A program made the position numbers and the translations under genes. A stretch of 61,817 bases of DNA from Bacteroidales bacterium. GTDB lineage: Bacteria > Bacteroidota > Bacteroidia > Bacteroidales > Marinilabiliaceae. The notes under the pieces are model-generated. The model had not been told where the DNA came from. It ran no database searches and worked only from the letters and a program-made list of their open reading frames with translations. Below, piece by piece: positions 1-61,817 of this stretch. Positions within the stretch are counted from its first letter, which is position 1, and every line of letters starts with the position of its first letter. Where the stretch lies: the NCBI GenBank assembly GCA_024401365.1, contig JAKSLE010000009.1, positions 1 to 61,817 on the forward strand, read 5' to 3'.

Positions 1-2
1 AA

Positions 3-512
3 AAATTCCTCGACACAATGCCTCAGGAGGGAACTCTCAAGGTGTTTGATATCAACTTGCGCCAAAACTGGTATTCTAAGGAGGTTATTGAGGAGTCTCT
101 CAATCGTTGTAATATCCTTAAACTCAACGACGAGGAGATTAGTTTGGTCTCAGAGATTCTTAATCTCGATGTGGTTCGTATGCCTTCCAACGATGCTCCT
201 CTATCTCTTCATGATGTCGAGATTCAATGCCGTAACATCATGAGGGTATACAACTTGCAGATTCTCATTCTCACATGCGGAACTAATGGCTCTTATGTTT
301 TCCACAATAATGGAATATCGTTCCAGCCTACTCCAAAGGTTAAGGTTGCAGATACTGTCGGCGCAGGAGATTCTTTCACGGGCTCTTTCGTAGCTTGCCT
401 TCTGACTGGTAAGCCTATCGAAGATGCTCATAGAACCGCAGTTCAAGTGTCAGCTTATGTCTGCACTCAGAATGGCGCAATGCCGACCATTCCTTGCGAA
501 TTGACAAAGTAG
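3..512 (+). CDS. PfkB-family carbohydrate kinase (fructokinase-like), C-terminal part
   Basis: The reading frame is open to the left edge, in frame from base 3, so the N-terminal part of the gene lies outside the window. The ATG at base 18 is internal, because the residues before it (KFLDT) continue the fold. The fragment has the sugar-kinase pattern FDINLRQNWY followed by KLNDEE, and the PfkB signature DTVGAGDSFTGSF, whose GAGD aspartate is the catalytic base. The family phosphorylates fructose, ribose or similar sugars with ATP in the cytoplasm. The substrate cannot be read from this part. A hairpin terminator follows the stop. Confidence 0.88.
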   Translation, partial: KFLDTMPQEGTLKVFDINLRQNWYSKEVIEESLNRCNILKLNDEEISLVSEILNLDVVRMPSNDAPLSLHDVEIQCRNIMRVYNLQILILTCGTNGSYVFHNNGISFQPTPKVKVADTVGAGDSFTGSFVACLLTGKPIEDAHRTAVQVSAYVCTQNGAMPTIPCELTK

Positions 513-539
513 TTTTGATTTCATAAATTACAATTGCCC

Positions 540-579
540 GAGGCTGTGTCTATTTTGATAGCGCAGCCTCTTCTTTTTA
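540..579 (+). terminator. Rho-independent terminator after the PfkB gene
   Basis: GAGGCTG (540-546) pairs with CAGCCTC (564-570), followed by TTCTTTTT. It lies 28 bases after the sugar-kinase stop codon and ends close to the convergent gene that finishes at 577. Confidence 0.8.
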
Positions 580-1068
580 CCCCGCTAGCCTGAACAGCTC
601 CCGCCTGCACTCTTCTACATCTTCAAACTTTACCCAGAAGAATATCTTCCCGTCTCTGAATACTCGCATATCTTCTCCTCCATACTCTACATTACTCTTC
701 TGCGTAGATCCTCTCTCGCCAACTTTCTTCACCTCTCTCAACTCGTCCCCATGCTCTCTTATCATCTTGTAATAAAAGGAAACAGCAGCCCTGTAAGCCC
801 CATGCTTCTTATGCTTTCTCGCATACCGCTCCCAATGCCTTACTCTGTTCCATTTCGTCATGTCACTCTTTGCCAACACATTGGCATCAGCAAACATATC
901 TCTCACAGCACGTTGCTTCTTAGTAACGTGAACCATAATAATCCGATAATTCCCTCCAGGATATCTCTTTATGAATATACTGCGCCCATCAACCCGCGCC
1001 GTACTCTCAGCTCTGGCACACCGCCTAGCCTCCGTAATACACTTCTTTCGAATGGTTGCCTTTCCCAT
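577..1068 (-). CDS. Hypothetical protein, 163 aa, strongly basic
   Basis: I do not recognise this protein. It is rich in Lys and Arg, especially in the first 90 residues (MGKATIRKK, VTKKQRAVRD, RYARKHKKHG), with no signal peptide or membrane segment. The middle (KKQRAVRDMFADANVLAKSD, then YRAAVSFYYKMI) looks like an alpha-helical, possibly nucleic-acid-binding protein of the kind found in Bacteroidetes accessory regions. The C-terminal 40 residues are a predicted beta segment (MRVFRDGKIFFWVKF). A perfect -7 promoter box lies about 30 bases upstream, and the opposite-strand frames are less convincing. Function unknown. Confidence 0.6.
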   Translation of the reverse strand: MGKATIRKKCITEARRCARAESTARVDGRSIFIKRYPGGNYRIIMVHVTKKQRAVRDMFADANVLAKSDMTKWNRVRHWERYARKHKKHGAYRAAVSFYYKMIREHGDELREVKKVGERGSTQKSNVEYGGEDMRVFRDGKIFFWVKFEDVEECRRELFRLAG

Positions 1069-1096
1069 ATAGCGTCCTATTTTTTAGTTAGTCGCG

Positions 1097-1104
1097 CAAA
1101 TATA
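1097..1104 (-). promoter_or_regulatory. Predicted -7 box for the basic hypothetical gene
   Basis: On the minus strand this reads TATATTTG, a full match to the Bacteroidetes -7 consensus TAnnTTTG, about 29 bases upstream of the start at 1068. A -33 TTG at the proper distance is not evident. Confidence 0.5.
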
Positions 1105-1396
1105 CCGTTTCCCTACTAAAAATGGTGATTTTCTTTCAGCCATTTTACCATATACAGAAGGAATCTCCATATCTTTCCTCCTTAAATTATACAGCAAATG
1201 TAATCATTTAATTTGAAATCAATTTATTTCAAATCAACCTATTTAAATCAAACAAATCCGAAACCTCTCACCCCCTACTCTCTCCATACCCAAAAAATAA
1301 AAAAATTACGATGAACAAGGGTGTAGCCCGAATGTATCCCTTGTGTATCAAATGGTTCTCAATACATTATAATGGCGCTATCCCTTTTTGCGTGTC
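1105..1396. other. Intergenic stretch without a convincing gene
   Basis: This AT-rich spacer lies between two minus-strand genes. It holds one copy of a dispersed intergenic repeat (1278-1321). A 7-bp inverted repeat (ACAAGGG at 1315-1321, CCCTTGT further downstream) could fold after the repeat. The only frame at the repeat ATG (1311) is about 29 codons and unremarkable. No RNA gene is recognisable. Confidence 0.5.
1278..1321. repeat. Dispersed intergenic repeat, copy A
   Basis: It begins CTCTCTCC, runs through an A-rich stretch and ends ATTACGATGAACAAGGG. Copy B at 5843-5887 matches it over about 44 bases, with only a few substitutions and small gaps in the A-rich middle. Confidence 0.65.
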
Positions 1397-1954
1397 TTAG
1401 ATATCATCAAGATATAAGCGGTTTTTGTTCTTCATATCACGAAATTCTTTGGGCGACATGCCTGTCTGCTGCTTGAATTGACTTGTCAGATGCGCTGGCG
1501 AACTATAGCCAAGCATATAGGCTATCTCGCTAATGGTGTGCTGACTGTAGCTGAGCAGTTCTTTGGCATATTCCACTCTATGCTGTATGGCAAAGTGCTC
1601 TATCGTCTCTCCTTTGACTTGCGTAAAGAGTTTGCTGAGTCTGCTGTAATCTCGTTTGGCAATATCGCTGATGTAGTCGGAGAGCTTCGGCCTCTGACTG
1701 CTCATCCTCACCCACTGAAGAACGCCTATCTTTATCTGCTCTACTAGACATGATCGGGGATCGTCAAGGAGCTCAAAGCCTTCATCGGATAATTTGCTCG
1801 CTAGTGATTTTAACTGTTCTTCTGAAAGGTCTTCTTTTACCACAGCTTCTCCAAGCGTGACTTCTTCTGCAGTAAAACCCATAGACATAAGTACTGCCCT
1901 CACAGCTGTGATGCAGCGAGGGCATACCATGTTCTTGATATTGATGGTGGTCAT
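1397..1954 (-). CDS. AraC-family regulator with N-terminal heavy-metal-associated (HMA) domain
   Basis: Residues 1-70 form an HMA-like fold with a metal-binding CxxC (Cys11-Pro-Arg-Cys14). Residues about 95-175 are an AraC-type double helix-turn-helix (ISEIAYMLGYSSPAHLTSQF, then GMSPKEFR). At 185 aa it is a compact metal-sensing activator rather than a sugar-type AraC with a cupin domain. It starts 3 bases after the stop of the Cu/Zn efflux permease on the same strand, so the two are almost certainly co-transcribed. The inferred job is to bind a thiophilic metal and control the efflux operon. The effector metal (Cu, Zn, Ag) is not determinable here. Confidence 0.85.
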   Translation of the reverse strand: MTTINIKNMVCPRCITAVRAVLMSMGFTAEEVTLGEAVVKEDLSEEQLKSLASKLSDEGFELLDDPRSCLVEQIKIGVLQWVRMSSQRPKLSDYISDIAKRDYSRLSKLFTQVKGETIEHFAIQHRVEYAKELLSYSQHTISEIAYMLGYSSPAHLTSQFKQQTGMSPKEFRDMKNKNRLYLDDI

Positions 1955-1957
1955 TCG

Positions 1958-3211
1958 TCAGGCTTGTGTACAGGTAAAACCGACTTCTTCTACAGCCTTG
2001 CAGATGGCTTCTGCTGTCGCTGTCCCTTCTACAATGGCCTCTTTTGTCGCTAGGTCAACTGTCGCCGAAGTGACTCCTGCAACAGTGAGGATGGCTTTCT
2101 CCGCCGACATGCGACAATGGTTGCAGTTCATGCCGTTGATGATAAATGTCTGTTTCATATTGTCTGATTTTATAGTTGCTGTCTGTGTGGTGTGTCGACC
2201 AAAGAAATACCGTATCAGCGCATTCGCAAGTAGCACTAGTAATATAATAGTGCAACTTATGGCGAACCAACTCTGTGGTTCATGACAACAGGCTTCTTGC
2301 ACTATGAGATTCGATAAGAACATCTCACAAGGCAACACATGGTCTATAATTAGGCCAAACCCTACTGCTCCGGTAATGATAGTGGCAAGATACGTAATCA
2401 GTGTCTTTCTGCCTAGTACTTTGTTGATGACTAGAATGCTTGCCATATTGCATGCCGGACCTGCCATCAGGAGTACTAGTCCCGCACCAGGAGTCAGTCC
2501 TTTCATCATTAGCGCTACTGCTATAGGAATACTGCCCGTAGCACATAGGTACATCGGTACTGCTATGCAGAGCACTAGTAGCATCGAGGCTACGGAGTTG
2601 CCCTTGAAAACTTCAAACGCTGTATCTGGCACAAATATAGTAATCATTCCCGCCACAATAAGTCCTATGACGAGCCATTTGCCTATATCTTGCATCATAT
2701 CGACAAACGCATAACAAAATGCCTCTTTCATTTTGTCAATGAATGTGTGTGCCTTATCATCTGACGTTGCGCAGTTTATACACTCAATTCCTGATTCTTT
2801 TTTTGGCGCTTCTTCTCGGCCTCTTTCTGTGAAATTAACTAGTTGCCCCCCTAGCAATGCTGTGACCAAAGCCGCTATCGGACGAATAATGGCAAATGGA
2901 AGTCCCATGAGCGAGTAGGTTGCAATAATGGAGTCTACTCCTGTCTGTGGCGTGGCTATAAGGAATGCTGTCGTCGCTCCTTTGCTCGCCCCTTCTCGCC
3001 TTAGTGACATCGCTGTAGGTATCACTCCACAGGAACAAAGTGGAAGTGGAATACCGAATAGGGTGGCTAACACGACGCTCTTGAAATTTCGATAAGCAAG
3101 GTATCGGCTGTATATAGTCGAGGGAATGAAGGCATGCATCAATCCGGCTATGAAAAATCCTATCAGCAGATAGGGCGACATCTCGTTGATGAGCATAAGG
3201 ATCTGTTCCAT
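1958..3211 (-). CDS. SO_0444-type Cu/Zn efflux permease with C-terminal HMA domain
   Basis: A polytopic membrane protein of the YraQ/ArsP-like permease family. It has the characteristic PLPLCSCGVIP motif in the N-terminal half, a second intramembrane Cys motif (AGPACNMAS), a linker CINC, and a C-terminal HMA domain (about 347-417) with MNCNHC. NCBI names this architecture the SO_0444 family Cu/Zn efflux transporter. The permease moves metal out of the cytoplasm and the HMA domain probably presents it. It is the first gene of an operon with the HMA-AraC regulator, and both proteins carry an HMA module. Upstream, 3254-3261 reads TAACTTTA on the minus strand, one mismatch from the -7 consensus. 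Confidence 0.87.
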   Translation of the reverse strand: MEQILMLINEMSPYLLIGFFIAGLMHAFIPSTIYSRYLAYRNFKSVVLATLFGIPLPLCSCGVIPTAMSLRREGASKGATTAFLIATPQTGVDSIIATYSLMGLPFAIIRPIAALVTALLGGQLVNFTERGREEAPKKESGIECINCATSDDKAHTFIDKMKEAFCYAFVDMMQDIGKWLVIGLIVAGMITIFVPDTAFEVFKGNSVASMLLVLCIAVPMYLCATGSIPIAVALMMKGLTPGAGLVLLMAGPACNMASILVINKVLGRKTLITYLATIITGAVGFGLIIDHVLPCEMFLSNLIVQEACCHEPQSWFAISCTIILLVLLANALIRYFFGRHTTQTATIKSDNMKQTFIINGMNCNHCRMSAEKAILTVAGVTSATVDLATKEAIVEGTATAEAICKAVEEVGFTCTQA

Positions 3212-3429
3212 ACCTATACTTGTCTTTTTTTAACGATTTGTTCTTATCAACTGTAAAGTTATCGGTAATCGCAGAATCAGAATATAAAAATTTTGGAATA
3301 AACTTATAACGTGTAGATTGATTGTTGATACAGGATTGTCCATAACCAATATATACCCTCCCGTTTGAGTAGAAAATAGGACAAGGTTGGCGTGGTACTC
3401 CTTTCTATTGGCCCGTCTTAGTCGCTCCT

Positions 3430-3993
3430 ATGAAAGTGAAGCCAGCCATCTTCACAGCCGGCGATTATGTACCCGATATTAACGTTGTCAATGTAGATAC
3501 TTCAGAACTTACAGAAGGTATCAACCCAGAGGATATTCTCACAATTCCTAACTTTATTGACAAGACAACCTACGAGAATATCCTTAATGGCAAAGAAAAT
3601 ACTTTGCTTCGTATAATAGGGGACCTTAATGCCTCTCATTTCCTCGAAATGGATATTACTGGTCGTCATTTCAAGATTAGTAATGCCGTCACGTCTCGCG
3701 ATGATATCGATGCGGGCATCCATACATACAATAATGGAAATTTCCCATTCGTTATACGTGATTACAAATACTTAATGATACGTGCCCGCGGTATTGGGTG
3801 CTTCATGTATACGCTCTGTAAGCTAAAAGAGGACAATCCTTACGAGATTCTCGCTGCTGTCGATTCAGAAGATGACAAACTCATCTTCCCATCAGGAGAG
3901 GAGATAAATGTACAATACGATAATACTGTCAATTGGACTCTTAATTTCAATGTAGAGGTAATACGTTCTAAGGTTTTTGAAGGAGATATATAA
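3430..3993 (+). CDS. Hypothetical protein, 187 aa, partner of the SprT-like protein
   Basis: I do not recognise this protein. It has no signal peptide or membrane segment and is acidic to neutral with mixed alpha/beta character. Its stop TAA shares its last A with the ATG of the next gene (1-base overlap), so the two are translationally coupled and probably act together. The start ATG follows a non-coding stretch with no in-frame upstream alternative I trust. Confidence 0.7.
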   Translation: MKVKPAIFTAGDYVPDINVVNVDTSELTEGINPEDILTIPNFIDKTTYENILNGKENTLLRIIGDLNASHFLEMDITGRHFKISNAVTSRDDIDAGIHTYNNGNFPFVIRDYKYLMIRARGIGCFMYTLCKLKEDNPYEILAAVDSEDDKLIFPSGEEINVQYDNTVNWTLNFNVEVIRSKVFEGDI

Positions 3994-4676
3994 TGAAACC
4001 AACAGTTGAATACATAAAGAAGAAGTTCGACGAGTACAACCGCGATATGTTCAGCGACAAACTCCCTAGAATACCTATAGAGATTGTCAATGTCAAGACT
4101 TATCTAGGATTGTGTAGCTTCAAACGCCGATGCGGAGAGGATGGAAAGCATGTGTACTATGATTTCAAACTCTCTTTCAACGAGCGACTCGATACATCTG
4201 AAGAAGAAGTGCAAGATACACTCATACATGAGATGATACACTACTTTATAGGTTATAACGGAATCGAAGATGCAACTAGCCATGGTCCGGTCTTCCTTAG
4301 TATGATGAATATCATAAATACTAAGTTTAATAGACATCTTACAGTTTCCCATAAATCATCTAAATCAGATGCGGAGCAACTGGTAGACACTCGTCGTCAT
4401 TGGCATATCGTAGCTGCTATCAACTTAGCAGATGGTAGCTTTGGCATCAAAGTACTACCTCGTAGTGGAGAAAGTGTTATTAAATTCATCGATAAACTGA
4501 ATCGAACATATGATGTAAAGTCTATAGACCTTTACATGTCGGATGAACCATACTTTAATAAATTCCCCTCTTCAATATCAACAAAATTCCCCATTCTTGA
4601 TCCTGTAGAGCCAAAACAATTCTTAGAAAAAGCACGGCACCTCATCATTCATAATGGCGACATTATGGAGGGGTAG
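3993..4676 (+). CDS. SprT-like zinc metalloprotease domain protein
   Basis: The protein has the zinc-peptidase motif HEMIH (His79, Glu80, His83) with a third likely ligand His97 in TSHGPVF, in the spacing of SprT-like domains. The SprT/Spartan family cuts DNA-bound proteins in eukaryotes, and bacterial members are largely uncharacterised. The first 60 residues fit the usual SprT N-terminal helices and beta strands. The last 90 residues (from about 140) form an additional domain I do not recognise. It is coupled to the unknown 187-aa protein upstream, which is not the usual context for a housekeeping sprT. An accessory protein-processing pair is possible. Confidence 0.8.
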   Translation: MKPTVEYIKKKFDEYNRDMFSDKLPRIPIEIVNVKTYLGLCSFKRRCGEDGKHVYYDFKLSFNERLDTSEEEVQDTLIHEMIHYFIGYNGIEDATSHGPVFLSMMNIINTKFNRHLTVSHKSSKSDAEQLVDTRRHWHIVAAINLADGSFGIKVLPRSGESVIKFIDKLNRTYDVKSIDLYMSDEPYFNKFPSSISTKFPILDPVEPKQFLEKARHLIIHNGDIMEG

Positions 4677-4702
4677 TATGACATCCATGATAATTCATAA
4701 TA

Positions 4703-4738
4703 ACGTCCAACTTGTCAGATCTTTCACAAGTTGGACGT
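4703..4738. terminator. Perfect 13-bp hairpin between convergent genes
   Basis: ACGTCCAACTTGT (4703-4715) is exactly complementary to ACAAGTTGGACGT (4726-4738), with a 10-base loop. It sits between the SprT-like gene and the convergent DUF3990 operon, so it can serve both strands. There is no clear T run on either side, so intrinsic termination is plausible but not certain. Confidence 0.55.
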
Positions 4739-4778
4739 CTAATATATGCCTATTGGAGTCTCTTATTCTCGTTTATCT

Positions 4779-4997
4779 CTATTCCACACAAAGCTCATTC
4801 CTCAAATCATCATACAGATAACCAGCACTCTGAAAATAATACCCAGTAGCTGTGTTCTGCAAATTGCGGAATGTAGCAGAGTTATAAACCGCACTCAGCG
4901 CATCCTCCATTGAGTAATGCTGTTCCTCAATGAGTATCTGAACCAAAGCAATGGTCATATCCTCCTTCATGCATTGTATTTGCCCTTCGGTCAACAT
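4779..4997 (-). CDS. Small third protein of the DUF3791/DUF3990 set, 72 aa
   Basis: A 72-aa acidic protein with a helical N-terminus (MLTEGQIQCMKEDMTIALVQ) and an aromatic C-terminal half (TGYYFQSAGYLYDDL). It overlaps the end of the DUF3990 gene by 7 bases, so it is translated from the same message. No family was recognised with confidence. Its size and position fit an antidote or accessory subunit to the DUF3990 protein, but that is inference. Confidence 0.65.
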   Translation of the reverse strand: MLTEGQIQCMKEDMTIALVQILIEEQHYSMEDALSAVYNSATFRNLQNTATGYYFQSAGYLYDDLRNELCVE

Positions 4998-5476
4998 ATA
5001 AATTTCAGTTTTTCAAGTGCCATATCACTCCCAAAGAAGTATTGAAACGTTATATTGGGTGGATATTGTAGTTCTTGCATCAGTTCTTTAAGCGTAATGG
5101 CCCCCATTTCATATCTTCTCATCTGACGCACTACACCATCATCCGCAATAGGACCGTAAACAATATCATAATCATGGTACGGTTGCTGTGTCTTTCTATC
5201 GCGATTGCGAAGTACAAACTCTGCCCACTCCTCTGTGTAAGTCTCAAAACTCTTTACTTTGAGCGAACCATCAGTCATAGATGATTCATCGAAATCAAAT
5301 GTCGTTACTATAGGTGCTTGCCCAACACCAACTCGTTCTACTACTCGCTCCGCCATCTCCATCGCTTGTTCTATAGTGTCAGACAAATAAAACCCTCGTC
5401 CAAAATCTTTATATGGCTTCCCCTTTGTAACATCAGGATTTTCAACAACAACGTTTGACCCATGATAGAGCTTCAT
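4991..5476 (-). CDS. DUF3990 protein, ADP-ribosyltransferase-like putative toxin
   Basis: It opens with LYHGSNVVVENPD and KPYKDFGRGFYLSD, the hallmark of DUF3990: a YHGS element and a DFGRGFY strand resembling the NAD-binding core of ADP-ribosyltransferases. Length is 161 aa, usual for the family. Genes of this family commonly sit next to DUF3791 genes in gut Bacteroidetes and Firmicutes. Here the ATG overlaps the DUF3791 stop by 4 bases. The inferred role is a NAD-dependent toxin or modifier kept in check by a neighbour. The target is unknown. Confidence 0.8.
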   Translation of the reverse strand: MKLYHGSNVVVENPDVTKGKPYKDFGRGFYLSDTIEQAMEMAERVVERVGVGQAPIVTTFDFDESSMTDGSLKVKSFETYTEEWAEFVLRNRDRKTQQPYHDYDIVYGPIADDGVVRQMRRYEMGAITLKELMQELQYPPNITFQYFFGSDMALEKLKFIC

Positions 5477-5697
5477 ATCAGCTTCCCTCCATTATTAGCA
5501 CAAACCTGTATCATATCCTCAACATTTTCCTCAAATGACAAGGTGTGAAGAACATTGTAATGCTTGAAATAGTACTCAAGACCTTGATACTCACGAATAT
5601 AGTTGTACGCAACATCCTGTGAAATGCCAAGACGAGCAGCAAACTCACTGACGAGCGCCACCAAAAATTCAAGCATATTCTTTTCCTTCCTTGACAT
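5473..5697 (-). CDS. DUF3791 protein, putative antitoxin
   Basis: A 74-aa protein with the DUF3791 pattern: a leading helix (MLEFLVALVSEFAARLGIS), a second helix with YIREYQGLEYYFKHYNVLHTLS, and a conserved LHT before a C-terminal helix. It is the first gene of a tightly overlapping three-gene unit with DUF3990. DUF3791 proteins are the usual small partner of DUF3990, which suggests the antitoxin role. A longer out-of-phase frame over the same bases has no family features and was set aside. Confidence 0.75.
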   Translation of the reverse strand: MSRKEKNMLEFLVALVSEFAARLGISQDVAYNYIREYQGLEYYFKHYNVLHTLSFEENVEDMIQVCANNGGKLI

Positions 5698-6028
5698 ATT
5701 CTACAGACTGGTATTTCTCTTTGCTTGTAAACATACGATTTTTTCAACAAATATCTCCAATAGTATCTTTGTTTTTATCGCTTGAGACATAGTTTTAACA
5801 CATTATCTTGTCTCTATGTCGGTATTCCGAATAAAAACGCTCCTCTCTCCTTACCCCACAAAAATTAAAAATTACGATGAACAAGGGACTACATAGGGTC
5901 CACTACCTACCCACAATAAATAACGAAACTACCTACATACATATTGTATTTTCCCCATAAACATATTACCTTTATAACTGTAAATCATACACCAACATCT
6001 CCCACGTTAGTGCCAAAGACCTTATAGC
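5698..6028. other. Intergenic stretch between the divergent DUF3791 operon and GH3 gene
   Basis: The stretch is AT-rich with no gene. It holds repeat copy B (5843-5887). Close to the DUF3791 gene, 5728-5735 reads TATGTTTA on the minus strand, one mismatch from the -7 consensus. Upstream of the GH3 gene the sequence TACCTTTA (near 5969) is likewise one mismatch away. Both are weak promoter candidates. Confidence 0.4.
5843..5887. repeat. Dispersed intergenic repeat, copy B
   Basis: Same order as copy A: CTCTCTCC, A-rich middle, then ATTACGATGAACAAGGG as an exact 17-base match. Both copies lie in gene-free gaps in the same orientation. Confidence 0.65.
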
Positions 6029-8488
6029 ATGAAAACAAATCTCTTCTTCCTCACTATCTTGACCTTTGCCGCAGCTTGCTCTTCTCCCGTAACGGAGAAT
6101 GTCTATGATGGGTTCAACCTCATCCACCAGAATGGCCCGACTCTTGGCTACTCTCCTTCGTCTGGTGTCTCTATCCTTAAAGTTGATGGCTTGTGTTTCA
6201 AGGACCTGAACCGTAATGGCGTCTTGGATGTCTATGAGGATTGGCGTAAGCCTATCGAGGAGCGCGTCAATGATTTGGCCAATCAATTGTCTAAGGAGGA
6301 AATAGCTGGTCTTATGCTCTATAGCGGTCACCAGAATATCCCTGCTAGGGGTACTTATGGCGCTAGCACTTATAATGGTAAGCCTTTTGATGAGAGTGGC
6401 GCTAATCCTTGGGACTTGAGCGATATGCAACGTAAGTTCTTGGCTGAGGATAACTTGCGCCATGTCTTGGTGGTGGAGGTGGAGAGTCCTTATGTGGCGG
6501 CTCGTTGGAATAATACTTCTCAGGCTTTTGTCGAGGGTCTGGGCCATGGTATCCCTAATAATAATTCTAGCGACCCTAGAAATGGTGTGGCCGCTGGCGA
6601 TTCTGAGTTTAATGCTGGTAGCGGCGGTAAGATTTCTCTCTGGCCTAATGAACTGGGTATGGGCGCTACGTTCGACCCTGATCTTATGCGTGAATATGGT
6701 AGAATAGCCGCTACTGAATATCGCGCTCTGGGTTTCGCTACTTGCCTCTCGCCTCAGGTGGATTTGTGTACCGAACCTCGCTGGTTCCGTTTTTCTGGTA
6801 CCTATGGCGAGGACCCTCAACTGGTAACTGATATGGCTGAGGCTTATTGCGATGGCTTCCAGACTAGCTATAATAACGATGCCTTGTACGGCGCATGGGG
6901 CCTCAAAAGCGTAAATACTATGGTGAAGCATTGGCCTGGTGGCGGTCCTTGTGAGGCTGGCCGCGATGCCCACTATGGAAGAGGTAAGTTCGCTGTATAC
7001 CCGGGCGGCAACTTCGAGTTGCATAAAAAGCCTTTCCTCGAGGGGGCTTTCAAACTGAAGAATGGTACGCATAGGGCTGCGGCTGTTATGCCTTATTATA
7101 CTGTCAGCTATAACCAGTCTAAGGATAACGTGGCTAATAATTTCAATAGGACTATCATTTCTGACATGCTGCGTGGTGATACCGACTATGATGGTGTAGT
7201 ATGTACTGATTGGGCTGTAACTGCCGATGAGGTGCACCCTGGTATCCATTCTGGTAAGCCTTATGGCCTTGAGGGGTTGTCTTTGGCTGAGCGCCATCTG
7301 GCTGTGCTCCGCGCTGGGGGCGACCAGTTCGGGGGTAATAACGATATTGTCCCTGTCCTTGGGGCTTTCGAACTGATGATTAAGGAGGATGGGGAAGCGA
7401 AGGCTATGGAAAGAATACGCCAGAGTGCCCGTCGCTTGTTGCGCAACATTTTTCAGACGGGTTTGTTCGAGAATCCTTACTTGATTCCTGAGGAGAGCGA
7501 GAAAGTTGTAGGTTGCCCTGAATTTATGGCTAAGGGCTACGAGGCGCAGGTTAAGAGTGTGGTAATGGTCAAAAACCATAATAGTGCTCTTCCTCTCAAG
7601 GGGGCTGAGCAGACTAAGGTGTATATCCCTAAGCGTTTCTACCCCGAACATATCCATTTCTGGGGTGGTGTCGTGCCTGCTGATAGTATTACTGAGGTCA
7701 GCGCTGAACAGGCTTCTAAGTATTTCCAGGTAGCTCAAACGCCTGAGGAGGCTGATGTGGCTCTTGTTTTCATCGATAGCCCTTTTAGTGGCTATGGCCA
7801 TAATCTGGCTGAGGCTCTCTCTGATTATACTCCGGATATTACTGTGGAGAGCGCCTTAAAGATGCTTAAGGGTAATGTTGATAATATTCCTGAGTCGGAG
7901 AAACTGAATATTCTCAATCAGTATGTCAATGGTATCAACCCTAAGAATTATTTTACCCCAAAGGGTACCGAAGTAACTGCTCCGGGTAATGGCTACTACC
8001 CTATCTCTCTTCAATATGAGGATTACGTGGCTGTCGATGCCCGCTCTGAAAGTATCGGCCAGGGTGATATCTTTGAGAAAAATCCTAACCGTAGCTACAA
8101 GGGTAAGGGTGTAAGGACGTATAATAAGCCTGACCTCGACTTGGTTCGCGAAATGCGTGCTAGGATGGGCAACAAGAAGGTCATAGTAGTCCTCAACTCA
8201 TCCAACCCAACCGTCCTCACCGAACTAGAGCCTCTAGCCGATGCTCTCCTTGTCACCTTTACCATCCAAAAACAGGCAGTCCTAGAAATAATCAATGGCA
8301 AATACGAACCAAGTGGCCTCCTCCCTTTCCAAATGCCGGCTGACATGAAAACTGTCGAACTCCAAGCTGAAGATACCCCACGCGATATGGTCTGCTACAC
8401 CGATGCCGATGGCAATACCTACGACTTCGCCTTCGGCCTCAACTGGTCCGGCCCAATCCACGACTCCCGCGTCCAGAAATACAAATAA
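6029..8488 (+). CDS. Glycoside hydrolase family 3 lipoprotein (beta-glucosidase-like)
   Basis: 819 aa. A lipoprotein signal ends in AAAC with the acylated Cys at about residue 17, so the enzyme is membrane-anchored facing the periplasm or surface. Residues about 75-450 are the GH3 TIM-barrel domain. The nucleophile Asp is about residue 394 in VVCTDWAVTADE. Residues about 510-800 are the GH3 C-terminal domain. GH3 enzymes release terminal beta-linked glucose, xylose or GlcNAc from oligosaccharides. No SusC/SusD or other CAZyme gene is adjacent, so the substrate is open. Oddity: from about 8175 to the stop the codon choice changes (Asn AAC, Leu CTC/CTA, Pro CCA) and matches the downstream RAYT segment rather than the first 700 codons. 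Confidence 0.9.
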   Translation: MKTNLFFLTILTFAAACSSPVTENVYDGFNLIHQNGPTLGYSPSSGVSILKVDGLCFKDLNRNGVLDVYEDWRKPIEERVNDLANQLSKEEIAGLMLYSGHQNIPARGTYGASTYNGKPFDESGANPWDLSDMQRKFLAEDNLRHVLVVEVESPYVAARWNNTSQAFVEGLGHGIPNNNSSDPRNGVAAGDSEFNAGSGGKISLWPNELGMGATFDPDLMREYGRIAATEYRALGFATCLSPQVDLCTEPRWFRFSGTYGEDPQLVTDMAEAYCDGFQTSYNNDALYGAWGLKSVNTMVKHWPGGGPCEAGRDAHYGRGKFAVYPGGNFELHKKPFLEGAFKLKNGTHRAAAVMPYYTVSYNQSKDNVANNFNRTIISDMLRGDTDYDGVVCTDWAVTADEVHPGIHSGKPYGLEGLSLAERHLAVLRAGGDQFGGNNDIVPVLGAFELMIKEDGEAKAMERIRQSARRLLRNIFQTGLFENPYLIPEESEKVVGCPEFMAKGYEAQVKSVVMVKNHNSALPLKGAEQTKVYIPKRFYPEHIHFWGGVVPADSITEVSAEQASKYFQVAQTPEEADVALVFIDSPFSGYGHNLAEALSDYTPDITVESALKMLKGNVDNIPESEKLNILNQYVNGINPKNYFTPKGTEVTAPGNGYYPISLQYEDYVAVDARSESIGQGDIFEKNPNRSYKGKGVRTYNKPDLDLVREMRARMGNKKVIVVLNSSNPTVLTELEPLADALLVTFTIQKQAVLEIINGKYEPSGLLPFQMPADMKTVELQAEDTPRDMVCYTDADGNTYDFAFGLNWSGPIHDSRVQKYK

Positions 8489-8497
8489 CCTGCTGGG

Positions 8498-8518
8498 TAG
8501 CCGCCTCTCTGGTGGCTA
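8498..8518. repeat. Degenerate REP-like palindrome next to the GH3 stop
   Basis: TAGCCGCC (8498-8505) and GGTGGCTA (8511-8518) form an inverted repeat with one mismatch around a 5-base loop. Surrounding bases also resemble the two perfect copies flanking the RAYT gene (GCTG before it, CTCCGC after it). Confidence 0.6.
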
Positions 8519-8562
8519 CTCTCCGCTAACCCATAACAACCAAATAAACGCTAAGTACCCCA

Positions 8563-8594
8563 CCGCTGTAGAGCCGCCATGCTGGCGGCTACCC
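8563..8594. repeat. REP palindrome, left of the RAYT gene
   Basis: A 32-base element containing AGCCGCCA-TGC-TGGCGGCT, an 8-bp perfect stem with a 3-base loop. An identical 32-base copy lies at 9238-9269 on the other side of the RAYT gene. This layout is typical of the REP hairpins recognised by RAYT enzymes. Confidence 0.85.
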
Positions 8595-8682
8595 TCCGCA
8601 AGCACACACCCACTATCATCTAAATAGCAATTATCAATCAAAACATACTACAATATACTCAAATCATTATTACCTTTACCGA

Positions 8683-9204
8683 ATGAAAACGATTCAAAAT
8701 CTATATCGTCGCGACACCACTCGCGTCTCATGGCACTCATATAATGATGGGCTATACTTCGTCACCATCTGCACAAAAAACAAAATCCACTATTTCGGAC
8801 ACATAGGTTACAACCCAAATCTAGGTAATAATCAAATGTCCCTCTCCCCATTAGGCCAATATATGACCAACACCATAATACAAACAAATACTATACGAGA
8901 AAAACAAGGCATATCCATCCCATTATTCACCGTCATGCCCAACCATATACATCTTCTAGTTCAAATATCATCCGATGCTGACACATCTATACCCAACCAC
9001 TTTGGCACCCAATCAAACAACCTCGCATCAACCATTAGAGGAATAAAATCCACCGTCACTTCCCACGCAAAGAAATTCAACCTCCCCTTCGCCTGGCAAC
9101 CCAACTACCACGAACACATCATCCGAGACCAAACCGAACTAAACCTCATCTCAACCTACATCGAAAGCAACATAGCCAACTGGAACACCGACTGCTACCA
9201 CTAA
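8683..9204 (+). CDS. REP-associated tyrosine transposase (RAYT, Y1 HUH family)
   Basis: 173 aa, the usual RAYT length. It carries the HUH metal motif His88-Ile-His90 in MPNHIHLLV, the RGIKS helix, and the catalytic tyrosine region WQPNYHEHIIRD with Tyr142 the likely nucleophile. RAYTs are single-copy domesticated relatives of IS200/IS605 transposases that nick REP hairpins in single-stranded DNA. Perfect REP copies flank the gene at 8563 and 9238, supporting a functional REPtron. A TACCTTTA box sits only a few bases before the ATG. The gene is strongly C-rich and G-poor on the coding strand, unlike neighbouring genes. Confidence 0.9.
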   Translation: MKTIQNLYRRDTTRVSWHSYNDGLYFVTICTKNKIHYFGHIGYNPNLGNNQMSLSPLGQYMTNTIIQTNTIREKQGISIPLFTVMPNHIHLLVQISSDADTSIPNHFGTQSNNLASTIRGIKSTVTSHAKKFNLPFAWQPNYHEHIIRDQTELNLISTYIESNIANWNTDCYH

Positions 9205-9237
9205 CACACCTCTCCACCAATACCACCAACACCCCAC

Positions 9238-9269
9238 CCGCTGTAGAGCCGCCATGCTGGCGGCTACCC
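9238..9269. repeat. REP palindrome, right of the RAYT gene
   Basis: This copy is identical over 32 bases to 8563-8594 and in the same orientation, 34 bases after the RAYT stop. Confidence 0.85.
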
Positions 9270-9698
9270 AACGTTAGCTCACAGAACCAATCTACTCCTC
9301 TCAAACTCCTGAGATATCCCACTCAACCTCCTTGCTTTCTAAAACATGGATTGTAATCAATTTGCCCGCATTTACTAACAATTATTGATAATATTCGCCG
9401 CGTTGCTATCATGTTATTAGCATTATCAATTATACACTAACAATCTATAGTTAATTAGTGTAAATACACTTATGATTTGTCATTATCAATTTGTAATTAC
9501 CTCTATCGTTATTCTTTCAAAATAATAGATTTATCAGTCTTTCGGCAATAATCTATAGTTAATCATTGTTAATTTACTTGCAGATTGAAATCTAATACCT
9601 ACATTTGCATTGTAATCGTAAGTAAAACATACTGATTCAATTACAAATTAAAACAAGACCTGATAGTGGTATTACTATCTCAACAAAAAGACAAGAGC
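9270..9698. other. Gene-free AT-rich leader with direct repeats before the isochorismatase gene
   Basis: No gene was found. AATCTATAGTTAAT occurs at 9442-9455 and again at 9550-9563, 108 bases apart. CATTATCAAT occurs near 9421 and 9481. The promoter at 9578-9607 lies downstream of all these repeats, so they could be upstream operator or activator sites. Confidence 0.5.
9578..9607 (+). promoter_or_regulatory. Predicted promoter of the secreted isochorismatase-fold hydrolase
   Basis: -7 box TACATTTG at 9600-9607 (full TAnnTTTG match) with TTG at 9578-9580, a 19-base spacing as in Bacteroidetes vegetative promoters. It lies about 90 bases before the chosen start at 9699. Confidence 0.65.
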
Positions 9699-10340
9699 AT
9701 GAAAAAGTTATTTTTCGTAATGGCAATGGTCCTTTCTTCTGTAATGACCTTTGCTCAATCTAAGACAAAGACTGCAGAGACTGCAATTATCATCATCGAT
9801 ATGCAGAACGACTTTGTTGACCCTAAGGGTACTTTGTGTGTAGCTGGTGCTAAGGCTACTATTCCAGCAATCGACGACTTGGCTAAGTATGGCCGCTCTA
9901 AGGGATGGCAGGTTGTTCACATCGTTCGCGAGCACAGACCTAATGGTCTCGATGTTGATGAACCACGCGTACCTTTGTTCACAGATGGCAAGGCTGGTTA
10001 CTGTGTTCCAGGTACATGGGGATGCGAAATCGTTTCTGGCATATCTGTAGAACCAGAGGACATGAGGGTAGTAAAATTCCGTAACTCCGCTTTCTTCCAG
10101 ACTCAGCTCGACTTGATCCTCCGCCGTATGGGTGTCAAGAGAGTCATATTGGCTGGTACTCAGTATCCTAACTGTGTACGTGGTACTGCTAACGATGCAA
10201 TGTCTCTCAACTATGAGACTATTTGCTGCCTTGACGCTTGCTCTGCTAAGACTCCTGAGGTTGCCGAGGCTAACATTTTCGATATGAGAAACATGGGCAT
10301 CAAGTGTATCTCTCTCGACGAAATCAAGGCTAAATATTAA
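9699..10340 (+). CDS. Secreted isochorismatase-family cysteine hydrolase (nicotinamidase-like)
   Basis: I chose the ATG at 9699 over the longer start at 9666 because it begins a clean signal peptide (MKKLFFVMAM to MTFAQ, about 20 aa). The mature protein has the catalytic triad of the family: Asp34 in IIDMQNDF, Lys126 in VVKFRNSAF, and Cys159 in YPNCVRGTANDA. The family includes nicotinamidases, isochorismatases and N-carbamoyl hydrolases. A VIVxG-type cis-peptide region (VILAGTQYPNC) precedes the Cys. An exported member is less common than cytoplasmic ones. Periplasmic amide hydrolysis is the inferred role. A hairpin after the stop separates it from the porin gene. Confidence 0.85.
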   Translation: MKKLFFVMAMVLSSVMTFAQSKTKTAETAIIIIDMQNDFVDPKGTLCVAGAKATIPAIDDLAKYGRSKGWQVVHIVREHRPNGLDVDEPRVPLFTDGKAGYCVPGTWGCEIVSGISVEPEDMRVVKFRNSAFFQTQLDLILRRMGVKRVILAGTQYPNCVRGTANDAMSLNYETICCLDACSAKTPEVAEANIFDMRNMGIKCISLDEIKAKY

Positions 10341-10377
10341 GCCAACCGGAAGGTGTAGCGATTAGATACTTTAACAA

Positions 10378-10423
10378 GGACCAGAACAGCAAACTTGAAT
10401 ATTGATTGTTTCTGGTCTTTTTC
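10378..10423 (+). terminator. Hairpin terminator after the hydrolase gene
   Basis: GACCAGAACA pairs with TGTTTCTGGTC (one bulged base), followed by TTTTT. It falls between the hydrolase and porin genes and may be leaky, since no separate promoter for the porin was identified. Confidence 0.65.
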
Positions 10424-10448
10424 GTTTCACTCATTATTTTGAAAATAT

Positions 10449-11594
10449 ATGAAACTAAGAATAACGCTCCTGACAACTCTTCTCATAATGTCAGCATGCC
10501 TGGCTATGGGCCAGATAAAAATAGCAACGGAATCTGGCGATTTGAATATTACATTCAAGGCTAGAACTCATTTCGATGCCGGTGTTTATGGTGGCGATCT
10601 TGGAAAAAGTAATGACCATGCAACTAATATAGTTAGAATGAACGACACAAGAATTGGCTTCATTGCTAATTATGGCGAGGCATGGAGCTCAAAGGTCGAG
10701 GTGAAGTTCACTGGTTCGTCTACTACATTTACAGATTTGTACTTTGGCTATAAGGCTTCTGACAAGTCAAGCCTGCAACTGGGTAACTTCTGGATGCCTT
10801 TCGGCTACGAGACTCTAGGCCCTGCTTATCGCTTCATCCAGAATTCATCTATCGATAAAGCTGTCGACGGAATATCAAGAAAACTGGGGTTGGCCTATAA
10901 TTACAATTCTGACCCTCTGAAAATCACTGTTGGTATTTTCTCCGACGGAAATGTCAATAACATTTCTACAAACCAGGGTTATAACATTGCTGCTAAGGTG
11001 ATTGCTCGCCCTATTCTCAACGACAAGCAGGTGCTCCACTTTGGTGTGGCTCCTTTATTTACCCACACTCCTAATACAGCAACTTTCAATACCTACTCTC
11101 TGACCCAAAGCAATAGCATGGTGCTGATGGGTAAGTCTTTTACCGGCGATGAGCAGTATAGTATTTTCCGCGCCGAGGCTGAGGCTATATTCATTTCTGG
11201 TAAGCTGTACGCCGAGTGTAGGTATCAGCATGCCCATATTAACACGCCTGGCGACGAGAATTCTGAAGTTGGTGGCTTCTATGTCCAAGGTGGCTTCTTG
11301 CTCATCGGCGATCAACAGAACTATAGCAAGGCTAATGGCTATGCTACAAATGTATCTGCTAAAAACCTCGAGTTGTGCGCACGCTTTGGCCATGCAGCTT
11401 ATGACCAAGGCAAGGATTGGCAGACAACAGAAAACGATATTACCATCGGTCTGAACTATGGTATCAACAAGTATCTTCTTGCCCGACTGAATTATACTCA
11501 CGGCCAATCTCACGCCAAAGACGAGATATTGGACAAGGTACTTGAAAACCGCAATTACAACGCTGTAGAAGCACGACTACAGTTCGTTTTCTAG
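10449..11594 (+). CDS. Outer-membrane porin of the phosphate-selective porin O/P type
   Basis: 381 aa. A signal peptide (about 22 aa, ending AMGQ) is followed by alternating hydrophobic/polar strands typical of a 16-strand barrel and a C-terminal strand ending in Phe (VEARLQFVF), the outer-membrane insertion signal. Motifs such as LQLGNFWMPFGYE and FGHAAYDQG match the OprO/OprP-like family widespread in Bacteroidetes. These porins pass anions or small solutes, and specificity is not readable here. It lies downstream of the secreted hydrolase on the same strand, possibly in the same regulon. Confidence 0.82.
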   Translation: MKLRITLLTTLLIMSACLAMGQIKIATESGDLNITFKARTHFDAGVYGGDLGKSNDHATNIVRMNDTRIGFIANYGEAWSSKVEVKFTGSSTTFTDLYFGYKASDKSSLQLGNFWMPFGYETLGPAYRFIQNSSIDKAVDGISRKLGLAYNYNSDPLKITVGIFSDGNVNNISTNQGYNIAAKVIARPILNDKQVLHFGVAPLFTHTPNTATFNTYSLTQSNSMVLMGKSFTGDEQYSIFRAEAEAIFISGKLYAECRYQHAHINTPGDENSEVGGFYVQGGFLLIGDQQNYSKANGYATNVSAKNLELCARFGHAAYDQGKDWQTTENDITIGLNYGINKYLLARLNYTHGQSHAKDEILDKVLENRNYNAVEARLQFVF

Positions 11595-11634
11595 ATTTCC
11601 CTCCTACTGTTATACTTTTTGAATTATCAAAAAC

Positions 11635-11668
11635 AGGCTGAATCTCCCCAACAGAGGTTCAGCCTTTT
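11635..11668 (+). terminator. Rho-independent terminator after the porin gene
   Basis: AGGCTGAA (11635-11642) pairs with TTCAGCCT (11658-11665), followed by a TTT run. Confidence 0.8.
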
Positions 11669-11720
11669 CATTTTCTCTACGTCACTTACACAAAAAAACA
11701 ATCATAACCCACACGTCCAA

Positions 11721-11751
11721 CAAAAAAGCCAGCCCCAAACAGGACTGGCTT
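11721..11751 (-). terminator. Rho-independent terminator after leuCD
   Basis: On the minus strand AAGCCAG and CTGGCTT form a 7-bp stem around a 12-base loop, followed by a run of T. It starts about 25 bases after the leuD stop and closes the leuCD unit. Confidence 0.75.
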
Positions 11752-11775
11752 CTTAATTTCTATATCAACTAAGGA

Positions 11776-12378
11776 TTAATACTTTGCAGCTGTCTTCTCG
11801 TAAGCCTCTGTCTTATCCTTAACTGTCAACAAATAGTCAATATCATCAAGACCATTCATCAAACAGTGCTTCTTGTAACCGTTAATCTCGAAGTGCTCTG
11901 TCTTTCCTGTAGCTGTATTTGTAACAGTCTGGTTTGGAAGATCAACAACAACCTCCATCTTTGGATTGGCCTTGATAGAAGCAAAAAGCTCACTGAGGAA
12001 CTGCTCAGATACAACTACTGGCAATACGAAGTTGTTCAACTCATTATTCTTGTGAATATCAGCAAAGAAGCTAGAGATAACAACACGGAAACCATAACCA
12101 GCAATAGCCCAGGCAGCGTGCTCTCGGCTGGAACCAGAACCGAAGTTCTTACCAGCTACCAAAATCTCACCACCGTATGTAGGGTCATTCAATACAAATG
12201 ATGTATTCAACGAACCGTCTGGATTATATCTCCAGTCACGGAAGAGATTGTCACCAAAGAACTTCTCCTCCTTTGTAGTAGCCTTCAAGAAACGTGCAGG
12301 AATAATCTGGTCTGTATCAACGTTCTCAAGAGGAAGAGGCACACATGTGCTCTTTATGATATCAAATTTCTGTTTCAT
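11776..12378 (-). CDS. leuD: 3-isopropylmalate dehydratase small subunit
   Basis: 200 aa, standard LeuD length. The N-terminal segment (VPLPLENVDTDQIIPARFL) and the swivel-domain motif GKNFGSGSSREHAAWAI are diagnostic. With LeuC it isomerises 2-isopropylmalate to 3-isopropylmalate in leucine synthesis. It starts 17 bases after the leuC stop and is co-transcribed with it. leuA and leuB are not adjacent, and a terminator follows directly. Confidence 0.96.
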   Translation of the reverse strand: MKQKFDIIKSTCVPLPLENVDTDQIIPARFLKATTKEEKFFGDNLFRDWRYNPDGSLNTSFVLNDPTYGGEILVAGKNFGSGSSREHAAWAIAGYGFRVVISSFFADIHKNNELNNFVLPVVVSEQFLSELFASIKANPKMEVVVDLPNQTVTNTATGKTEHFEINGYKKHCLMNGLDDIDYLLTVKDKTEAYEKTAAKY

Positions 12379-12395
12379 CTTTTCTTTCTTTATGG

Positions 12396-13790
12396 TTAGA
12401 GAAGTTCACGTGGATCAGTAATAACTCCTGTTACTGCAGCAGCTGCTGCTACAAGTGGAGAACACAAAAGTGTGCGAGCTCCAGGACCCTGACGACCCTC
12501 GAAGTTACGGTTACTTGTAGATACCGAATACTTGCCTGCTGGAACCTTATCGTCGTTCATTGCCAAACATGCCGAACAACCTGGTTGACGGATAGCAAAT
12601 CCTGCTGCCTCCAACTCCTTGTCCAAGCCTTCTTTCTTAATCTGGTCAAGTACCAACCAAGAACCAGGAACCAACCATGCTACTACATTGTCTGCCTTCT
12701 TCTTGCCCTTAACCAATGATGCAAATGCACGGAAGTCCTCAATACGGCCGTTTGTACAAGCACCAAGGAATACATAGTCAATCTTCTTGCCGAGCAACTT
12801 CTCACCTGGCTTGAAGCCCATATAGTCGAGTGACTTAAGGTATGAAGCCTGTCCAGCAGCATCAACTGTATCAAGAGTAGGGATATTGTCATCAATAGAC
12901 ATACCCATACCTGGGTTCGTACCGTATGTAATCATTGGACGAATATCTGCCGCATCATAAACAAGCTCCTTGTCAAATACAGCATCATCATCACTCTTCA
13001 ACGTCTTCCAGTATGCTACAGCCTTATCCCAAGCCTCTCCCTTAGGAGCATGCTCTCTGCCCTTCAAATACTCAAATGTTGTCTCGTCTGGAGCAATCAT
13101 ACCACCACGAGCACCCATCTCAATAGAGAGATTACAGAGTGTCAAACGACCTTCCATAGTGAGGTTCTTAACAGCTGAACCTGCATACTCAACAAAGTAT
13201 CCTGTAGCACCAGATGTAGTAATCTTCGACATCAAATAAAGCGCAACATCCTTTGCTGTAACACCCTTAGCCAATGTACCCTCAACTCGAATGCGCATCG
13301 ACTTTGGCTTCTGCTGAAGAATACACTCTGTAGCCATAACCATCTCTACCTCAGATGTGCCAATACCAAATGCAACTGCACCCATAGCACCATGCGTAGA
13401 TGTATGTGAGTCACCACAAACTATTGTCATGCCTGGAAGTGTCAACGCTTTCTCAGGACCAACAACGTGGATAATACCATTGTTCTTGTCAAACATACCA
13501 AAGTGGTTAAGACCAAACTCCTTGGTATTCTTCGCTAATGTGTCTACCTGTGTCTTCGATACAGGATCCTCAATAGGCTTGTCCTGATCATGTGTAGGCG
13601 TATTGTGGTCTGGCATACAGTATATCTTCTCTGGACGGAAGCACTTCAAATTTCGTGCCCTCAAACCATCAAATGCTTGTGGAGAAGTTACCTCATGCGC
13701 ATACAAACGGTCAATATACAACTGAGTAGGACCGTCAGGGACAATAGAGACTACGTGCGAGTCCCATATCTTGTCAAAAAGTGTATTCAT
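12396..13790 (-). CDS. leuC: 3-isopropylmalate dehydratase large subunit
   Basis: 464 aa, normal for bacterial LeuC. Aconitase-family motifs are present, including [27 protein letters not shown] and [10 protein letters not shown], which supply the three cysteines of the [4Fe-4S] cluster. It is the catalytic subunit with LeuD. It is first in a two-gene unit with its own -7 box, 40 bases upstream, lying between this gene and the terminator of the large upstream operon. Confidence 0.97.
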
Positions 13791-13829
13791 TTGCTGTATG
13801 AATTTGTATCGTTCCTGTTATTACTATTG

Positions 13830-13837
13830 CAAAGTTA
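13830..13837 (-). promoter_or_regulatory. Predicted -7 box for leuCD
   Basis: It reads TAACTTTG on the minus strand, a full match to TAnnTTTG, 40 bases before the leuC ATG and just downstream of a strong terminator. No good -33 TTG was found at the expected spacing. Confidence 0.55.
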
Positions 13838-13850
13838 CAAACAAATATCT

Positions 13851-13896
13851 AAAAAGCGCCACTCTGCTGTCCGTTTTAAGCAAAGTGACGCCTTTT
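13851..13896 (-). terminator. Strong terminator ending the chemosensory/Sia operon
   Basis: On the minus strand AAGGCGTCACTTTGC folds with GCAGAGTGGCGCTTT into a 15-bp stem (three G-T wobbles), followed by a T run. It lies directly after the last gene of the minus-strand run and before the leuC promoter, which marks the end of the long operon. Confidence 0.85.
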
Positions 13897-13926
13897 ACGT
13901 ATAACTCTTACTCTCAGCGAGTAATC

Positions 13927-14349
13927 TTAGAATTGCTCAACAAGCGAAAGCACAGCTCTAGCACATGCCTCCGACGCATTCTCTGTAGTTACCTTCAATT
14001 TATATGCACCCGTCTTTGTGCACTTGAACTGAAAACCTGTAAATACCTTGCCACCATTAGCATTAGTACCTATCAATGAACCCGCGTTGTCAAGAATCTG
14101 AATCTTGATGTTCTCTCCATTCGATTCACTATTGGCTACATTAATCTGATACTTTGTCTGGCTGTTCAAAACTACCGTAAACGTAACTCCATCAGCTGCA
14201 CCTCCCGCAACCTTCATATCAAAGTCCTTGATATACTGATTGCTTCCCATAGCAGCAAGAGCTTTCTTCATCAAATCCTCACCACACTGTGACGAAGCAA
14301 GAAATGAAAAACCTAATACCGCAGCGAGTATCAAAAATAATCTCTTCAT
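13927..14349 (-). CDS. Small secreted protein, 140 aa
   Basis: A signal peptide of about 21 residues (ending FLASSQ) is followed by a 119-aa mature protein. Two spaced Cys pairs are possible (Cys22, and Cys in FKCTKTG and EACARA). The beta-rich body (FTVVLNSQTKYQINVANSES, then TKTGAYKLKVTTENA) resembles small beta-sandwich pre-peptidase-like or adhesin modules, but no family is assigned. It is the last gene of the long operon, 29 bases after the lipoprotein. It may be a cargo, ligand or periplasmic subunit of the upstream ABC system. Confidence 0.75.
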   Translation of the reverse strand: MKRLFLILAAVLGFSFLASSQCGEDLMKKALAAMGSNQYIKDFDMKVAGGAADGVTFTVVLNSQTKYQINVANSESNGENIKIQILDNAGSLIGTNANGGKVFTGFQFKCTKTGAYKLKVTTENASEACARAVLSLVEQF

Positions 14350-14378
14350 AATCTAATCTCCTTTTCTATAGGGGTTAA

Positions 14379-15302
14379 TTACTCTACTACAAACTGACGA
14401 GCATCTCTTACCTTAGATATAATATCCTTGATAACTGTCTCCTTGTCAGGTGTAAACTCATAATGAGGTATCTCATTCTGCTCAATTACCAACATACCAT
14501 CAACCTCCTTTGTAACAGGCTCGCCGAACTCGTATGTGATACGAACATTATCATACGCATCATTTACTGCATGAATCTTCTCACAGAGCGCCTGGAAATT
14601 CTTGTCTGCCTTAGCAAAATTATCCAATACTACCAAAAGGATCTTTACAATCTCCTTCTGCTCAGCAAGACGATTCGTCAAGTCTGCATCACTTGTCTGC
14701 TCTACAACATCACAGGTGATGTGTACACCCTCTATCCAAGCACCAGCAATAATTGCTGTAGAAGTGTTTGCACGCTTCTGCTCACGAAGGTATCGGTCCA
14801 TCTTATTGAAACTTGTTACAGACAACTGCTTGAGCGAATCCAAGTTTGTCGAATTTGTAGCAAGTCTCTTCAATGTTTGAAAATCTAGGAACTGTCCAAC
14901 ATTAATACCATCTGCTAACTCTTTTACTGCTAGCAAATATTGTACCACAACTGAACTTTTGTTGAAAGTATTTATATATCCAAGGTCAGCACTGTATACA
15001 CCCAAGTTCAATGCACGCTTGAAACTAGAGTTGTAATTCTTCATATTGTCCGCTGGATTCAATACCTTCTCAGAGAAACCTGCACCTGAATTCTTAATAG
15101 AGTTCGCCATCTCTACAGGAGATGAAATGTTCTGAATCATATCATTCACAACATTCTCTGACAACTGGAGAGGAGCATTCGCTACACTGTCAGGTATTTC
15201 ATCTAGTTCATCAACTTTGCTAGAGCTGCAACTAGAGCAACTTGTAATGAAATTGACTCCTGCCAAAAGAGCAAGGCCAAATACAATCTTCTTGATCATC
15301 AT
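14379..15302 (-). CDS. Lipoprotein of unknown function, 307 aa
   Basis: The signal ends ITSC with the lipid-anchored Cys at residue 22, followed by a Ser/Cys-rich linker. The rest is predicted largely helical (for example the segments around residues 50-75, 120-150 and 190-245) with no recognised domain. It lies 19 bases downstream of the TerB-ABC gene and upstream of the small secreted protein, all in one message, so it is most likely an envelope partner of that transporter or the receptor array. Confidence 0.8.
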   Translation of the reverse strand: MMIKKIVFGLALLAGVNFITSCSSCSSSKVDELDEIPDSVANAPLQLSENVVNDMIQNISSPVEMANSIKNSGAGFSEKVLNPADNMKNYNSSFKRALNLGVYSADLGYINTFNKSSVVVQYLLAVKELADGINVGQFLDFQTLKRLATNSTNLDSLKQLSVTSFNKMDRYLREQKRANTSTAIIAGAWIEGVHITCDVVEQTSDADLTNRLAEQKEIVKILLVVLDNFAKADKNFQALCEKIHAVNDAYDNVRITYEFGEPVTKEVDGMLVIEQNEIPHYEFTPDKETVIKDIISKVRDARQFVVE

Positions 15303-15321
15303 ATAATTTACCTTTATGTTA

Positions 15322-18300
15322 TTATTCTACTTTATTTTTCTTAAACGATGGCATCTTTGGCATCTTTATCTTGGCAAACAACGACTTTACCTTGTCAAGC
15401 TGCTTCTTGAATGCTACCGACCCAAAGTAATCCGCAATCCTTCTAGTTACATCATAATATAGTATAGCATACAAGAAGGCTGTAATTACCCAAATCGCAA
15501 CAATGTTGAACCAAAGTGTATCCCAATACGTACCCGCAAAATACTTAACTGGTGCCAAGAAATGCGTGCGGAATGATAATATTCCTTCCGGCTCCGGCAT
15601 CTGATAAATAGGATCAAGTACCTGTATCAGCTTATTACCATCTCTAAGAATCTTATTCTTATCTAACGTCTTACGTACAATATCGTTTAACGTTTCATTA
15701 AAATACTCATCTTTTAATTCGTTGAATCTCTCCTTACGCTGCGGATCACTCTCTATATACCCAATAATAGCATCTCTCTTGTCATTCGAAACTTGATACT
15801 TTTCTGAATATACCGACTTCAATTGCGATATGTACTCTTGAGCATAATTGTATGTCGAAATATTAAACGAATCAGCTACCAACTTGTGCAAGTGTGGGAA
15901 ATCAATCTCAGGATTTCTCATCACCTCCTTGCCTAACTCGTTCTGAACCAACGCCAAATCCATCAGATATGAATCTATCTTCTTTAGCGAATCAAGCGAC
16001 AACTTGTCACTCTTGGCCTTACATCTGTCAAGCGCCTCTTCAAGTTTTGGTAAATAGTATGTACCCTTGTAGTCAGCCATACTAACACCCATCTCACACT
16101 CAAAGAACTTGCTCTGGTATGAATTGTGCTTGTACTGATGTACTATTATTCCCTCATAAGCATACCTGGCAGGTATTACCTCAGCCAACAATGGCACTTT
16201 GTCAACTGATGTAATCAACTTGTTCAACTTGTCAAACGTAAACATCGCACCTCCTAATACCATCTGCGGAATCATGATCAATGGGATCATAATATATATG
16301 GTACCAATCGAATTGAAGGTCGACGATATAATCAAACCAAGTATATTGGAACTTACAGATACCGAGAATAGCATCAGGAAGAACTCAAAGTTCATACCTT
16401 TAAAGCCTATCACTGCATTACCTACCAAAATGAAGAGCGACATCTGTATCGCAGATAAACCCATCAAAATCAAAATCTTCGACATCAAATAGGCCGACCT
16501 CGAAAGGTTGAGGAATTGCTCTCTCTTCAAAATCTTGGCATCCTTAAATATCTCTTCCGCCGATACTATCAAACCAAAGAAGATGGCTACAATAATCGCC
16601 ATGAAGACATAAATAGGAATATTCTCATTCTCACGGAAAATATATTTGTCGGAATCTGGGTCAACTATATATCTAACCAAGAACGCCAACACAAAACCAA
16701 GTATAGGCGCCTCAAGAATATTGAGTACCGTATACTGAGTATTACTTATCTTAGCCCAGAAATCTCGCGTAGTGTAAATCCAAAACTGCTTGAACCAACT
16801 AGGAATATTCAACGACCTAGGTGGCTGCTCTGTAACTGTCTTTACCTTTGGCAACTCTATGTTCTGCTTGAACTTCTCATGCCAGGTGTCTGGCTTTACC
16901 CTTCGCTCATTCTTATAGTTACCATACTCATCCTTTACATTGTCTTCAAGAATATCAAAGACTAACTCCGGATTGAGGTTACCACAACTTGGACACTCAC
17001 CATGCTCAGCATCTTTCTGCTCATCTTGCTTCTTGAAGTACGAAATCGACTCAATAGGCGTACCATAATATACAGGATAACCGCCAGTGTCAAGAATGAA
17101 CATCTTGTCAAACATCTTGTAAATGTCCGACGATGGCTGGTGAATAACTACAAATATCAATTTGCCCTTAAGCGACAACTCTCGCAAAAGGTTCATTACA
17201 TTCTCAGAATCTCGAGACGACAAACCCGAAGTAGGCTCATCGACAAACAAAACTCCTGGCTCACGGATCAACTCCAAAGCAATGTTCAAACGCTTTCGCT
17301 GTCCACCAGAAATCATCTTGTTCAAAGGAGTACCAACAGGCAGATTCCTACGCTCATAAAGACCTAGGTCTGTAAGCGTCTTGCATACCATCTTGTCAAT
17401 CTCTTCCTCACTCTTGTCCTTGAAACAGAGCTTGGCATTGTAATACAGGTTCTGATATACTGTCAACTCCTCTATCAAAAGGTCATCCTGAGGAATAAGA
17501 CCAATAACACCCTCAAGTTCTTCCGACTGAGTGTGAAGGTTCAAGCCATTGATCAATACCTCTCCCTCTGACGGCTTCTCATTTCCACAAAGTACATTGA
17601 GCAGGGTGGTCTTACCCGCTCCCGAAGCACCCATAATACCAATAAGGTGACCTTGCTCTTCGGCTATATTGATGTTTCTCAAACCTATGCCACCGGTCTT
17701 GAACTTGAATCCCATGTTCTTAACCTCAAATGACAATGCCTGAGAGGAAACTTCTTCGTTCTTAAACTTGGCTTCCGCATAGAACCTAGGGATATAGGTA
17801 CCCGAAGGCAACTTTACGTAGCTTCTGTTTGGTAATGGATAAATACGGCCCTGTGCAAGCGGCGTCTTCTCAAGATATACAGTAGAGTTACCTAAATAAC
17901 GAACGAAGAACATGTCCGCACTAGGTATCTTCATAATTATCAAAGACCCATCTAGCTTCGCCGAAATATGCTTAGCTTTTTGTAATTCAAATGCCTCAGT
18001 ATCAGTAACTACAAGTATATCCTCATAGTCCATCTTGGTGTAATCCTCATTGATACTGAATGCACCTATGAGCTCCTCCTCTTCTTTACTGATATTAAAT
18101 ACCTTAGGGTCTGTAATCGTATTGATAATCTCCATACGACCCTCAGTGTACTTCTTCGAGACACTAAGCATCTCATACAAGCGAACGAATACTACTACTC
18201 GCTGCTCTTCTGTCAGCTTCTTGGCTAACTTTCTACACAGACCGAGGATCTTGACGGACTCATTAGATGCAACAACAACCTTACCGTCTTTGTCCGTCTT

Positions 18301-18498
18301 GACAGTCTGCTCAGCTTTCTTCATGAAAGTGCTCAGATACTCGTCAACCGACTCAGCGGCAATTTGTGACTTGAGGAAGAGTCGTACATACTCTATCTCT
18401 GCCTCACTTACACCATCATCTTGCTTGGCAATCAAGCCAAACAATTCCATCAACGCGACTAGAATTTCCTCGCTCATCTGTTTTAGATTAAATCCCAA
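15322..18498 (-). CDS. TerB-like domain / ABCG-type ABC transporter fusion, 1058 aa
   Basis: Residues about 1-150 look like a TerB-type helical domain (LIAKQDDGVSEAEIEYVRLF). About 155-250 is a small beta-rich, FHA-like or PilZ-like segment. About 258-490 is an ABC ATPase with Walker A GASGAGKTT (290-298), signature ISGGQRKRLN and Walker B LFVDEPTSGL, of the ABCG/white subclass. A CPSCGN zinc-knuckle-like motif follows near residue 508. About 590-1035 is an ABC2-type membrane domain with a long soluble insertion before the last membrane helix. It is a half-transporter likely to dimerise and export lipid, glycan or peptide. It follows the SiaC-like gene, which suggests regulation by the phospho-switch. 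Confidence 0.85.
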   Translation of the reverse strand: MGFNLKQMSEEILVALMELFGLIAKQDDGVSEAEIEYVRLFLKSQIAAESVDEYLSTFMKKAEQTVKTDKDGKVVVASNESVKILGLCRKLAKKLTEEQRVVVFVRLYEMLSVSKKYTEGRMEIINTITDPKVFNISKEEEELIGAFSINEDYTKMDYEDILVVTDTEAFELQKAKHISAKLDGSLIIMKIPSADMFFVRYLGNSTVYLEKTPLAQGRIYPLPNRSYVKLPSGTYIPRFYAEAKFKNEEVSSQALSFEVKNMGFKFKTGGIGLRNINIAEEQGHLIGIMGASGAGKTTLLNVLCGNEKPSEGEVLINGLNLHTQSEELEGVIGLIPQDDLLIEELTVYQNLYYNAKLCFKDKSEEEIDKMVCKTLTDLGLYERRNLPVGTPLNKMISGGQRKRLNIALELIREPGVLFVDEPTSGLSSRDSENVMNLLRELSLKGKLIFVVIHQPSSDIYKMFDKMFILDTGGYPVYYGTPIESISYFKKQDEQKDAEHGECPSCGNLNPELVFDILEDNVKDEYGNYKNERRVKPDTWHEKFKQNIELPKVKTVTEQPPRSLNIPSWFKQFWIYTTRDFWAKISNTQYTVLNILEAPILGFVLAFLVRYIVDPDSDKYIFRENENIPIYVFMAIIVAIFFGLIVSAEEIFKDAKILKREQFLNLSRSAYLMSKILILMGLSAIQMSLFILVGNAVIGFKGMNFEFFLMLFSVSVSSNILGLIISSTFNSIGTIYIMIPLIMIPQMVLGGAMFTFDKLNKLITSVDKVPLLAEVIPARYAYEGIIVHQYKHNSYQSKFFECEMGVSMADYKGTYYLPKLEEALDRCKAKSDKLSLDSLKKIDSYLMDLALVQNELGKEVMRNPEIDFPHLHKLVADSFNISTYNYAQEYISQLKSVYSEKYQVSNDKRDAIIGYIESDPQRKERFNELKDEYFNETLNDIVRKTLDKNKILRDGNKLIQVLDPIYQMPEPEGILSFRTHFLAPVKYFAGTYWDTLWFNIVAIWVITAFLYAILYYDVTRRIADYFGSVAFKKQLDKVKSLFAKIKMPKMPSFKKNKVE

Positions 18499-18558
18499 GC
18501 CGACAGATTTTGCTTCCGTCGACCTGGGTTTTATCGTTTATTTTATCTACTCGTGCAG

Positions 18559-18933
18559 TTAGTAAACTACATACTCAAATGGGACTGATACGATATCTTC
18601 ATACTCTTCACCAGCCTCCTTCATGTCCTCCTCATCTTCGTGATAATGCCACTTGATAACTACGTTACCAGCATCGTCATTAATCTCCTCAAACTTCAAG
18701 AGAACATCCAACAACATCTTAGAAGATGCCGTATTAAAGTACTCAAGCTTGAAAATAACGTCCGTATGATCATTCGCTTGCTTGCCGTACTCCTCTATCC
18801 ACTCTAGAACTGGACCATAGAAATCTTGAACATCCTCTGGCAATGAACGACCAGAGAACTCAAAAACGCCATTGTCCTTATCTAAAGTTACACTAGGTGT
18901 ATCGTCAGTACCTTTCTTGCTAAATACTTCCAT
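18559..18933 (-). CDS. SiaC-family regulatory phosphoprotein (DUF1987)
   Basis: 124 aa, the family length. The diagnostic segment is KLEYFNTASSKMLLD with Thr68, the equivalent and same-numbered residue that SiaB phosphorylates in Pseudomonas aeruginosa SiaC. The fold is STAS-like. In Pseudomonas, unphosphorylated SiaC binds and activates the diguanylate cyclase SiaD. No SiaD-like GGDEF gene is present here, so another partner must be used. It lies 26 bases after the SiaB-like gene and 60 bases before the ABC gene in the same operon. Confidence 0.88.
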   Translation of the reverse strand: MEVFSKKGTDDTPSVTLDKDNGVFEFSGRSLPEDVQDFYGPVLEWIEEYGKQANDHTDVIFKLEYFNTASSKMLLDVLLKFEEINDDAGNVVIKWHYHEDEEDMKEAGEEYEDIVSVPFEYVVY

Positions 18934-18959
18934 ATAGTTCTATCTATTGTTGTTCGTGA

Positions 18960-19532
18960 TTAGTTACGCGAAATAGTCGTGATAATAATGAAGAAGCACA
19001 AGTCGTCTGTCAAGTCCTTGAACTGATAGTCAATCTTGTTGCCCGACTTCTTTGCAATGTCAATGAAACCAAGACCTGCTCCTCCCTTGTCCGAGATTCT
19101 GCCTTCCTTGATCTGCTGCTTGTACAATGCAGAGAGACCTTCCTTGTCTAGTGAGTTGATGTACTCAAGGTTCTTCTCCAATTTCTCTTTCTTCTCGCGC
19201 TTAACAACGTTACCCGTAATTACGTTATAGCACTCCTCGCCATGACTCACGAGAACAATGCCCCGATGTTCCTCGTTCTCATCATCACTCATAGGATCAG
19301 CATGCTTGCTGATATTCTGCAAACACTCAACCATAACGTTAAAGACCTTACGCTGAACTTGGTTAGACTCTTCTATCTTAGCCATGTTCTTCTCAGTCAT
19401 TGCAGTGAAGGTACGTGTAATCTCTTGTGTAACCACACCTTCGTAAACGAGATTAATCTCGTTTGCCTGCATCGTGTGATACAATTGATACGCGAACTCC
19501 AAAAAATCTTGATTGCCAGCTATTTTAGTCAT
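18960..19532 (-). CDS. SiaB-family protein kinase (GHKL-type ATPase)
   Basis: 190 aa. A GHKL N-box is visible in FNVMVECLQNISKHAD (Glu and Asn for Mg-ATP) and a G-box in DKGGAGLGFIDIAKKSG. SiaB proteins are single-domain kinases that phosphorylate SiaC on Thr, opposed by the PP2C phosphatase SiaA. Here the phosphatase gene lies immediately upstream (45-base gap) and SiaC immediately downstream, the order A-B-C of the Pseudomonas sia operon. It is cytoplasmic, with no membrane segment. Confidence 0.87.
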   Translation of the reverse strand: MTKIAGNQDFLEFAYQLYHTMQANEINLVYEGVVTQEITRTFTAMTEKNMAKIEESNQVQRKVFNVMVECLQNISKHADPMSDDENEEHRGIVLVSHGEECYNVITGNVVKREKKEKLEKNLEYINSLDKEGLSALYKQQIKEGRISDKGGAGLGFIDIAKKSGNKIDYQFKDLTDDLCFFIIITTISRN

Positions 19533-19577
19533 AGTGCACTTGTTTTTAAAGAGTGTGTAAATATAGTATTAAATTTT

Positions 19578-22223
19578 TTATAATTCAACTCCAATTAGCA
19601 AAACATCGTCATCTTGTAGTACGTCCCCACTCCAAATAGCAGGACCTACCCACTCACTGAACTGCTTTTCGATCTCTCTCTTAGCTTCTTTCATTGTTTT
19701 GTCTTTTGTCAAATCAATAAAATCTCTCACGCGCTTTGCCTGAAATTTCTTTCTTGGATCGTCTGTGCCACCTCGTTGGTCAGTCAATCCATCAGAGAAT
19801 ACGAAAAATCTGTCTCCAGGTTCGTAATTTATGACAATATTTTCAAAAGGCTTCTCTGGTTTGCCCGCTAATGGCACACCTCCAATGCCTTTTCTCGCTC
19901 CTGCATATTCCGTCAATTCACCATTCCTGAGGTAGTACATAGGCCTGTGTGCACCCGAGAATTGAAGCTCTTTCTTGTCCAAATCTATCCTGCAAAGTCC
20001 TAAGTCCATGCCTTCATGACCGTTCGAACTGCCCTCTTCTTGCCTCAAGGTCCTTCTTACAGCCTCATGCAACTGCGTCAAAATCTCCGCCGCTGTCAAA
20101 TCATGCCCGTGATCTACAATGTTGGTCAACATCAAATAACCAATAATAGACAAAATAGAACCTGGCACACCATGACCCGTACAGTCTACAGCCGCAATAT
20201 AGTGAACATTTTCCCACGTAAAATACCAAGGGAAGTCTCCAGATACCACATCCTTAGGCCTATACATCATAAACGAGTTAGGGAAGGTCTGCTGGAAGGT
20301 CGACTCTTCTGGCATAATCGCCATCTGAATACGGTATCCATAGTTGATACTGTCTTCCATACGCTTCTTCTGGTACGAAATTTCTTTCTCAATACGCTTG
20401 AGCTCCGTAACATCATGCGCTGTAAACAATACCGACTCTATCTCCTGACTCTCGCCAAACTCAGGGATGGATTTTATCTCTACCGTACGCAACTCATCGT
20501 TAATCATAATCTCCATCTCATTGCTTGTCTGCTTATGAGACCTCTTGACATCTTTCAATGTCGCAAGCAGATATGAAACGAATTCTACGTTGGTCTCCAA
20601 ATCCGACATCTTGGCGTTCAACAATGTGACCGCATCCGATTGGAAGAATTTACATACAACAGGGTTCACATAAACCATCTTACCATTCATGCTGGTACGG
20701 ATGATCATATCGGGAGAGTTCTCCGCCAAAGATTGCATTCGCGATTTCATGCGCTCCTCTCGCTCTGCTCTCTTTCTCTCTGTGATATCTCGTGTATTAA
20801 AGACAAGTCCCCTGATGGCTGGGTCATGCAAAAGGTTCTTACCCTGAGACTCAAGGTATATCTTCTCACCATTCTTCTTCAGGTATGTGTACTGCTCCAT
20901 CGACTCACCACCAGGCGTAGACAATAGGTAGTCAAACATAGCCGAAACATCTCGGTATCCCTTCGGAGTCATCATGTCCTCATCCATACCATGAACATTG
21001 ACATCATCATCGTCATAGCCAAGAATACGCTTGATCGATGGACTCTCAAATGTTACCTCCCTGTCTTCATTGTATATCGAGATAAACTCCGAAGCATTGG
21101 TCAACAACGCCTGAAGTTTCTTCTGTCCAAACTCTACCTCCTTAATCTTCGCATCGAGCTCCTTGTTACTTGCCTCAAGGTTCTCTTGCGCTATCATCAT
21201 CTCTTGAGCATTCTGATGCAACTGCTCCTCGTTCTTCTTGAGGGTAGATGTCATCTCCTGAGATTCTTTCAATAGTCGCTCTGTCAACTGGTTGATCTTC
21301 AGGTTGAAGATGGTACTACCTACAATCGAACATATCTCTTCTGCTAACGTCAGATAGTGCTGTGGCAACTTGTTCCTCAGGAATGACAACTCTATAACGC
21401 CCTGAAGAAGAGAGTCTTCATTCAAGAGAGGTATCAGAAGGAGCGACTTAGGCTTCTGGTCATTCAACAGACCAGATGTAATCGTAAAATAATCTTCTGG
21501 TATCTCTGTACGGTATATCAACTTCTTCTCATATGCTACCGCACCTACCAAACCATAGCCAACTTTAATGGAGGTCTGCTCGTATCGCCTTCTGTTATAT
21601 GCGTATTGCGTTACCGTCGTAAGTGTCTGACCATCATTCTCCAAAAGATAAAAGGCTCCCTGGGCAGCTTCATAGTACTTGACAATGCCTTGCAATGCTT
21701 CAACCGCCAACTCTTCTGTTTTATTATTGACACGGACAATATCAGATACAGTTTCCTTACCTTTTGCTACCCAACTGAGTTGTCGCTCTTTCTCTTTCGT
21801 GTTCAAAAGGTTGTTGCCCAACGTCATCAAGGTCCTCTGCAACTCAGAGTTTGCATCTTGCTTGACGTCTATCTGCTGCCCAGCTCCAATCTTTCCAGCA
21901 ATGACAATACTTGTATCAATCTGAGATTTCAAGTCCGATACCTCGTTCTGGAGAGCATCAAGCTTTATCTTCTTGTAGTTCTGTATATATAGGAATAGAA
22001 ATGGTACCGCACATATCACAATATCAAAAAACCACACAAACATGAAATTGTGTATATATATGATATTGCTCAATGAAACGCCAAATCCTAATAGGCTCAT
22101 TATCGAAGCCCAACCTATCAACAAAATAGCTAGGACTCCAATCAAGGCAACATACCACTGTACCTCTGTAAAACCTTTCAGAGATATATATCTAAAGTCT
22201 ATTGAACTCTTTTCTTTACCCAT
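19578..22223 (-). CDS. Membrane GAF/PAS/PP2C (SpoIIE-type) phosphatase, SiaA-like
   Basis: I chose the start at 22223 (MGKEKSS), which leaves a 16-base gap to the upstream gene. A longer frame from 22265 would overlap it. The 881-aa protein has two or three N-terminal membrane segments (to about 90), a coiled coil, a GAF domain (about 165-300, with IPEDYFTITSGL), a second coiled coil, two PAS domains (about 365-600) and a PP2C/SpoIIE domain (about 640-881). Metal-binding acids are visible in VSGDF, DCTGHGVPGS and FSDGLTDQ. SiaA of Pseudomonas dephosphorylates SiaC, and this is the natural equivalent here with cytoplasmic sensory domains replacing the periplasmic sensor. Confidence 0.87.
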   Translation of the reverse strand: MGKEKSSIDFRYISLKGFTEVQWYVALIGVLAILLIGWASIMSLLGFGVSLSNIIYIHNFMFVWFFDIVICAVPFLFLYIQNYKKIKLDALQNEVSDLKSQIDTSIVIAGKIGAGQQIDVKQDANSELQRTLMTLGNNLLNTKEKERQLSWVAKGKETVSDIVRVNNKTEELAVEALQGIVKYYEAAQGAFYLLENDGQTLTTVTQYAYNRRRYEQTSIKVGYGLVGAVAYEKKLIYRTEIPEDYFTITSGLLNDQKPKSLLLIPLLNEDSLLQGVIELSFLRNKLPQHYLTLAEEICSIVGSTIFNLKINQLTERLLKESQEMTSTLKKNEEQLHQNAQEMMIAQENLEASNKELDAKIKEVEFGQKKLQALLTNASEFISIYNEDREVTFESPSIKRILGYDDDDVNVHGMDEDMMTPKGYRDVSAMFDYLLSTPGGESMEQYTYLKKNGEKIYLESQGKNLLHDPAIRGLVFNTRDITERKRAEREERMKSRMQSLAENSPDMIIRTSMNGKMVYVNPVVCKFFQSDAVTLLNAKMSDLETNVEFVSYLLATLKDVKRSHKQTSNEMEIMINDELRTVEIKSIPEFGESQEIESVLFTAHDVTELKRIEKEISYQKKRMEDSINYGYRIQMAIMPEESTFQQTFPNSFMMYRPKDVVSGDFPWYFTWENVHYIAAVDCTGHGVPGSILSIIGYLMLTNIVDHGHDLTAAEILTQLHEAVRRTLRQEEGSSNGHEGMDLGLCRIDLDKKELQFSGAHRPMYYLRNGELTEYAGARKGIGGVPLAGKPEKPFENIVINYEPGDRFFVFSDGLTDQRGGTDDPRKKFQAKRVRDFIDLTKDKTMKEAKREIEKQFSEWVGPAIWSGDVLQDDDVLLIGVEL

Positions 22224-22239
22224 ACCCTTCCTGACGTAG

Positions 22240-23163
22240 TTACTCGTTGAGTAGCAAATTATCAATATCCGACCAAATGTCCGCTAAAACAAGCTTGCCA
22301 AAACATGCAACTTCTATTACTGCTTCAACATTGCCGTTCTTCTTCAATGGCAATACATATAACTGAAGCGACTTCGTCTGACCAAGCCCAGAAGATATGC
22401 TGATGTAATCATCAGGTATATCCGTCCAGTTTTGAACCTTTCCTGTCGAAATTGCTAAACCGGCTATACCATCTTGCTCATTGATACTTGTATATTTCGG
22501 ATCATCTGTCAATGCAAACTGACCTGCTAAGTCAAATTGCTGAGTCTCTTCGTTTTTCATATATATTACCCCACAGCAAACCTCATAATGCAATGCTATG
22601 GACCTCAATATATACTGTCCCCTGCCTTCTCCCTGACGCTGCTCTTGCTTATTCTTCTTTACCGAATCGATCAACGCTTGACTGTTCTTGCCAAACGTAG
22701 CCTGATTCTTCGCTGCTATCTTGAAGTCATGAATCTCTTTCTTTAACAACGATATCTCTTTTTCTTTCTTTTTCTTATAGGTCTCTGCTACTTCCAACTG
22801 CCCACGAATCTCTCTCACTCTTCTCTGCGTTGATACAATGATAACACAAATCATGATCGAGGAAACTGTCACAAAGAGCAAATTCACGATCACAAACAAT
22901 GTCTGTGTCAACGTGTAAGCAAAAATCTGCCACAAAAAGAAAGCTATAAGGAACATTGTCATCCCTACAAAAGCTCTCTTCCTAAATGATACATCTTTCA
23001 ATTTCGCCAGATAATCTTCATAAATATCTGAACATTTCTCGTAAAACTTTGCAATATATGGCGACACAACCTTACAAACACGTAGGATCAACGACCATAC
23101 GTCCCTGCAGGCTACACCCACTTCTTTGAGTAGCTTTGATGATATTTCTCGAATAAAGCTCAT
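22240..23163 (-). CDS. Membrane-anchored GAF-domain protein, 307 aa
   Basis: An N-terminal amphipathic region (1-60) and two membrane helices (about 66-110) are followed by a coiled coil rich in Lys and Glu (about 112-150) and a C-terminal GAF domain (about 175-305). The GAF domain carries IPDDYISISSGL, a signature shared with the two other GAF proteins of this operon. There is no kinase, cyclase or phosphatase domain. It could heterodimerise with the PP2C or GAF/PAS protein, or act as a stand-alone ligand sensor. Its ATG overlaps the last base of the CheB-like gene upstream. Confidence 0.8.
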   Translation of the reverse strand: MSFIREISSKLLKEVGVACRDVWSLILRVCKVVSPYIAKFYEKCSDIYEDYLAKLKDVSFRKRAFVGMTMFLIAFFLWQIFAYTLTQTLFVIVNLLFVTVSSIMICVIIVSTQRRVREIRGQLEVAETYKKKKEKEISLLKKEIHDFKIAAKNQATFGKNSQALIDSVKKNKQEQRQGEGRGQYILRSIALHYEVCCGVIYMKNEETQQFDLAGQFALTDDPKYTSINEQDGIAGLAISTGKVQNWTDIPDDYISISSGLGQTKSLQLYVLPLKKNGNVEAVIEVACFGKLVLADIWSDIDNLLLNE

Positions 23164-23723
23164 TACAGTTTATTCAAATAGTCAGTTATTTGTTCTGGAG
23201 ATAATATCAAATTTGGCTTCATCACCTCCAACGCAGCTTTTGGCATAGTAGGAACATCAGCCGTCTTGGGATCTTGCACTATAGTAAAACCTCCCTTATC
23301 TGATATATCTTTGAGACCCTTCGCCCCATCTTTATTGGCTCCTGTCAAAATGATGCCAATACACTTGTCTCTATATGCATCAGCAGCAGATGACAATGTA
23401 TAGTCTATCGATGGCCTACTCTGATTGTTCATATCTTCTGTAGACAACGAAATAGTACCATCAAATTCTATAAACATATGATAGTTGGATGGAGCTAAAT
23501 ATATAAGTCCCTTCTCTATTCTTTGCTTGTCGTATGGCTCTATAACTTCCTTACTCGACTTTACATTGAGACTCTCAACAAGTCCAGATCTGATGTGCTT
23601 AAGCCTATGCATACAAATGATTATTGGCAAGTCAAACGTAGGCTTAAGATTTGCCAACATCTTAAGTACTACAGCAAAACTGCCAGCCGAACCTCCTATG
23701 ACTACTGCTTTATAATCGCTCAT
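23163..23723 (-). CDS. Stand-alone CheB-type methylesterase/deamidase domain
   Basis: 186 aa covering only the catalytic domain of CheB, without a receiver domain. The catalytic triad is intact: Ser12 in GGSAGS, His39 in CMHRLKH, Asp132 in TGANKDGAKG. A single-domain esterase would not be controlled by CheA phosphorylation. It lies after the degenerate CheR gene (25-base gap) and forms a second adaptation set with it and the second CheR. Confidence 0.88.
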   Translation of the reverse strand: MSDYKAVVIGGSAGSFAVVLKMLANLKPTFDLPIIICMHRLKHIRSGLVESLNVKSSKEVIEPYDKQRIEKGLIYLAPSNYHMFIEFDGTISLSTEDMNNQSRPSIDYTLSSAADAYRDKCIGIILTGANKDGAKGLKDISDKGGFTIVQDPKTADVPTMPKAALEVMKPNLILSPEQITDYLNKL

Positions 23724-23748
23724 AAATCTGCTAGTTAAAGGTTTCTTA

Positions 23749-24552
23749 CTAATTCATCCGACCATATATAGACTCAGTCGCATCTATCGCCGAAAACATT
23801 GTGGTTTTCAACAATGGAAGCTCTTTTATGCCTAACGCTAATAACCCCTTGCTGTCCAACGAGCCTACCAACACTCCCACCGCACGCTCATGCAACGGTT
23901 TATTGTATGCCAACAATACATTACGCATGATTATCAAATCATACTTGCCAGGCAACTCATTCATAAACCATCTGTTCTTGAATGTTACTTTGTTTAACAT
24001 CCCATAACGCAACGTGGTCTGCGTCTTCTCCTCGTTTATCTCAACATAGTCACTGTAATTGGTGTTAAACTCAGTCCTCTCAAAATTCGACCGGTTCAAC
24101 TCATCAGTGGCTATAGGTATCTGCAACGATTTTACCTCGTCAATAACTTTCTGTGAACTGGAGTTGACTGTTATAATAGCATCATAGCCATTAGCTTCAA
24201 GAAATATGACAAGACTGTATAGCTCGTAGCAATTTGTCAACTCTGGCAACCATATACGAATCTGCGTACCTTTTCTCGATGATAACTGCTTGTTCAACGA
24301 ACGCCAAAATCCTGGGTCCCTGAACATCTCCGTACCTGCCACCAACATATGGTACAATAAAGCATCTGTCTTCTGCTTGTCTGCAAGAACAGCATCAATC
24401 TCTGACGCCTTGTGTACCAACATCTTATCAAAACTGTATAGCAGACGACGACGCAAAAAGGACGTGTTGAAGTTAGTGTAATCTATCTTCAACGCCTCCG
24501 ACATCTTAGCCGAAATGTTCCTTATGTCATTTATCGTCAAAACCATACGCAC
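23749..24552 (-). CDS. Degenerate CheR-like protein, probable pseudo-methyltransferase
   Basis: 267 aa with the CheR layout: helical N-terminal domain, FRDPGFW motif near residue 77, Rossmann-like C-terminal domain with IMRNVLLAYNKPLH. The SAM-binding loop, normally like WSAGCSTGEEPYS, here reads IWLPELTNCYELYS (100-113), with the glycines and acidic residue gone. SAM binding is therefore doubtful. The protein may act as a scaffold or regulator of the active CheR encoded just upstream (12-base gap). It is full-length and in frame, so it is not a decayed pseudogene. Confidence 0.82.
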   Translation of the reverse strand: MRMVLTINDIRNISAKMSEALKIDYTNFNTSFLRRRLLYSFDKMLVHKASEIDAVLADKQKTDALLYHMLVAGTEMFRDPGFWRSLNKQLSSRKGTQIRIWLPELTNCYELYSLVIFLEANGYDAIITVNSSSQKVIDEVKSLQIPIATDELNRSNFERTEFNTNYSDYVEINEEKTQTTLRYGMLNKVTFKNRWFMNELPGKYDLIIMRNVLLAYNKPLHERAVGVLVGSLDSKGLLALGIKELPLLKTTMFSAIDATESIYGRMN

Positions 24553-24564
24553 GCAATTTATGTT

Positions 24565-25371
24565 CTACATTCTTTTATGGTAGAAGCCAAGCTGCTTGTA
24601 TTGCCCACTGTACCTGTTTGGTATCAACTCTTGCTTGCCTAATACCAACATGCCTTCGTCGTACATCTTCGTGTTGATCATCTGCATTACTTTTGCCTGT
24701 AAAGCATCATTGAAATATATCAACACGTTACGCACAAACACTACGTCCACTTTATATGGGAATGGCACCTTATCTTGTACAAGGTTCTGTTGCATAAACT
24801 TCGGAACCGCACTCAAAAAAGGCTTAACCGTTATAGTGTCCGCTTTTTCGTCTATGTCAAAATAGTCTTCAAACTTACTGCTCGAACCTATGTTCTTCAT
24901 CACTTCATCAAAATTCTTAATGAAGTGACTGTTAAACTTATAGGCATAGCGACCAAGTTTCGCTACATTTATTACTCGAGGATTCAAATCAGTGCCAAAT
25001 GCTCTGACCCTGTCCAATACCCCTACCTCCTTGAGAAGTATAAGACTCGAGTATGTCTCAAGCCCAACTGAGCAACCAATATGCCAAAATGTTATCGGAC
25101 CACTAGCCGGCAACCTCTGGTACATCGTCTTATATAACGAAATCCATACCTCCGGATCTCTGAATAACTCAGTCGTATTTACAGTAATGTCTTCTACTAC
25201 CTTCGCTAATAATACTTTGTCCGCTACCAATTTCGATAGCAACTGCTCGTATGTCGCTCCATTCTCTTCGCATATCTTCTCTAATCTTCTTGTTATACTC
25301 AACGACGAATAATCACAAAAATCATAGCCAGTACGCGACTTCATCTGTACTAGGAATTCTTTGGCATCCAT
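24565..25371 (-). CDS. Second CheR-type protein methyltransferase
   Basis: 268 aa. The CheR N-terminal helical domain, NTTELFRDPEVW, a SAM loop WHIGCSVGLETYS that keeps Gly-Cys-Ser and a Glu, the FGTDLNPRVINVA strand, and FVRNVLIYFND are all visible. It should bind SAM and methylate glutamates of a sensor protein. Divergence from the canonical CheR at 29861-30727 suggests a different target, possibly the GAF/PAS membrane protein encoded 34 bases upstream. Confidence 0.85.
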   Translation of the reverse strand: MDAKEFLVQMKSRTGYDFCDYSSLSITRRLEKICEENGATYEQLLSKLVADKVLLAKVVEDITVNTTELFRDPEVWISLYKTMYQRLPASGPITFWHIGCSVGLETYSSLILLKEVGVLDRVRAFGTDLNPRVINVAKLGRYAYKFNSHFIKNFDEVMKNIGSSSKFEDYFDIDEKADTITVKPFLSAVPKFMQQNLVQDKVPFPYKVDVVFVRNVLIYFNDALQAKVMQMINTKMYDEGMLVLGKQELIPNRYSGQYKQLGFYHKRM

Positions 25372-25405
25372 TATTAATGTCAGAATATTCTATTTATCTC
25401 TCGGG

Positions 25406-27250
25406 TTAGAACAACTCTACCTCAACGTTCTGTATAAACGCCGTGTACGAATGCTCTTCACCAACCTCTGCTTCCGAAATCAAGAACAACGCTGCAGCCT
25501 CTTCTCCAAACTTATTCTTTATAGGTATCTCCTTTCGAACACCTACTATCTTCTTCATCTCTGGATTAGCAAATGCTGTAACAAATTCATCGTTCGACAA
25601 CGCACTCTCAGGGAAAAGAATATTTACAGGCTTGTCAAGTACCTCGCTTCTGTCATATCCCCACAATTGCTCAGCAGCAGCATTAAAGAACTCTATAATA
25701 CCGTCCTTGTTAATGGTGATAATAGCATCAAGCGCACCCTCAAGTGTCTTCTCATTACGCTCCTTTACTGCCTCAATCTGACGGAACTGAGCCTTCATGG
25801 CCTCACTCTGCTCCTTCAACTTGATATCAAGCTGCTCCTGACTGTGCTTCATCTCAAGCTCAAGTCTTACCTGATCCGCAATGTCAGTCTCCAAACTCAA
25901 TACCTTGAGAACTTCGCCATTCTGGTCAATAACCGGAGAATATGTAGAAAGAAGGAATACCTCTTCACCCTTCTTTGTTCTTCGTCTTACACGTCCACTG
26001 TATGTCTCACCCTTTCTCAAGGTGTCAAGAACATCATTGAATGCATCAATATCTTCCTTGAAACAGAATACCTCCATGCTCTGACCCTCAATCTCTTCTT
26101 GCTTGTACTTGAAGGTCTTCAAGAAGTTGGAGTTCATAGTCAGGATAGTACCATCTATCTCAAACTCGCAACTGATAGACGCATGGTTAATGGCATCAAT
26201 GATACCCTTCATCTCTATACTTCGCCTATCAGCCTCTTCCTGCGTAGCTCGCATCTCTTCAAGGTTCTGACGAAGCTCCTCTTCTTGCTGAGCATTCTTC
26301 TCTGCCTGAATCTGCGTCTCACGCAAAAGATCAGATGTCTGAATATTTGTTCGTACAGTAGATATTGTCGACGCAATACTCTCTGCCGTCTTCTCTACAA
26401 ACGCTATCTCAAATTCTCTGAATGGCTTGAATGATGCCATCTCAATTACACCAAATACCTCATCATTGGTCTTCAATGGAACCAACAACAACGATCTTGG
26501 GTTAGATTGACCTAGTCCCGATGTAATGGTGATATAGTTGTCAGGGATATCCGTAATGTAGATTGTCTCCTTTTCCAAAGCACATCTACCTATCAAACCC
26601 TCTCCCCATTCTATCCTCTTGTCTGTATATTTTTTGCGATCAAACGCTATGAAGCCAGTAAGCTCAAAGTACTTTGTCCCATCTTGCGCAGTGTTCAAAG
26701 TAAAGAAACCAGCCTGGTTGATCTTCATATAGTTAACAAGGTACTTGACAATCTCAAATGACAAGTCTTCCATGTTATCATTGTTCCTTCGCAGAATCTC
26801 CGCAAACTGAGCAATACCATTAGTAGCCCACGTACGCTGATCTTCTTCTTCTCTTCGGAGCTCTTCTTCTTTCTTGTTCTTTATCAAGTTGCCTCGAAGC
26901 GTAGCCAACGAATTACCAAGCTCGTCCGACTCGTCAATATTCAAATCCGCATCAAGCCTGCCACTCGACAATGATTCAATAAATTCAAGGACAACCGACG
27001 AACGCTTCTCCTCTTGCCTCAATACTGCACTCTGCTGATGTATAATCTTGCCCAACTGTTTTGCAAGCAAATATCCAGCAATCGCCAAAAGTATTGGTAA
27101 CGAAATGACAGCCCAGAATGCATAATTCGACATTATGTCACTATCTGTATTCGCCGCTAATAATAGTATAAATAACGAAAGTATCAATCCGAGAATAAAT
27201 CCTCGAACTGCATACATTCTTATTAAGCTATTGAGTTTCTTCTTTTTCAT
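25406..27250 (-). CDS. Membrane HAMP-like/GAF/PAS/PAS sensor without output domain, 614 aa
   Basis: Two membrane helices (about 12-30 and 42-62) with almost no periplasmic loop, a HAMP-like segment (LSSGRLDADLNIDESDELGN, about 90-130), a GAF domain (about 150-290, with IPDNYITITSGL), a coiled coil (about 300-345), PAS1 (about 350-460), a second coiled coil, and PAS2 ending at the C-terminus. No kinase, MCP signalling tip, GGDEF or phosphatase domain follows. Coupling to CheW, CheR/CheB or the PP2C protein through its coiled coils is the likely mode of action. It lies 17 bases after cheB. Confidence 0.83.
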   Translation of the reverse strand: MKKKKLNSLIRMYAVRGFILGLILSLFILLLAANTDSDIMSNYAFWAVISLPILLAIAGYLLAKQLGKIIHQQSAVLRQEEKRSSVVLEFIESLSSGRLDADLNIDESDELGNSLATLRGNLIKNKKEEELRREEEDQRTWATNGIAQFAEILRRNNDNMEDLSFEIVKYLVNYMKINQAGFFTLNTAQDGTKYFELTGFIAFDRKKYTDKRIEWGEGLIGRCALEKETIYITDIPDNYITITSGLGQSNPRSLLLVPLKTNDEVFGVIEMASFKPFREFEIAFVEKTAESIASTISTVRTNIQTSDLLRETQIQAEKNAQQEEELRQNLEEMRATQEEADRRSIEMKGIIDAINHASISCEFEIDGTILTMNSNFLKTFKYKQEEIEGQSMEVFCFKEDIDAFNDVLDTLRKGETYSGRVRRRTKKGEEVFLLSTYSPVIDQNGEVLKVLSLETDIADQVRLELEMKHSQEQLDIKLKEQSEAMKAQFRQIEAVKERNEKTLEGALDAIITINKDGIIEFFNAAAEQLWGYDRSEVLDKPVNILFPESALSNDEFVTAFANPEMKKIVGVRKEIPIKNKFGEEAAALFLISEAEVGEEHSYTAFIQNVEVELF

Positions 27251-27266
27251 CTAGCAGTGGCTATAA

Positions 27267-28421
27267 TTATGATTTACGTGTTTTTACTAATTGTACTAAT
27301 CTCTCTGTGACCTTGTCTAGTGGCAAAATCTCATCAGCAGCTCCTTCTTTAATGGCCTCCTTCGGCATTCCAAATACAACACTCGATTGCTCGTCTTGCG
27401 CTATGCAATGAGCTCCCGTATCATGAAGTTCCTTCAATCCCTTGGCACCATCATTACCCATACCCGTAAGAATTACCCCTATGGCATTCTTACCAGCATA
27501 GCGGGCAGCTGAGCGGAAAAGAACATCTACCGATGGCCTGTGCCTGTTAACTAGCGGACCATCCTTGACTTCAACAAAATATTCCTTGCCAACTCTCTTG
27601 AGCAACATGTGCTTGTTGCCTGGAGCTATCAATACTCTGCCCTTATATAACTTGTCCCCATTCTCAGCTTCCTTGACTTCTACTTTCGAAATCTGATTCA
27701 AACTGTTCGAGAACGACCTGGTAAAACCTTCAGGCATATGCTGTACTATCGCTATACCCGGCATCTGCTCTGGCATCTCCCTTAATACTACTCGTATGGC
27801 TTCCGTTCCTCCAGTGGATGCTCCTAATACAATTACAGTATCAGTGTCTACTATAATGTCATTTGCATTCCCTTTCTCAAGAACAACGTCTGCTGAGTAC
27901 TTTGGCCTGACTTGAACTAAATTCGATGAAGCTATATTTGATGGGTGAGGAACCTCAACTGGCTGTGGCTTTTCTGCCTGCCTCTGCGCATACTCCCCAG
28001 GATTAATTCTCTTGATCTTCGAAAGAGCCGCAGCTTTTACTACGTCACACAACATAATGTGCGACTCCTTGAAAAATACATCAGGATTCATCGATGGCTT
28101 GCCTATAATCTCACTGGCACCATACTCCAGCGCTTTCATAGCCACCTCTGTACCCTTGGTCGTCAACGAAGAAATAACAACTACCGGTATCGGATGCTGC
28201 GCCATAATCTTGCGTAGGAAAGTCAATCCGTCCATACGAGGCATCTCAATGTCAAGCGTAATGACATCCGGAACCTCTACCTGTATCTTCTTAACAGCAA
28301 TGATAGGGTCAGATGCCGTACCCATTACCTCAATCTCCGGATCCGACTCCAGAATTGATGATAATGACTGACGTACAACCGCCGAATCATCAACTATTAA
28401 TACTCTTATCTTCTTTTCCAT
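27267..28421 (-). CDS. cheB: Chemotaxis response regulator protein-glutamate methylesterase CheB
   Basis: 384 aa. A receiver domain (1-120) with phospho-acceptor Asp57 in [12 protein letters not shown], a linker, and the methylesterase domain with GASTGGTEA (Ser), QHMPEGFT (His) and [10 protein letters not shown] (Asp). It demethylates or deamidates chemoreceptor glutamates, activated by CheA. It is adjacent to cheD and near cheR, forming a full adaptation set for the single receptor of the operon. Confidence 0.95.
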
Positions 28422-28463
28422 CCCAATTGTTTTTCTTCATTAGTTTCTCTCGGCAAAGAAATA

Positions 28464-28937
28464 CTAGAATTCTCTCTTTTCCAAGAATTTGTGCCTAACT
28501 TCACCCGTATCAGTAAAGAATAGGATCTTTCTGCCTCTTTTGCCTCCAACACTCGAACTAACTATTGGTATCTTACAGCGTTCAAGCATCATCTTGGCTA
28601 TTTCTATATTTCTCTCTCCAATCATCGTGGACGATTTACCGCCCCCAACATCCAATAACTCTGCTCCTCCAAATATCTTCGCCTGAATATCTTCAACTTT
28701 ACTCCCCATACTTCTCATCTTCTCTATCAACTTCTCTATCGCTATATTTCCATATTTTGGTGACGCAAGGTCATTTCCAGTCCAGGTTGATAACATGTAG
28801 TGGTTGATTCCACCAAAATGAAGGCGTTTGTCCCACAAGCATACTGCCACACAGGAACCCAGTACTGTCTTTACAACGTACGGCTCCCTGCTCGCGAAAA
28901 ACGATGATGGATATAAGAAATGCTGTGAGTATTCCAT
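28464..28937 (-). CDS. cheD: Chemoreceptor glutamine deamidase CheD
   Basis: 157 aa, the family size. The Cys-His dyad is visible: Cys29 in TVLGSCVAVCLWD and His46 in GGINHYML. Other family marks are AKIFGGAELL and SSSVGGKRGRKI. CheD deamidates receptor glutamines and in some bacteria stimulates CheC. No cheC is present here. It lies between the His-less kinase-like gene and cheB. Confidence 0.93.
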   Translation of the reverse strand: MEYSQHFLYPSSFFASREPYVVKTVLGSCVAVCLWDKRLHFGGINHYMLSTWTGNDLASPKYGNIAIEKLIEKMRSMGSKVEDIQAKIFGGAELLDVGGGKSSTMIGERNIEIAKMMLERCKIPIVSSSVGGKRGRKILFFTDTGEVRHKFLEKREF

Positions 28938-28948
28938 TCGTCTATCCC

Positions 28949-29848
28949 TTAAAATAATTCATCGCCCTCATCAAAGAACAATGCGTCTTCATCAGATGTA
29001 AAGTTGTCTACTATAGTTTCAGACTCAGGTAGTACTACTGTAAACGTAGAGCCTTCTCCCTTCTGACTTTGAATATTAATTCTGCCGCCGAGCATATCAA
29101 GCAACGCCTTGGTTATCGACAAACCAAGACCATGACCCTGGTTAATCGAATTAATACCAGTGTCCAAACGACGGAATCGCTCAAAAATTATATTCTGATT
29201 CTTCTCCGAGATACCTGTACCAAAGTCTTGAACAGAAATGTTCAACTCATCATCATCCATCCATACCTTGACAATAACCTTGCTGTCCTTGTAGCTGTAC
29301 TTGATAGCATTGTTCAAGATATTTGTCAAAATCTGACGAAGTTTCTCCGAGTCTGTCTTGAAATCAAAGTTCTTACCAAAACCTATCTCTATCTGGTAGT
29401 CAAACTCTATCTCAATACCCATCTTACGAGCAACAACAGCAAATGATTCAATTACTGTCTGAAGTAACTGACGTATATTTACCTTCGAGATGTTTGGCTG
29501 CATCTCTCCAGCCTCAATCTTTGCAGCTGTAAAAATGTTCTTCAACTGGAAATCAAGACTGAAACACTCGTTGTGAATCATCGCAACCATCGATACAATC
29601 TTCTTCCAATCCTGCTTCTCAACCGACAAGATGGCCTTTGATAAACCCAAAATAGATGTAAATGGGTTCACTATCTCATTTGTGATGTTCGAGATAAAAT
29701 GACTCTTCAAAGCCTCCGAGTCCTTCAAACGCTTAGATATCGTCTGATACTCCATCTGCAACGCCTCGTATCTCTCGTCTACTGTTCGTCGCTCATCTAA
29801 ACGCGATTTAAGCTCCTTTAGTAACTGCTTGTCAGATATATTGTTCAT
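28949..29848 (-). CDS. Histidine-kinase-like ATPase lacking the phospho-acceptor histidine
   Basis: 299 aa. An N-terminal coiled coil leads into a DHp-like helix whose H-box reads FISNITNEIVNPF, where the usual SHE is TNE: Asn57 replaces the phospho-accepting His. The catalytic domain looks intact (N-box ILTNILNNAIKYS, G1 DFGTGIS, F-box FERFRR, G2 GHGLGLSITKALL). It can probably bind ATP but not autophosphorylate at the normal place. It may act as an ATP-dependent allosteric partner, phosphatase, or kinase towards another protein. It is soluble and lies 13 bases after cheR. Confidence 0.85.
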   Translation of the reverse strand: MNNISDKQLLKELKSRLDERRTVDERYEALQMEYQTISKRLKDSEALKSHFISNITNEIVNPFTSILGLSKAILSVEKQDWKKIVSMVAMIHNECFSLDFQLKNIFTAAKIEAGEMQPNISKVNIRQLLQTVIESFAVVARKMGIEIEFDYQIEIGFGKNFDFKTDSEKLRQILTNILNNAIKYSYKDSKVIVKVWMDDDELNISVQDFGTGISEKNQNIIFERFRRLDTGINSINQGHGLGLSITKALLDMLGGRINIQSQKGEGSTFTVVLPESETIVDNFTSDEDALFFDEGDELF

Positions 29849-29860
29849 AAAAATTATGTA

Positions 29861-30727
29861 TTATATTCGTTTAAATATTGTTGGCTTTATATTCTTTAAA
29901 GGTACTTCCATGTTTGCTACCGATTCCGAGTGTCCTATAAATAGATAACCTCCCGAAACTAGGTGTCTGCATAACTTGTTGATTACCTTTTCTTGCGTCT
30001 CCCTATCAAAGTATATCAGAACGTTCCTGCAGAATATCACATCGTACATCTCTTTGATATCATACTGATTATCCATCAAATTGAGATACTTCAACGATAT
30101 ATTCTTCTGTAACTCAGGCGATACCCTGACAGTCGGATTGTGTCTGTCTTTGCTCCTGTAAAAATATTTCTTCTTCAGAGCTAACGGTATTACGTCTATA
30201 GTCCGTTCCGCATATATTCCTTTTACGGCCTTATCCATAACATTGTTTGAAATATCAGTGCCTAAAATCTGATACCCCATGTCAGGATACTTCTCCATAA
30301 ACTCATGAAGTACTATGCTGATCGTGTATAACTCTTCTCCACTCGAACAGGCAGCACTCCATATTTTTACCTTCCTCTTCCCTTCTTCCCTCATCTCAGG
30401 TAGCACATTGTTCGATAAATAATCAAAATGTACAGGCTCCCTGAAAAAATCTGTCTTGTTCGTCGTTACTACACTGAGAAAATTATAAAGCTCTTTCTCT
30501 TGACCTTCCGGACTGAAAAAATATTCTTTATACTCAGAATAGTTCCTCATCCCTAATTCCCTGATTCGCTTCAACAACCTCCCTTGCAACATAACACGCT
30601 TGATCTCTGGCATCTTAATACCATATCTAGTGTAGATATAGTCACTAAATACCATGAAATCTTCCTTCGACATTTCTGCCTTGAAAACATCAATATCTTC
30701 AGATGCTATTTCGTGTTGCTGCGCCAT
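29861..30727 (-). CDS. cheR: Chemotaxis protein methyltransferase CheR
   Basis: 288 aa. Canonical CheR with TDFFREPVHFDYL, SAM loop KIWSAACSSGEELYT, LGTDISNNVMDKA and FCRNVLIYFDRETQ. It transfers methyl groups from SAM to receptor glutamates. Of the three CheR-type genes in this operon it is the most standard and the likely partner of the single MCP, whose C-terminal EYERF fits a CheR-binding pentapeptide. Confidence 0.94.
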   Translation of the reverse strand: MAQQHEIASEDIDVFKAEMSKEDFMVFSDYIYTRYGIKMPEIKRVMLQGRLLKRIRELGMRNYSEYKEYFFSPEGQEKELYNFLSVVTTNKTDFFREPVHFDYLSNNVLPEMREEGKRKVKIWSAACSSGEELYTISIVLHEFMEKYPDMGYQILGTDISNNVMDKAVKGIYAERTIDVIPLALKKKYFYRSKDRHNPTVRVSPELQKNISLKYLNLMDNQYDIKEMYDVIFCRNVLIYFDRETQEKVINKLCRHLVSGGYLFIGHSESVANMEVPLKNIKPTIFKRI

Positions 30728-30752
30728 TTGTCCTTACCTTCTCTTTCTTTTG

Positions 30753-31226
30753 TCAACCTTCTTGCATGTTCTTCATGCATATAATGTCTGTATCGGTAAA
30801 TACCTTATCAACATCTATCGCCAAAACCATCTTGTCATCTGCTCCATGCGTGGCAAACGCAACATAGCCCGGCTTGTATGAATTGACAATACTTTGCTTG
30901 TCTTCAGCACTTACCTCTATTATGTCCGAAACATAATCTACTACTATGGCAACATGAAACTCATCGGCTTTGCCAGGATTAACCGCCAAAACAATGACAC
31001 ATGTCTGCTCTTTTATCTCTATAGGAGATAAGCCAAACTTCAAGCCCGAGTCAATCAATGGCACTACCCCATCTCGGTGCTCAATAAGTCCCTGCAAGTA
31101 TGGTAATGTGGACTGTCGCGTCTTTGGCGCTTGATACTCTAGTATCTCTACCACATTATTAACACTCACAGCAAATGTATTGTCACTTGACTGAAATGTC
31201 AGATATGCATTTATTTGTTCTTCCAT
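30753..31226 (-). CDS. cheW: CheW coupling protein (second of two)
   Basis: 157 aa, single CheW SH3-like domain: NAYLTFQSSDNTFAVSVNNV at the start, LPYLQGLIEHRDGVVPLIDS, and VDYVSDIIEVS near the end. CheW links receptor tips to CheA. It is adjacent to another CheW (12-base gap). The two differ clearly, so they may couple different receptors, such as the MCP and the PAS/GAF protein. Confidence 0.92.
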   Translation of the reverse strand: MEEQINAYLTFQSSDNTFAVSVNNVVEILEYQAPKTRQSTLPYLQGLIEHRDGVVPLIDSGLKFGLSPIEIKEQTCVIVLAVNPGKADEFHVAIVVDYVSDIIEVSAEDKQSIVNSYKPGYVAFATHGADDKMVLAIDVDKVFTDTDIICMKNMQEG

Positions 31227-31237
31227 CTCCTATACTC

Positions 31238-31699
31238 TTAATTCTCAACGACTTTCGCCAAATCAGCTATATTGATAGTATAGACAAACTTGTCGTCTTT
31301 CTTTATTGTACCACTAAGCGTCCCTTGTACCTGCTCACTTATCTGCATTACTACATCCTTAGTCCAACTTTCTGGCGCATAATCAAACACGTCATCTACT
31401 TCATCTACTAAGAAACCTAGCAAACTGTCATTAGATTCGTCAGTAGATACTATGACAATAGAGGCCTCAGGATGATCTTCATCGTTCTTAATGCCAAACA
31501 ATACTGACGTATCTATCACAGGTACCATGTTACCATGGTTGTTTATCACTCCCATGATATACTCTTTCGATAGCGGTACATTCGTAGGCTCAACATACTC
31601 CAAAATGTGACGAATCTTCATCGTCTCAAATGCAAAGTACTCACCTGCTATCTTAAAGGTGGTAACTGATGTAGTTGTATTTTCTATAATCTCTGCCAT
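31238..31699 (-). CDS. cheW: CheW coupling protein (first of two)
   Basis: 153 aa CheW-type domain with VTTFKIAGEYFAFETMKIRH, VPLSKEYIMGVINNHGNMVP and GFLVDEVDDVFDYAPES. It lies 14 bases after cheA, the most common position for the main array adaptor. Cytoplasmic. Confidence 0.92.
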   Translation of the reverse strand: MAEIIENTTTSVTTFKIAGEYFAFETMKIRHILEYVEPTNVPLSKEYIMGVINNHGNMVPVIDTSVLFGIKNDEDHPEASIVIVSTDESNDSLLGFLVDEVDDVFDYAPESWTKDVVMQISEQVQGTLSGTIKKDDKFVYTINIADLAKVVEN

Positions 31700-31712
31700 T
31701 TTGTTACCTCCC

Positions 31713-33794
31713 CTATTTTTTATTCTGCTGCTTCTTGTTGCGCAACATATTGTTGTAGTTGATCAATCTCGTAGTATCAATAATCAATGACAACGAACCA
31801 TCACCCATTACCGAAGCTCCTGATATCATATCAACTTTTCGCAAGAATCTGCCAAGTGGCTTAACCACAATCTGATACTCACCAATTATCTGGTCAATAA
31901 CCATTCCTACATGCTTATCGCCATTCTTTACCAATAGTATCTTGGACTTTTGTATGTCCTCTACCGGTTTGTAGTAGAACAAATTGTTCAAATCTATGAA
32001 CTGAACCTGCTCACCATTATATGTAAAGATATTGCCTATACCATTCTCGTTGAACTTGACCTCCTGAGGATTCAAAATCCTCTCAATGTTCGACAATGGG
32101 AAGATAAACTGCTCGTCGTTTATCTTGGTCAACAAACCATCAATAATCGAAAGCGTCAACGGAATGTCAAGCGTCAATGTAGTACCTTGATCTATCTCTG
32201 AATCTACCGAAACTTCTCCTCTGACTTCCTGAATCTTACTCTTAACTACGTCCATACCTACACCACGACCACTGACGTCACTGACCTTCTCAGCTGTAGA
32301 GAATCCACTCGCAAAAATCAAGTTGAGAATCTCTTGCTTCGTCATCTTGGCACTGGCATCTACTACTCCCTTTTCAACCGCCTTTGCAAATATCTTCGCA
32401 GGATCCATACCCTTACCATCATCAATAATTTGAATGACTACATTGGATCCTGAATAGAATGCCTTTAATAATATAGTACCCTTAGGATTCTTACCCTTCT
32501 TGATACGCTCATCTGGCATCTCTATACCATGGTCTCCTGAGTTTCGAATAATATGAAGCAATGGATCTATCAAGTGCTCAATAATATTCTTATCAAGCTC
32601 AATGTCTCCTCCTTCAACTACAAACTCAAGCTGCTTTCCAAGTTTGTTGCTTAGGTCTCGTACCAAACGCTGGAAACGAACTAGCTCACCTTGCAAAGGA
32701 ACCAAACTCATCTCAAACGACGTCTCACGAAGCTGACGGGTGATCTTTTCCATCTGCTCAGTAATCGATGCAAAGGCCTCATTGTTACTCTTAGAAGCTA
32801 TCAGATTCAACTGGGCTTGCATCGTCACTAGTTCACCTACAGCATTTACCAACTCATCTATCTTGGCTGATGAAACACGCTGCGTGGCAATCTTCGCCGT
32901 CTCTTGTTGTTGCTGCTTGGCTTCTGGCTTAGCCGACGCCACCGCAGCTTGCTTAACTACCTTGAATACATCAAAATCTTCTTTCTTGAGCATCACACCA
33001 GTGCTGTGCGCATTGGCCATCATCTCAGGAAGTTTATCCGTATTGCTTACAATGTCGCCCTTTGGCAACTCGGTTATCTCAACCTTACAGTCATCTTCTA
33101 CAAAGATGAATACATCCTTAATGTCATTTACATCCTGGTCCGTCTGCAATACCACCTGCCACTTAATACGCATGGCCAATGGCTCAAACTCCATAAACGG
33201 ATGAACATCCTGAAGATACGATACCGTCTTAGCCTCTCCCAACGCCATCAAGTCTTCTATTATGAAGAGCGGATTGGTACCATTGCTAAGAAGATTCTCA
33301 AAAGGCTCAAAATTTACTAGGTAGTTCTTTGGTCCAGCCTCTTCTTCTTTCTCAACCTGTGGTTGAGCCGCTTGCTGCTGTCCCGCTTTGTTCGGATTGA
33401 CATAAAGACCTTCACCAGGCGCAAAGTGCGCTTGCAACCTCTTGATGTAATCTTGCTGATGCGCTATGTCGTCTGGATCCGTCAACTGCCCCTTCTCTAA
33501 CAAGAGTCGTATGTAATCCAAACTCTCAAACGTAAGCGAAATTATATCTTTGGTAACCTTGATCTTGTCATTCCTGATATGATCATAGATTGTCTCTAGA
33601 TTATGAGTGAAATTACTCAAATCATTAAAACCAAACATAGCACCACCACCCTTGATGGTGTGCATAGATCTAAAGAGTCGCTCAATGATCTCTTTGTTCT
33701 CAGGATCATTTTCCAACTCAAATAGAGCCTCCTCGATACTGGCAACATTGTCTGTAGCCTCTTCGACAAATTTCTGCTGAAACCTATCTAACAT
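31713..33794 (-). CDS. cheA: Chemotaxis histidine kinase CheA
   Basis: 693 aa. P1 HPt domain with phospho-accepting His45 in RSMHTIKGGGAMFG. A middle P2-like domain (about 155-250, with NPLFIIEDLMALGEAKTV). Dimerisation P3 and GHKL P4 domain (LLHIIRNSGDHGIE, then DDGKGMDP and GRGVGMDVVKS). A C-terminal CheW-like P5 (about 550-690). It is a complete class II kinase able to phosphorylate CheY and CheB. The 132-base gap to cheY holds a weak hairpin (33892-33913). No motility genes are nearby, so its output is probably not a flagellar motor. Confidence 0.95.
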   Translation of the reverse strand: MLDRFQQKFVEEATDNVASIEEALFELENDPENKEIIERLFRSMHTIKGGGAMFGFNDLSNFTHNLETIYDHIRNDKIKVTKDIISLTFESLDYIRLLLEKGQLTDPDDIAHQQDYIKRLQAHFAPGEGLYVNPNKAGQQQAAQPQVEKEEEAGPKNYLVNFEPFENLLSNGTNPLFIIEDLMALGEAKTVSYLQDVHPFMEFEPLAMRIKWQVVLQTDQDVNDIKDVFIFVEDDCKVEITELPKGDIVSNTDKLPEMMANAHSTGVMLKKEDFDVFKVVKQAAVASAKPEAKQQQQETAKIATQRVSSAKIDELVNAVGELVTMQAQLNLIASKSNNEAFASITEQMEKITRQLRETSFEMSLVPLQGELVRFQRLVRDLSNKLGKQLEFVVEGGDIELDKNIIEHLIDPLLHIIRNSGDHGIEMPDERIKKGKNPKGTILLKAFYSGSNVVIQIIDDGKGMDPAKIFAKAVEKGVVDASAKMTKQEILNLIFASGFSTAEKVSDVSGRGVGMDVVKSKIQEVRGEVSVDSEIDQGTTLTLDIPLTLSIIDGLLTKINDEQFIFPLSNIERILNPQEVKFNENGIGNIFTYNGEQVQFIDLNNLFYYKPVEDIQKSKILLVKNGDKHVGMVIDQIIGEYQIVVKPLGRFLRKVDMISGASVMGDGSLSLIIDTTRLINYNNMLRNKKQQNKK

Positions 33795-33926
33795 CTTTGG
33801 TTTAGTTTGGTGTGTGATACTTGTTAATTCATCTCATACCTAGTACAACTAGTAATAACATCATCTTTATTTATTAATACAGATAATGCCTCATAGGTAT
33901 ACTAACGCCTATGTCGTGACAGCTCT

Positions 33927-34292
33927 TTATCGAACTACACGCGAAATGGCACTCAAAAGCTTAGCTGGTACAAATGGCTTGATAATCCATCCTGTAGCAC
34001 CCGCCTCTTTTGCCTCCATCTTCTTCTCCGTCTGTGACTCTGTAGTCAAGAACAAGATTGGAATGTGCTTATATGCGTCCATCTCTCTGATCTTACGAAT
34101 AAGACCAAGACCATCAAGGTTTGGCATGTGAAGGTCTGTGATAACTATATCTATCGCACGACCATCCAAAAACTTCAATGCGTCTTCTCCATCAACACCT
34201 ACAAGTACATCGTAACCCTCATTCTGAAGTGTGAAGTTTACAACCTCACGAATACTTTCAGAGTCGTCTACTATTAATACTGTCTTTGCCAT
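33927..34292 (-). CDS. cheY: Single-domain response regulator CheY
   Basis: 121 aa receiver domain: acidic pair in VDDSES, phospho-acceptor Asp53 in VITDLHMPNLDG, conserved Thr in FLTTES, and Lys in WIIKPF. It is the direct CheA target in this operon. There is no DNA-binding output, and the effector it binds is unknown. The STAS protein encoded 25 bases upstream is one candidate partner. Confidence 0.93.
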   Translation of the reverse strand: MAKTVLIVDDSESIREVVNFTLQNEGYDVLVGVDGEDALKFLDGRAIDIVITDLHMPNLDGLGLIRKIREMDAYKHIPILFLTTESQTEKKMEAKEAGATGWIIKPFVPAKLLSAISRVVR

Positions 34293-34317
34293 ATTAGTAT
34301 ACTTTGTTATTTTATTC

Positions 34318-34629
34318 TTATTGGTTAAGTGAATCTATCGTGATGCCCGCTTTCGTAAGCAGTGCAGTCAAATCTTCTGGTAACGTAGTGGCTATCGTCA
34401 ACTTCTTGCCACTTGCTTTCCACGCCGATTTCATAGATAGCACAAGTTGTACAAATGTAATATCAACATTGTCAGGATTCTCAACTGTTAAGCATACATC
34501 TTCTTCAGGTGATATCTGACTCTTCAACTCATCATATATCTTTTCAATATGATTGATGATAATGCTGCCCGTCAAGCGAACTTGCTTGGCACCATCTTTC
34601 TCTGTTACTTCTACACTGTACGAACTCAT
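34318..34629 (-). CDS. STAS-domain protein, 103 aa
   Basis: A single STAS fold (KQVRLTGSIIINHIEKIYDE, then VCLTVENPDNVDITFVQLVL). STAS proteins such as SpoIIAA are phosphorylated on Ser/Thr at a DSSG-like site. Here that position reads DITFVQ, leaving only a Thr as possible acceptor. It lies between the receptor gene and cheY, which is an unusual place for a STAS protein. It could bridge the chemosensory array to the downstream Sia kinase/phosphatase pair. Confidence 0.83.
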   Translation of the reverse strand: MSSYSVEVTEKDGAKQVRLTGSIIINHIEKIYDELKSQISPEEDVCLTVENPDNVDITFVQLVLSMKSAWKASGKKLTIATTLPEDLTALLTKAGITIDSLNQ

Positions 34630-34642
34630 AATAGCTTATCTT

Positions 34643-36421
34643 TTAGAATCGTTCATATTCGTTCATATCAAACTCCTTCGATGCAATATTGCCAAGCTCT
34701 ATGGTAGTACCTGTCTTATGGGTGGCCGACTTGCCTCCCTTTACTTCCATGTCTGTCTTGGTCTCAATATTCACCTTGGTAGTTGGCTGCGCTTGAACAA
34801 CTTTTGGCTGTGGCTCTGCCGAGTCTTCCTTGTCAAGGTCTATCTTAACTGTATTCTCAGCCTCAATCTTGCTCTTCTCATCAAGCTTGAAGAAACTTAC
34901 AGCATTCTTTAAGTTGTCTGCCAACTGACTCAACAATACACTTGAATTTGTCAACTCATCCGAAGAACTTGCATTCTCCTGTGTAATAACATTCAAATTC
35001 TGCATTGCCATGTTGATCTGCTCAGCACCTGTCTTCTGCTCAATAGATGCAGCCGAAATCTCCTTGATAAGTACCGTAGTCTTCTCAATGTCTGGTACAA
35101 GCTGCTTTGCCTTGTCTCCAGCCATCTGCGAAACCTTCATACCCTTGTTCACCAAACCTACAATCTCATTGGCAGCTTGCTTGCTTCGCTCAGCCAACTT
35201 TCGTACCTCAGCTGCAACTACCGAGAAACCTCTACCATGCTCTCCAGCACGTACAGCCTCTACAGCAGCATTCAATGCCAAGATATTTGTCTGGAACGCA
35301 ATATCACTGATAATTGTAATCTTCTGACTGATAATGTTCATAGCCTCAGCAGCTTCGTTAGAATACTGACTCGACAATGTAACATTCTCTGCTGTCGATG
35401 CCGTGATCTTCTCAGTAGCTATCGCATTCTCTGTGTTCTGATCAATATTGGCAACCATCTCTTCAATGGCTGTCGATACCTCCTCAGCACTGGCCGCCTG
35501 CTCACTAGCACCCTTGCTCAACTTGAGTGAACTGCTCTTCAATGAGTCTCCCGAATCTACAAGGTCATTGGCATTCTGCTCAATTGTAATTACAATATTC
35601 TTCAAGTTGGTAACCATGTCTTGCAATGCACGAGACAACTGACCAATCTCATCTTCCGAATCTACATTTACCGTCGCCGTCAAATCTCCATTTCCAATGG
35701 CTTGCGCAAACTCAACTCCCTTCTTCAATGGCGCTACTATCGACCTGTAAAGAATATATCCTACCGATACCGACATCGCTATTACTAACAACGACATGAT
35801 AATCACAAATACCAACTGGATAATGTTCCATGTCGAAATGGTATCCTTAATATCATCACACTTCTCATCACAACTTGATACCAACTTGCTCATGAGACCT
35901 TGCAACTCTTCTTCTGCAAGCGGAATGTCTCCACCATCTTCTACTAAACCGTCTACCTCAGCCCTGATCATCATGTCCTCATAAGCATCAAATGAGTCAA
36001 GACTCGTCATGACAGTCTTCTCTAACTCAAATAACTCATGAACCTTATTGTCAACTAAACCAAGTGTATCAATAAAACTCTGATCCCAATTTGATGTGGC
36101 CTCTTTTACCGATGCTAATACTTCATCAAAATCAGTATTCACAATCTTAGCCAACTTCTCCTTGTCTGGAGATATAGGCTGCATATCAACATAAACCCAA
36201 TTCACACTGAGTCGCTTCGACTCAGTTATGAGGTTCATCATGGAAGTCAAGTTGTTCTTAACTGGCAAATATTGCCCCGTCTCCTCTTCCTGCAACGAAC
36301 GCGTGTAAATGTGTATGCATATCGTAAATACAGCATTAATAAGGATGAACACCAATATAGCACCGAAACCCGCTAAAAGCTTCTGCGCTATATTCAATTT
36401 AAGATTCCCAAATAGTTTCAT
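34643..36421 (-). CDS. Methyl-accepting chemotaxis protein with C-terminal tether pentapeptide
   Basis: 592 aa. Membrane helix 1 (about 11-33), a periplasmic four-helix-bundle domain (about 35-195), membrane helix 2 (about 198-222), HAMP, and a long cytoplasmic coiled coil whose tip reads [20 protein letters not shown]. The last five residues are EYERF. They fit the CheR/CheB-binding consensus x-aromatic-x-x-aromatic (NWETF in Escherichia coli) and sit at the end of a roughly 60-residue disordered tail. It is the only receptor in the window. The YfiR-like periplasmic protein encoded just upstream is a candidate ligand or co-sensor. Confidence 0.94.
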
Positions 36422-36448
36422 CGTCTATCGTGTCTAGTAAATGTATTC

Positions 36449-36970
36449 TTACAAATTTATAGCTCCGGTCATAGTACCCAACTTGGCACTAAACTGTACA
36501 CCAGATATAGAGGCATTCTTACTATGTAACTCAAATTTCAAAATGTCATCTCGTACAACAAAATTAATCATAGATCCCTTGCTCGTAGCACCATCAACCT
36601 CAGTGATTATCAATGTATTCTTGCCTACAACACTCATCAACTTCTCACTGTTCTTGTTGAAGTTACCACCAGATCCTACAAAAATTACCTGACAGTCCTC
36701 TACATCATCAATACTCTTGAACTCTTTTATAACAATGTCTTGATATCCAAACTTCTTTCCTGTCGATAACTTCGTCAACCATGAAACAAGTTCGTGCTCT
36801 TTTAAAACACCTATAACAAAGTCTCCTTGTCTCACCTCTTCCGCCCATCCGATATATCGAATGAAGTTGAAGGTAAGCATGGCCTTTGCTTTCTGTACAT
36901 TTTGAGCTTGTGCACATAATGGCATAAGCATCAAAAACAATATAAATACAATCTTTTTCATAAACCTCAA
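36449..36970 (-). CDS. YfiR-family periplasmic protein (DUF4154)
   Basis: 173 aa with a signal peptide (MRFMKKIVF to AQAQ, about 22 aa). Family marks are AMLTFNFIRYIGWAEE, FVIGVLKEHELVSWL, CQVIFVGSGG and ITEVDGATSKGSMINFV. In Pseudomonas YfiR is a periplasmic repressor that binds the diguanylate cyclase YfiN and responds to redox or envelope stress. No YfiN is present. As the first gene of the operon, 27 bases before the MCP, it probably binds the MCP periplasmic domain instead (inference). Confidence 0.85.
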   Translation of the reverse strand: MRFMKKIVFILFLMLMPLCAQAQNVQKAKAMLTFNFIRYIGWAEEVRQGDFVIGVLKEHELVSWLTKLSTGKKFGYQDIVIKEFKSIDDVEDCQVIFVGSGGNFNKNSEKLMSVVGKNTLIITEVDGATSKGSMINFVVRDDILKFELHSKNASISGVQFSAKLGTMTGAINL

Positions 36971-37012
36971 TCCTTTAAATTATACGATAATATTGACTAA
37001 CTGCCTATTTTA

Positions 37013-37070
37013 AATACCAACGTATAGGTGGTATTAATGCCAAAGTTAAATTTTTTGACTATTAATACCA
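37013..37070. promoter_or_regulatory. Inverted repeats around the operon promoter, candidate operator
   Basis: AATACCA (37013-37019) and TGGTATT (37029-37035) form a 7-bp inverted repeat just downstream of the -7 box. GGTATTAAT (37030-37038) and ATTAATACC (37061-37069) form a second 9-bp pair that brackets the -7 box and overlaps the -33. Three copies of one half-site around a promoter suggest a dimeric regulator. Confidence 0.5.
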
Positions 37071-37071
37071 A
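37041..37071 (-). promoter_or_regulatory. Predicted promoter of the chemosensory/Sia operon
   Basis: On the minus strand TTG (37069-37071), 20 bases, then TAACTTTG (37041-37048): a full Bacteroidetes -33/-7 pair. It lies about 70 bases before the YfiR-like ATG and just after the ribF stop. Confidence 0.75.
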
Positions 37072-37080
37072 TATTATACG

Positions 37081-38043
37081 TCATTTTTTAAGTGACGCAC
37101 TATCTATTCCTCCCGCTATTTTAGTAGCGATGTCAATATCCTTAGCTATCTGTCGCTTCAATTCTTCCAGGCTGTCAAACCTGATCTCATCTCGCAACCT
37201 AGCTAGAAAACGTATGTTAATATTATGTTCGTATAAGTCTCCACAATAATTAAGAAGAAAAACTTCTATGTTTCTCTCAAACTTCCCTATTGTGGGCTTG
37301 ATACCAATATTTACTACGCCATAATGCGTTTTTATGTTTCGTTTTTCAAAAAAATCTACTAATGCTACATATACTCCGTTCTTGGGCAACTTCTTGTCTT
37401 CCCCTAATTCTGAGATGTTTGCAGTGGGATAACCTAATTTCCTGCCCAACTGCATACCATGCACAACTTTACCTTCTACCGAATATTCCCTACCTAATAA
37501 TAATTTCAATTTTTCTACTTCCCCTTCTTCTAAATACTTTCTGGCTTCACTGGAACTGACTTTCAACCCTTCTCCAGCTACTAATTTGCCAAATTCTTTG
37601 GTCTCTATACCTTTCAAATTGATAATCTTCTCACACTCTTCATGACTCAACTTGTCACTGCCAAACCTGTGATTGTACCCCAAAGTTACCTTCTCAGCAT
37701 GTAGTAATTCTACAAAGTATTTGTCCACAAATTGCTCTGCCGTCAATCTAGATAACTCTACGTCAAAGGTCAATAACAGCAGATGGTCAACACCCAATTT
37801 TCCTATCTCCGCTATCTTTTCTTCTATGGTGCTCAATAATTCTACTTCCGCATCTTTGTTCAATACTTTCTTGGGATGTGGCCAGAAACTGATGACTACA
37901 CTTTTTCTTCCTGCAACTTTCGCCTCTTCTGCTACACTCCGTATCAGCGCTTGATGCCCTATATGTACACCATCAAACATACCCATCGTAACGTACGTGG
38001 GTTGCTTATCTTTATAGCTCTCTATGCCGTAATGTACTATCAA
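37081..38043 (-). CDS. ribF: Bifunctional riboflavin kinase / FAD synthetase
   Basis: The N-terminal FAD synthetase domain carries TMGMFDGVHIGHQALI and the C-terminal flavokinase domain GMQLGRKLGYPTANI. It converts riboflavin to FMN and FAD. The open frame extends to 38070, but that start overlaps a perfect -7 box (TACTTTTG, 38068-38075, minus strand). I therefore place the start at the TTG at 38043, which gives MIVHYGIES and a normal N-terminus. No FMN riboswitch is seen. Length is about 320 aa. Confidence 0.93.
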   Translation of the reverse strand: MIVHYGIESYKDKQPTYVTMGMFDGVHIGHQALIRSVAEEAKVAGRKSVVISFWPHPKKVLNKDAEVELLSTIEEKIAEIGKLGVDHLLLLTFDVELSRLTAEQFVDKYFVELLHAEKVTLGYNHRFGSDKLSHEECEKIINLKGIETKEFGKLVAGEGLKVSSSEARKYLEEGEVEKLKLLLGREYSVEGKVVHGMQLGRKLGYPTANISELGEDKKLPKNGVYVALVDFFEKRNIKTHYGVVNIGIKPTIGKFERNIEVFLLNYCGDLYEHNINIRFLARLRDEIRFDSLEELKRQIAKDIDIATKIAGGIDSASLKK

Positions 38044-38067
38044 ATCTCTTTTTTCTTTACTTTTGCG

Positions 38068-38075
38068 CAAAAGTA
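38068..38075 (-). promoter_or_regulatory. Predicted -7 box of ribF
   Basis: TACTTTTG on the minus strand matches TAnnTTTG. It lies 25 bases before the chosen TTG start at 38043 and would fall inside the coding region if the longest frame were used. Confidence 0.5.
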
Positions 38076-38114
38076 CAATTTTACTTCGTCTCTAACAGAC
38101 ATTTTATCTTTTTT

Positions 38115-39560
38115 ATGGCAAGTCTTGTATATACTAACGTATCAACACGTAATCCCGAACTGCAACTCGATAGTTCTGTTAATATCAATATCGATTCTTT
38201 TTCTTCTTTGGCCGTAGTCGGACCTAATGGCTCGGGAAAAAGCCGATTCATAGATGCCATAGCTAATAACGTTGCTCTCAACGAGGGTACAGTGCAACTG
38301 TCCGTGGATGGTCGTAAATTGTTCTCTCCGCAAATAGGTTATATCTCTTTCCGCGATATAAATAAATTGACCGACTCTCCCGATAGCTATTACCAGAAAA
38401 GATGGAACGCTACCGAAAACGAGGATTGCCCTATCGTGGCAGATATCCTTGGCCAGAGCCGAGTGGAGGCTAATATGGAGCTTATCAAATCGCTTAATAT
38501 CGAACACATCCTCCCTAAACATATCATCCAGATATCTTCTGGCGAACTTCGCAAACTCCTCATCGTACGTTGCTTGCTTAAGTGCCCTAAGGCTATAATT
38601 ATAGATAACCCTTATATTGGTCTCGATGCCGAATCTCGCGATATCGTCAACGAACTGCTCAATAGCATAGTATCTTCTCAGAAGATCCCTATTATTCTTA
38701 TCTTGTGCAATATCAAGGATATCCCCACATGGATGGATAAAATCATACTCTTTAAGGACCTCAAATGCTTGGGAACCCCTACAGCTACTGAGTTCTTGAA
38801 TGATTCTTCCCTCCAGAATAGTATCTTCAGAGATATAACTATCAACGACGTTAATCTCCCAGCAGGTATAGCATTGGGTGATACTAATTATAAGAACGCT
38901 ATCGAAATGAATAAAATCAATATCCAATACTATAATCATGCTATTCTTAAGGATGTTGATTGGATAGTTTCTAAAGGCGAGACTTGGGCTCTCTTGGGTG
39001 AGAATGGTTGCGGTAAGTCTACCCTCCTTAGCTTGGTGAGCGGCGATAACCCCCAGTCTTACGCCAACGATATAACTCTCTTCGACCGTAAACGTGGTAC
39101 GGGCGAAAGTATCTGGGATATCAAAAAACATATCGGTTACCTTACTCCTGATATGCATACTTACTACCGCGAAAATATTTCTTGCCTGGATGTCGTAGCT
39201 ACTGGTTTCAAAGATACAGTGGGTCTATTCTTGAAACCTTCTGCCGAGGAAAGAGCTAAGGCTCTGGAGTGGATGAAGACTTTCAATGCCGACCACCTGG
39301 CCGAAAAGTCTTTCCTCAAGATTTCTTACGGCGAACAGCGCCTCATCCTTTTGTGCCGAGTATTCGTGAAAACTCCCGATCTCTTGATCTTGGATGAACC
39401 TCTGCATGGTCTCGACCAGGAGAAAAAACTCCTCGTTAAATGCGCAATAGAAAAATACTGCGAGCAACTTAAACCTACTCTTATATATGTGACTCACTAC
39501 CAGAATGAAATTCCTTCCGTAGTGAAGAATCGCAAGATTCTTATCAAAAATCGCGACTAG
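38115..39560 (+). CDS. ModF-like tandem ABC ATPase without membrane domain
   Basis: 481 aa, two ABC ATPase domains. The first has Walker A GPNGSGKS (36-43) and signature SSGEL (141-145), but its Walker B reads IIIDNPYIGLD with Asn165 in place of the catalytic Glu. The second is complete: GENGCGKST, SYGEQR, LILDEPLHGLD. There is no transmembrane region or ABC-F linker, so it resembles ModF/PhrA-type proteins whose job is poorly known. It is divergent from ribF and directly followed by the next gene (3-base gap). Confidence 0.8.
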   Translation: MASLVYTNVSTRNPELQLDSSVNINIDSFSSLAVVGPNGSGKSRFIDAIANNVALNEGTVQLSVDGRKLFSPQIGYISFRDINKLTDSPDSYYQKRWNATENEDCPIVADILGQSRVEANMELIKSLNIEHILPKHIIQISSGELRKLLIVRCLLKCPKAIIIDNPYIGLDAESRDIVNELLNSIVSSQKIPIILILCNIKDIPTWMDKIILFKDLKCLGTPTATEFLNDSSLQNSIFRDITINDVNLPAGIALGDTNYKNAIEMNKINIQYYNHAILKDVDWIVSKGETWALLGENGCGKSTLLSLVSGDNPQSYANDITLFDRKRGTGESIWDIKKHIGYLTPDMHTYYRENISCLDVVATGFKDTVGLFLKPSAEERAKALEWMKTFNADHLAEKSFLKISYGEQRLILLCRVFVKTPDLLILDEPLHGLDQEKKLLVKCAIEKYCEQLKPTLIYVTHYQNEIPSVVKNRKILIKNRD

Positions 39561-39563
39561 CTT

Positions 39564-40295
39564 ATGTCTACCATTTCTATACTTAATATAGTCATCCTTA
39601 ATATCATCGCCTGGGTAGTATTTTCTTACTTCTGGGGAGGATGGACTTTTCACCTCTATAAACCTCATCGATGGCTGGAGCTGAAAAACAAGAAGCTTAT
39701 CAATAAGCAGATCCTTAACGCAGAGTCTAATATCAAAGACAAAAACCGACTCTACTGCTATTGGATGCTCCAAAACCAGATAGATGAACAACTGGTGCCT
39801 GGCGATGTGCTATTCGCTGGCGTCGAGGAACTGGATTTTATTAAGTTGGCTCACTATATCAACCCCGAACGACAAATAGTCATAGTAGACCCCCTCTCTA
39901 ATAAGGATATACATATTACTAAGGAGAATTGCCAGGGCGAAGTGTCCGAACAGGATATCCACTTAAATAATATTACTAAGGAGGATCTGGATAAGTCTAC
40001 TGTCTCTCCCGAAAAACTGACCGTCTTTCAGGGTAAGGTTTCTGAACAAATATCTAACTATACCGGTACTATAGCTTCTGCTTGGGTGGATTGCGTAGAT
40101 CAGGACGACTTGTCTGCTTCTTTGTCTCATATCTACAGACACTTGGCTCCTTCTGGTATAATATTTATCCACGATTATAACCATAACTGGGAAACAGTGG
40201 AACTGGCTGTCAACCGCTTCTTACTTACTATTCCCGAATCTTTCATATCCCTCCCAGATATGTATGGTACTATAGCTGTCATCAAGAATAAATAG
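39564..40295 (+). CDS. Membrane-anchored TylF/MycF-like methyltransferase-fold protein
   Basis: 243 aa. One N-terminal membrane helix (about 5-27) precedes a Rossmann-like domain: DVLFAGVEELDFIK, QIVIVDPLS, and near the end GIIFIHDYNHNWETVELAVNRF, which resembles the DDY metal site of TylF-type O-methyltransferases. The glycine-rich SAM motif is weak, so activity is doubtful. It is coupled to the ModF-like ATPase gene. No pathway can be assigned. Confidence 0.6.
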   Translation: MSTISILNIVILNIIAWVVFSYFWGGWTFHLYKPHRWLELKNKKLINKQILNAESNIKDKNRLYCYWMLQNQIDEQLVPGDVLFAGVEELDFIKLAHYINPERQIVIVDPLSNKDIHITKENCQGEVSEQDIHLNNITKEDLDKSTVSPEKLTVFQGKVSEQISNYTGTIASAWVDCVDQDDLSASLSHIYRHLAPSGIIFIHDYNHNWETVELAVNRFLLTIPESFISLPDMYGTIAVIKNK

Positions 40296-40641
40296 GTTGG
40301 TTCCGTAACTGCATAAAATAAAAAAACTGCGAGCAACAAGGTACTTCCCTTATACTAGAGACTGACTTCATGCCGACTCGCATACATATAACATCTTACC
40401 ATATTACTAATATGTAAAATCTATTATTACTGGCGTCTGTTATTGTTATCCTAACTTTTTGCTCTTCTTGTAATATCTGCCACGCCTTATTTCGTGACGG
40501 GTTCGCAGGACCGGATAATATGAGCTTTAAGAAGGGTGAGGGCGACTGTATATGAACAAGGGTGTCTGGAATGGGTAGAACGGATAATACTTATGTATTT
40601 ATCCCTTTGATATTCGAAGAGCTTTGTAACGGTTATCTATA
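40296..40641. other. Intergenic stretch with a repeat copy and no clear gene
   Basis: It holds dispersed repeat copy C (40308-40331) and a second short occurrence of ATGAACAAGGGTGT (40551-40564), the tail shared with copy A. Only very short frames exist here. No tRNA or known RNA shape was recognised. Confidence 0.45.
40308..40331. repeat. Dispersed intergenic repeat, copy C
   Basis: It consists of AACTGCAT, an A-rich run and CTGCGAGCAACAAGG. It aligns with the A/B core (four substitutions over 25 bases) and closely with copy D at 43616-43641. Confidence 0.5.
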
Positions 40642-40674
40642 ATAAAAGGCACCTGTTATGGTGCCTTTCTTTTT
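40642..40674. terminator. Terminator hairpin at the end of rsmA
   Basis: AAAGGCACC (40645-40653) and GGTGCCTTT (40660-40668) form a 9-bp stem with a 6-base loop. T-rich sequence follows on both strands, so it can end rsmA transcription from the right and any transcript from the left. Confidence 0.8.
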
Positions 40675-41473
40675 ATTGTTCTTTATTTCTTAAGCTGTCT
40701 ACTATGTTGGTCAACTCTATGAATTCTTGCACACTCAACTGCTCTGGCCTCTTTTTCATAAACTCATGCTCCCTTATGCCTTCATGGTCAAATTCTATAC
40801 CTCTTATCGAATTCCATATGGTCTTTCTCCTTTGGTTGAATGTAGTCTTCACTACTTGACGGAACAATTTCTCGTCACAGTCCAACTTCTCTACCTTATT
40901 TCTCTTCAATCTTATAACACCACTCTTTACCTTGGGTGGTGGATTGAATACATTCTCATCTACCGTAAAGAGGTACTCTATATCATAATAGGCTTGCAGA
41001 AATACACTCAAAATACCATAGTCTTTGTTACCTGGTCCCGATGCTAAACGTCGCGCAACTTCCCTCTGTAACATACATACTACTTCTGGTACCAGATCTT
41101 TCTCTTCTAATATATGAAAGAATATCTGCGAACTGATGTTGTATGGAAAGTTACCTATAACACCAAACTTCTCCCCAGCAAATACTTTCTTTAAATCAAG
41201 ACGCAAAAAGTCAGCTGATAACAAATCTTCATCTGCTATCTCAAAGTGCTCTTTCAAATATTCTACCGACTCACCATCTATCTCTATCAACTTGAACCTC
41301 AAATCTTCTCTCTCAAGTAAATACTGTGATAATACTCCCATACCAGGTCCTATCTCTATAGTATTTACCTTCCCTACTTTAGCCTCATTGTATGCATCAC
41401 ATATCTTTCTGGCTATAGATAGATCTGTCAAAAAGTGCTGACCAAGGTTCTTCTTTGCTCTAACTTGATTCAT
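40673..41473 (-). CDS. rsmA: 16S rRNA dimethyladenosine transferase RsmA (KsgA)
   Basis: 266 aa. Family motifs are KKNLGQHFLTD at the N-terminus, TIEIGPGMGVLSQYLL for SAM and GNFPYNISSQIFF for the adenine pocket. It dimethylates two adenines near the 3' end of 16S rRNA during 30S assembly. It has a -7 box about 21 bases upstream, overlapping the divergent promoter of the next gene. Confidence 0.96.
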   Translation of the reverse strand: MNQVRAKKNLGQHFLTDLSIARKICDAYNEAKVGKVNTIEIGPGMGVLSQYLLEREDLRFKLIEIDGESVEYLKEHFEIADEDLLSADFLRLDLKKVFAGEKFGVIGNFPYNISSQIFFHILEEKDLVPEVVCMLQREVARRLASGPGNKDYGILSVFLQAYYDIEYLFTVDENVFNPPPKVKSGVIRLKRNKVEKLDCDEKLFRQVVKTTFNQRRKTIWNSIRGIEFDHEGIREHEFMKKRPEQLSVQEFIELTNIVDSLRNKEQ

Positions 41474-41479
41474 AAACTA

Positions 41480-41487
41480 TATATTTG
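41480..41487 (+). promoter_or_regulatory. Predicted -7 box of the membrane protein at 41517
   Basis: TATATTTG matches TAnnTTTG, 29 bases before the ATG. It lies back to back with the rsmA -7 box at 41494-41501. Confidence 0.55.
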
Positions 41488-41493
41488 CAGTCG

Positions 41494-41501
41494 CAAAAAT
41501 A
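41494..41501 (-). promoter_or_regulatory. Predicted -7 box of rsmA
   Basis: It reads TATTTTTG on the minus strand, a full TAnnTTTG match, 21 bases before the rsmA ATG. Confidence 0.55.
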
Positions 41502-41516
41502 CGACTTTTATCTAAC

Positions 41517-42410
41517 ATGAGAAAAGCTTGGAAATATCTAACACTATTGGTAGCCATTGCAAGTTTCGCTTGGTTGAGCTATAAGCTTTTCTCAGATTGG
41601 AATCTTATAGTCTCAGGTATAGCCTTGCTTTTCAAAAGTGGATTAGATATAACACTACTTATATTGTCTCTGACTGTCGTAGGTATATTGGTCGATACTT
41701 TGCGATGGATGACTATAGTGGGTGACGTTAAACACAACTTCTTGAACCATCTTAATACTGTCATAACTTCTATAGCTTATAGCAACTTCTCTCTCTTTGG
41801 TATAGGTGAACATGTAGCTAGAATCAATACTAATACCAATAGCGCTAAATCTAAAAAGACTATTCTCACAGATAGCGTCATGATCAGTATCCTCAATACT
41901 CTTGCTATCTTTTGCGTTACTTCTCCTTATATATTATCTGTCGAGAACCATACTCTACCTATTGTTTGCTCAGTTGCCTTGTCTGTTATTCTGTTTTTCA
42001 TATTGTGCTATGTCAAATCTGAATGGACAGCTGATATAAAAATAAATAGAGTAATACCCGCTTTTATCCTCACCATAGTAAAAACGCTTATTTTCTTCTA
42101 CCAGTTCTACCTGCTTCTCTGTTTTATGTTCGAGAATAATCAGGATGTCGCAGCAATATTCAACTTCGATAGTCTATATAGTATAGTGTGTACTTACTAT
42201 ATCATCATAACGGTGATTCCTATATCAACTGGTTTCTCTAATCTTGCTGTTCGAACTGGAGTAATAAGTCTATTATTCTATAATACAAACCAAATATCTT
42301 TAGCTATCTCAGCTACTTTGTGTATGTGGTTGTTTAATATTGCTCTGGTATCTATTACCTATTTTTCATTCAAGGGTACTAAATATATTGTCAGACAAAT
42401 AAAGAACTGA
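41517..42410 (+). CDS. Polytopic membrane protein, flippase-like (LPG synthase TM-region type)
   Basis: 297 aa with about seven to eight membrane helices and few charged residues in them. The order of helices and the segment LVDTLRWMTIVGDVKH, then SIAYSNFSLFGIGEHVARI, resembles the UPF0104 / lysylphosphatidylglycerol-synthase transmembrane family, where the second segment often carries the conserved RxxG-type element. These proteins are thought to flip or modify lipid-linked molecules. The assignment is moderate. Its end overlaps the end of the convergent hemW gene by 20 bases. Confidence 0.65.
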   Translation: MRKAWKYLTLLVAIASFAWLSYKLFSDWNLIVSGIALLFKSGLDITLLILSLTVVGILVDTLRWMTIVGDVKHNFLNHLNTVITSIAYSNFSLFGIGEHVARINTNTNSAKSKKTILTDSVMISILNTLAIFCVTSPYILSVENHTLPIVCSVALSVILFFILCYVKSEWTADIKINRVIPAFILTIVKTLIFFYQFYLLLCFMFENNQDVAAIFNFDSLYSIVCTYYIIITVIPISTGFSNLAVRTGVISLLFYNTNQISLAISATLCMWLFNIALVSITYFSFKGTKYIVRQIKN

Positions 42411-43479
42411 CTATCCTGTTATATACCATCCAACTCTTTTCTGGTATCTTATATACCCCACCTTCTAATACCAAATATATATTCTCTTTAATTTTCCGCT
42501 GAATATCAACATCAAATTTCGAAATACTCACACCCCTATCTGTTCTCAATCCTAACATTATCCTCTCATTTATCAAATCTTCTTCTTCTAGATCATCATA
42601 CTCTACATCATTCTCCCCTTCTATATACTTCTTCACATCTTCACAGTTCGTCCACCTCTTTCTTTCTCCGTCAAATGACGATGCAGCTGGCCCTATCCCT
42701 AAATATGGTACCTTCACCCAATACGATGAATTATGAACAGCTAAGTGCTCATCATCACATGCATAGTTAGATATCTCATAATGCCTCCACCCTTTTTCTC
42801 TCAACTTCTTCGTAATAACGTCATATTGCCCTAACACAACTTCTTCGTCGGGTAGAGCTACTATCCCTTTTTCTATCTGCTTCTCTAATATTGAGTTTTC
42901 TTCAACAGATAGTGCATAGATAGATAAATGTTGTACACCCATTTTCAACAACTCACTAACATCTCTTGAAACTGTATCAACTGTCTGCTGAGGTAATCCA
43001 AATATATAATCCAAACTGACATTGTCAAATTGCGACTTCACCATATCTACCGCTTTGTAAACCATGTCAACTGAGTGTCGCCTGTTTATCAACTTCAATA
43101 TTTTATCATCCAGACACTGAACTCCCATACTTATCCTGTTCACTCCTATCTCTTTCAACTCTCTCAAATAATCTTCTGTCACATCGTCTGGATTAACCTC
43201 TACTGTAAATTCTTCTACTTCATCAACTATCCAATATTTTTCAACCTCCCCTATTATTCTTTTCAACTCACTACTATGTAATACTGAAGGTGTGCCTCCA
43301 CCAAAATATATCGACTTCAATCGCTTATTCTTGAAAAGCTCAGCCCTTTCTCCCAATTCTTTAACAACAGAATCAATATACTTTTCCCTGTACGATAAAT
43401 CAGTTACTCTATAAAAACCACAATACGTACACTTTGTGCGACAAAATGGTACATGTATATATAATCCAAATCTATTCAT
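42391..43479 (-). CDS. hemW: Radical SAM protein HemW, putative heme chaperone
   Basis: The start is set at MNRFGLYIHVPFC (43479). A longer frame from 43521 would begin with residues (MFHVKH) that merely translate the parS palindrome at 43490. The radical-SAM cluster motif is HVPFCRTKCTYCGF, with YFGGGTPSVL and the HemW-type SIYALSVEENS. At about 362 aa it matches HemW rather than the longer HemN oxidase. Confidence 0.9.
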   Translation of the reverse strand: MNRFGLYIHVPFCRTKCTYCGFYRVTDLSYREKYIDSVVKELGERAELFKNKRLKSIYFGGGTPSVLHSSELKRIIGEVEKYWIVDEVEEFTVEVNPDDVTEDYLRELKEIGVNRISMGVQCLDDKILKLINRRHSVDMVYKAVDMVKSQFDNVSLDYIFGLPQQTVDTVSRDVSELLKMGVQHLSIYALSVEENSILEKQIEKGIVALPDEEVVLGQYDVITKKLREKGWRHYEISNYACDDEHLAVHNSSYWVKVPYLGIGPAASSFDGERKRWTNCEDVKKYIEGENDVEYDDLEEEDLINERIMLGLRTDRGVSISKFDVDIQRKIKENIYLVLEGGVYKIPEKSWMVYNRIVSSLFV

Positions 43480-43489
43480 TATAATAAGA

Positions 43490-43505
43490 TGTTTCACGTG
43501 AAACA
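43490..43505. other. parS centromere site (perfect 16-bp palindrome)
   Basis: TGTTTCACGTGAAACA, an exact match to the bacterial parS consensus bound by ParB. It lies just upstream of hemW at the edge of the candidate origin region. Confidence 0.9.
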
Positions 43506-44099
43506 TTTGATTATTAGGCACTTAGCGCCGATTTATCAACAGTAAAATACTATTTTTGTTAATAACTTTACAAAATTAGCATAAAATTAGATTAACTACA
43601 CTCTGTAGTGTTAATAACTGCTCTAAAATAAAAAATTGCGAGCAAACACTAGGCTCTGACTATACAGCAACTATACAACAACTATTTTCAATATAGACAT
43701 CAACTGCTGTTCAAAGCATATTAATAACTGCTAATTACGTGTTAGTAAATTATCAAATACTCCGCTCACCTATGTGTACAACCACTATCATATTCTCTTT
43801 GTCAACATTCCTTATTCACTTTTCCATCATTTATCAAGTAAAATAATGCCAATAATCAACACCCACCAAAATGATTTTTACTAACTTTGCCTTGTTTCAA
43901 CAATTGTTGATAAATAGGTTATAAATTGTATATCTGCCTATATGTGTGACAATTATATTTGTTGACAATTTGGGCAATCAATATCTACCTAAAATCAATA
44001 ACGAAACACACAAGTTTTTGCCTAAAAAGATTTAAACCATACTAACAGACTATAATCATATTATACTGATTTAGAGTCTAACAATTAATATATAATAAT
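43506..44099. other. Gene-free AT-rich region, candidate replication origin
   Basis: About 0.6 kb without a gene. DnaA-box-like 9-mers are TTATCAACA (43533-43541), TGTTAATAA (43557-43565 and 43609-43617), TTATTCACT (43812-43820) and TGTTGATAA (43905-43913). TTAATAACTGCT is repeated at 43611 and 43721. A parS abuts the left end, genes to the left are mainly minus and to the right mainly plus. The left part is visibly C-richer and the right part G-richer. dnaA itself is not in the window, so this remains a prediction. Copy D of the dispersed repeat lies inside (43616-43641). TAACTTTG at 43882-43889 is a full -7 match pointing towards nadA. Confidence 0.5.
43616..43641. repeat. Dispersed intergenic repeat, copy D
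   Basis: AACTGCTCT, an A-rich run and TTGCGAGCAA, closely matching copy C at 40308-40331. Confidence 0.45.
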
Positions 44100-45074
44100 A
44101 TGACTGTTGATAAAGGTTACGTTGAGGCCAGTATAGACCCAAATATCAATCTCGTCGACGAAATTAATCGTCTCAAAAAGGAGAAGCGCGCAGTCATTAT
44201 GGCGCATTATTATACCCGCGGTGAAATCCAAGATATTGCCGATGTAATCGGCGATAGCCTGGCTCTCGCTCAAAAGGCTGTTAATGTTGATGCCGATATT
44301 ATACTACTCGCTGGCGTCCATTTCATGGGAGAAACAGTTAAGATACTGAATATGGATAAGAAAGTCCTTGTCCCTGATCTTAACGCAGGTTGCTCCCTGG
44401 CTGATAGCTGCAAGGCTACCGACCTTAAGGCTTTCATCGACTCGCACCCAGATCATACTGTAGTATCCTACGTAAATACTACCGCAGATGTTAAGGCTTT
44501 GACCGATATTGTTGTCACAAGTAGTAACGCTCTTAAGGTTGTTAACTCTTTCCCAGAGGATACCAAAATAATATTCGGCCCAGATAAAAACCTTGGTAGC
44601 TATATCAACGCGCAGACCGGTCGTAATATGCTCTTGTGGGATGGATGCTGCCACGTCCACGCTCGTTTCTCCCTCGAACATATTCTGGAGCTTAAAAAAG
44701 AGAACCCTAACGCAGAAATAATCTGCCACCCCGAGTGTAAGCGTCCTATTGTGCTAGCTTCCGACTTCGTGGGTAGTACAGCTGCTCTGCTTTCTCATAT
44801 CAAAGATTCTTCAGCAGATACTTTTATTGTGGCTACCGAAGAGGGTATCCTCCACCAAATGAAACAGTCTTTCCCTAATAAGACTTTCATTCCAGCTCCT
44901 CCAGAATTGGAAACAGGTATGTGCGGTTGCAATAATTGTGAGTATATGAAACTTAATACTCTCGAGAAAGTATACCTAACCCTGAAATATGAACTTCCAG
45001 AAATTACTCTAGATAAGGATATAGCCGTAAGAGCGCGTAAGCCTATTGACGCTATGCTTAACTTATCTAAGTAG
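44100..45074 (+). CDS. nadA: Quinolinate synthase
   Basis: 324 aa. NadA motifs are VIMAHYYTRGEIQD, LLAGVHFMGETVKI, PDLNAGCSLADSC and ETGMCGCNNCEYM, the last two supplying cluster cysteines together with the Cys in WDGCCHVHARF. It condenses iminoaspartate with dihydroxyacetone phosphate into quinolinate for NAD synthesis and uses a [4Fe-4S] cluster. nadB and nadC are not adjacent. It is the first gene to the right of the candidate origin. Confidence 0.96.
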   Translation: MTVDKGYVEASIDPNINLVDEINRLKKEKRAVIMAHYYTRGEIQDIADVIGDSLALAQKAVNVDADIILLAGVHFMGETVKILNMDKKVLVPDLNAGCSLADSCKATDLKAFIDSHPDHTVVSYVNTTADVKALTDIVVTSSNALKVVNSFPEDTKIIFGPDKNLGSYINAQTGRNMLLWDGCCHVHARFSLEHILELKKENPNAEIICHPECKRPIVLASDFVGSTAALLSHIKDSSADTFIVATEEGILHQMKQSFPNKTFIPAPPELETGMCGCNNCEYMKLNTLEKVYLTLKYELPEITLDKDIAVRARKPIDAMLNLSK

Positions 45075-45110
45075 TTTATTAATTAATATTGATTACTACT
45101 TATTTTTACT

Positions 45111-45500
45111 ATGATACAGTTAAAAAAGCCAATAAAAATTCTTCTGGTCGAGGATAATAAAATCAACCAGAAATTGATGATGTTCAACTTTACTAAAATG
45201 GGCTTCGAAATAGCTATTAGTGAGGATGGACAACAGGCAGTGGATGAATGCCATGTAAATTTTTATGATATCATTCTTATGGATGTCATGATGCCTATAA
45301 TGGACGGTTATCAGGCTACAGAGGCTATTCGTCAGTTGCAAAGTAAAACTGGTCAGCGTAGTTATATTATAGGTCTGACTAGTAATGTTTATGATCATGA
45401 TAAGGAGCGTTGCTTGAGCGTGGGTATGGATAGCTATATGTCTAAACCTTTCGATATCGACATATTCTGCGATATCCTTCGCCAGCAGAGCTACTTGTAA
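45111..45500 (+). CDS. Single-domain response regulator (CheY-like)
   Basis: 129 aa receiver domain only: LLVEDNKINQKLM with the acidic pair, Asp58 in IILMDVMMPIMDG, GLTSNV and Lys in YMSKPF. The EDNKINQ pattern is typical of receivers from hybrid kinases rather than CheY proper. No histidine kinase is adjacent. It lies 37 bases after nadA and 16 before ruvB, so its expression follows housekeeping genes. Confidence 0.9.
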   Translation: MIQLKKPIKILLVEDNKINQKLMMFNFTKMGFEIAISEDGQQAVDECHVNFYDIILMDVMMPIMDGYQATEAIRQLQSKTGQRSYIIGLTSNVYDHDKERCLSVGMDSYMSKPFDIDIFCDILRQQSYL

Positions 45501-45515
45501 AACGGTAGTTGCTTA

Positions 45516-46556
45516 GTGGATATCGACGTACGTAAAATAGCTGTTACTGATTCTGAGACCGATAAGACTCTCAGACCTCTCTCTTTTTCCGATTTTACAG
45601 GTCAGGATGCTATAGTAAAAAACCTCAATATCTTCGTGGCAGCCGCTAAAATGCGTAGCGAACCGCTCGATCACGTCCTCCTTTATGGACCTCCAGGCTT
45701 GGGAAAAACTACTCTCTCTAATATCATAGCTAATGAACTGGGTTCGCAGATTAAAACAATTTCAGCCCCTTCTTTGGATCGCCCTGGCGATTTGGCTGGT
45801 ATTCTGACTTCTCTCGAACCTCACGATGTGTTGTTTATAGACGAAATACACCGCCTTAGCCCTGTTATCGAGGAGTACCTCTATAGCGCTATGGAGGATT
45901 TCAAAATAGATATCATAATTGATAAGGGCCCTGGCGCCCGTACTATCCAGATAGATCTTAATCCTTTTACCTTGGTGGGAGCTACTACCCGTAGTGGCCT
46001 CCTTACAGCTCCTCTCAGAGCTCGCTTCGGTATAACTTTCCATTTCCAAACTTACGATATCCCTACCTTGGCTAAGATTATTCGCCGCTCTGCCGGTATT
46101 CTTAAGGTAGGTATAGATGATGAGTCTTGTACCGAATTGTCGCGACGCTCTCGCGGTACTCCCCGTATAGCTAATGCCCTTCTTCGCCGAGTACGCGATT
46201 TTGCTCAGGTTCTCGGTCACGGAAATATAGATATTGATATCACAAATACTAGTCTTACTGCACTTAATATAGATTCTTATGGATTAGATGAAGTGGATCG
46301 TAAGATTATTACTACCATGATAGATAAATTCTCAGGGGGTCCCGTGGGTTTGTCTACTATAGGTACTGCCGTGGGCGAGGATCCTGGTACTATAGAGGAT
46401 GTTTTCGAACCGTATCTTATTCAACAGGGTTTTATAAAACGTACACCTCGCGGTCGTATGGTAACTGAATTGGCTTATAGTCACTTTAATCGTAAGGGTT
46501 TTATTCAGCAAGGTACTCTTTTCGATATAGATGACCCTTCAAATTTTAATGATTAG
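45516..46556 (+). CDS. ruvB: Holliday junction branch migration helicase subunit RuvB
   Basis: 346 aa. It starts at a GTG. Motifs are [12 protein letters not shown], Walker [12 protein letters not shown], Walker [12 protein letters not shown] and sensor GATTRSGLL. With RuvA it drives branch migration of recombination intermediates. It is the first of a compact group with the flippase and dut genes. Confidence 0.96.
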
Positions 46557-46561
46557 TAATA

Positions 46562-48052
46562 GTGGGACGTTTATCTTCTCTTGCTTCTGATACCGTAATA
46601 TATGGTGCTACTACCATATTGAGCCGTTTGCTCAACTGGCTCTTGATGCCTTATTACCTGACTCTGGTAACTAAGTCGGTCTATGGTCAGTTTTCTGGTA
46701 TCTACGCTATCATTGCTATCCTCCTGGTTTTGGCTTGCCTCGGCCTGGAGACTGGTTATTTTAGATTTGTAAATAAGGAAAACCGTAAGACTATCTTTGA
46801 TACACTTAATTTGTGTATGGTATCTTTCGGTCTGCTACTTGTCCTTGTTCTTAATATATTTAGAGAGCCTTTTGCAGCTTTATTCTCTTTCCCAGAGGAT
46901 AGCTCAATGATAATGCTGATTTCTTCTCTTATCGTTGTGACGGATGCTGTCAATAGCTTGTATTTTGCCGACTTGCGTTTTATCCGTCAGGGTAAAAAAT
47001 ATGCCTTGATCCGCCTCTTGCAGGTTATTGTAAATATCATATTTACAATTTTCTTCATGGAGATTCTACGATATCAGGTTCTTTTTGGTATAGATTTTAC
47101 AGCTTTCGGAGATATAGAGTATTTGCTGTTGTCTAACCTTATCGGTAGCCTTACTCCTTTCTTGTTCTATGTGCCTGGCTACCTAAAGGAGAAGCATAGC
47201 GTCGATTTTGCTCTGCTTAAGCAGGTTATGACCTATTCTTTGCCTCTCTTGGCTATGGGTTTCTTCGGTATTACTAACCAGGAAATAGAGAAGCTTCTTA
47301 TTCTCCATCTTGATATCTCCCCCGATCCTCATGGTCAACTGGGTATATACTCTGCTAATTATAAGATTGGTGTCCTTATGGCTGTTTTTACACAGTCTTT
47401 CCGCCTGGCTTTCGAACCCTTCTTCTTCAAGGAGACTCAGCGCGATAAGTCTGATACTTCTGTCTACGCAGAGTCTATGAAGTATTTCTATATGTTTGGA
47501 CTTCTGATTTTCGTAGGCGTAATTCTTTTTATACCTCTCTTTAATTATATTATTCAACCTGAGTATTATGAGGGTAATAAGATTATTCCTATTGTTTTGT
47601 TGAGCCAACTTTTATTTGGTGTATATTATAATCTTAGTATTTGGTATAAGGTAACTGATAAGACATATTATGGTTTTATTTTTTCCGTAGTGGGTCTCAC
47701 AGTTAATGTAATTATGAATTGCTTGCTTATCCCGTCTTATAGCTATTACGGCGCAGCTATTTCAGCTTTTACAGCCTTTTTCGTTATGGTGCTTGTATCT
47801 TTGCTTTTGGGTAAAAAGCACTACCCTATCAATTATCCTATCTTAAAGTTGATAAATCTTACACTTATAGCTATCTTTATAGTCGTGGCTTATACATATT
47901 TTACCGATAATTTCTATCTCGTCCCATGGTATGTATGGTCTGTCGTAGGTGTACTGACATATTTGTTAGTGGTTGTTTTGTTTGAAAAGAAGAATGTATC
48001 TAAAGTTTTAGCTTATGTGCACAATAAAGATAAAAATCGTAAACAAGAGTAA
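46562..48052 (+). CDS. Polysaccharide flippase, Wzx/MOP-superfamily type
   Basis: 496 aa with about 12-14 membrane helices. It uses a GTG start 5 bases after ruvB. The N-terminus ([20 protein letters not shown]) and the MOP-family repeats resemble O-antigen or capsule flippases that move undecaprenyl-linked glycan across the inner membrane. No glycosyltransferases are adjacent, but this gene between ruvB and dut is an arrangement I associate with Bacteroidetes, suggesting a general envelope role. Its end overlaps dut by 38 bases. Confidence 0.85.
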
Positions 48053-48458
48053 TAATCCTCTTCCCCAATATTCTACTGCTCAGGCTGCTGGTATGGATAT
48101 CCGTGCTAATAATCCTGAGCCTATCACACTTGCTCCACTGGAGAGAAAGTTGGTTCCTACTGGTCTTTTTATTGAATTGCCTGTAGGTTATGAGGCTCAA
48201 ATCCGCCCTCGTAGCGGTTTGGCTATTAAGAATGGTATTACTGTCCTTAATACTCCTGGTACTATAGATAGCGATTACCGAGGTGAGATAAATGTTATTC
48301 TTGTTAATCTCAGTAATGAGCCTTTTACCATAAATTCCGGCGATCGTATTTGCCAGATGGTTATCGCAAAACACGAACAGGCCGATTTTATTGAAGTCAA
48401 CTCTCTCGAAAATACCGAAAGAGGAGCTGGTGGTTTTGGTCATACTGGTGTAAAGTAA
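48015..48458 (+). CDS. dut: dUTP diphosphatase (dUTPase)
   Basis: 147 aa. The five dUTPase motifs are in order: [37 protein letters not shown] and [10 protein letters not shown]. It hydrolyses dUTP to dUMP as a homotrimer, keeping uracil out of DNA. The start overlaps the flippase 3' end. Confidence 0.96.
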
Positions 48459-48464
48459 TTGTCT

Positions 48465-50180
48465 ATGAAGTATCTATCTGTCATATTATCTTTTATCGCT
48501 TTTTCTGCTTCAACTTTTGCTCAGTCAATAGTTACTGCTGATAATATATTCAATTATTATCTCCTCGAGGCAGTAAAGGCTAAGTCTCATGGTGACTATA
48601 CTACGGCTTTGTCACACTACTCTAATTGCTATAAATTGGACAATAAGAGTAGTCTTGTTATGTTCGAGATGTCTCGTATATACTATGCCGCAAAAAAGAT
48701 GGATGAGGCTAATTTGTGGCTTGATAGAGCTATTCAAGTAGATTCTACTGATAATCTTTCTTATATCAAATATGCAGCAACTCTAAAGTTGTATTCTGCA
48801 AAATATCCTCAGGCTAAGGATTATTATAAGGTTCTTGTTAAAAGAGAGCCCGATGTTCCTACTCATAAGTTGATGCTCGCGCGCCTTTATTCGCAGCTTA
48901 ATATGCCTGATTCTGCTCATGCTACTCTGAATCAGGTTTCTACCGATCAGGTTCCTTGGGTATCTATTCAGCTCGAGCATGCCGACCTCTTCAAACATGA
49001 GTTAAATGCTCGAAAACTTGAAAAAACTCTCAAAAATATAGTCAAAAAGGAGCCTAACGATCCTGAGTCTTATAAGTACCTGGCCGACTATTATTTTGCT
49101 GTCAAAAACCCTAAAAAGGCGCTTAAATATCTCACTGATGGTCTCTCTAAACCTGGTGGTGATATGTTACTTTTTGATCTTGCTGATTATTACTTCAAAA
49201 ATGATCAGTACAACCTATTTAAGTCTTATGCCGATAGGGCAGTGGTATCTGTAGATATCGACCCACAGCAAAAATCTCAGGCTCTTAATGCTTATGTTGG
49301 TCAAAAGGATAAGGAGCTTTATCTACGTAAGGATTCTGATTATCTTGCTAATCTTATAAGTAAGGCGGTATCTTTCCATCCTGATAATGAGCAACTCAAT
49401 GTTCTTTTAGCTTCTTACTATTCTTTTACTTCTCGCCCAGATATGGCGTTGAAGGTTATGGATACCTATTTTGCTACCCATACTGCTAATTACGATTTCT
49501 TTGCAACTTATATCTACTCTATCACATCTCAGCCCGAGATGGATTGGGTAAAACTTAATAAGGTCGTTTCTACAGCTTTTGAGTTGTTCCCCGAAGAGCC
49601 TTATATTGTTCAGGCTAAAGTATTGTGTTTGAACCATTTTGATGATTACTCTAAATCTGTAGATATACTTTCCGATTATCTGTCAGATTTTCCTGATGTT
49701 AAGCCTAATCAAAAATTGAGATCTATTAAACTTGATTTTCTCAATCTTTTGGCTGAGTCTTATTATCAAATGGGTCGACTTGATGATTGTTTCGCTACAT
49801 ACGATGCAGTTCTTTCTCTGGAACCTAATCATATAGTGGCACTGAATAACTACGCGTATTACCTCTCGCTCATAGATAAGCGTTTGGACGACGCTGAGCG
49901 TATGTCATCTAAAACTATTTCTGCTGAGCCACAGAATCCAACATACCTCGATACTTATGCATGGGTGCTTTATAAAAAGGGTAAGTATAGCAACGCTTTA
50001 CTTATGATGGAGGCTGCTATAAATAATTCTACTGAGCCTTCTGCAGAACTTTATGAGCATTACGGCCGTATCCTTAAAGCACTAAATGAGGACGAAAATG
50101 CTGTAATTCAGTTTAAAAAGGCTTACGAACTGGACCCAGGCCGTAAATATTTAATTCCGTTGATGCAAGATGCGAAGTAG
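48465..50180 (+). CDS. TPR-repeat envelope protein
   Basis: The ATG at 48465 gives a signal peptide (MKYLSVILSF to TFAQ, about 20 aa). The frame is also open from a TTG two codons earlier. About 570 aa of tetratricopeptide repeats follow (for example AKSHGDYTTALSHYSNCYKL, then SKTISAEPQNPTYLDTYAWV and YGRILKALNEDENAVIQF). TPRs mediate protein contacts. This gene followed by a DUF4292 lipoprotein and a LytM-type gene is an order I associate with Bacteroidetes, suggesting an envelope assembly role. The start of the DUF4292 gene overlaps its end by 11 bases. Confidence 0.85.
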   Translation: MKYLSVILSFIAFSASTFAQSIVTADNIFNYYLLEAVKAKSHGDYTTALSHYSNCYKLDNKSSLVMFEMSRIYYAAKKMDEANLWLDRAIQVDSTDNLSYIKYAATLKLYSAKYPQAKDYYKVLVKREPDVPTHKLMLARLYSQLNMPDSAHATLNQVSTDQVPWVSIQLEHADLFKHELNARKLEKTLKNIVKKEPNDPESYKYLADYYFAVKNPKKALKYLTDGLSKPGGDMLLFDLADYYFKNDQYNLFKSYADRAVVSVDIDPQQKSQALNAYVGQKDKELYLRKDSDYLANLISKAVSFHPDNEQLNVLLASYYSFTSRPDMALKVMDTYFATHTANYDFFATYIYSITSQPEMDWVKLNKVVSTAFELFPEEPYIVQAKVLCLNHFDDYSKSVDILSDYLSDFPDVKPNQKLRSIKLDFLNLLAESYYQMGRLDDCFATYDAVLSLEPNHIVALNNYAYYLSLIDKRLDDAERMSSKTISAEPQNPTYLDTYAWVLYKKGKYSNALLMMEAAINNSTEPSAELYEHYGRILKALNEDENAVIQFKKAYELDPGRKYLIPLMQDAK

Positions 50181-50889
50181 TTTTATTTCGTATATATTAT
50201 TCTTGGTACTCTTAGTACTATCGTCTTGTACCTCTTCTTCTAAGATAGAGGTTAAGGATGGTAGTTCTCTTTCATCTTCTAAAACGGATCTTTTCCAAAA
50301 ACTTGATAGTGTATATAAATATCGTTTCAATAATATAAAAACGTATACTAATAGAGCTAAAATAGATGTTACTTTTGATGGTTCTTCTTACCATCTTAAT
50401 GGTAGGGTAAATGCTGCCACAAATAAGTCTCTAAAAGCTTCTATATCACTCCCTTTTCCTCCTGTCACAGTGGGTACTCTAGATCTTACTAGTTCTTCTA
50501 TATCAGCTTCTTCGTCTTACGCAAATATTGATATAGAGCGCTCAGTTCCTGATTATTTACTTTCTGTTTCTAATGCAACTCTTTATGGTGCTTTGCCAGT
50601 AGATCTTCTAAATAAGCATTTTAAGTTGTCATCTATCTATATCAAAAATTCTAGGTATCATATTTCTTATACCGGACCATATTCTACTGTAGCTGTTTTT
50701 CAGGTAGATTCACAGTACCGTATAGCTCAGGTTTCTGTCTCTTCTCCTGAATTTACTTGCGAGCTCTTCTCATCTGATTTTCAAAGGGTAAATAAACATA
50801 ATCTCCCTTCAAATATTCAGGTTGTTATCTCTTCTCCTAAACTTAATGGAGGAGTGACTGTCAAATCATCATCTATAAAAATAGAATAA
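50170..50889 (+). CDS. DUF4292 lipoprotein (LolB/LolA-like fold likely)
   Basis: 239 aa with lipoprotein signal VLSSCTSSS (Cys about 20). The body contains YHLNGRVNAATNKSLKASIS and VPDYLLSVSNATLYGALP, which match DUF4292. The family is a Bacteroidetes outer-membrane lipoprotein group that resembles LolB-type lipid-binding folds. Ser/Thr content is high. It is co-transcribed with the TPR and LytM genes. Confidence 0.82.
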   Translation: MRSSFISYILFLVLLVLSSCTSSSKIEVKDGSSLSSSKTDLFQKLDSVYKYRFNNIKTYTNRAKIDVTFDGSSYHLNGRVNAATNKSLKASISLPFPPVTVGTLDLTSSSISASSSYANIDIERSVPDYLLSVSNATLYGALPVDLLNKHFKLSSIYIKNSRYHISYTGPYSTVAVFQVDSQYRIAQVSVSSPEFTCELFSSDFQRVNKHNLPSNIQVVISSPKLNGGVTVKSSSIKIE

Positions 50890-50891
50890 TC

Positions 50892-52055
50892 ATGAGGTTT
50901 TTCTCTATCATATTATTTTCTCTTATTACGGTATTTTCTTTCTCGCAGAATATCGATTCTCTGCGTGATGAAAAACAACGTCTCCAGGATGAGATTGCTG
51001 CTAGCAATCAGAAACTGGAGGAGTTTGGTAAGATGAAAAATTCCCATATTACCCAGATTGCTATTATAGATGAGAAAATCGCGCGCCAGCGACGTCTTGT
51101 TAATATTTACAAGAACGACCTTCTTTCGTATAACTCACAACTTAAAATATTAACTGCGCAACTAGATTCTTTAGAGTTGTCTTTATCTAAGTCTAAAGAG
51201 GAATATGCTAATCTTATACGAAACTACCAGTATAACTATATTAATAATAATAGTATATTATATCTTTTATCTGCTTCGTCTTTCAACGAGTCTTATAGGC
51301 GTTTATTGTTTATGAAGCAGTATAAAGATTACCATCGCCATCACTTTTCTATTATAGAGCAAGAGCATAATAAATATGTGGCTTTAAAGGAGAATATAGA
51401 CTCTAAACGTGTTCAGTTGAATAAGACTCTATCCTCTATAGAAAACGAGCAGGAAAGCCTCCAAAATGAGCTTTTGCGACGTAATGCTTTAGTCTCTGAT
51501 ATATCACAAAATCAGACTGCTATACAGAAACAAATTGCTCAATATATAGAGCAGTCAAAAGAGCTTGAAAATAAGATTGTCCAACTTATAGAGGAGGAGC
51601 GTAAAAAGGCTCTTGCTTCTAATTCTAGAGCCGATTTTAGTGGCGATATAGCTAATAATAAAGGAAAACTTTCATGGCCTGTAAGCGATTTTGTTATCGT
51701 AAGTCAATTCGGTCAGCATGAGCACCCTTTATACCCTTCTATTATTGTAAATAATAACGGTGTAGATATCAATTTGCTCTCGTCAACCTCTGTTAAAGCT
51801 ATCGCTCCAGGTGTTGTTTCACGTGTAATAATGATACCTGGAAGTAATGCCTCTATCATTGTTCGACACGGCTCTGTTTTGTCCGTATATAGCAATATAT
51901 CAGAGGTTTCTGTCAAGAAAGATGAGAAGGTTTCTTCTTCTACCGTCCTTGGAAAAGTATTTACAGGTGCGGGTCTGAATTCTAGAATTCTTCACTTCGA
52001 AATATGGGTTGACGATACAAAACAAAACCCAGAAGATTGGCTATTGCCTAGATAG
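50892..52055 (+). CDS. EnvC-like coiled-coil/LytM protein with degenerate peptidase site
   Basis: 387 aa. Signal peptide to FSFSQ, a long coiled coil (about 20-250), then an M23/LytM domain (about 260-387: LSWPVSDFVIVSQFG, AIAPGVVSRVI, ILHFEIW). The usual zinc ligand His before GxD is Asn (NNNGVDI) and the HxH motif reads LHFE. The domain is therefore probably inactive, as in EnvC, which activates amidases rather than cutting peptidoglycan. A parS-like sequence (51815-51830, 14 of 16) lies inside the gene. Confidence 0.87.
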   Translation: MRFFSIILFSLITVFSFSQNIDSLRDEKQRLQDEIAASNQKLEEFGKMKNSHITQIAIIDEKIARQRRLVNIYKNDLLSYNSQLKILTAQLDSLELSLSKSKEEYANLIRNYQYNYINNNSILYLLSASSFNESYRRLLFMKQYKDYHRHHFSIIEQEHNKYVALKENIDSKRVQLNKTLSSIENEQESLQNELLRRNALVSDISQNQTAIQKQIAQYIEQSKELENKIVQLIEEERKKALASNSRADFSGDIANNKGKLSWPVSDFVIVSQFGQHEHPLYPSIIVNNNGVDINLLSSTSVKAIAPGVVSRVIMIPGSNASIIVRHGSVLSVYSNISEVSVKKDEKVSSSTVLGKVFTGAGLNSRILHFEIWVDDTKQNPEDWLLPR

Positions 52056-52136
52056 TGAATTTTTTGTTGTTTTTTATTCAAAACAGCGTAACATTATTTG
52101 TCGTTCTACGTAGGAGTACTTGACTTTTTATTGAAA

Positions 52137-52565
52137 ATGGCAAACATTCATGTTGAAAATAGTATAAGCATTGCTTCAGAGATATCAAATGTCGCTGAGG
52201 TTGAGGCTTTGATAGACAATCAGTCAGCTATGTTTAAGTTTGACGATGATGTCTATGGTAAGCTATTATTAGCAGTTGTTGAAGCTGTTAATAATGCAAT
52301 TGTTCATGGTAATAAATCGGATTCTTCTAAACAAGTAAATATATCTTACGTTATTGAGAGTGATTATGTAGAATACTCGATTTCTGATTCAGGTGAAGGT
52401 TTTGACCCAAATTGTATTCCTGATCCTACTGAATTAGAGAATATCGAGAAGTTCTCTGGTCGTGGTCTATTCCTTATGAAGAATCTCTCAGACGAGATGG
52501 AATTCTCAGATAACGGACGTAAAGTAAGACTTAAGTTCCTTTTGAATACAAATGATAACCTTTAA
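52137..52565 (+). CDS. RsbW-like ATP-binding (GHKL) protein
   Basis: About 142 aa from the ATG at 52137 (a TTG 39 bases earlier is the other option). The N-box is LAVVEAVNNAIVHG, G1 SDSGEGFDP, G2 GRGLFLMKNL, as in anti-sigma kinases of the RsbW/SpoIIAB type. Placement before ybeY and mnmG seems usual in Bacteroidetes. Its target could be a STAS-type antagonist, but none is adjacent. The one in the chemosensory operon (34318-34629) is a possible distant partner. Confidence 0.85.
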   Translation: MANIHVENSISIASEISNVAEVEALIDNQSAMFKFDDDVYGKLLLAVVEAVNNAIVHGNKSDSSKQVNISYVIESDYVEYSISDSGEGFDPNCIPDPTELENIEKFSGRGLFLMKNLSDEMEFSDNGRKVRLKFLLNTNDNL

Positions 52566-52992
52566 TGAAGACAACGTAAAGTCTAAACTAAAGAATCGTC
52601 GAGTAATAAAATATTGGATTAAAGAGGTTGCCAAGAGTTACGGATTAGTAATTGGCGACCTTTCTTATATTTTCTGTACAGATGATATGATTTTAGATGT
52701 AAATCGCCAGTATTTACAGCACGATTACTTTACAGATATTATTACATTCGATTACGTAGAATCTAATGTCTGCTCTGGCGATATGTTCATATCAGTGGAT
52801 ACCGTTAAGTCTAATTCTGAGTTATTCGCTACGTCTTATATGAATGAGCTTCATCGTGTTGTTATTCATGGTGTCTTGCATTTGTGCGGTTTGAAGGATA
52901 AATCTCCTAAGGACGAGAAGAAAATGCGTGCCGCTGAGGATAAGGCTCTTCTTTTACTAGAACAACTTCTTACAGAAAACAAATCTAAATGA
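52552..52992 (+). CDS. ybeY: Endoribonuclease YbeY (rRNA maturation factor)
   Basis: 146 aa. The zinc site region reads VVIHGVLHLCGLKDKSP, the Bacteroidetes form in which the third His is replaced within the KDK segment. TDIITFDY upstream is also typical. YbeY processes 16S rRNA 3' ends and contributes to ribosome quality control. The start overlaps the preceding ATPase gene by 14 bases. Confidence 0.92.
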   Translation: MITFNEDNVKSKLKNRRVIKYWIKEVAKSYGLVIGDLSYIFCTDDMILDVNRQYLQHDYFTDIITFDYVESNVCSGDMFISVDTVKSNSELFATSYMNELHRVVIHGVLHLCGLKDKSPKDEKKMRAAEDKALLLLEQLLTENKSK

Positions 52993-54869
52993 TATTTGAT
53001 TACGACGTCATAGTTGTTGGTGCAGGCCATGCAGGCTGTGAAGCAGCCTCTTCAGCTGCTAGGTTGGGTTCTCGTACTCTTTTGATAACGATGGACCTTA
53101 CCAAAATTGCACAGATGTCATGTAATCCCGCTGTTGGTGGTATTGCTAAAGGTCAGATAGTCAGAGAGATAGATGCTTTGGGCGGATATATGGGTGTTAT
53201 AACTGATAAAACATCCATTCATTTTAAGATGCTCAATCGTAGCAAGGGCCCTGCAATGTGGTCGCCGCGCAGTCAGTGCGATAAGGTTCTTTTCTCTCTT
53301 GAGTGGCGCAAACAGTTGGAAAATACGCCTAATTTGTCATTATGGCAAGATGCTGTTACTGAGCTTGTTACCGAAGGCGACGTTATTAAAGGTGTAAAAA
53401 CAAAGCTAGGTCTTACTATAAATGCTAAGTCTGTAGTTCTTACTAACGGAACTTTTCTCAACGGCTTAATGCATATCGGAAGAGTCAATTTTGCAGGTGG
53501 ACGTATGGCTGACGAAGCATCATACGTTCTTTCCGACCAAATGAGAGAGTTGGGCTTTAATGTAAATAGAATGAAAACGGGTACTCCTGTTCGAATAGAT
53601 GGAAGTACTATTAATTTCGACGTTCTAGAGGAGCAACCTACTGATAACGATTATATACAGCAATTCTCTTATAGAGATATAGAATTATCTGCACAGCCAC
53701 AACGAGATAATTTTATCACTTACACAAATACGACTGTTCACGATATTCTGAAAGCTAGTTTTGCCGATTCTCCTTTGTACAATGGAACTATAAAGTCTAT
53801 AGGCCCCCGTTATTGTCCTAGTATCGAGACAAAACTGGTTAATTTTTCAGACAAGGATCAGCATCAGCTATTCCTTGAGCCAGAATCTAATACCAATAAC
53901 GAGTATTATCTCAATGGATTTAGTACATCTCTTCCATTGCTGACGCAAGTTGAAGCACTTAAGCATATTCCTGGTCTCGAGAATGCTGTTATTACTCGTC
54001 CAGGTTATGCTATTGAGTACGATTTCTTCGATCCTACTCAGTTGAAGTATTCTCTAGAATCTAAACTGATTCATGGTCTTTTCCTTGCAGGACAGATAAA
54101 TGGAACTACTGGTTATGAAGAGGCAGCCGGTCAAGGTTTGGTTGCAGGTGTAAATGCTGCTAAATATTGTACCGACTCAGAGCCTCTTATTCTAACTAGA
54201 GATTCTTCCTATATTGGTGTTCTCATCGATGATCTTGTCACAAAGGGTGTAGATGAACCATATAGAATGTTCACTTCTAGAGCAGAGTATCGTATTTTAC
54301 TCCGTCAAGATAATGCAGACTTACGTTTGTCTAATATAGGAGCTAATATTTCTTTGCTTGATAAGAAACAGTCAGATTTATACAGAGTTAAATCAGATTG
54401 TATAGAAAAACTTCTCGATTTTATAACGCATAAGAAGTTTAAGGCAGAAATATTGAATGAATATCTCCAAGCTATAGATTCTTCTCTAGTAAATGAGTCT
54501 AAGTCTATTGCTGATATTCTCTCCAGACCTGAAGCTCACCTTGAATTATTCTTCCCTCTATTTGAGCGTATGTTCTCTTCTATGAAAATAGAAAATGATA
54601 CAATGAAGAGAGCTATACTTCAAGAAGTAGAAATACTCTGTAAATATAGTGGATATATAGCAAGAGAGAAAGAACTTGCTGACAAAGCATCACATTTCAA
54701 TTCACTTTCTCTAGCTAGATTTACTGACTATTCTTCTATTACTAGTTTAAGTTATGAAGCTAGAGAAAAGTTGAATAGGTATAAGCCTACGACTATTGGT
54801 CAAGCTAGAAACATATCTGGTGTTTCAACTTCCGATATTGACATTCTAGTGATGATGATACAAGGGTAA
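52989..54869 (+). CDS. mnmG: tRNA uridine-5-carboxymethylaminomethyl modification enzyme MnmG (GidA)
   Basis: 626 aa. FAD-binding VVGAGHAGCEAA at the N-terminus, CNPAVGGIAKGQIVREID, FLNGLMHIG and the C-terminal GATYDY-like segment GYIAREKELADKA. With MnmE it modifies wobble U34 of several tRNAs. gidA-type genes are classically origin-proximal, which fits the parS sites either side of this gene. The stop codon is part of the terminator stem that follows. Confidence 0.96.
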   Translation: MIFDYDVIVVGAGHAGCEAASSAARLGSRTLLITMDLTKIAQMSCNPAVGGIAKGQIVREIDALGGYMGVITDKTSIHFKMLNRSKGPAMWSPRSQCDKVLFSLEWRKQLENTPNLSLWQDAVTELVTEGDVIKGVKTKLGLTINAKSVVLTNGTFLNGLMHIGRVNFAGGRMADEASYVLSDQMRELGFNVNRMKTGTPVRIDGSTINFDVLEEQPTDNDYIQQFSYRDIELSAQPQRDNFITYTNTTVHDILKASFADSPLYNGTIKSIGPRYCPSIETKLVNFSDKDQHQLFLEPESNTNNEYYLNGFSTSLPLLTQVEALKHIPGLENAVITRPGYAIEYDFFDPTQLKYSLESKLIHGLFLAGQINGTTGYEEAAGQGLVAGVNAAKYCTDSEPLILTRDSSYIGVLIDDLVTKGVDEPYRMFTSRAEYRILLRQDNADLRLSNIGANISLLDKKQSDLYRVKSDCIEKLLDFITHKKFKAEILNEYLQAIDSSLVNESKSIADILSRPEAHLELFFPLFERMFSSMKIENDTMKRAILQEVEILCKYSGYIAREKELADKASHFNSLSLARFTDYSSITSLSYEAREKLNRYKPTTIGQARNISGVSTSDIDILVMMIQG

Positions 54870-54894
54870 AACACGCAGTGTTTTACCCTTTTTT
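54864..54894 (+). terminator. Terminator overlapping the mnmG stop codon
   Basis: GGGTAAAACAC (54864-54874) and GTGTTTTACCC (54878-54888) form an 11-bp perfect stem with a 3-base loop, followed by six T. The TAA of mnmG is inside the left arm and the last T is the first base of parS. Confidence 0.92.
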
Positions 54895-54909
54895 GTTTCA
54901 CGTGAAACA
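54894..54909. other. parS centromere site (perfect 16-bp palindrome)
   Basis: TGTTTCACGTGAAACA, identical to the site at 43490. It lies in the short gap between mnmG and ade, 15 bases before the ade ATG, where ParB could also affect ade transcription. Confidence 0.9.
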
Positions 54910-54924
54910 TTCATACTAATAAAT

Positions 54925-56571
54925 ATGGTACAGAATACTATTAAAGCTAACTTTTTAGATATACATTCTCGTAAAGTATATTTAGCAGAGATTGTATATT
55001 CTGAATGTATAGAATCTGTCAAAATACTTTCTGATAAGTGCGACGATAAATTAAATTGGGTAGTTCCTGGTTTTGTCGATTCACATGTTCATATCGAGAG
55101 TAGTATGTTGAGTCCTGAGATGTTTGCTAAGATGGTGTCGAAGTATGGTACTATAGCGGCGGTGTGTGATCCGCATGAAATAGCAAATGTCTGTGGCGAA
55201 GAGGGAATAGATTATATGATAGAGAGTGCGAAGAAGTCGTGCATCAAATTATTCTTTGCTCTTCCATCATGTGTGCCTGCTACCTCTTTTGAAACGAATG
55301 GTGCTAGTATAGATAGTGATACTCTTGAAAAGTATTCTGATAAAGTTGTAGCTCTTGGTGAGATGATGAATTATCCTGGTGTCATATACAATGATGCTAA
55401 GGTGATGTCACTGATTGAGACGGCTAGAAAATATGGTTTGCCAATAGATGGTCATGCTCCAGGTGTGAAAGGAGAGAATCTCGATAAGTATATATCTGCT
55501 GGGGTATCTACCGACCATGAGTGTTTCTCATATAGTGAGGCGGTAGAAAAGATCGCAAAAGGTATGAAGGTGATTATCCGAGAGGGTAGTGCTGCCCGAA
55601 ACCTTGAGTCGCTTTTCCCATTATTGAATGACAATATAGATGATGTGATGTTTTGTACCGACGACTCTCATCCAGATGATGTGATAGATCGTGGTCATAT
55701 CAGTCGCTTTGTCCATTATGCATTGTCTCGTGGCATTTCGATATTCGATTTGTATAAGCCATTACTCTTGACACCCAATAATCATTATGGTTTGCAGGTC
55801 GGTGAATTGAGGGTTGGTGATAGGGCAGACTTCTTGGTAGTCGACAACCTAACGTCTTATAATGTTTTGAAAAGTGTGGTCAATGGATGTGACTGTACAG
55901 GAATAGAAAAGGCCAATGCTGGGTATAGCTCTAGCAATTATGTGAATACATTTGTTGATAGACATTTCGAACTATCCGACTTTGCTGTTGATAGAAAGTC
56001 AGATCTAGTCAGGGTTATAGATGTCAAAGATGGAGAGCTCGTTTCCGGTCAGTACCTATGGAGCTTAAGGAATAAGGCTAGATATGTTGAGCCCTCGTTG
56101 GATGAAGATATAGTAAAAGTAGTTGTCATCAATAGATATGACGCTGCAGCTAAACCTGTTGTTGGGTTTATAAGAGGAACAGGGATGAAATCAGAGAGTG
56201 GCGCTTATGGATGTTCTATAGCGCACGACTCGCACAATGTTGTCATAGTAGGATCTGACAATTGGGCAATTACCGATTGTGCCAACAAAATCTTTGCGAA
56301 TAGGGGCGGATTGTGCGCCGTATGCGGAGAAGAGGTTGTCTCGATGCAGTTGCCGATAGCTGGATTGATGACCGATGATAATTATGAGAAGGTCGCCTGT
56401 GAGTACTCCGCTATCCAGAAAATGATAAAGGAGAAACTTGGCGTTAGCTTGAAGGCTCCTTTCATGACGTTGTCGTTCATGTCACTATTGGTAATACCAT
56501 CTTTAAAGATAGGCGACAGAGGATTGTTTGATGTGGACAAGTTCAAATTCGTTGACCTTTTTGTTAAGTAG
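54925..56571 (+). CDS. ade: Adenine deaminase
   Basis: 548 aa. Amidohydrolase-family metal sites are visible in PGFVDSHVHIESSM, then GHAPGVKGENLD, STDHEC and FCTDDSHPDD. The C-terminal DFLVVDNL segment and the adenine-deaminase-specific tail follow. It converts adenine to hypoxanthine for purine salvage. Codon style shifts from T/C-rich to G-richer near 55100, roughly 60 codons into the gene, and stays so through the next genes. Confidence 0.94.
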   Translation: MVQNTIKANFLDIHSRKVYLAEIVYSECIESVKILSDKCDDKLNWVVPGFVDSHVHIESSMLSPEMFAKMVSKYGTIAAVCDPHEIANVCGEEGIDYMIESAKKSCIKLFFALPSCVPATSFETNGASIDSDTLEKYSDKVVALGEMMNYPGVIYNDAKVMSLIETARKYGLPIDGHAPGVKGENLDKYISAGVSTDHECFSYSEAVEKIAKGMKVIIREGSAARNLESLFPLLNDNIDDVMFCTDDSHPDDVIDRGHISRFVHYALSRGISIFDLYKPLLLTPNNHYGLQVGELRVGDRADFLVVDNLTSYNVLKSVVNGCDCTGIEKANAGYSSSNYVNTFVDRHFELSDFAVDRKSDLVRVIDVKDGELVSGQYLWSLRNKARYVEPSLDEDIVKVVVINRYDAAAKPVVGFIRGTGMKSESGAYGCSIAHDSHNVVIVGSDNWAITDCANKIFANRGGLCAVCGEEVVSMQLPIAGLMTDDNYEKVACEYSAIQKMIKEKLGVSLKAPFMTLSFMSLLVIPSLKIGDRGLFDVDKFKFVDLFVK

Positions 56572-56573
56572 AG

Positions 56574-58412
56574 ATGAAGCACAATTCAAATACTGAAAGA
56601 CTAGCATATTTGCATGAGATACTCAAGGTGCTGCCCGAGCAACCTGGAGTGTATCAGTATTTTGATGTCAATGATAAAATCATCTATGTAGGTAAGGCCA
56701 AGAATCTAAAGAAGCGTGTCTCGCAGTATTTTCTGAAAGATCAGAAATACGGTAAGACGATAGTCCTCGTATCTAAGATTACAGACATTAAGTTTATTGT
56801 TGTGCAAAGCGAGCATGATGCTTTCTTGTTGGAGAACAATCTTATCAAATTGCATCAACCCAGGTACAATATTCTGCTTAAGGATGGTAAGACCTATCCC
56901 TGGATAAAGGTTACCTCAGGTCAGTATCCTAGAGTGTTCCTCACTAGAAACAAAGTATCGGATGGGGGAAGGTACTATGGTCCATACACATCAGTCAAGC
57001 AAGCGTACTACTTGTTGGATCTTATCAACGAGCTCTTTCCTCTCAGGACATGTACTTTACCATTGACGGAGAATTCCATCAAAAGTGGTAAGCATGATGT
57101 CTGCCTTAAGTACCACATCAAGTCGTGCGCTGCTCCATGTGTAGGCAAGATGGGACAGGAAGAGTACAATGATTATGTTGGCAAGGCACACTCTATACTT
57201 CAAGGAAAATTCTTTGATGTGATAAGTTCGCTCAAAGATAAGATGCAGAAAGAAGCAGCCGAGTTGAACTTTGAAGCTGCAGCCGCATGGAAGGATAAAA
57301 TAGATACGCTGCAAGAGTATCAATCCAAATCCATTGTTGCCTCTATATCAAAAGCTTCGGTTGAGGTATTTGCACTAGTAGATGAGAAGTCGTCCACAAA
57401 TGTATTTGTCAATCACATGCATGTAGAAGAGGGCAGACTGCTTCATTCATTTACATACAAATTCTCCCGTCCATACGACCAGACAGCAGAAGAGATAATG
57501 TCGCACGCCTTTCAAATGGTACTTGATGAATCGCAGAAGATGTTCAAGGAAGTCATAGTAAATGTGATACCAGATGAAGATTTTGCTCCTCATGTATTTA
57601 CGATACCGCAGATGGGAGAGAAGCTGAAATTGCTAGAGCTCAGTAAGGAAAATGCATTTACGGCATTATACTATCAGATCAAGCATAACTCTGTAAGAAA
57701 CAGAGACTCGAAGGAGCAGACCATACTTCAGTTGGTACAGCAAAAGTTGTCCCTCTCTGCTTTGCCTGAGCATATTGAGTGTTTTGATAACTCTAATATA
57801 CAAGGACAATTTCCTGTTGCTTCATGTGTAGTTTTCAAAGACGGCAAACCATCGAAGCAAGATTACAGGCACTTCAATATTAAAACTGTAGAAGGCCCAG
57901 ATGATTACGCCTCGATGAGAGAAGTTGTATACAGGCGTTATTCGCGATTGCTGAAAGAAGAGCAACCATTACCAAACGTAGTAATTGCAGATGGTGGTGA
58001 GGGGCAGATGAAGATTATTCATGAAGTACTAAAAGAGTTAGAGATAGATGATAGGGTAGAGTTGATAGGTCTCGCAAAGAACTCTAAGCACAAGACACAG
58101 AGGGTTTTAGTTGGTTTTCCTCCACTAGAAGTTGACATGCCGTCGCACGACGATATGTTTGCTTTCTTTACTAGGATTCAAGATGAAGTCCATCGTTTTG
58201 CCATATCATTCCATAGAAATAAGAGATCTAGTGCGATGGTTCAATCAGAATTAGACGACATAAAAGGTATTGGACCAAAGACAAAGCAAGTACTTATTGA
58301 CAAATACAAGACACTATCGAATATAGCTTCAGCCGACAGAGAAGAGGTAACAGCAATAATAGGCAAGAGTAAAGCGAATATATTATTCGATTATATTGAT
58401 AAAGTTAATTAA
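56574..58412 (+). CDS. uvrC: Excinuclease ABC subunit C
   Basis: 612 aa. The N-terminal GIY-YIG nuclease (PGVYQYFDVNDKIIYVGKAK), UvrB-contact region with LNFEAAAAWKDKI, the RNase-H-like C-terminal nuclease (IECFDNSNIQGQFPVASCVV, then VVIADGGEGQMK) and a HhH end (LDDIKGIGPKTKQVLI) are all present. It makes both incisions in nucleotide excision repair. It follows ade by 2 bases and overlaps the convergent gene by 4 bases. Confidence 0.97.
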   Translation: MKHNSNTERLAYLHEILKVLPEQPGVYQYFDVNDKIIYVGKAKNLKKRVSQYFLKDQKYGKTIVLVSKITDIKFIVVQSEHDAFLLENNLIKLHQPRYNILLKDGKTYPWIKVTSGQYPRVFLTRNKVSDGGRYYGPYTSVKQAYYLLDLINELFPLRTCTLPLTENSIKSGKHDVCLKYHIKSCAAPCVGKMGQEEYNDYVGKAHSILQGKFFDVISSLKDKMQKEAAELNFEAAAAWKDKIDTLQEYQSKSIVASISKASVEVFALVDEKSSTNVFVNHMHVEEGRLLHSFTYKFSRPYDQTAEEIMSHAFQMVLDESQKMFKEVIVNVIPDEDFAPHVFTIPQMGEKLKLLELSKENAFTALYYQIKHNSVRNRDSKEQTILQLVQQKLSLSALPEHIECFDNSNIQGQFPVASCVVFKDGKPSKQDYRHFNIKTVEGPDDYASMREVVYRRYSRLLKEEQPLPNVVIADGGEGQMKIIHEVLKELEIDDRVELIGLAKNSKHKTQRVLVGFPPLEVDMPSHDDMFAFFTRIQDEVHRFAISFHRNKRSSAMVQSELDDIKGIGPKTKQVLIDKYKTLSNIASADREEVTAIIGKSKANILFDYIDKVN

Positions 58413-59812
58413 AACATTTTATCTCCTATAGATATCATGCGTCGTACTACGTCTGTAGTAGTAGGAGCTGACATTTGGTACTGAGAAGCGTATCTCAAAG
58501 TATCCTGGTAGAGTTTGAAAGAATTAGGGAAGCGGTAGCAATCGAAATCCGTATTAGTCCACTGTATACTACACATACCATTGAAAGGTCGTATTTCATC
58601 CAGCAGGCGTTCAACTATTTCGAATACCTTTTCATCAGGAACATTGTTTTTGATGAAGTTGGATGCGTTGATAGCCAGCGGTATTTCCAATATTCCATAC
58701 ACCTTCTGGTTCTCGTGATCGAAGGGATAGAATGGGAGGCAATATGAATTTCTAAATCCGTTATAATCAGGGAAATGAAGGCTGCAATCTACTAAAATAC
58801 TTGAAGTCTCCAATTTGCTGATATCGTTAGGAGAATTCAATGTATAGAGGTTCTTTCTGACATAAGGAAGAGCCTCGTTGTAGCAATTATGCAGATACTG
58901 GTAAGCTGAAGTAATACTCTCTGTAGACTGATTATTCTGAGGGAGGAGGATACCCACATCAAAGCCTCTTTTACCCATGCTATGCATTATATGCTTAATA
59001 TCGGCGTTGTGGAGGGATATTCCGCCACGATCCTCGGGGTTAGAGTCGTCGGTGAGGAAGAACCAAGAAGAGAAGAAACCCAGTTGCTGTTCGATGTTCA
59101 TAACCGACTCGAAAGTCCACCAAGGGTTGTCGACGATATCAAGTTTGAGAGCGTGCTTAGTAGCGTATGCCATTGCCTTAAATTTTACTTTACGTGGCAT
59201 GTCTAACGGCCTCATTCCCAAGACTTGCAACCAACCATCTACTATACGGCTTGTTTTGAAGTAATTGGTACGTCTTACGTTATGAGTAAGGTGCATTACA
59301 GGCGTTTTAAAGAGAGTAACTCGTTTAAAAGCTACCTTATTCAAGGTACACCAACGTTCGATACCCTTAGTAATCCAATCGATATAATAGTTGACCACTG
59401 GGACGAAAGCGATATCCAGTTTTTCTTGAATACTACCCTTATAAGTAAATCGCCCTAAGTTGTCACGTGAAACATTTGGGTCCAGCTCCTGATAGCCAGA
59501 AAGCAAGTAGAAGACAGATTTAATGAAATCGTGGTTGAAAATGACGCTATTCTCCTCCTCGTAGAACGGATCTTTAGACTCTGAACATGGGAAGAGGACT
59601 GGAATATTACCGATACGGAAAGATGTGGACAAACTCTCAGTAGAGCAAGGGATGATTATTCTACCATTGCTCTGTGCAGGTTGGTCGGCAGTGTATGAAA
59701 TAGAAGACTCCCAATCTAAAGAAGACTCGACAACCATCTTCAGATGGCTGAATACGAAATGTGTTTCAGCTTGAGTCAGCTGACGATTGAGACCGGGTGA
59801 ATAAGCTTTCAT
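58409..59812 (-). CDS. Polysaccharide-deacetylase-like protein (DUF7033-type), about 467 aa
   Basis: The start is placed at MKAYSPGLN (59812), which suits the promoter at 59855-59884 and avoids overlap with dtd. The N-terminal 200 residues match a Bacteroidetes domain that precedes NodB-like folds. The C-terminal half has FFLTDDSNPEDRGGI and GILLPQNNQSTES, in the place of the carbohydrate esterase 4 metal loops. A typical NodB TFDDG is not evident, so enzymatic activity is uncertain. There is no signal peptide. The inferred role is in cell-envelope polysaccharide. A weak parS-like sequence (59459-59474, 13 of 16) lies inside. Confidence 0.72.
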   Translation of the reverse strand: MKAYSPGLNRQLTQAETHFVFSHLKMVVESSLDWESSISYTADQPAQSNGRIIIPCSTESLSTSFRIGNIPVLFPCSESKDPFYEEENSVIFNHDFIKSVFYLLSGYQELDPNVSRDNLGRFTYKGSIQEKLDIAFVPVVNYYIDWITKGIERWCTLNKVAFKRVTLFKTPVMHLTHNVRRTNYFKTSRIVDGWLQVLGMRPLDMPRKVKFKAMAYATKHALKLDIVDNPWWTFESVMNIEQQLGFFSSWFFLTDDSNPEDRGGISLHNADIKHIMHSMGKRGFDVGILLPQNNQSTESITSAYQYLHNCYNEALPYVRKNLYTLNSPNDISKLETSSILVDCSLHFPDYNGFRNSYCLPFYPFDHENQKVYGILEIPLAINASNFIKNNVPDEKVFEIVERLLDEIRPFNGMCSIQWTNTDFDCYRFPNSFKLYQDTLRYASQYQMSAPTTTDVVRRMISIGDKMF

Positions 59813-59845
59813 GTCAAATGTCCTCTTAGTAGTATACTTAGTGTA

Positions 59846-59874
59846 TTGTTTATCCAAAGTTAATAGTAATTTTG
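59846..59874 (+). promoter_or_regulatory. Predicted promoter of dtd-deoC
   Basis: TTG (59846-59848) and TAATTTTG (59867-59874) with 18-base spacing on the plus strand, about 47 bases before dtd. It interlocks with the divergent promoter, so the two RNA polymerases would compete. Confidence 0.6.
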
Positions 59875-59884
59875 TGAGTATCAA
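59855..59884 (-). promoter_or_regulatory. Predicted promoter of the deacetylase-like gene
   Basis: On the minus strand TTG (59882-59884), 19 bases, TAACTTTG (59855-59862): a full -33/-7 pair, 43 bases before the chosen start. Confidence 0.7.
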
Positions 59885-59921
59885 AATTATATTGAAAGCA
59901 TAACGAGAAGCGAGATATAAA

Positions 59922-60374
59922 ATGCGAGTAGTAATACAAAGAGTCAAAGAGGCGTCGGTAGCCATAGAAGGGCAGATTGTTGGTCAGATAGGCCAAGGTC
60001 TATTAGTTCTTTTTGCAGTAGAAGAAGGCGAAGGAGAAGAAGACCTTGACTGGTTGGTATCGAAAATAGTGCAGATGAGAATATTCTCAGATGCTGAGGG
60101 ATTGATGAATCTATCACTTGAGGATATAGGGGGTGAGATACTGGTAGTCAGCCAGTTTACCCTTTATGCGCAGACCAAGAAAGGCAACCGTCCATCCTTC
60201 ATCAGGAGTGCCAAGCCAGTGACAGCTGAGCCGTTGTACGAGCTATTTGTAAAGAAATTAGAAGAGAGGCTTGGCAAGAGCGTTCCTACAGGGCGATTTG
60301 GGGCAGACATGGCAGTATCGTTACTCAATGACGGGCCAGTGACCATTACGATGGACACGAAGAACAGAGAATAA
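59922..60374 (+). CDS. dtd: D-aminoacyl-tRNA deacylase
   Basis: 150 aa, standard length. Hallmarks are [32 protein letters not shown] (active-site SQxT with Thr) and the Gly-containing NDGPVTI. It removes D-amino acids and glycine wrongly attached to tRNA. Together with deoC, 20 bases downstream, it forms a small operon. Confidence 0.96.
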
Positions 60375-60394
60375 CAACAATTCATATACAACAT

Positions 60395-61291
60395 ATGTCA
60401 CTATTACTTGAGTTAAAGCAGAAATACCCACTGACAATCAGTCAGAAAGAGGTTGATGATTTCGTTGCGAAATTAAAGGATAAGCAGCAAGAATACTATG
60501 AGAATCCTGCTGTACAGCAGACGATATTTTCGTGTATAGACTTGACCACATTAAAGCAGACCGACTCCAAGAAGAGTGTTGAGAAGTTTGTAGAAAAGGT
60601 CAACAGTTTTGCCAAGGACTATCCGATGTATACAAATGTTGGAGGCATCTGTTTATATCCCAACTTTTCGCCTATATACAAGACGCTGAAAGTTGCTACG
60701 GTCAACCGAGCCGTAGTTGCAGGAGGTTTCCCATCATCGCAGACATTCAAAGAGATTAAAGTCTTAGAGTCGAAGATGGCCATTGAAGCAGGCGCCACAG
60801 AAGTGGACATAGTGATACCAGTAGGGGAGATGTTAGAAGGCAACGTAGAGAAAGTATTTGACGAAGTAAAGTCGGTCAAATCTGTACTTCCGAACAACCA
60901 TCTCAAGGTAATTCTTGAGACAGGCGTATTGACGAATATTGAGACGATCTGGTATGCTTCAGTAGCAGCAATGGAAGCGGGAGCAGACTTCATTAAAACT
61001 TCAACTGGCAAGGAACAACAAGGTGATATGCAGACAGCTGCGTACGTCATGTGTCAAGCTATAAAGAGCTTTCTTTCGAAGAATGGAAGGAAGGTAGGTT
61101 TCAAGCCAGCGGGAGGTATCAGGACTGCCTTTGATGCGACATTATTCTATTTGATAGTCAACACGATACTTGGCGACGAATGGATGAAGGCAGAATTGTT
61201 CCGTATAGGAGCGTCGAGCCTTGCCAACAGTTCGTTGAGCAGGATGGAGACGCTCAGGTTAGGCAAAGAGACAGAAGTCAAATACTTCTAA
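60395..61291 (+). CDS. deoC: Deoxyribose-phosphate aldolase
   Basis: 298 aa. Features are CIDLTTLKQTDS, VDIVIPVGEMLEGN, KVILETGVL, the Schiff-base lysine in FIKTSTGK and FKPAGGIR. It splits deoxyribose-5-phosphate into acetaldehyde and glyceraldehyde-3-phosphate. It belongs to the longer class of DeoC seen in Bacteroidetes. A strong terminator follows. Confidence 0.95.
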   Translation: MSLLLELKQKYPLTISQKEVDDFVAKLKDKQQEYYENPAVQQTIFSCIDLTTLKQTDSKKSVEKFVEKVNSFAKDYPMYTNVGGICLYPNFSPIYKTLKVATVNRAVVAGGFPSSQTFKEIKVLESKMAIEAGATEVDIVIPVGEMLEGNVEKVFDEVKSVKSVLPNNHLKVILETGVLTNIETIWYASVAAMEAGADFIKTSTGKEQQGDMQTAAYVMCQAIKSFLSKNGRKVGFKPAGGIRTAFDATLFYLIVNTILGDEWMKAELFRIGASSLANSSLSRMETLRLGKETEVKYF

Positions 61292-61311
61292 GAAAGATAT
61301 ATGTGCAGTCG

Positions 61312-61345
61312 GATTAACCCTCTTAATGAGGGTTAATCTGTTTTA
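61312..61345 (+). terminator. Rho-independent terminator after deoC
   Basis: GATTAACCCTC (61312-61322) and GAGGGTTAATC (61328-61338) form an 11-bp perfect stem with a 5-base loop, then TGTTTT. Confidence 0.9.
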
Positions 61346-61432
61346 TGGCTAGGCGTTATGGGAACAAGGCGGCATTGCCAGTATAGTTTTTGATGATTAT
61401 TCTTTCTTTTTTTGTACTTGGCTGGTTAGTCT

Positions 61433-61476
61433 CTGTCTATATACTGTCTATATAGAGTGTATATAGAAGTGATATA
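61433..61476. repeat. Four consecutive 11-bp units ending in TATA
   Basis: CTGTCTATATA (61433-61443), CTGTCTATATA (61444-61454), GAGTGTATATA (61455-61465) and GAAGTGATATA (61466-61476). The period of 11 is close to one helical turn. It lies about 70 bases upstream of the metallophosphoesterase gene. Confidence 0.6.
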
Positions 61477-61548
61477 GTGCGCTATGCGAATTTTTGTAAT
61501 GATTTGTCAGCTATCAAAAACGAGGCAAGTCGCAATATTTTAGAGAAG

Positions 61549-61817
61549 ATGAAAAGCATTATTCTAGCGTTATTTCTAGTGCTTAGTGGGGTGGTATACG
61601 GTCAGTCGCGCGAAGCATTGATAAGCAAGAGCAAGATACATATAGACAGTCGCCATAGAGGCATCAGGCGAGTAGTAGGCTATGATGTATACTCCAAAGA
61701 TGTTCCACGTGAATTTGAGGGGGTGAGTATAGCCTTTCTCAGTGACATACACTACAAGAGCAGATTAGACTCTGTGGGGCTAACGTCGATCAAGAACATA
61801 CTATTAGAAATAAAGCC
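61549..61817 (+). CDS. Metallophosphoesterase (calcineurin-like), N-terminal part
   Basis: The ATG at 61549 opens a frame that runs off the right edge. A signal peptide (MKSIILALFL to VVYGQ) is followed by VSIAFLSDIHYKSRL, the first metal motif (DxH) of calcineurin-type phosphoesterases. It is probably exported. The active site beyond the first motif is outside the window. Confidence 0.75.
   Translation, partial: MKSIILALFLVLSGVVYGQSREALISKSKIHIDSRHRGIRRVVGYDVYSKDVPREFEGVSIAFLSDIHYKSRLDSVGLTSIKNILLEIK

Follow-up and report, generated by a model that had tools for sequence, protein, structure and literature searches.

Which cellular process is controlled by a complete chemosensory array whose genes lie in one row with a Ser/Thr phospho-switch and an ABC exporter? 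This question is raised by a stretch of 61,817 nucleotides (hereafter, the window) from a Bacteroidales bacterium of the family Marinilabiliaceae (assembly GCA_024401365.1, contig JAKSLE010000009.1). The gene order kept in relatives suggests that here the target of chemotaxis-type machinery may be surface export and not a flagellum. The reading favored below, to which we give slightly less than an even chance, is that the array feeds a Ser/Thr partner switch with the ABC exporter as effector.

Organization of the Operon

All 22 minus-strand genes that the preliminary description placed between a promoter and a terminator are present, from 13927 to 36970 (Table 1), and its claim of mostly short gaps agrees with the junctions: 19 of 21 measure at most 45 nt, two of them being overlaps, and the remaining two are CheY–CheA (132 nt) and SiaC–exporter (60 nt, or 81 nt with the better ATG of the exporter). 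The distal boundary forms an 18-pair hairpin followed by Ts; with a loop of 10, it is beyond the limit of the terminator scan (8) and is therefore not listed there. At the other end, the element at 37071-37041 presumably belongs to the Bacteroidota -33/-7 promoter type, and the alternative site at 37007-36979 has a 10/12 match level that is frequent by chance. Since a strong hairpin lies between SiaC and the exporter, a single uniform transcript is not assured. A genomic-island reading was discarded, the GC content being flat (0.411 in the operon versus 0.434 and 0.386 in the flanks).

Table 1. Genes and candidate transcription signals of the operon, in order of transcription.
Feature	Position	Strand	Basis
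Promoter-like element TTG-N20-TAACTTTG	37041..37071	-	read from sequence
Alternative candidate sigma-70-like site	36979..37007	-	10/12 matches, sigma-70 scan, same gap
YfiR/HmsC-like secreted protein (better ATG at 36961)	36449..36970	-	PF13689 2.3e-26
MCP: HAMP, signalling domain, C-terminal xYERF tail of CheR-docking type	34643..36421	-	PF00015, PF00672
STAS protein, D-I-T-F motif	34318..34629	-	PF13466 1.2e-8; motif conserved
CheY	33927..34292	-	PF00072 2.9e-28
CheA	31713..33794	-	Hpt, H-kinase_dim, HATPase, CheW domains
CheW 1	31238..31699	-	PF01584
CheW 2	30753..31226	-	PF01584
CheR of array	29861..30727	-	PF01739 8.8e-60
Soluble histidine kinase, conserved between CheR and CheD	28949..29848	-	PF02518 3.8e-27
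CheD	28464..28937	-	PF03975
CheB with receiver	27267..28421	-	PF01339, PF00072
Membrane GAF-PAS-PAS protein	25406..27250	-	domain profiles
CheR2	24565..25371	-	PF01739 6.6e-30
Degenerate CheR-like protein	23749..24552	-	PF01739 1.6e-8
CheB2, methylesterase domain alone	23163..23723	-	PF01339 6.2e-49
Membrane protein, GAF-like via relatives' similarity to other GAF proteins	22240..23163	-	local alignments
SiaA-like PP2C phosphatase with GAF and PAS (better ATG near 22223)	19578..22265	-	SpoIIE 9.4e-20; PDB 6k4e 2.4e-30
SiaB-family kinase	18960..19532	-	NF038262 172 bits, cut-off 85; PDB 6kko_A 2.1e-16
SiaC-family phosphoprotein, Thr68	18559..18933	-	PF09345 1.7e-39; PDB 6kko_C
14-pair hairpin, poor T tail	18494..18528	-	fold, terminator scan
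ABCG-type exporter, N-terminal TerB and predicted FHA-like domains, start at conserved MSEE	15322..18477	-	PF00005, PF01061
Lipoprotein-like helical protein	14379..15302	-	no Pfam match; conserved near exporter
Small secreted protein	13927..14349	-	Por_Secre_tail 4e-4, under cut-off; conserved in family
Intrinsic terminator	13851..13896	-	computed fold, -24.2 kcal/mol

The Chemosensory Array

Profile matches recover every member of a chemosensory array (MCP, CheA, CheW, CheY, CheR, and CheB), and Pfam confirms the whole Che set named earlier, including the second CheW, CheD, and the STAS protein. The earlier list is extended by a YfiR-like first gene, for which a sequence search against the PDB gave no credible relative, as well as by a histidine kinase, two GAF-type proteins, two further CheR-like genes, and a second CheB. 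One of the GAF-type proteins (22240..23163) matches in Pfam just DUF1003, under the cut-off (9e-5). In the MCP, the HAMP-to-tip distance is 120 residues, which would fit a 36-heptad receptor (possibly chemosensory class F7), and the xYERF tail is kept in an alignment of nine family loci.

The Sia Switch and the Exporter

The SiaABC assignment is likewise upheld by profiles and PDB sequence matches, which identify a PP2C phosphatase, a SiaB-family kinase, and a SiaC homologue; equivalog cut-offs are missed by all three (SiaA 145/700 bits, SiaB 91/225, SiaC 86/150). Residue 68 of the window's SiaC is Thr, and the motif NTxSSK appears in 20 of the 21 relatives displayed in the alignment, where L151 is represented by a different stretch. 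A profile search gave no receiver domain in the window's SiaA.

As to the TerB domain claimed for the exporter, five of seven exporter relatives match the Pfam profile (best 2.6e-9) and the window protein itself stays under the cut-off (0.0018), so that the assignment is supported by the relatives and by the fold. Beside TerB, the modeled N-terminus is predicted to adopt an FHA-like fold, for which a Foldseek search at E 0.001 returned no structural relative. In a 46-sequence exporter alignment, the FHA phosphate-binding residues (Gly-Arg, Ser-x-x-His) are not visible by eye, and the sole conserved FHA-like feature, LNG, is lost in the window protein. The genome carries a second exporter copy. 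Of 35 exporter loci, 30 have the lipoprotein-like gene in the same stretch, and its fold, modeled from three sequences (pLDDT 71), has no structural match at E under 0.6. A defence-system reading was dropped after PADLOC returned generic ATPase matches to the exporter alone and none for the other seven proteins scanned.

Conservation of the Linkage

The 22-gene order is kept in three other genomes of the family (G251, in which CheW1 is split over two frames, G432, and G526) and, judged by this recurrence, is more than chance. Linkage was counted at CheD loci (n = 80), leaving out L193-L210 (unannotated), loci with non-Bacteroidota titles, and the Chloroherpeton MAG L167; among the 36 non-family loci, 10 with under 7.5 kb downstream were set aside and 26 were testable. 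Exporter loci (35) and SiaB loci (20) were hand-picked, mostly one high-scoring match per family. ORFs were chosen by length with overlap removal, a procedure that can miss genes under longer opposite ORFs (the CheY of G251 was recovered separately).

Within the Marinilabiliaceae, the Che-to-SiaA part is found in six of seven CheD loci, the contig of the seventh ending inside SiaA, and SiaB and SiaC come after SiaA in five of those six. The exception is L136, where SiaA is followed by an ORF on the opposite strand and neither SiaB nor SiaC is present in the remainder of the locus. L137 branches inside the family's Che clade and lacks Sia genes within 10 kb. Outside the family, SiaA–SiaB–SiaC–exporter lies downstream of CheB on the same strand in 6 of the 26 testable Bacteroidota loci, and the other 20 have no Sia genes downstream. 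The conserved linkage holds for the family and for some of the phylum and is not universal. The sensory module has relatives in the named strains Geofilum rubicundum and Alkaliflexus imshenetskii.

Mapped onto the Che tree, linked Sia–exporter cassettes occur in four separate positions, namely the family and three outside it. One Che clade (L148, L151, L156, and L160; support 1.0) has two different exporter lineages at the same position; since the Che and exporter trees disagree, the cassette was seemingly re-attached or swapped in place, and within this clade it seems to have been replaced in place. The SiaA of L148 fuses a receiver (3e-21) to PP2C, that of L151 has the same composition with a receiver just under its cut-off (5.8e-7), and L083 has a receiver-PP2C fusion beside CheA; at E 0.001, no receiver appears in the SiaA of L156 or in either SiaA copy of L160. 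Judged by domain composition, the fusions in two of the six non-family linked loci are the most direct candidate link from CheA to Sia that was found.

These fusions, together with a cassette attached at several places and swapped in place behind CheB, argue against a reading of the operon as a surface regulon of co-expressed genes with parallel inputs, the Che output acting elsewhere and SiaA reading only its own GAF/PAS domains and CheR2/CheB2. The same reading would account for CheR2-CheB2 adjoining Sia in the CheW-less L219, L220, L260, L265, and L266, for the array without Sia in L137, for the lack of a receiver in the window's SiaA, and for the hairpin between SiaC and the exporter; all in all, we consider it unlikely.

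Co-Occurrence across the Class

Among 295 class genomes, SiaB and the exporter occur together in 154, the exporter only in 3, SiaB only in 19, and neither in 119 (uncorrected for kinship); position lists for matches across these genomes are lower bounds (at least). CheW is absent from 147 of the 154 genomes with both. Sia plus exporter is, therefore, a widespread common core, mostly without Che, to which Che is an added input. At the genome level, co-occurrence of Che and SiaB is not above chance (8/12 versus 165/283, p 0.77), and it is only their physical linkage that exceeds it: SiaB lies within 15 kb of che in four of seven CheW genomes with SiaB, the own genome left out, with a rough chance, ignoring kinship, of 2e-5 for one che locus per genome or 2e-3 for three.

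The strong co-occurrence of SiaB and exporter also bears on the reading that SiaC acts, as in Pseudomonas, on a cyclase or transcription factor, the exporter being a bystander. P. aeruginosa SiaC activates SiaD, according to PMC8457831, and the four SiaC copies of the own genome could have other targets. However, the own genome (87% complete), the only one searched, gave 0 GGDEF matches, hence no SiaD-type cyclase or Wsp-type regulator was found and a Pseudomonas-like c-di-GMP output was discarded; we regard the bystander role as highly improbable. Because of this result, the TerB and putative FHA-like N-terminus, and the kept Thr68 of SiaC, the exporter is the likelier effector.

Motility

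The preliminary description noted that no motility genes are in the window, which is correct for the window and fails as a pointer against motility, since SprA and a GldJ relative are encoded elsewhere in the genome. SprA occurs in all 12 CheW-bearing class genomes; GldJ is above its cut-off in G251, G432, and G526 (6/14 genomes in all), and the own genome's relative is full length with 438 bits against a cut-off of 458. Judged from these genes, gliding is likely and its control by the array possible. Flagellar or pilus control was set aside, with FlhA (the flagellar export gate) in 0/12 CheW-bearing genomes and only pilus ATPase matches under the cut-off in the own genome (assembly 87% complete).

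The array may then steer gliding, with the type IX motor as the target of CheY and a co-transcribed Sia–exporter part supplying slime or adhesin without direct phospho-crosstalk. Besides SprA and GldJ, the high identity of CheY across nine family loci (88-98%, versus 49-77% for CheA in the eight of them read whole) fits this proposal, as if CheY bound a conserved target, and a phosphorylated CheY-like domain (PorX) binds GldL, according to PMC10951265. However, the SiaB–exporter pair needs no array in the 147 genomes without CheW, and the receiver-PP2C fusions point to a direct link; we rate the proposal as rather unlikely, if somewhat better placed than parallel inputs.

Proposed Mechanism and Related Systems

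For the favored reading, wiring of the array into the partner switch, the protein-protein interactions, the direction of control, and the cargo are all proposals. A ligand, which the YfiR-like periplasmic protein might deliver, would act on the MCP, and CheA/CheW would phosphorylate CheY, with adaptation via CheR, CheB, and CheD. The phosphoryl signal of the array, the GAF/PAS inputs, and the CheR2/CheB2 set would bias SiaA (phosphatase) against SiaB (kinase), and this balance would set the phosphorylation of SiaC at Thr68. As the window's SiaA has no receiver, the link from CheA would run through CheY or another protein. SiaC would gate the exporter via its cytoplasmic TerB/FHA-like N-terminus, and exporter, lipoprotein, and small secreted partner would move surface material. 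The earlier proposal that receptor input controls surface export through two linked phosphorylation systems is partly supported, by the conserved linkage and the receiver-PP2C fusions in linked loci; it needs revising in view of the usual occurrence of Sia–exporter without Che, CheR2/CheB2 beside Sia in CheW-less genomes, and the departures of L137 and L136. The narrower claim, that the array drives the switch and a phosphothreonine protein directly gates a TerB/FHA-like exporter in a genome with no c-di-GMP synthase detected, is put forward tentatively, as appreciably less than an even chance.

Like SiaABCD of P. aeruginosa, matched through solved structures by sequence, the switch has a PP2C phosphatase, an HATPase-type kinase, and a Thr68 phosphoprotein. 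Unlike in SiaABCD, SiaA here has GAF/PAS (or, among some relatives, a receiver), no diguanylate cyclase was found, and an ABC exporter follows SiaC with a Che array before the switch. Wsp and Dif are chemosensory systems with other cellular functions and, as here, their complete Che array is not tied to a flagellum; unlike these, the present array has no GGDEF response regulator and adjoins a Ser/Thr switch and an exporter. Also comparable is HsbR-HsbA of Pseudomonas, a receiver-PP2C protein plus STAS switch fed by a histidine phosphorelay, which is not known to include a Che array or an exporter.

The Hmp system of Nostoc punctiforme acts on type IV pili, in cyanobacteria; to our knowledge, it includes neither SiaC nor a TerB exporter. 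It is similar in combining chemotaxis-like genes with a phosphatase-kinase-STAS switch (HmpU/HmpW/HmpV), and PMC8256260 and PMC13104615 describe both as controlling surface motility and polysaccharide. In the ABC transporter Rv1747, the FHA I domain reads a phosphothreonine of Rv2623 (PMC5549992). The exporter with an FHA-type domain and a phosphothreonine protein proposed here, from genes and fold, is comparable, whereas TerB, a non-canonical FHA-like fold, and a Sia-type kinase and phosphatase set it apart. The nearest published idea found is that of PMC9239204, which proposes for Campylobacterota a receiver-PP2C-kinase that acts, via a STAS protein, on a chemoreceptor. In the partly covered literature, including PMC7647112 and PMC12239597, no description was found of Che with Sia or of Sia with an ABC exporter.

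Implications

If the favored mechanism is true, SiaABC would gain an effector outside c-di-GMP, plus a chemoreceptor input. Under the narrower claim, about half of the sampled class genomes (154/295) would use the Sia–exporter unit as a general output, with other sensors feeding it. Little is understood about how the environment controls the rotary surface machine of gliding Bacteroidota, and the operon is a concrete, testable sensory module for these bacteria.

Gene row, boundaries and protein integrity

The operon region has a uniform GC content. Its upstream neighbour is ribF, with the same orientation, and aconitase-type genes follow it downstream. Strong hairpins in the SiaC–exporter gap, possibly an attenuator or processing site, occur in four of the eight loci folded (the window, L148, L151 and L160; mononucleotide shuffles).

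Features of the gene row and of related loci
Feature	Sequence	Position	Strand
Promoter-like element TTG-N20-TAACTTTG	Window	37071-37041	minus
Second promoter candidate, sigma-70-like site	Window	37007-36979	minus
Row filled by 22 genes	Window	13927-36970	minus
Genes 1-11, listed as transcribed: YfiR-like secreted protein, MCP, STAS, CheY, CheA, CheW, CheW, CheR, histidine kinase, CheD, CheB	Window		minus
Genes 12-16: GAF-PAS-PAS membrane protein, CheR2, degenerate CheR, CheB2, GAF-like membrane protein	Window		minus
Genes 17-22: SiaA-like phosphatase, SiaB, SiaC, ABC exporter, lipoprotein-like protein, small secreted protein	Window		minus
SiaC–exporter hairpin	Window	18494-18528	
Strong terminator	Window	13851-13896	minus
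Small CheA-Hpt-like gene (PF01627, 1.4e-7) in the CheY–CheA interval	L133	4789-5187	
Conserved ~205-aa protein between CheB and SiaA	L151	11950-12570	
Same	L148	4469-5080	
Same	L156	6564-7184	
Same	L160	4701-5318	

Pseudomonas aeruginosa proteins of known structure align with SiaC, SiaB and the phosphatase domain of SiaA, and the SiaC threonine of the window is residue 68; the same site of P. aeruginosa SiaC is set by SiaA and SiaB (PMC7647112). The STAS motif D-[ILV]-T-[FC] is kept in the window and nine relatives. In the nine other family MCPs examined, the C-terminus reads YE[RK] and then F or Y, a tail of the CheR-docking type. As for domain length, many SiaB-domain ORFs among the matches listed are far longer than SiaB (open frames of ~370-720 aa), which suggests fusions or tandem domains, and the proteins with a SiaC-like domain at L044 (367 aa) and L220 (377 aa) are three times as long as usual.

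Host genome and conservation within the family

The assembly (3.05 Mb, 76 contigs, the window lying on contig C76) is 87% complete, and within this content the only CheW domains are the three of the operon and GGDEF has no match. SiaC is present in four copies; the three outside the operon lie on C22 (SiaB–SiaC) and C28 (two SiaC near a PP2C gene). In the CheD scan, the nearest relative is MAG47, titled Marinilabiliaceae (88% identity), followed in order by Breznakibacter, Marinilabiliaceae JC017, Geofilum, Alkaliflexus, Carboxylicivirga and Marinilabilia, of which those not titled Marinilabiliaceae presumably belong to that family.

The Che/Sia/exporter gene unit proposed in the preliminary description is borne out in the family: all 22 genes stand in the same order in genomes G251, G432 and G526, which with the own genome are all the same-family genomes in the draw from the order, among the matches listed. 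Between their CheY and CheA, these three genomes carry an additional Hpt-like gene, and CheW1 of G251 is split over two frames. ORFs similar to the L133 Hpt-like gene occur at the same place in L134, L135, L136, L147, L212, L213 and L036; none is listed in L131 or in the window, where the gap is 132 nt. CheY identity is 88-98% across nine family loci, and that of CheA 49-77% across the eight read whole. The PP2C part of SiaA is present in six of seven family CheD-scan loci (the seventh contig ends inside SiaA), and SiaB and SiaC come next in five of these six; in L136 an opposite-strand ORF follows SiaA, and SiaB and SiaC are absent from the rest of the locus. The Che array of L137, nested in the family clade, has no Sia genes within 10 kb. 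Second CheA–CheW clusters without nearby Sia genes are found in G251:C17 (L037) and G432:C12 (L215).

Linkage beyond the family

Linkage to Che recurs in part of the phylum. Of 36 non-family Bacteroidota CheD loci, the testable set is the 26 whose downstream sequence spans at least 7.5 kb; SiaA, SiaB, SiaC and the exporter follow CheB on the same strand in six (L139, L146, L148, L151, L156, L160), no Sia genes lie downstream in the other 20, and L136 and L137 depart within the family. A Sia–exporter–lipoprotein cassette also adjoins a Che array in G220 and G230. In G187, SiaA begins ~10 kb and SiaC ~13 kb after CheA of a second array type, with other genes intervening. This different type, whose CheA matches that of the window over ~400 aa only, adjoins Sia-type genes in G187:C24, G230:C148/C122 and G106:C144.

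Across 295 class genomes, SiaB is found in 173, the exporter (E 1e-100) in 157 and CheW in 12. SiaB and the exporter occur together in 154 genomes, the exporter alone in three, SiaB alone in 19 and neither in 119 (Fisher 2e-57, not corrected for kinship); co-occurrence of CheW with SiaB is not above chance (8 of 12 CheW genomes, p 0.77). In 35 hand-picked exporter loci, the lipoprotein is present in 30 and SiaB or SiaC, within the fetched stretch, in 16. Judged by genome content, Sia plus exporter is the core. The CheR2–CheB2 pair adjoins Sia in genomes that lack CheW, namely at L219 and L220 and in three of 20 further SiaB loci (L260, L265, L266), L219 and L266 being of the same genus. Since Sia and exporter are common without Che, and CheR2–CheB2 also neighbours Sia where CheW is lacking, we regard the operon as most likely built from four blocks: the array, a CheR2/CheB2/GAF input block, the SiaABC switch and the exporter trio.

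Possible routes from the array to its output

The SiaA of L148, which stands between CheB and SiaB–SiaC–exporter, consists of a receiver (3e-21) joined to PP2C; the receiver of L151 SiaA (5.8e-7) falls just below the cut-off, and none is found in L156 SiaA or in either L160 copy (E 0.001). In L083, CheA and CheR precede a receiver–PP2C protein reaching the contig end. Through a phosphatase-borne receiver, CheA would be expected to reach SiaC; the window SiaA carries GAF and PAS in its place, so its link to CheA is putative. The ~205-aa protein between CheB and SiaA looks CheC/CheX-like by eye, with no Pfam match in the L151 copy, the only one tested, and similar-sized CheA neighbours in L084 and L086 have Pfam CheC matches.

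The preliminary description had noted no motility genes in the window. FlhA has no match in any of the 12 CheW genomes; pilus ATPase is over the cut-off in four of the 12, and not in the own genome. SprA is present in 12/12, and GldJ passes the cut-off in three genomes of the family and narrowly misses it in the own genome, which makes gliding likely in the host. Thus, steering of gliding by CheY stays a strong rival to signalling from CheA to SiaC, with a precedent in PorX, whose CheY-like domain is able to bind GldL (PMC10951265).

Probable repeated association of array and cassette

In the Che tree (52 taxa), linked loci fall at four places, the family counted as one and the deeper branches being weakly supported, whereas the exporter tree (46) gathers all linked exporters in a single 18-leaf clade (support 1.0). 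In this hand-picked sample, 11 of the 18 leaves inside that clade are in or beside Che loci, versus none of the 28 outside. By its exporter, locus L146 groups with Marinilabiliaceae (0.996), but in the Che tree its partner is L186 (0.966). Two exporter lineages occur within the Che clade L148/L151/L156/L160 (1.0). We read this conflict as a sign that cassettes of one kind were probably attached repeatedly or exchanged in place.

Each part of the operon is of a known kind, and among the matches listed no description of the Che, Sia and exporter combination was found in the literature. The gene unit is real, conserved in the family and recurring in part of the phylum; we infer its mechanism, and such repeated attachment or exchange would be difficult to account for if array and cassette had no functional tie.
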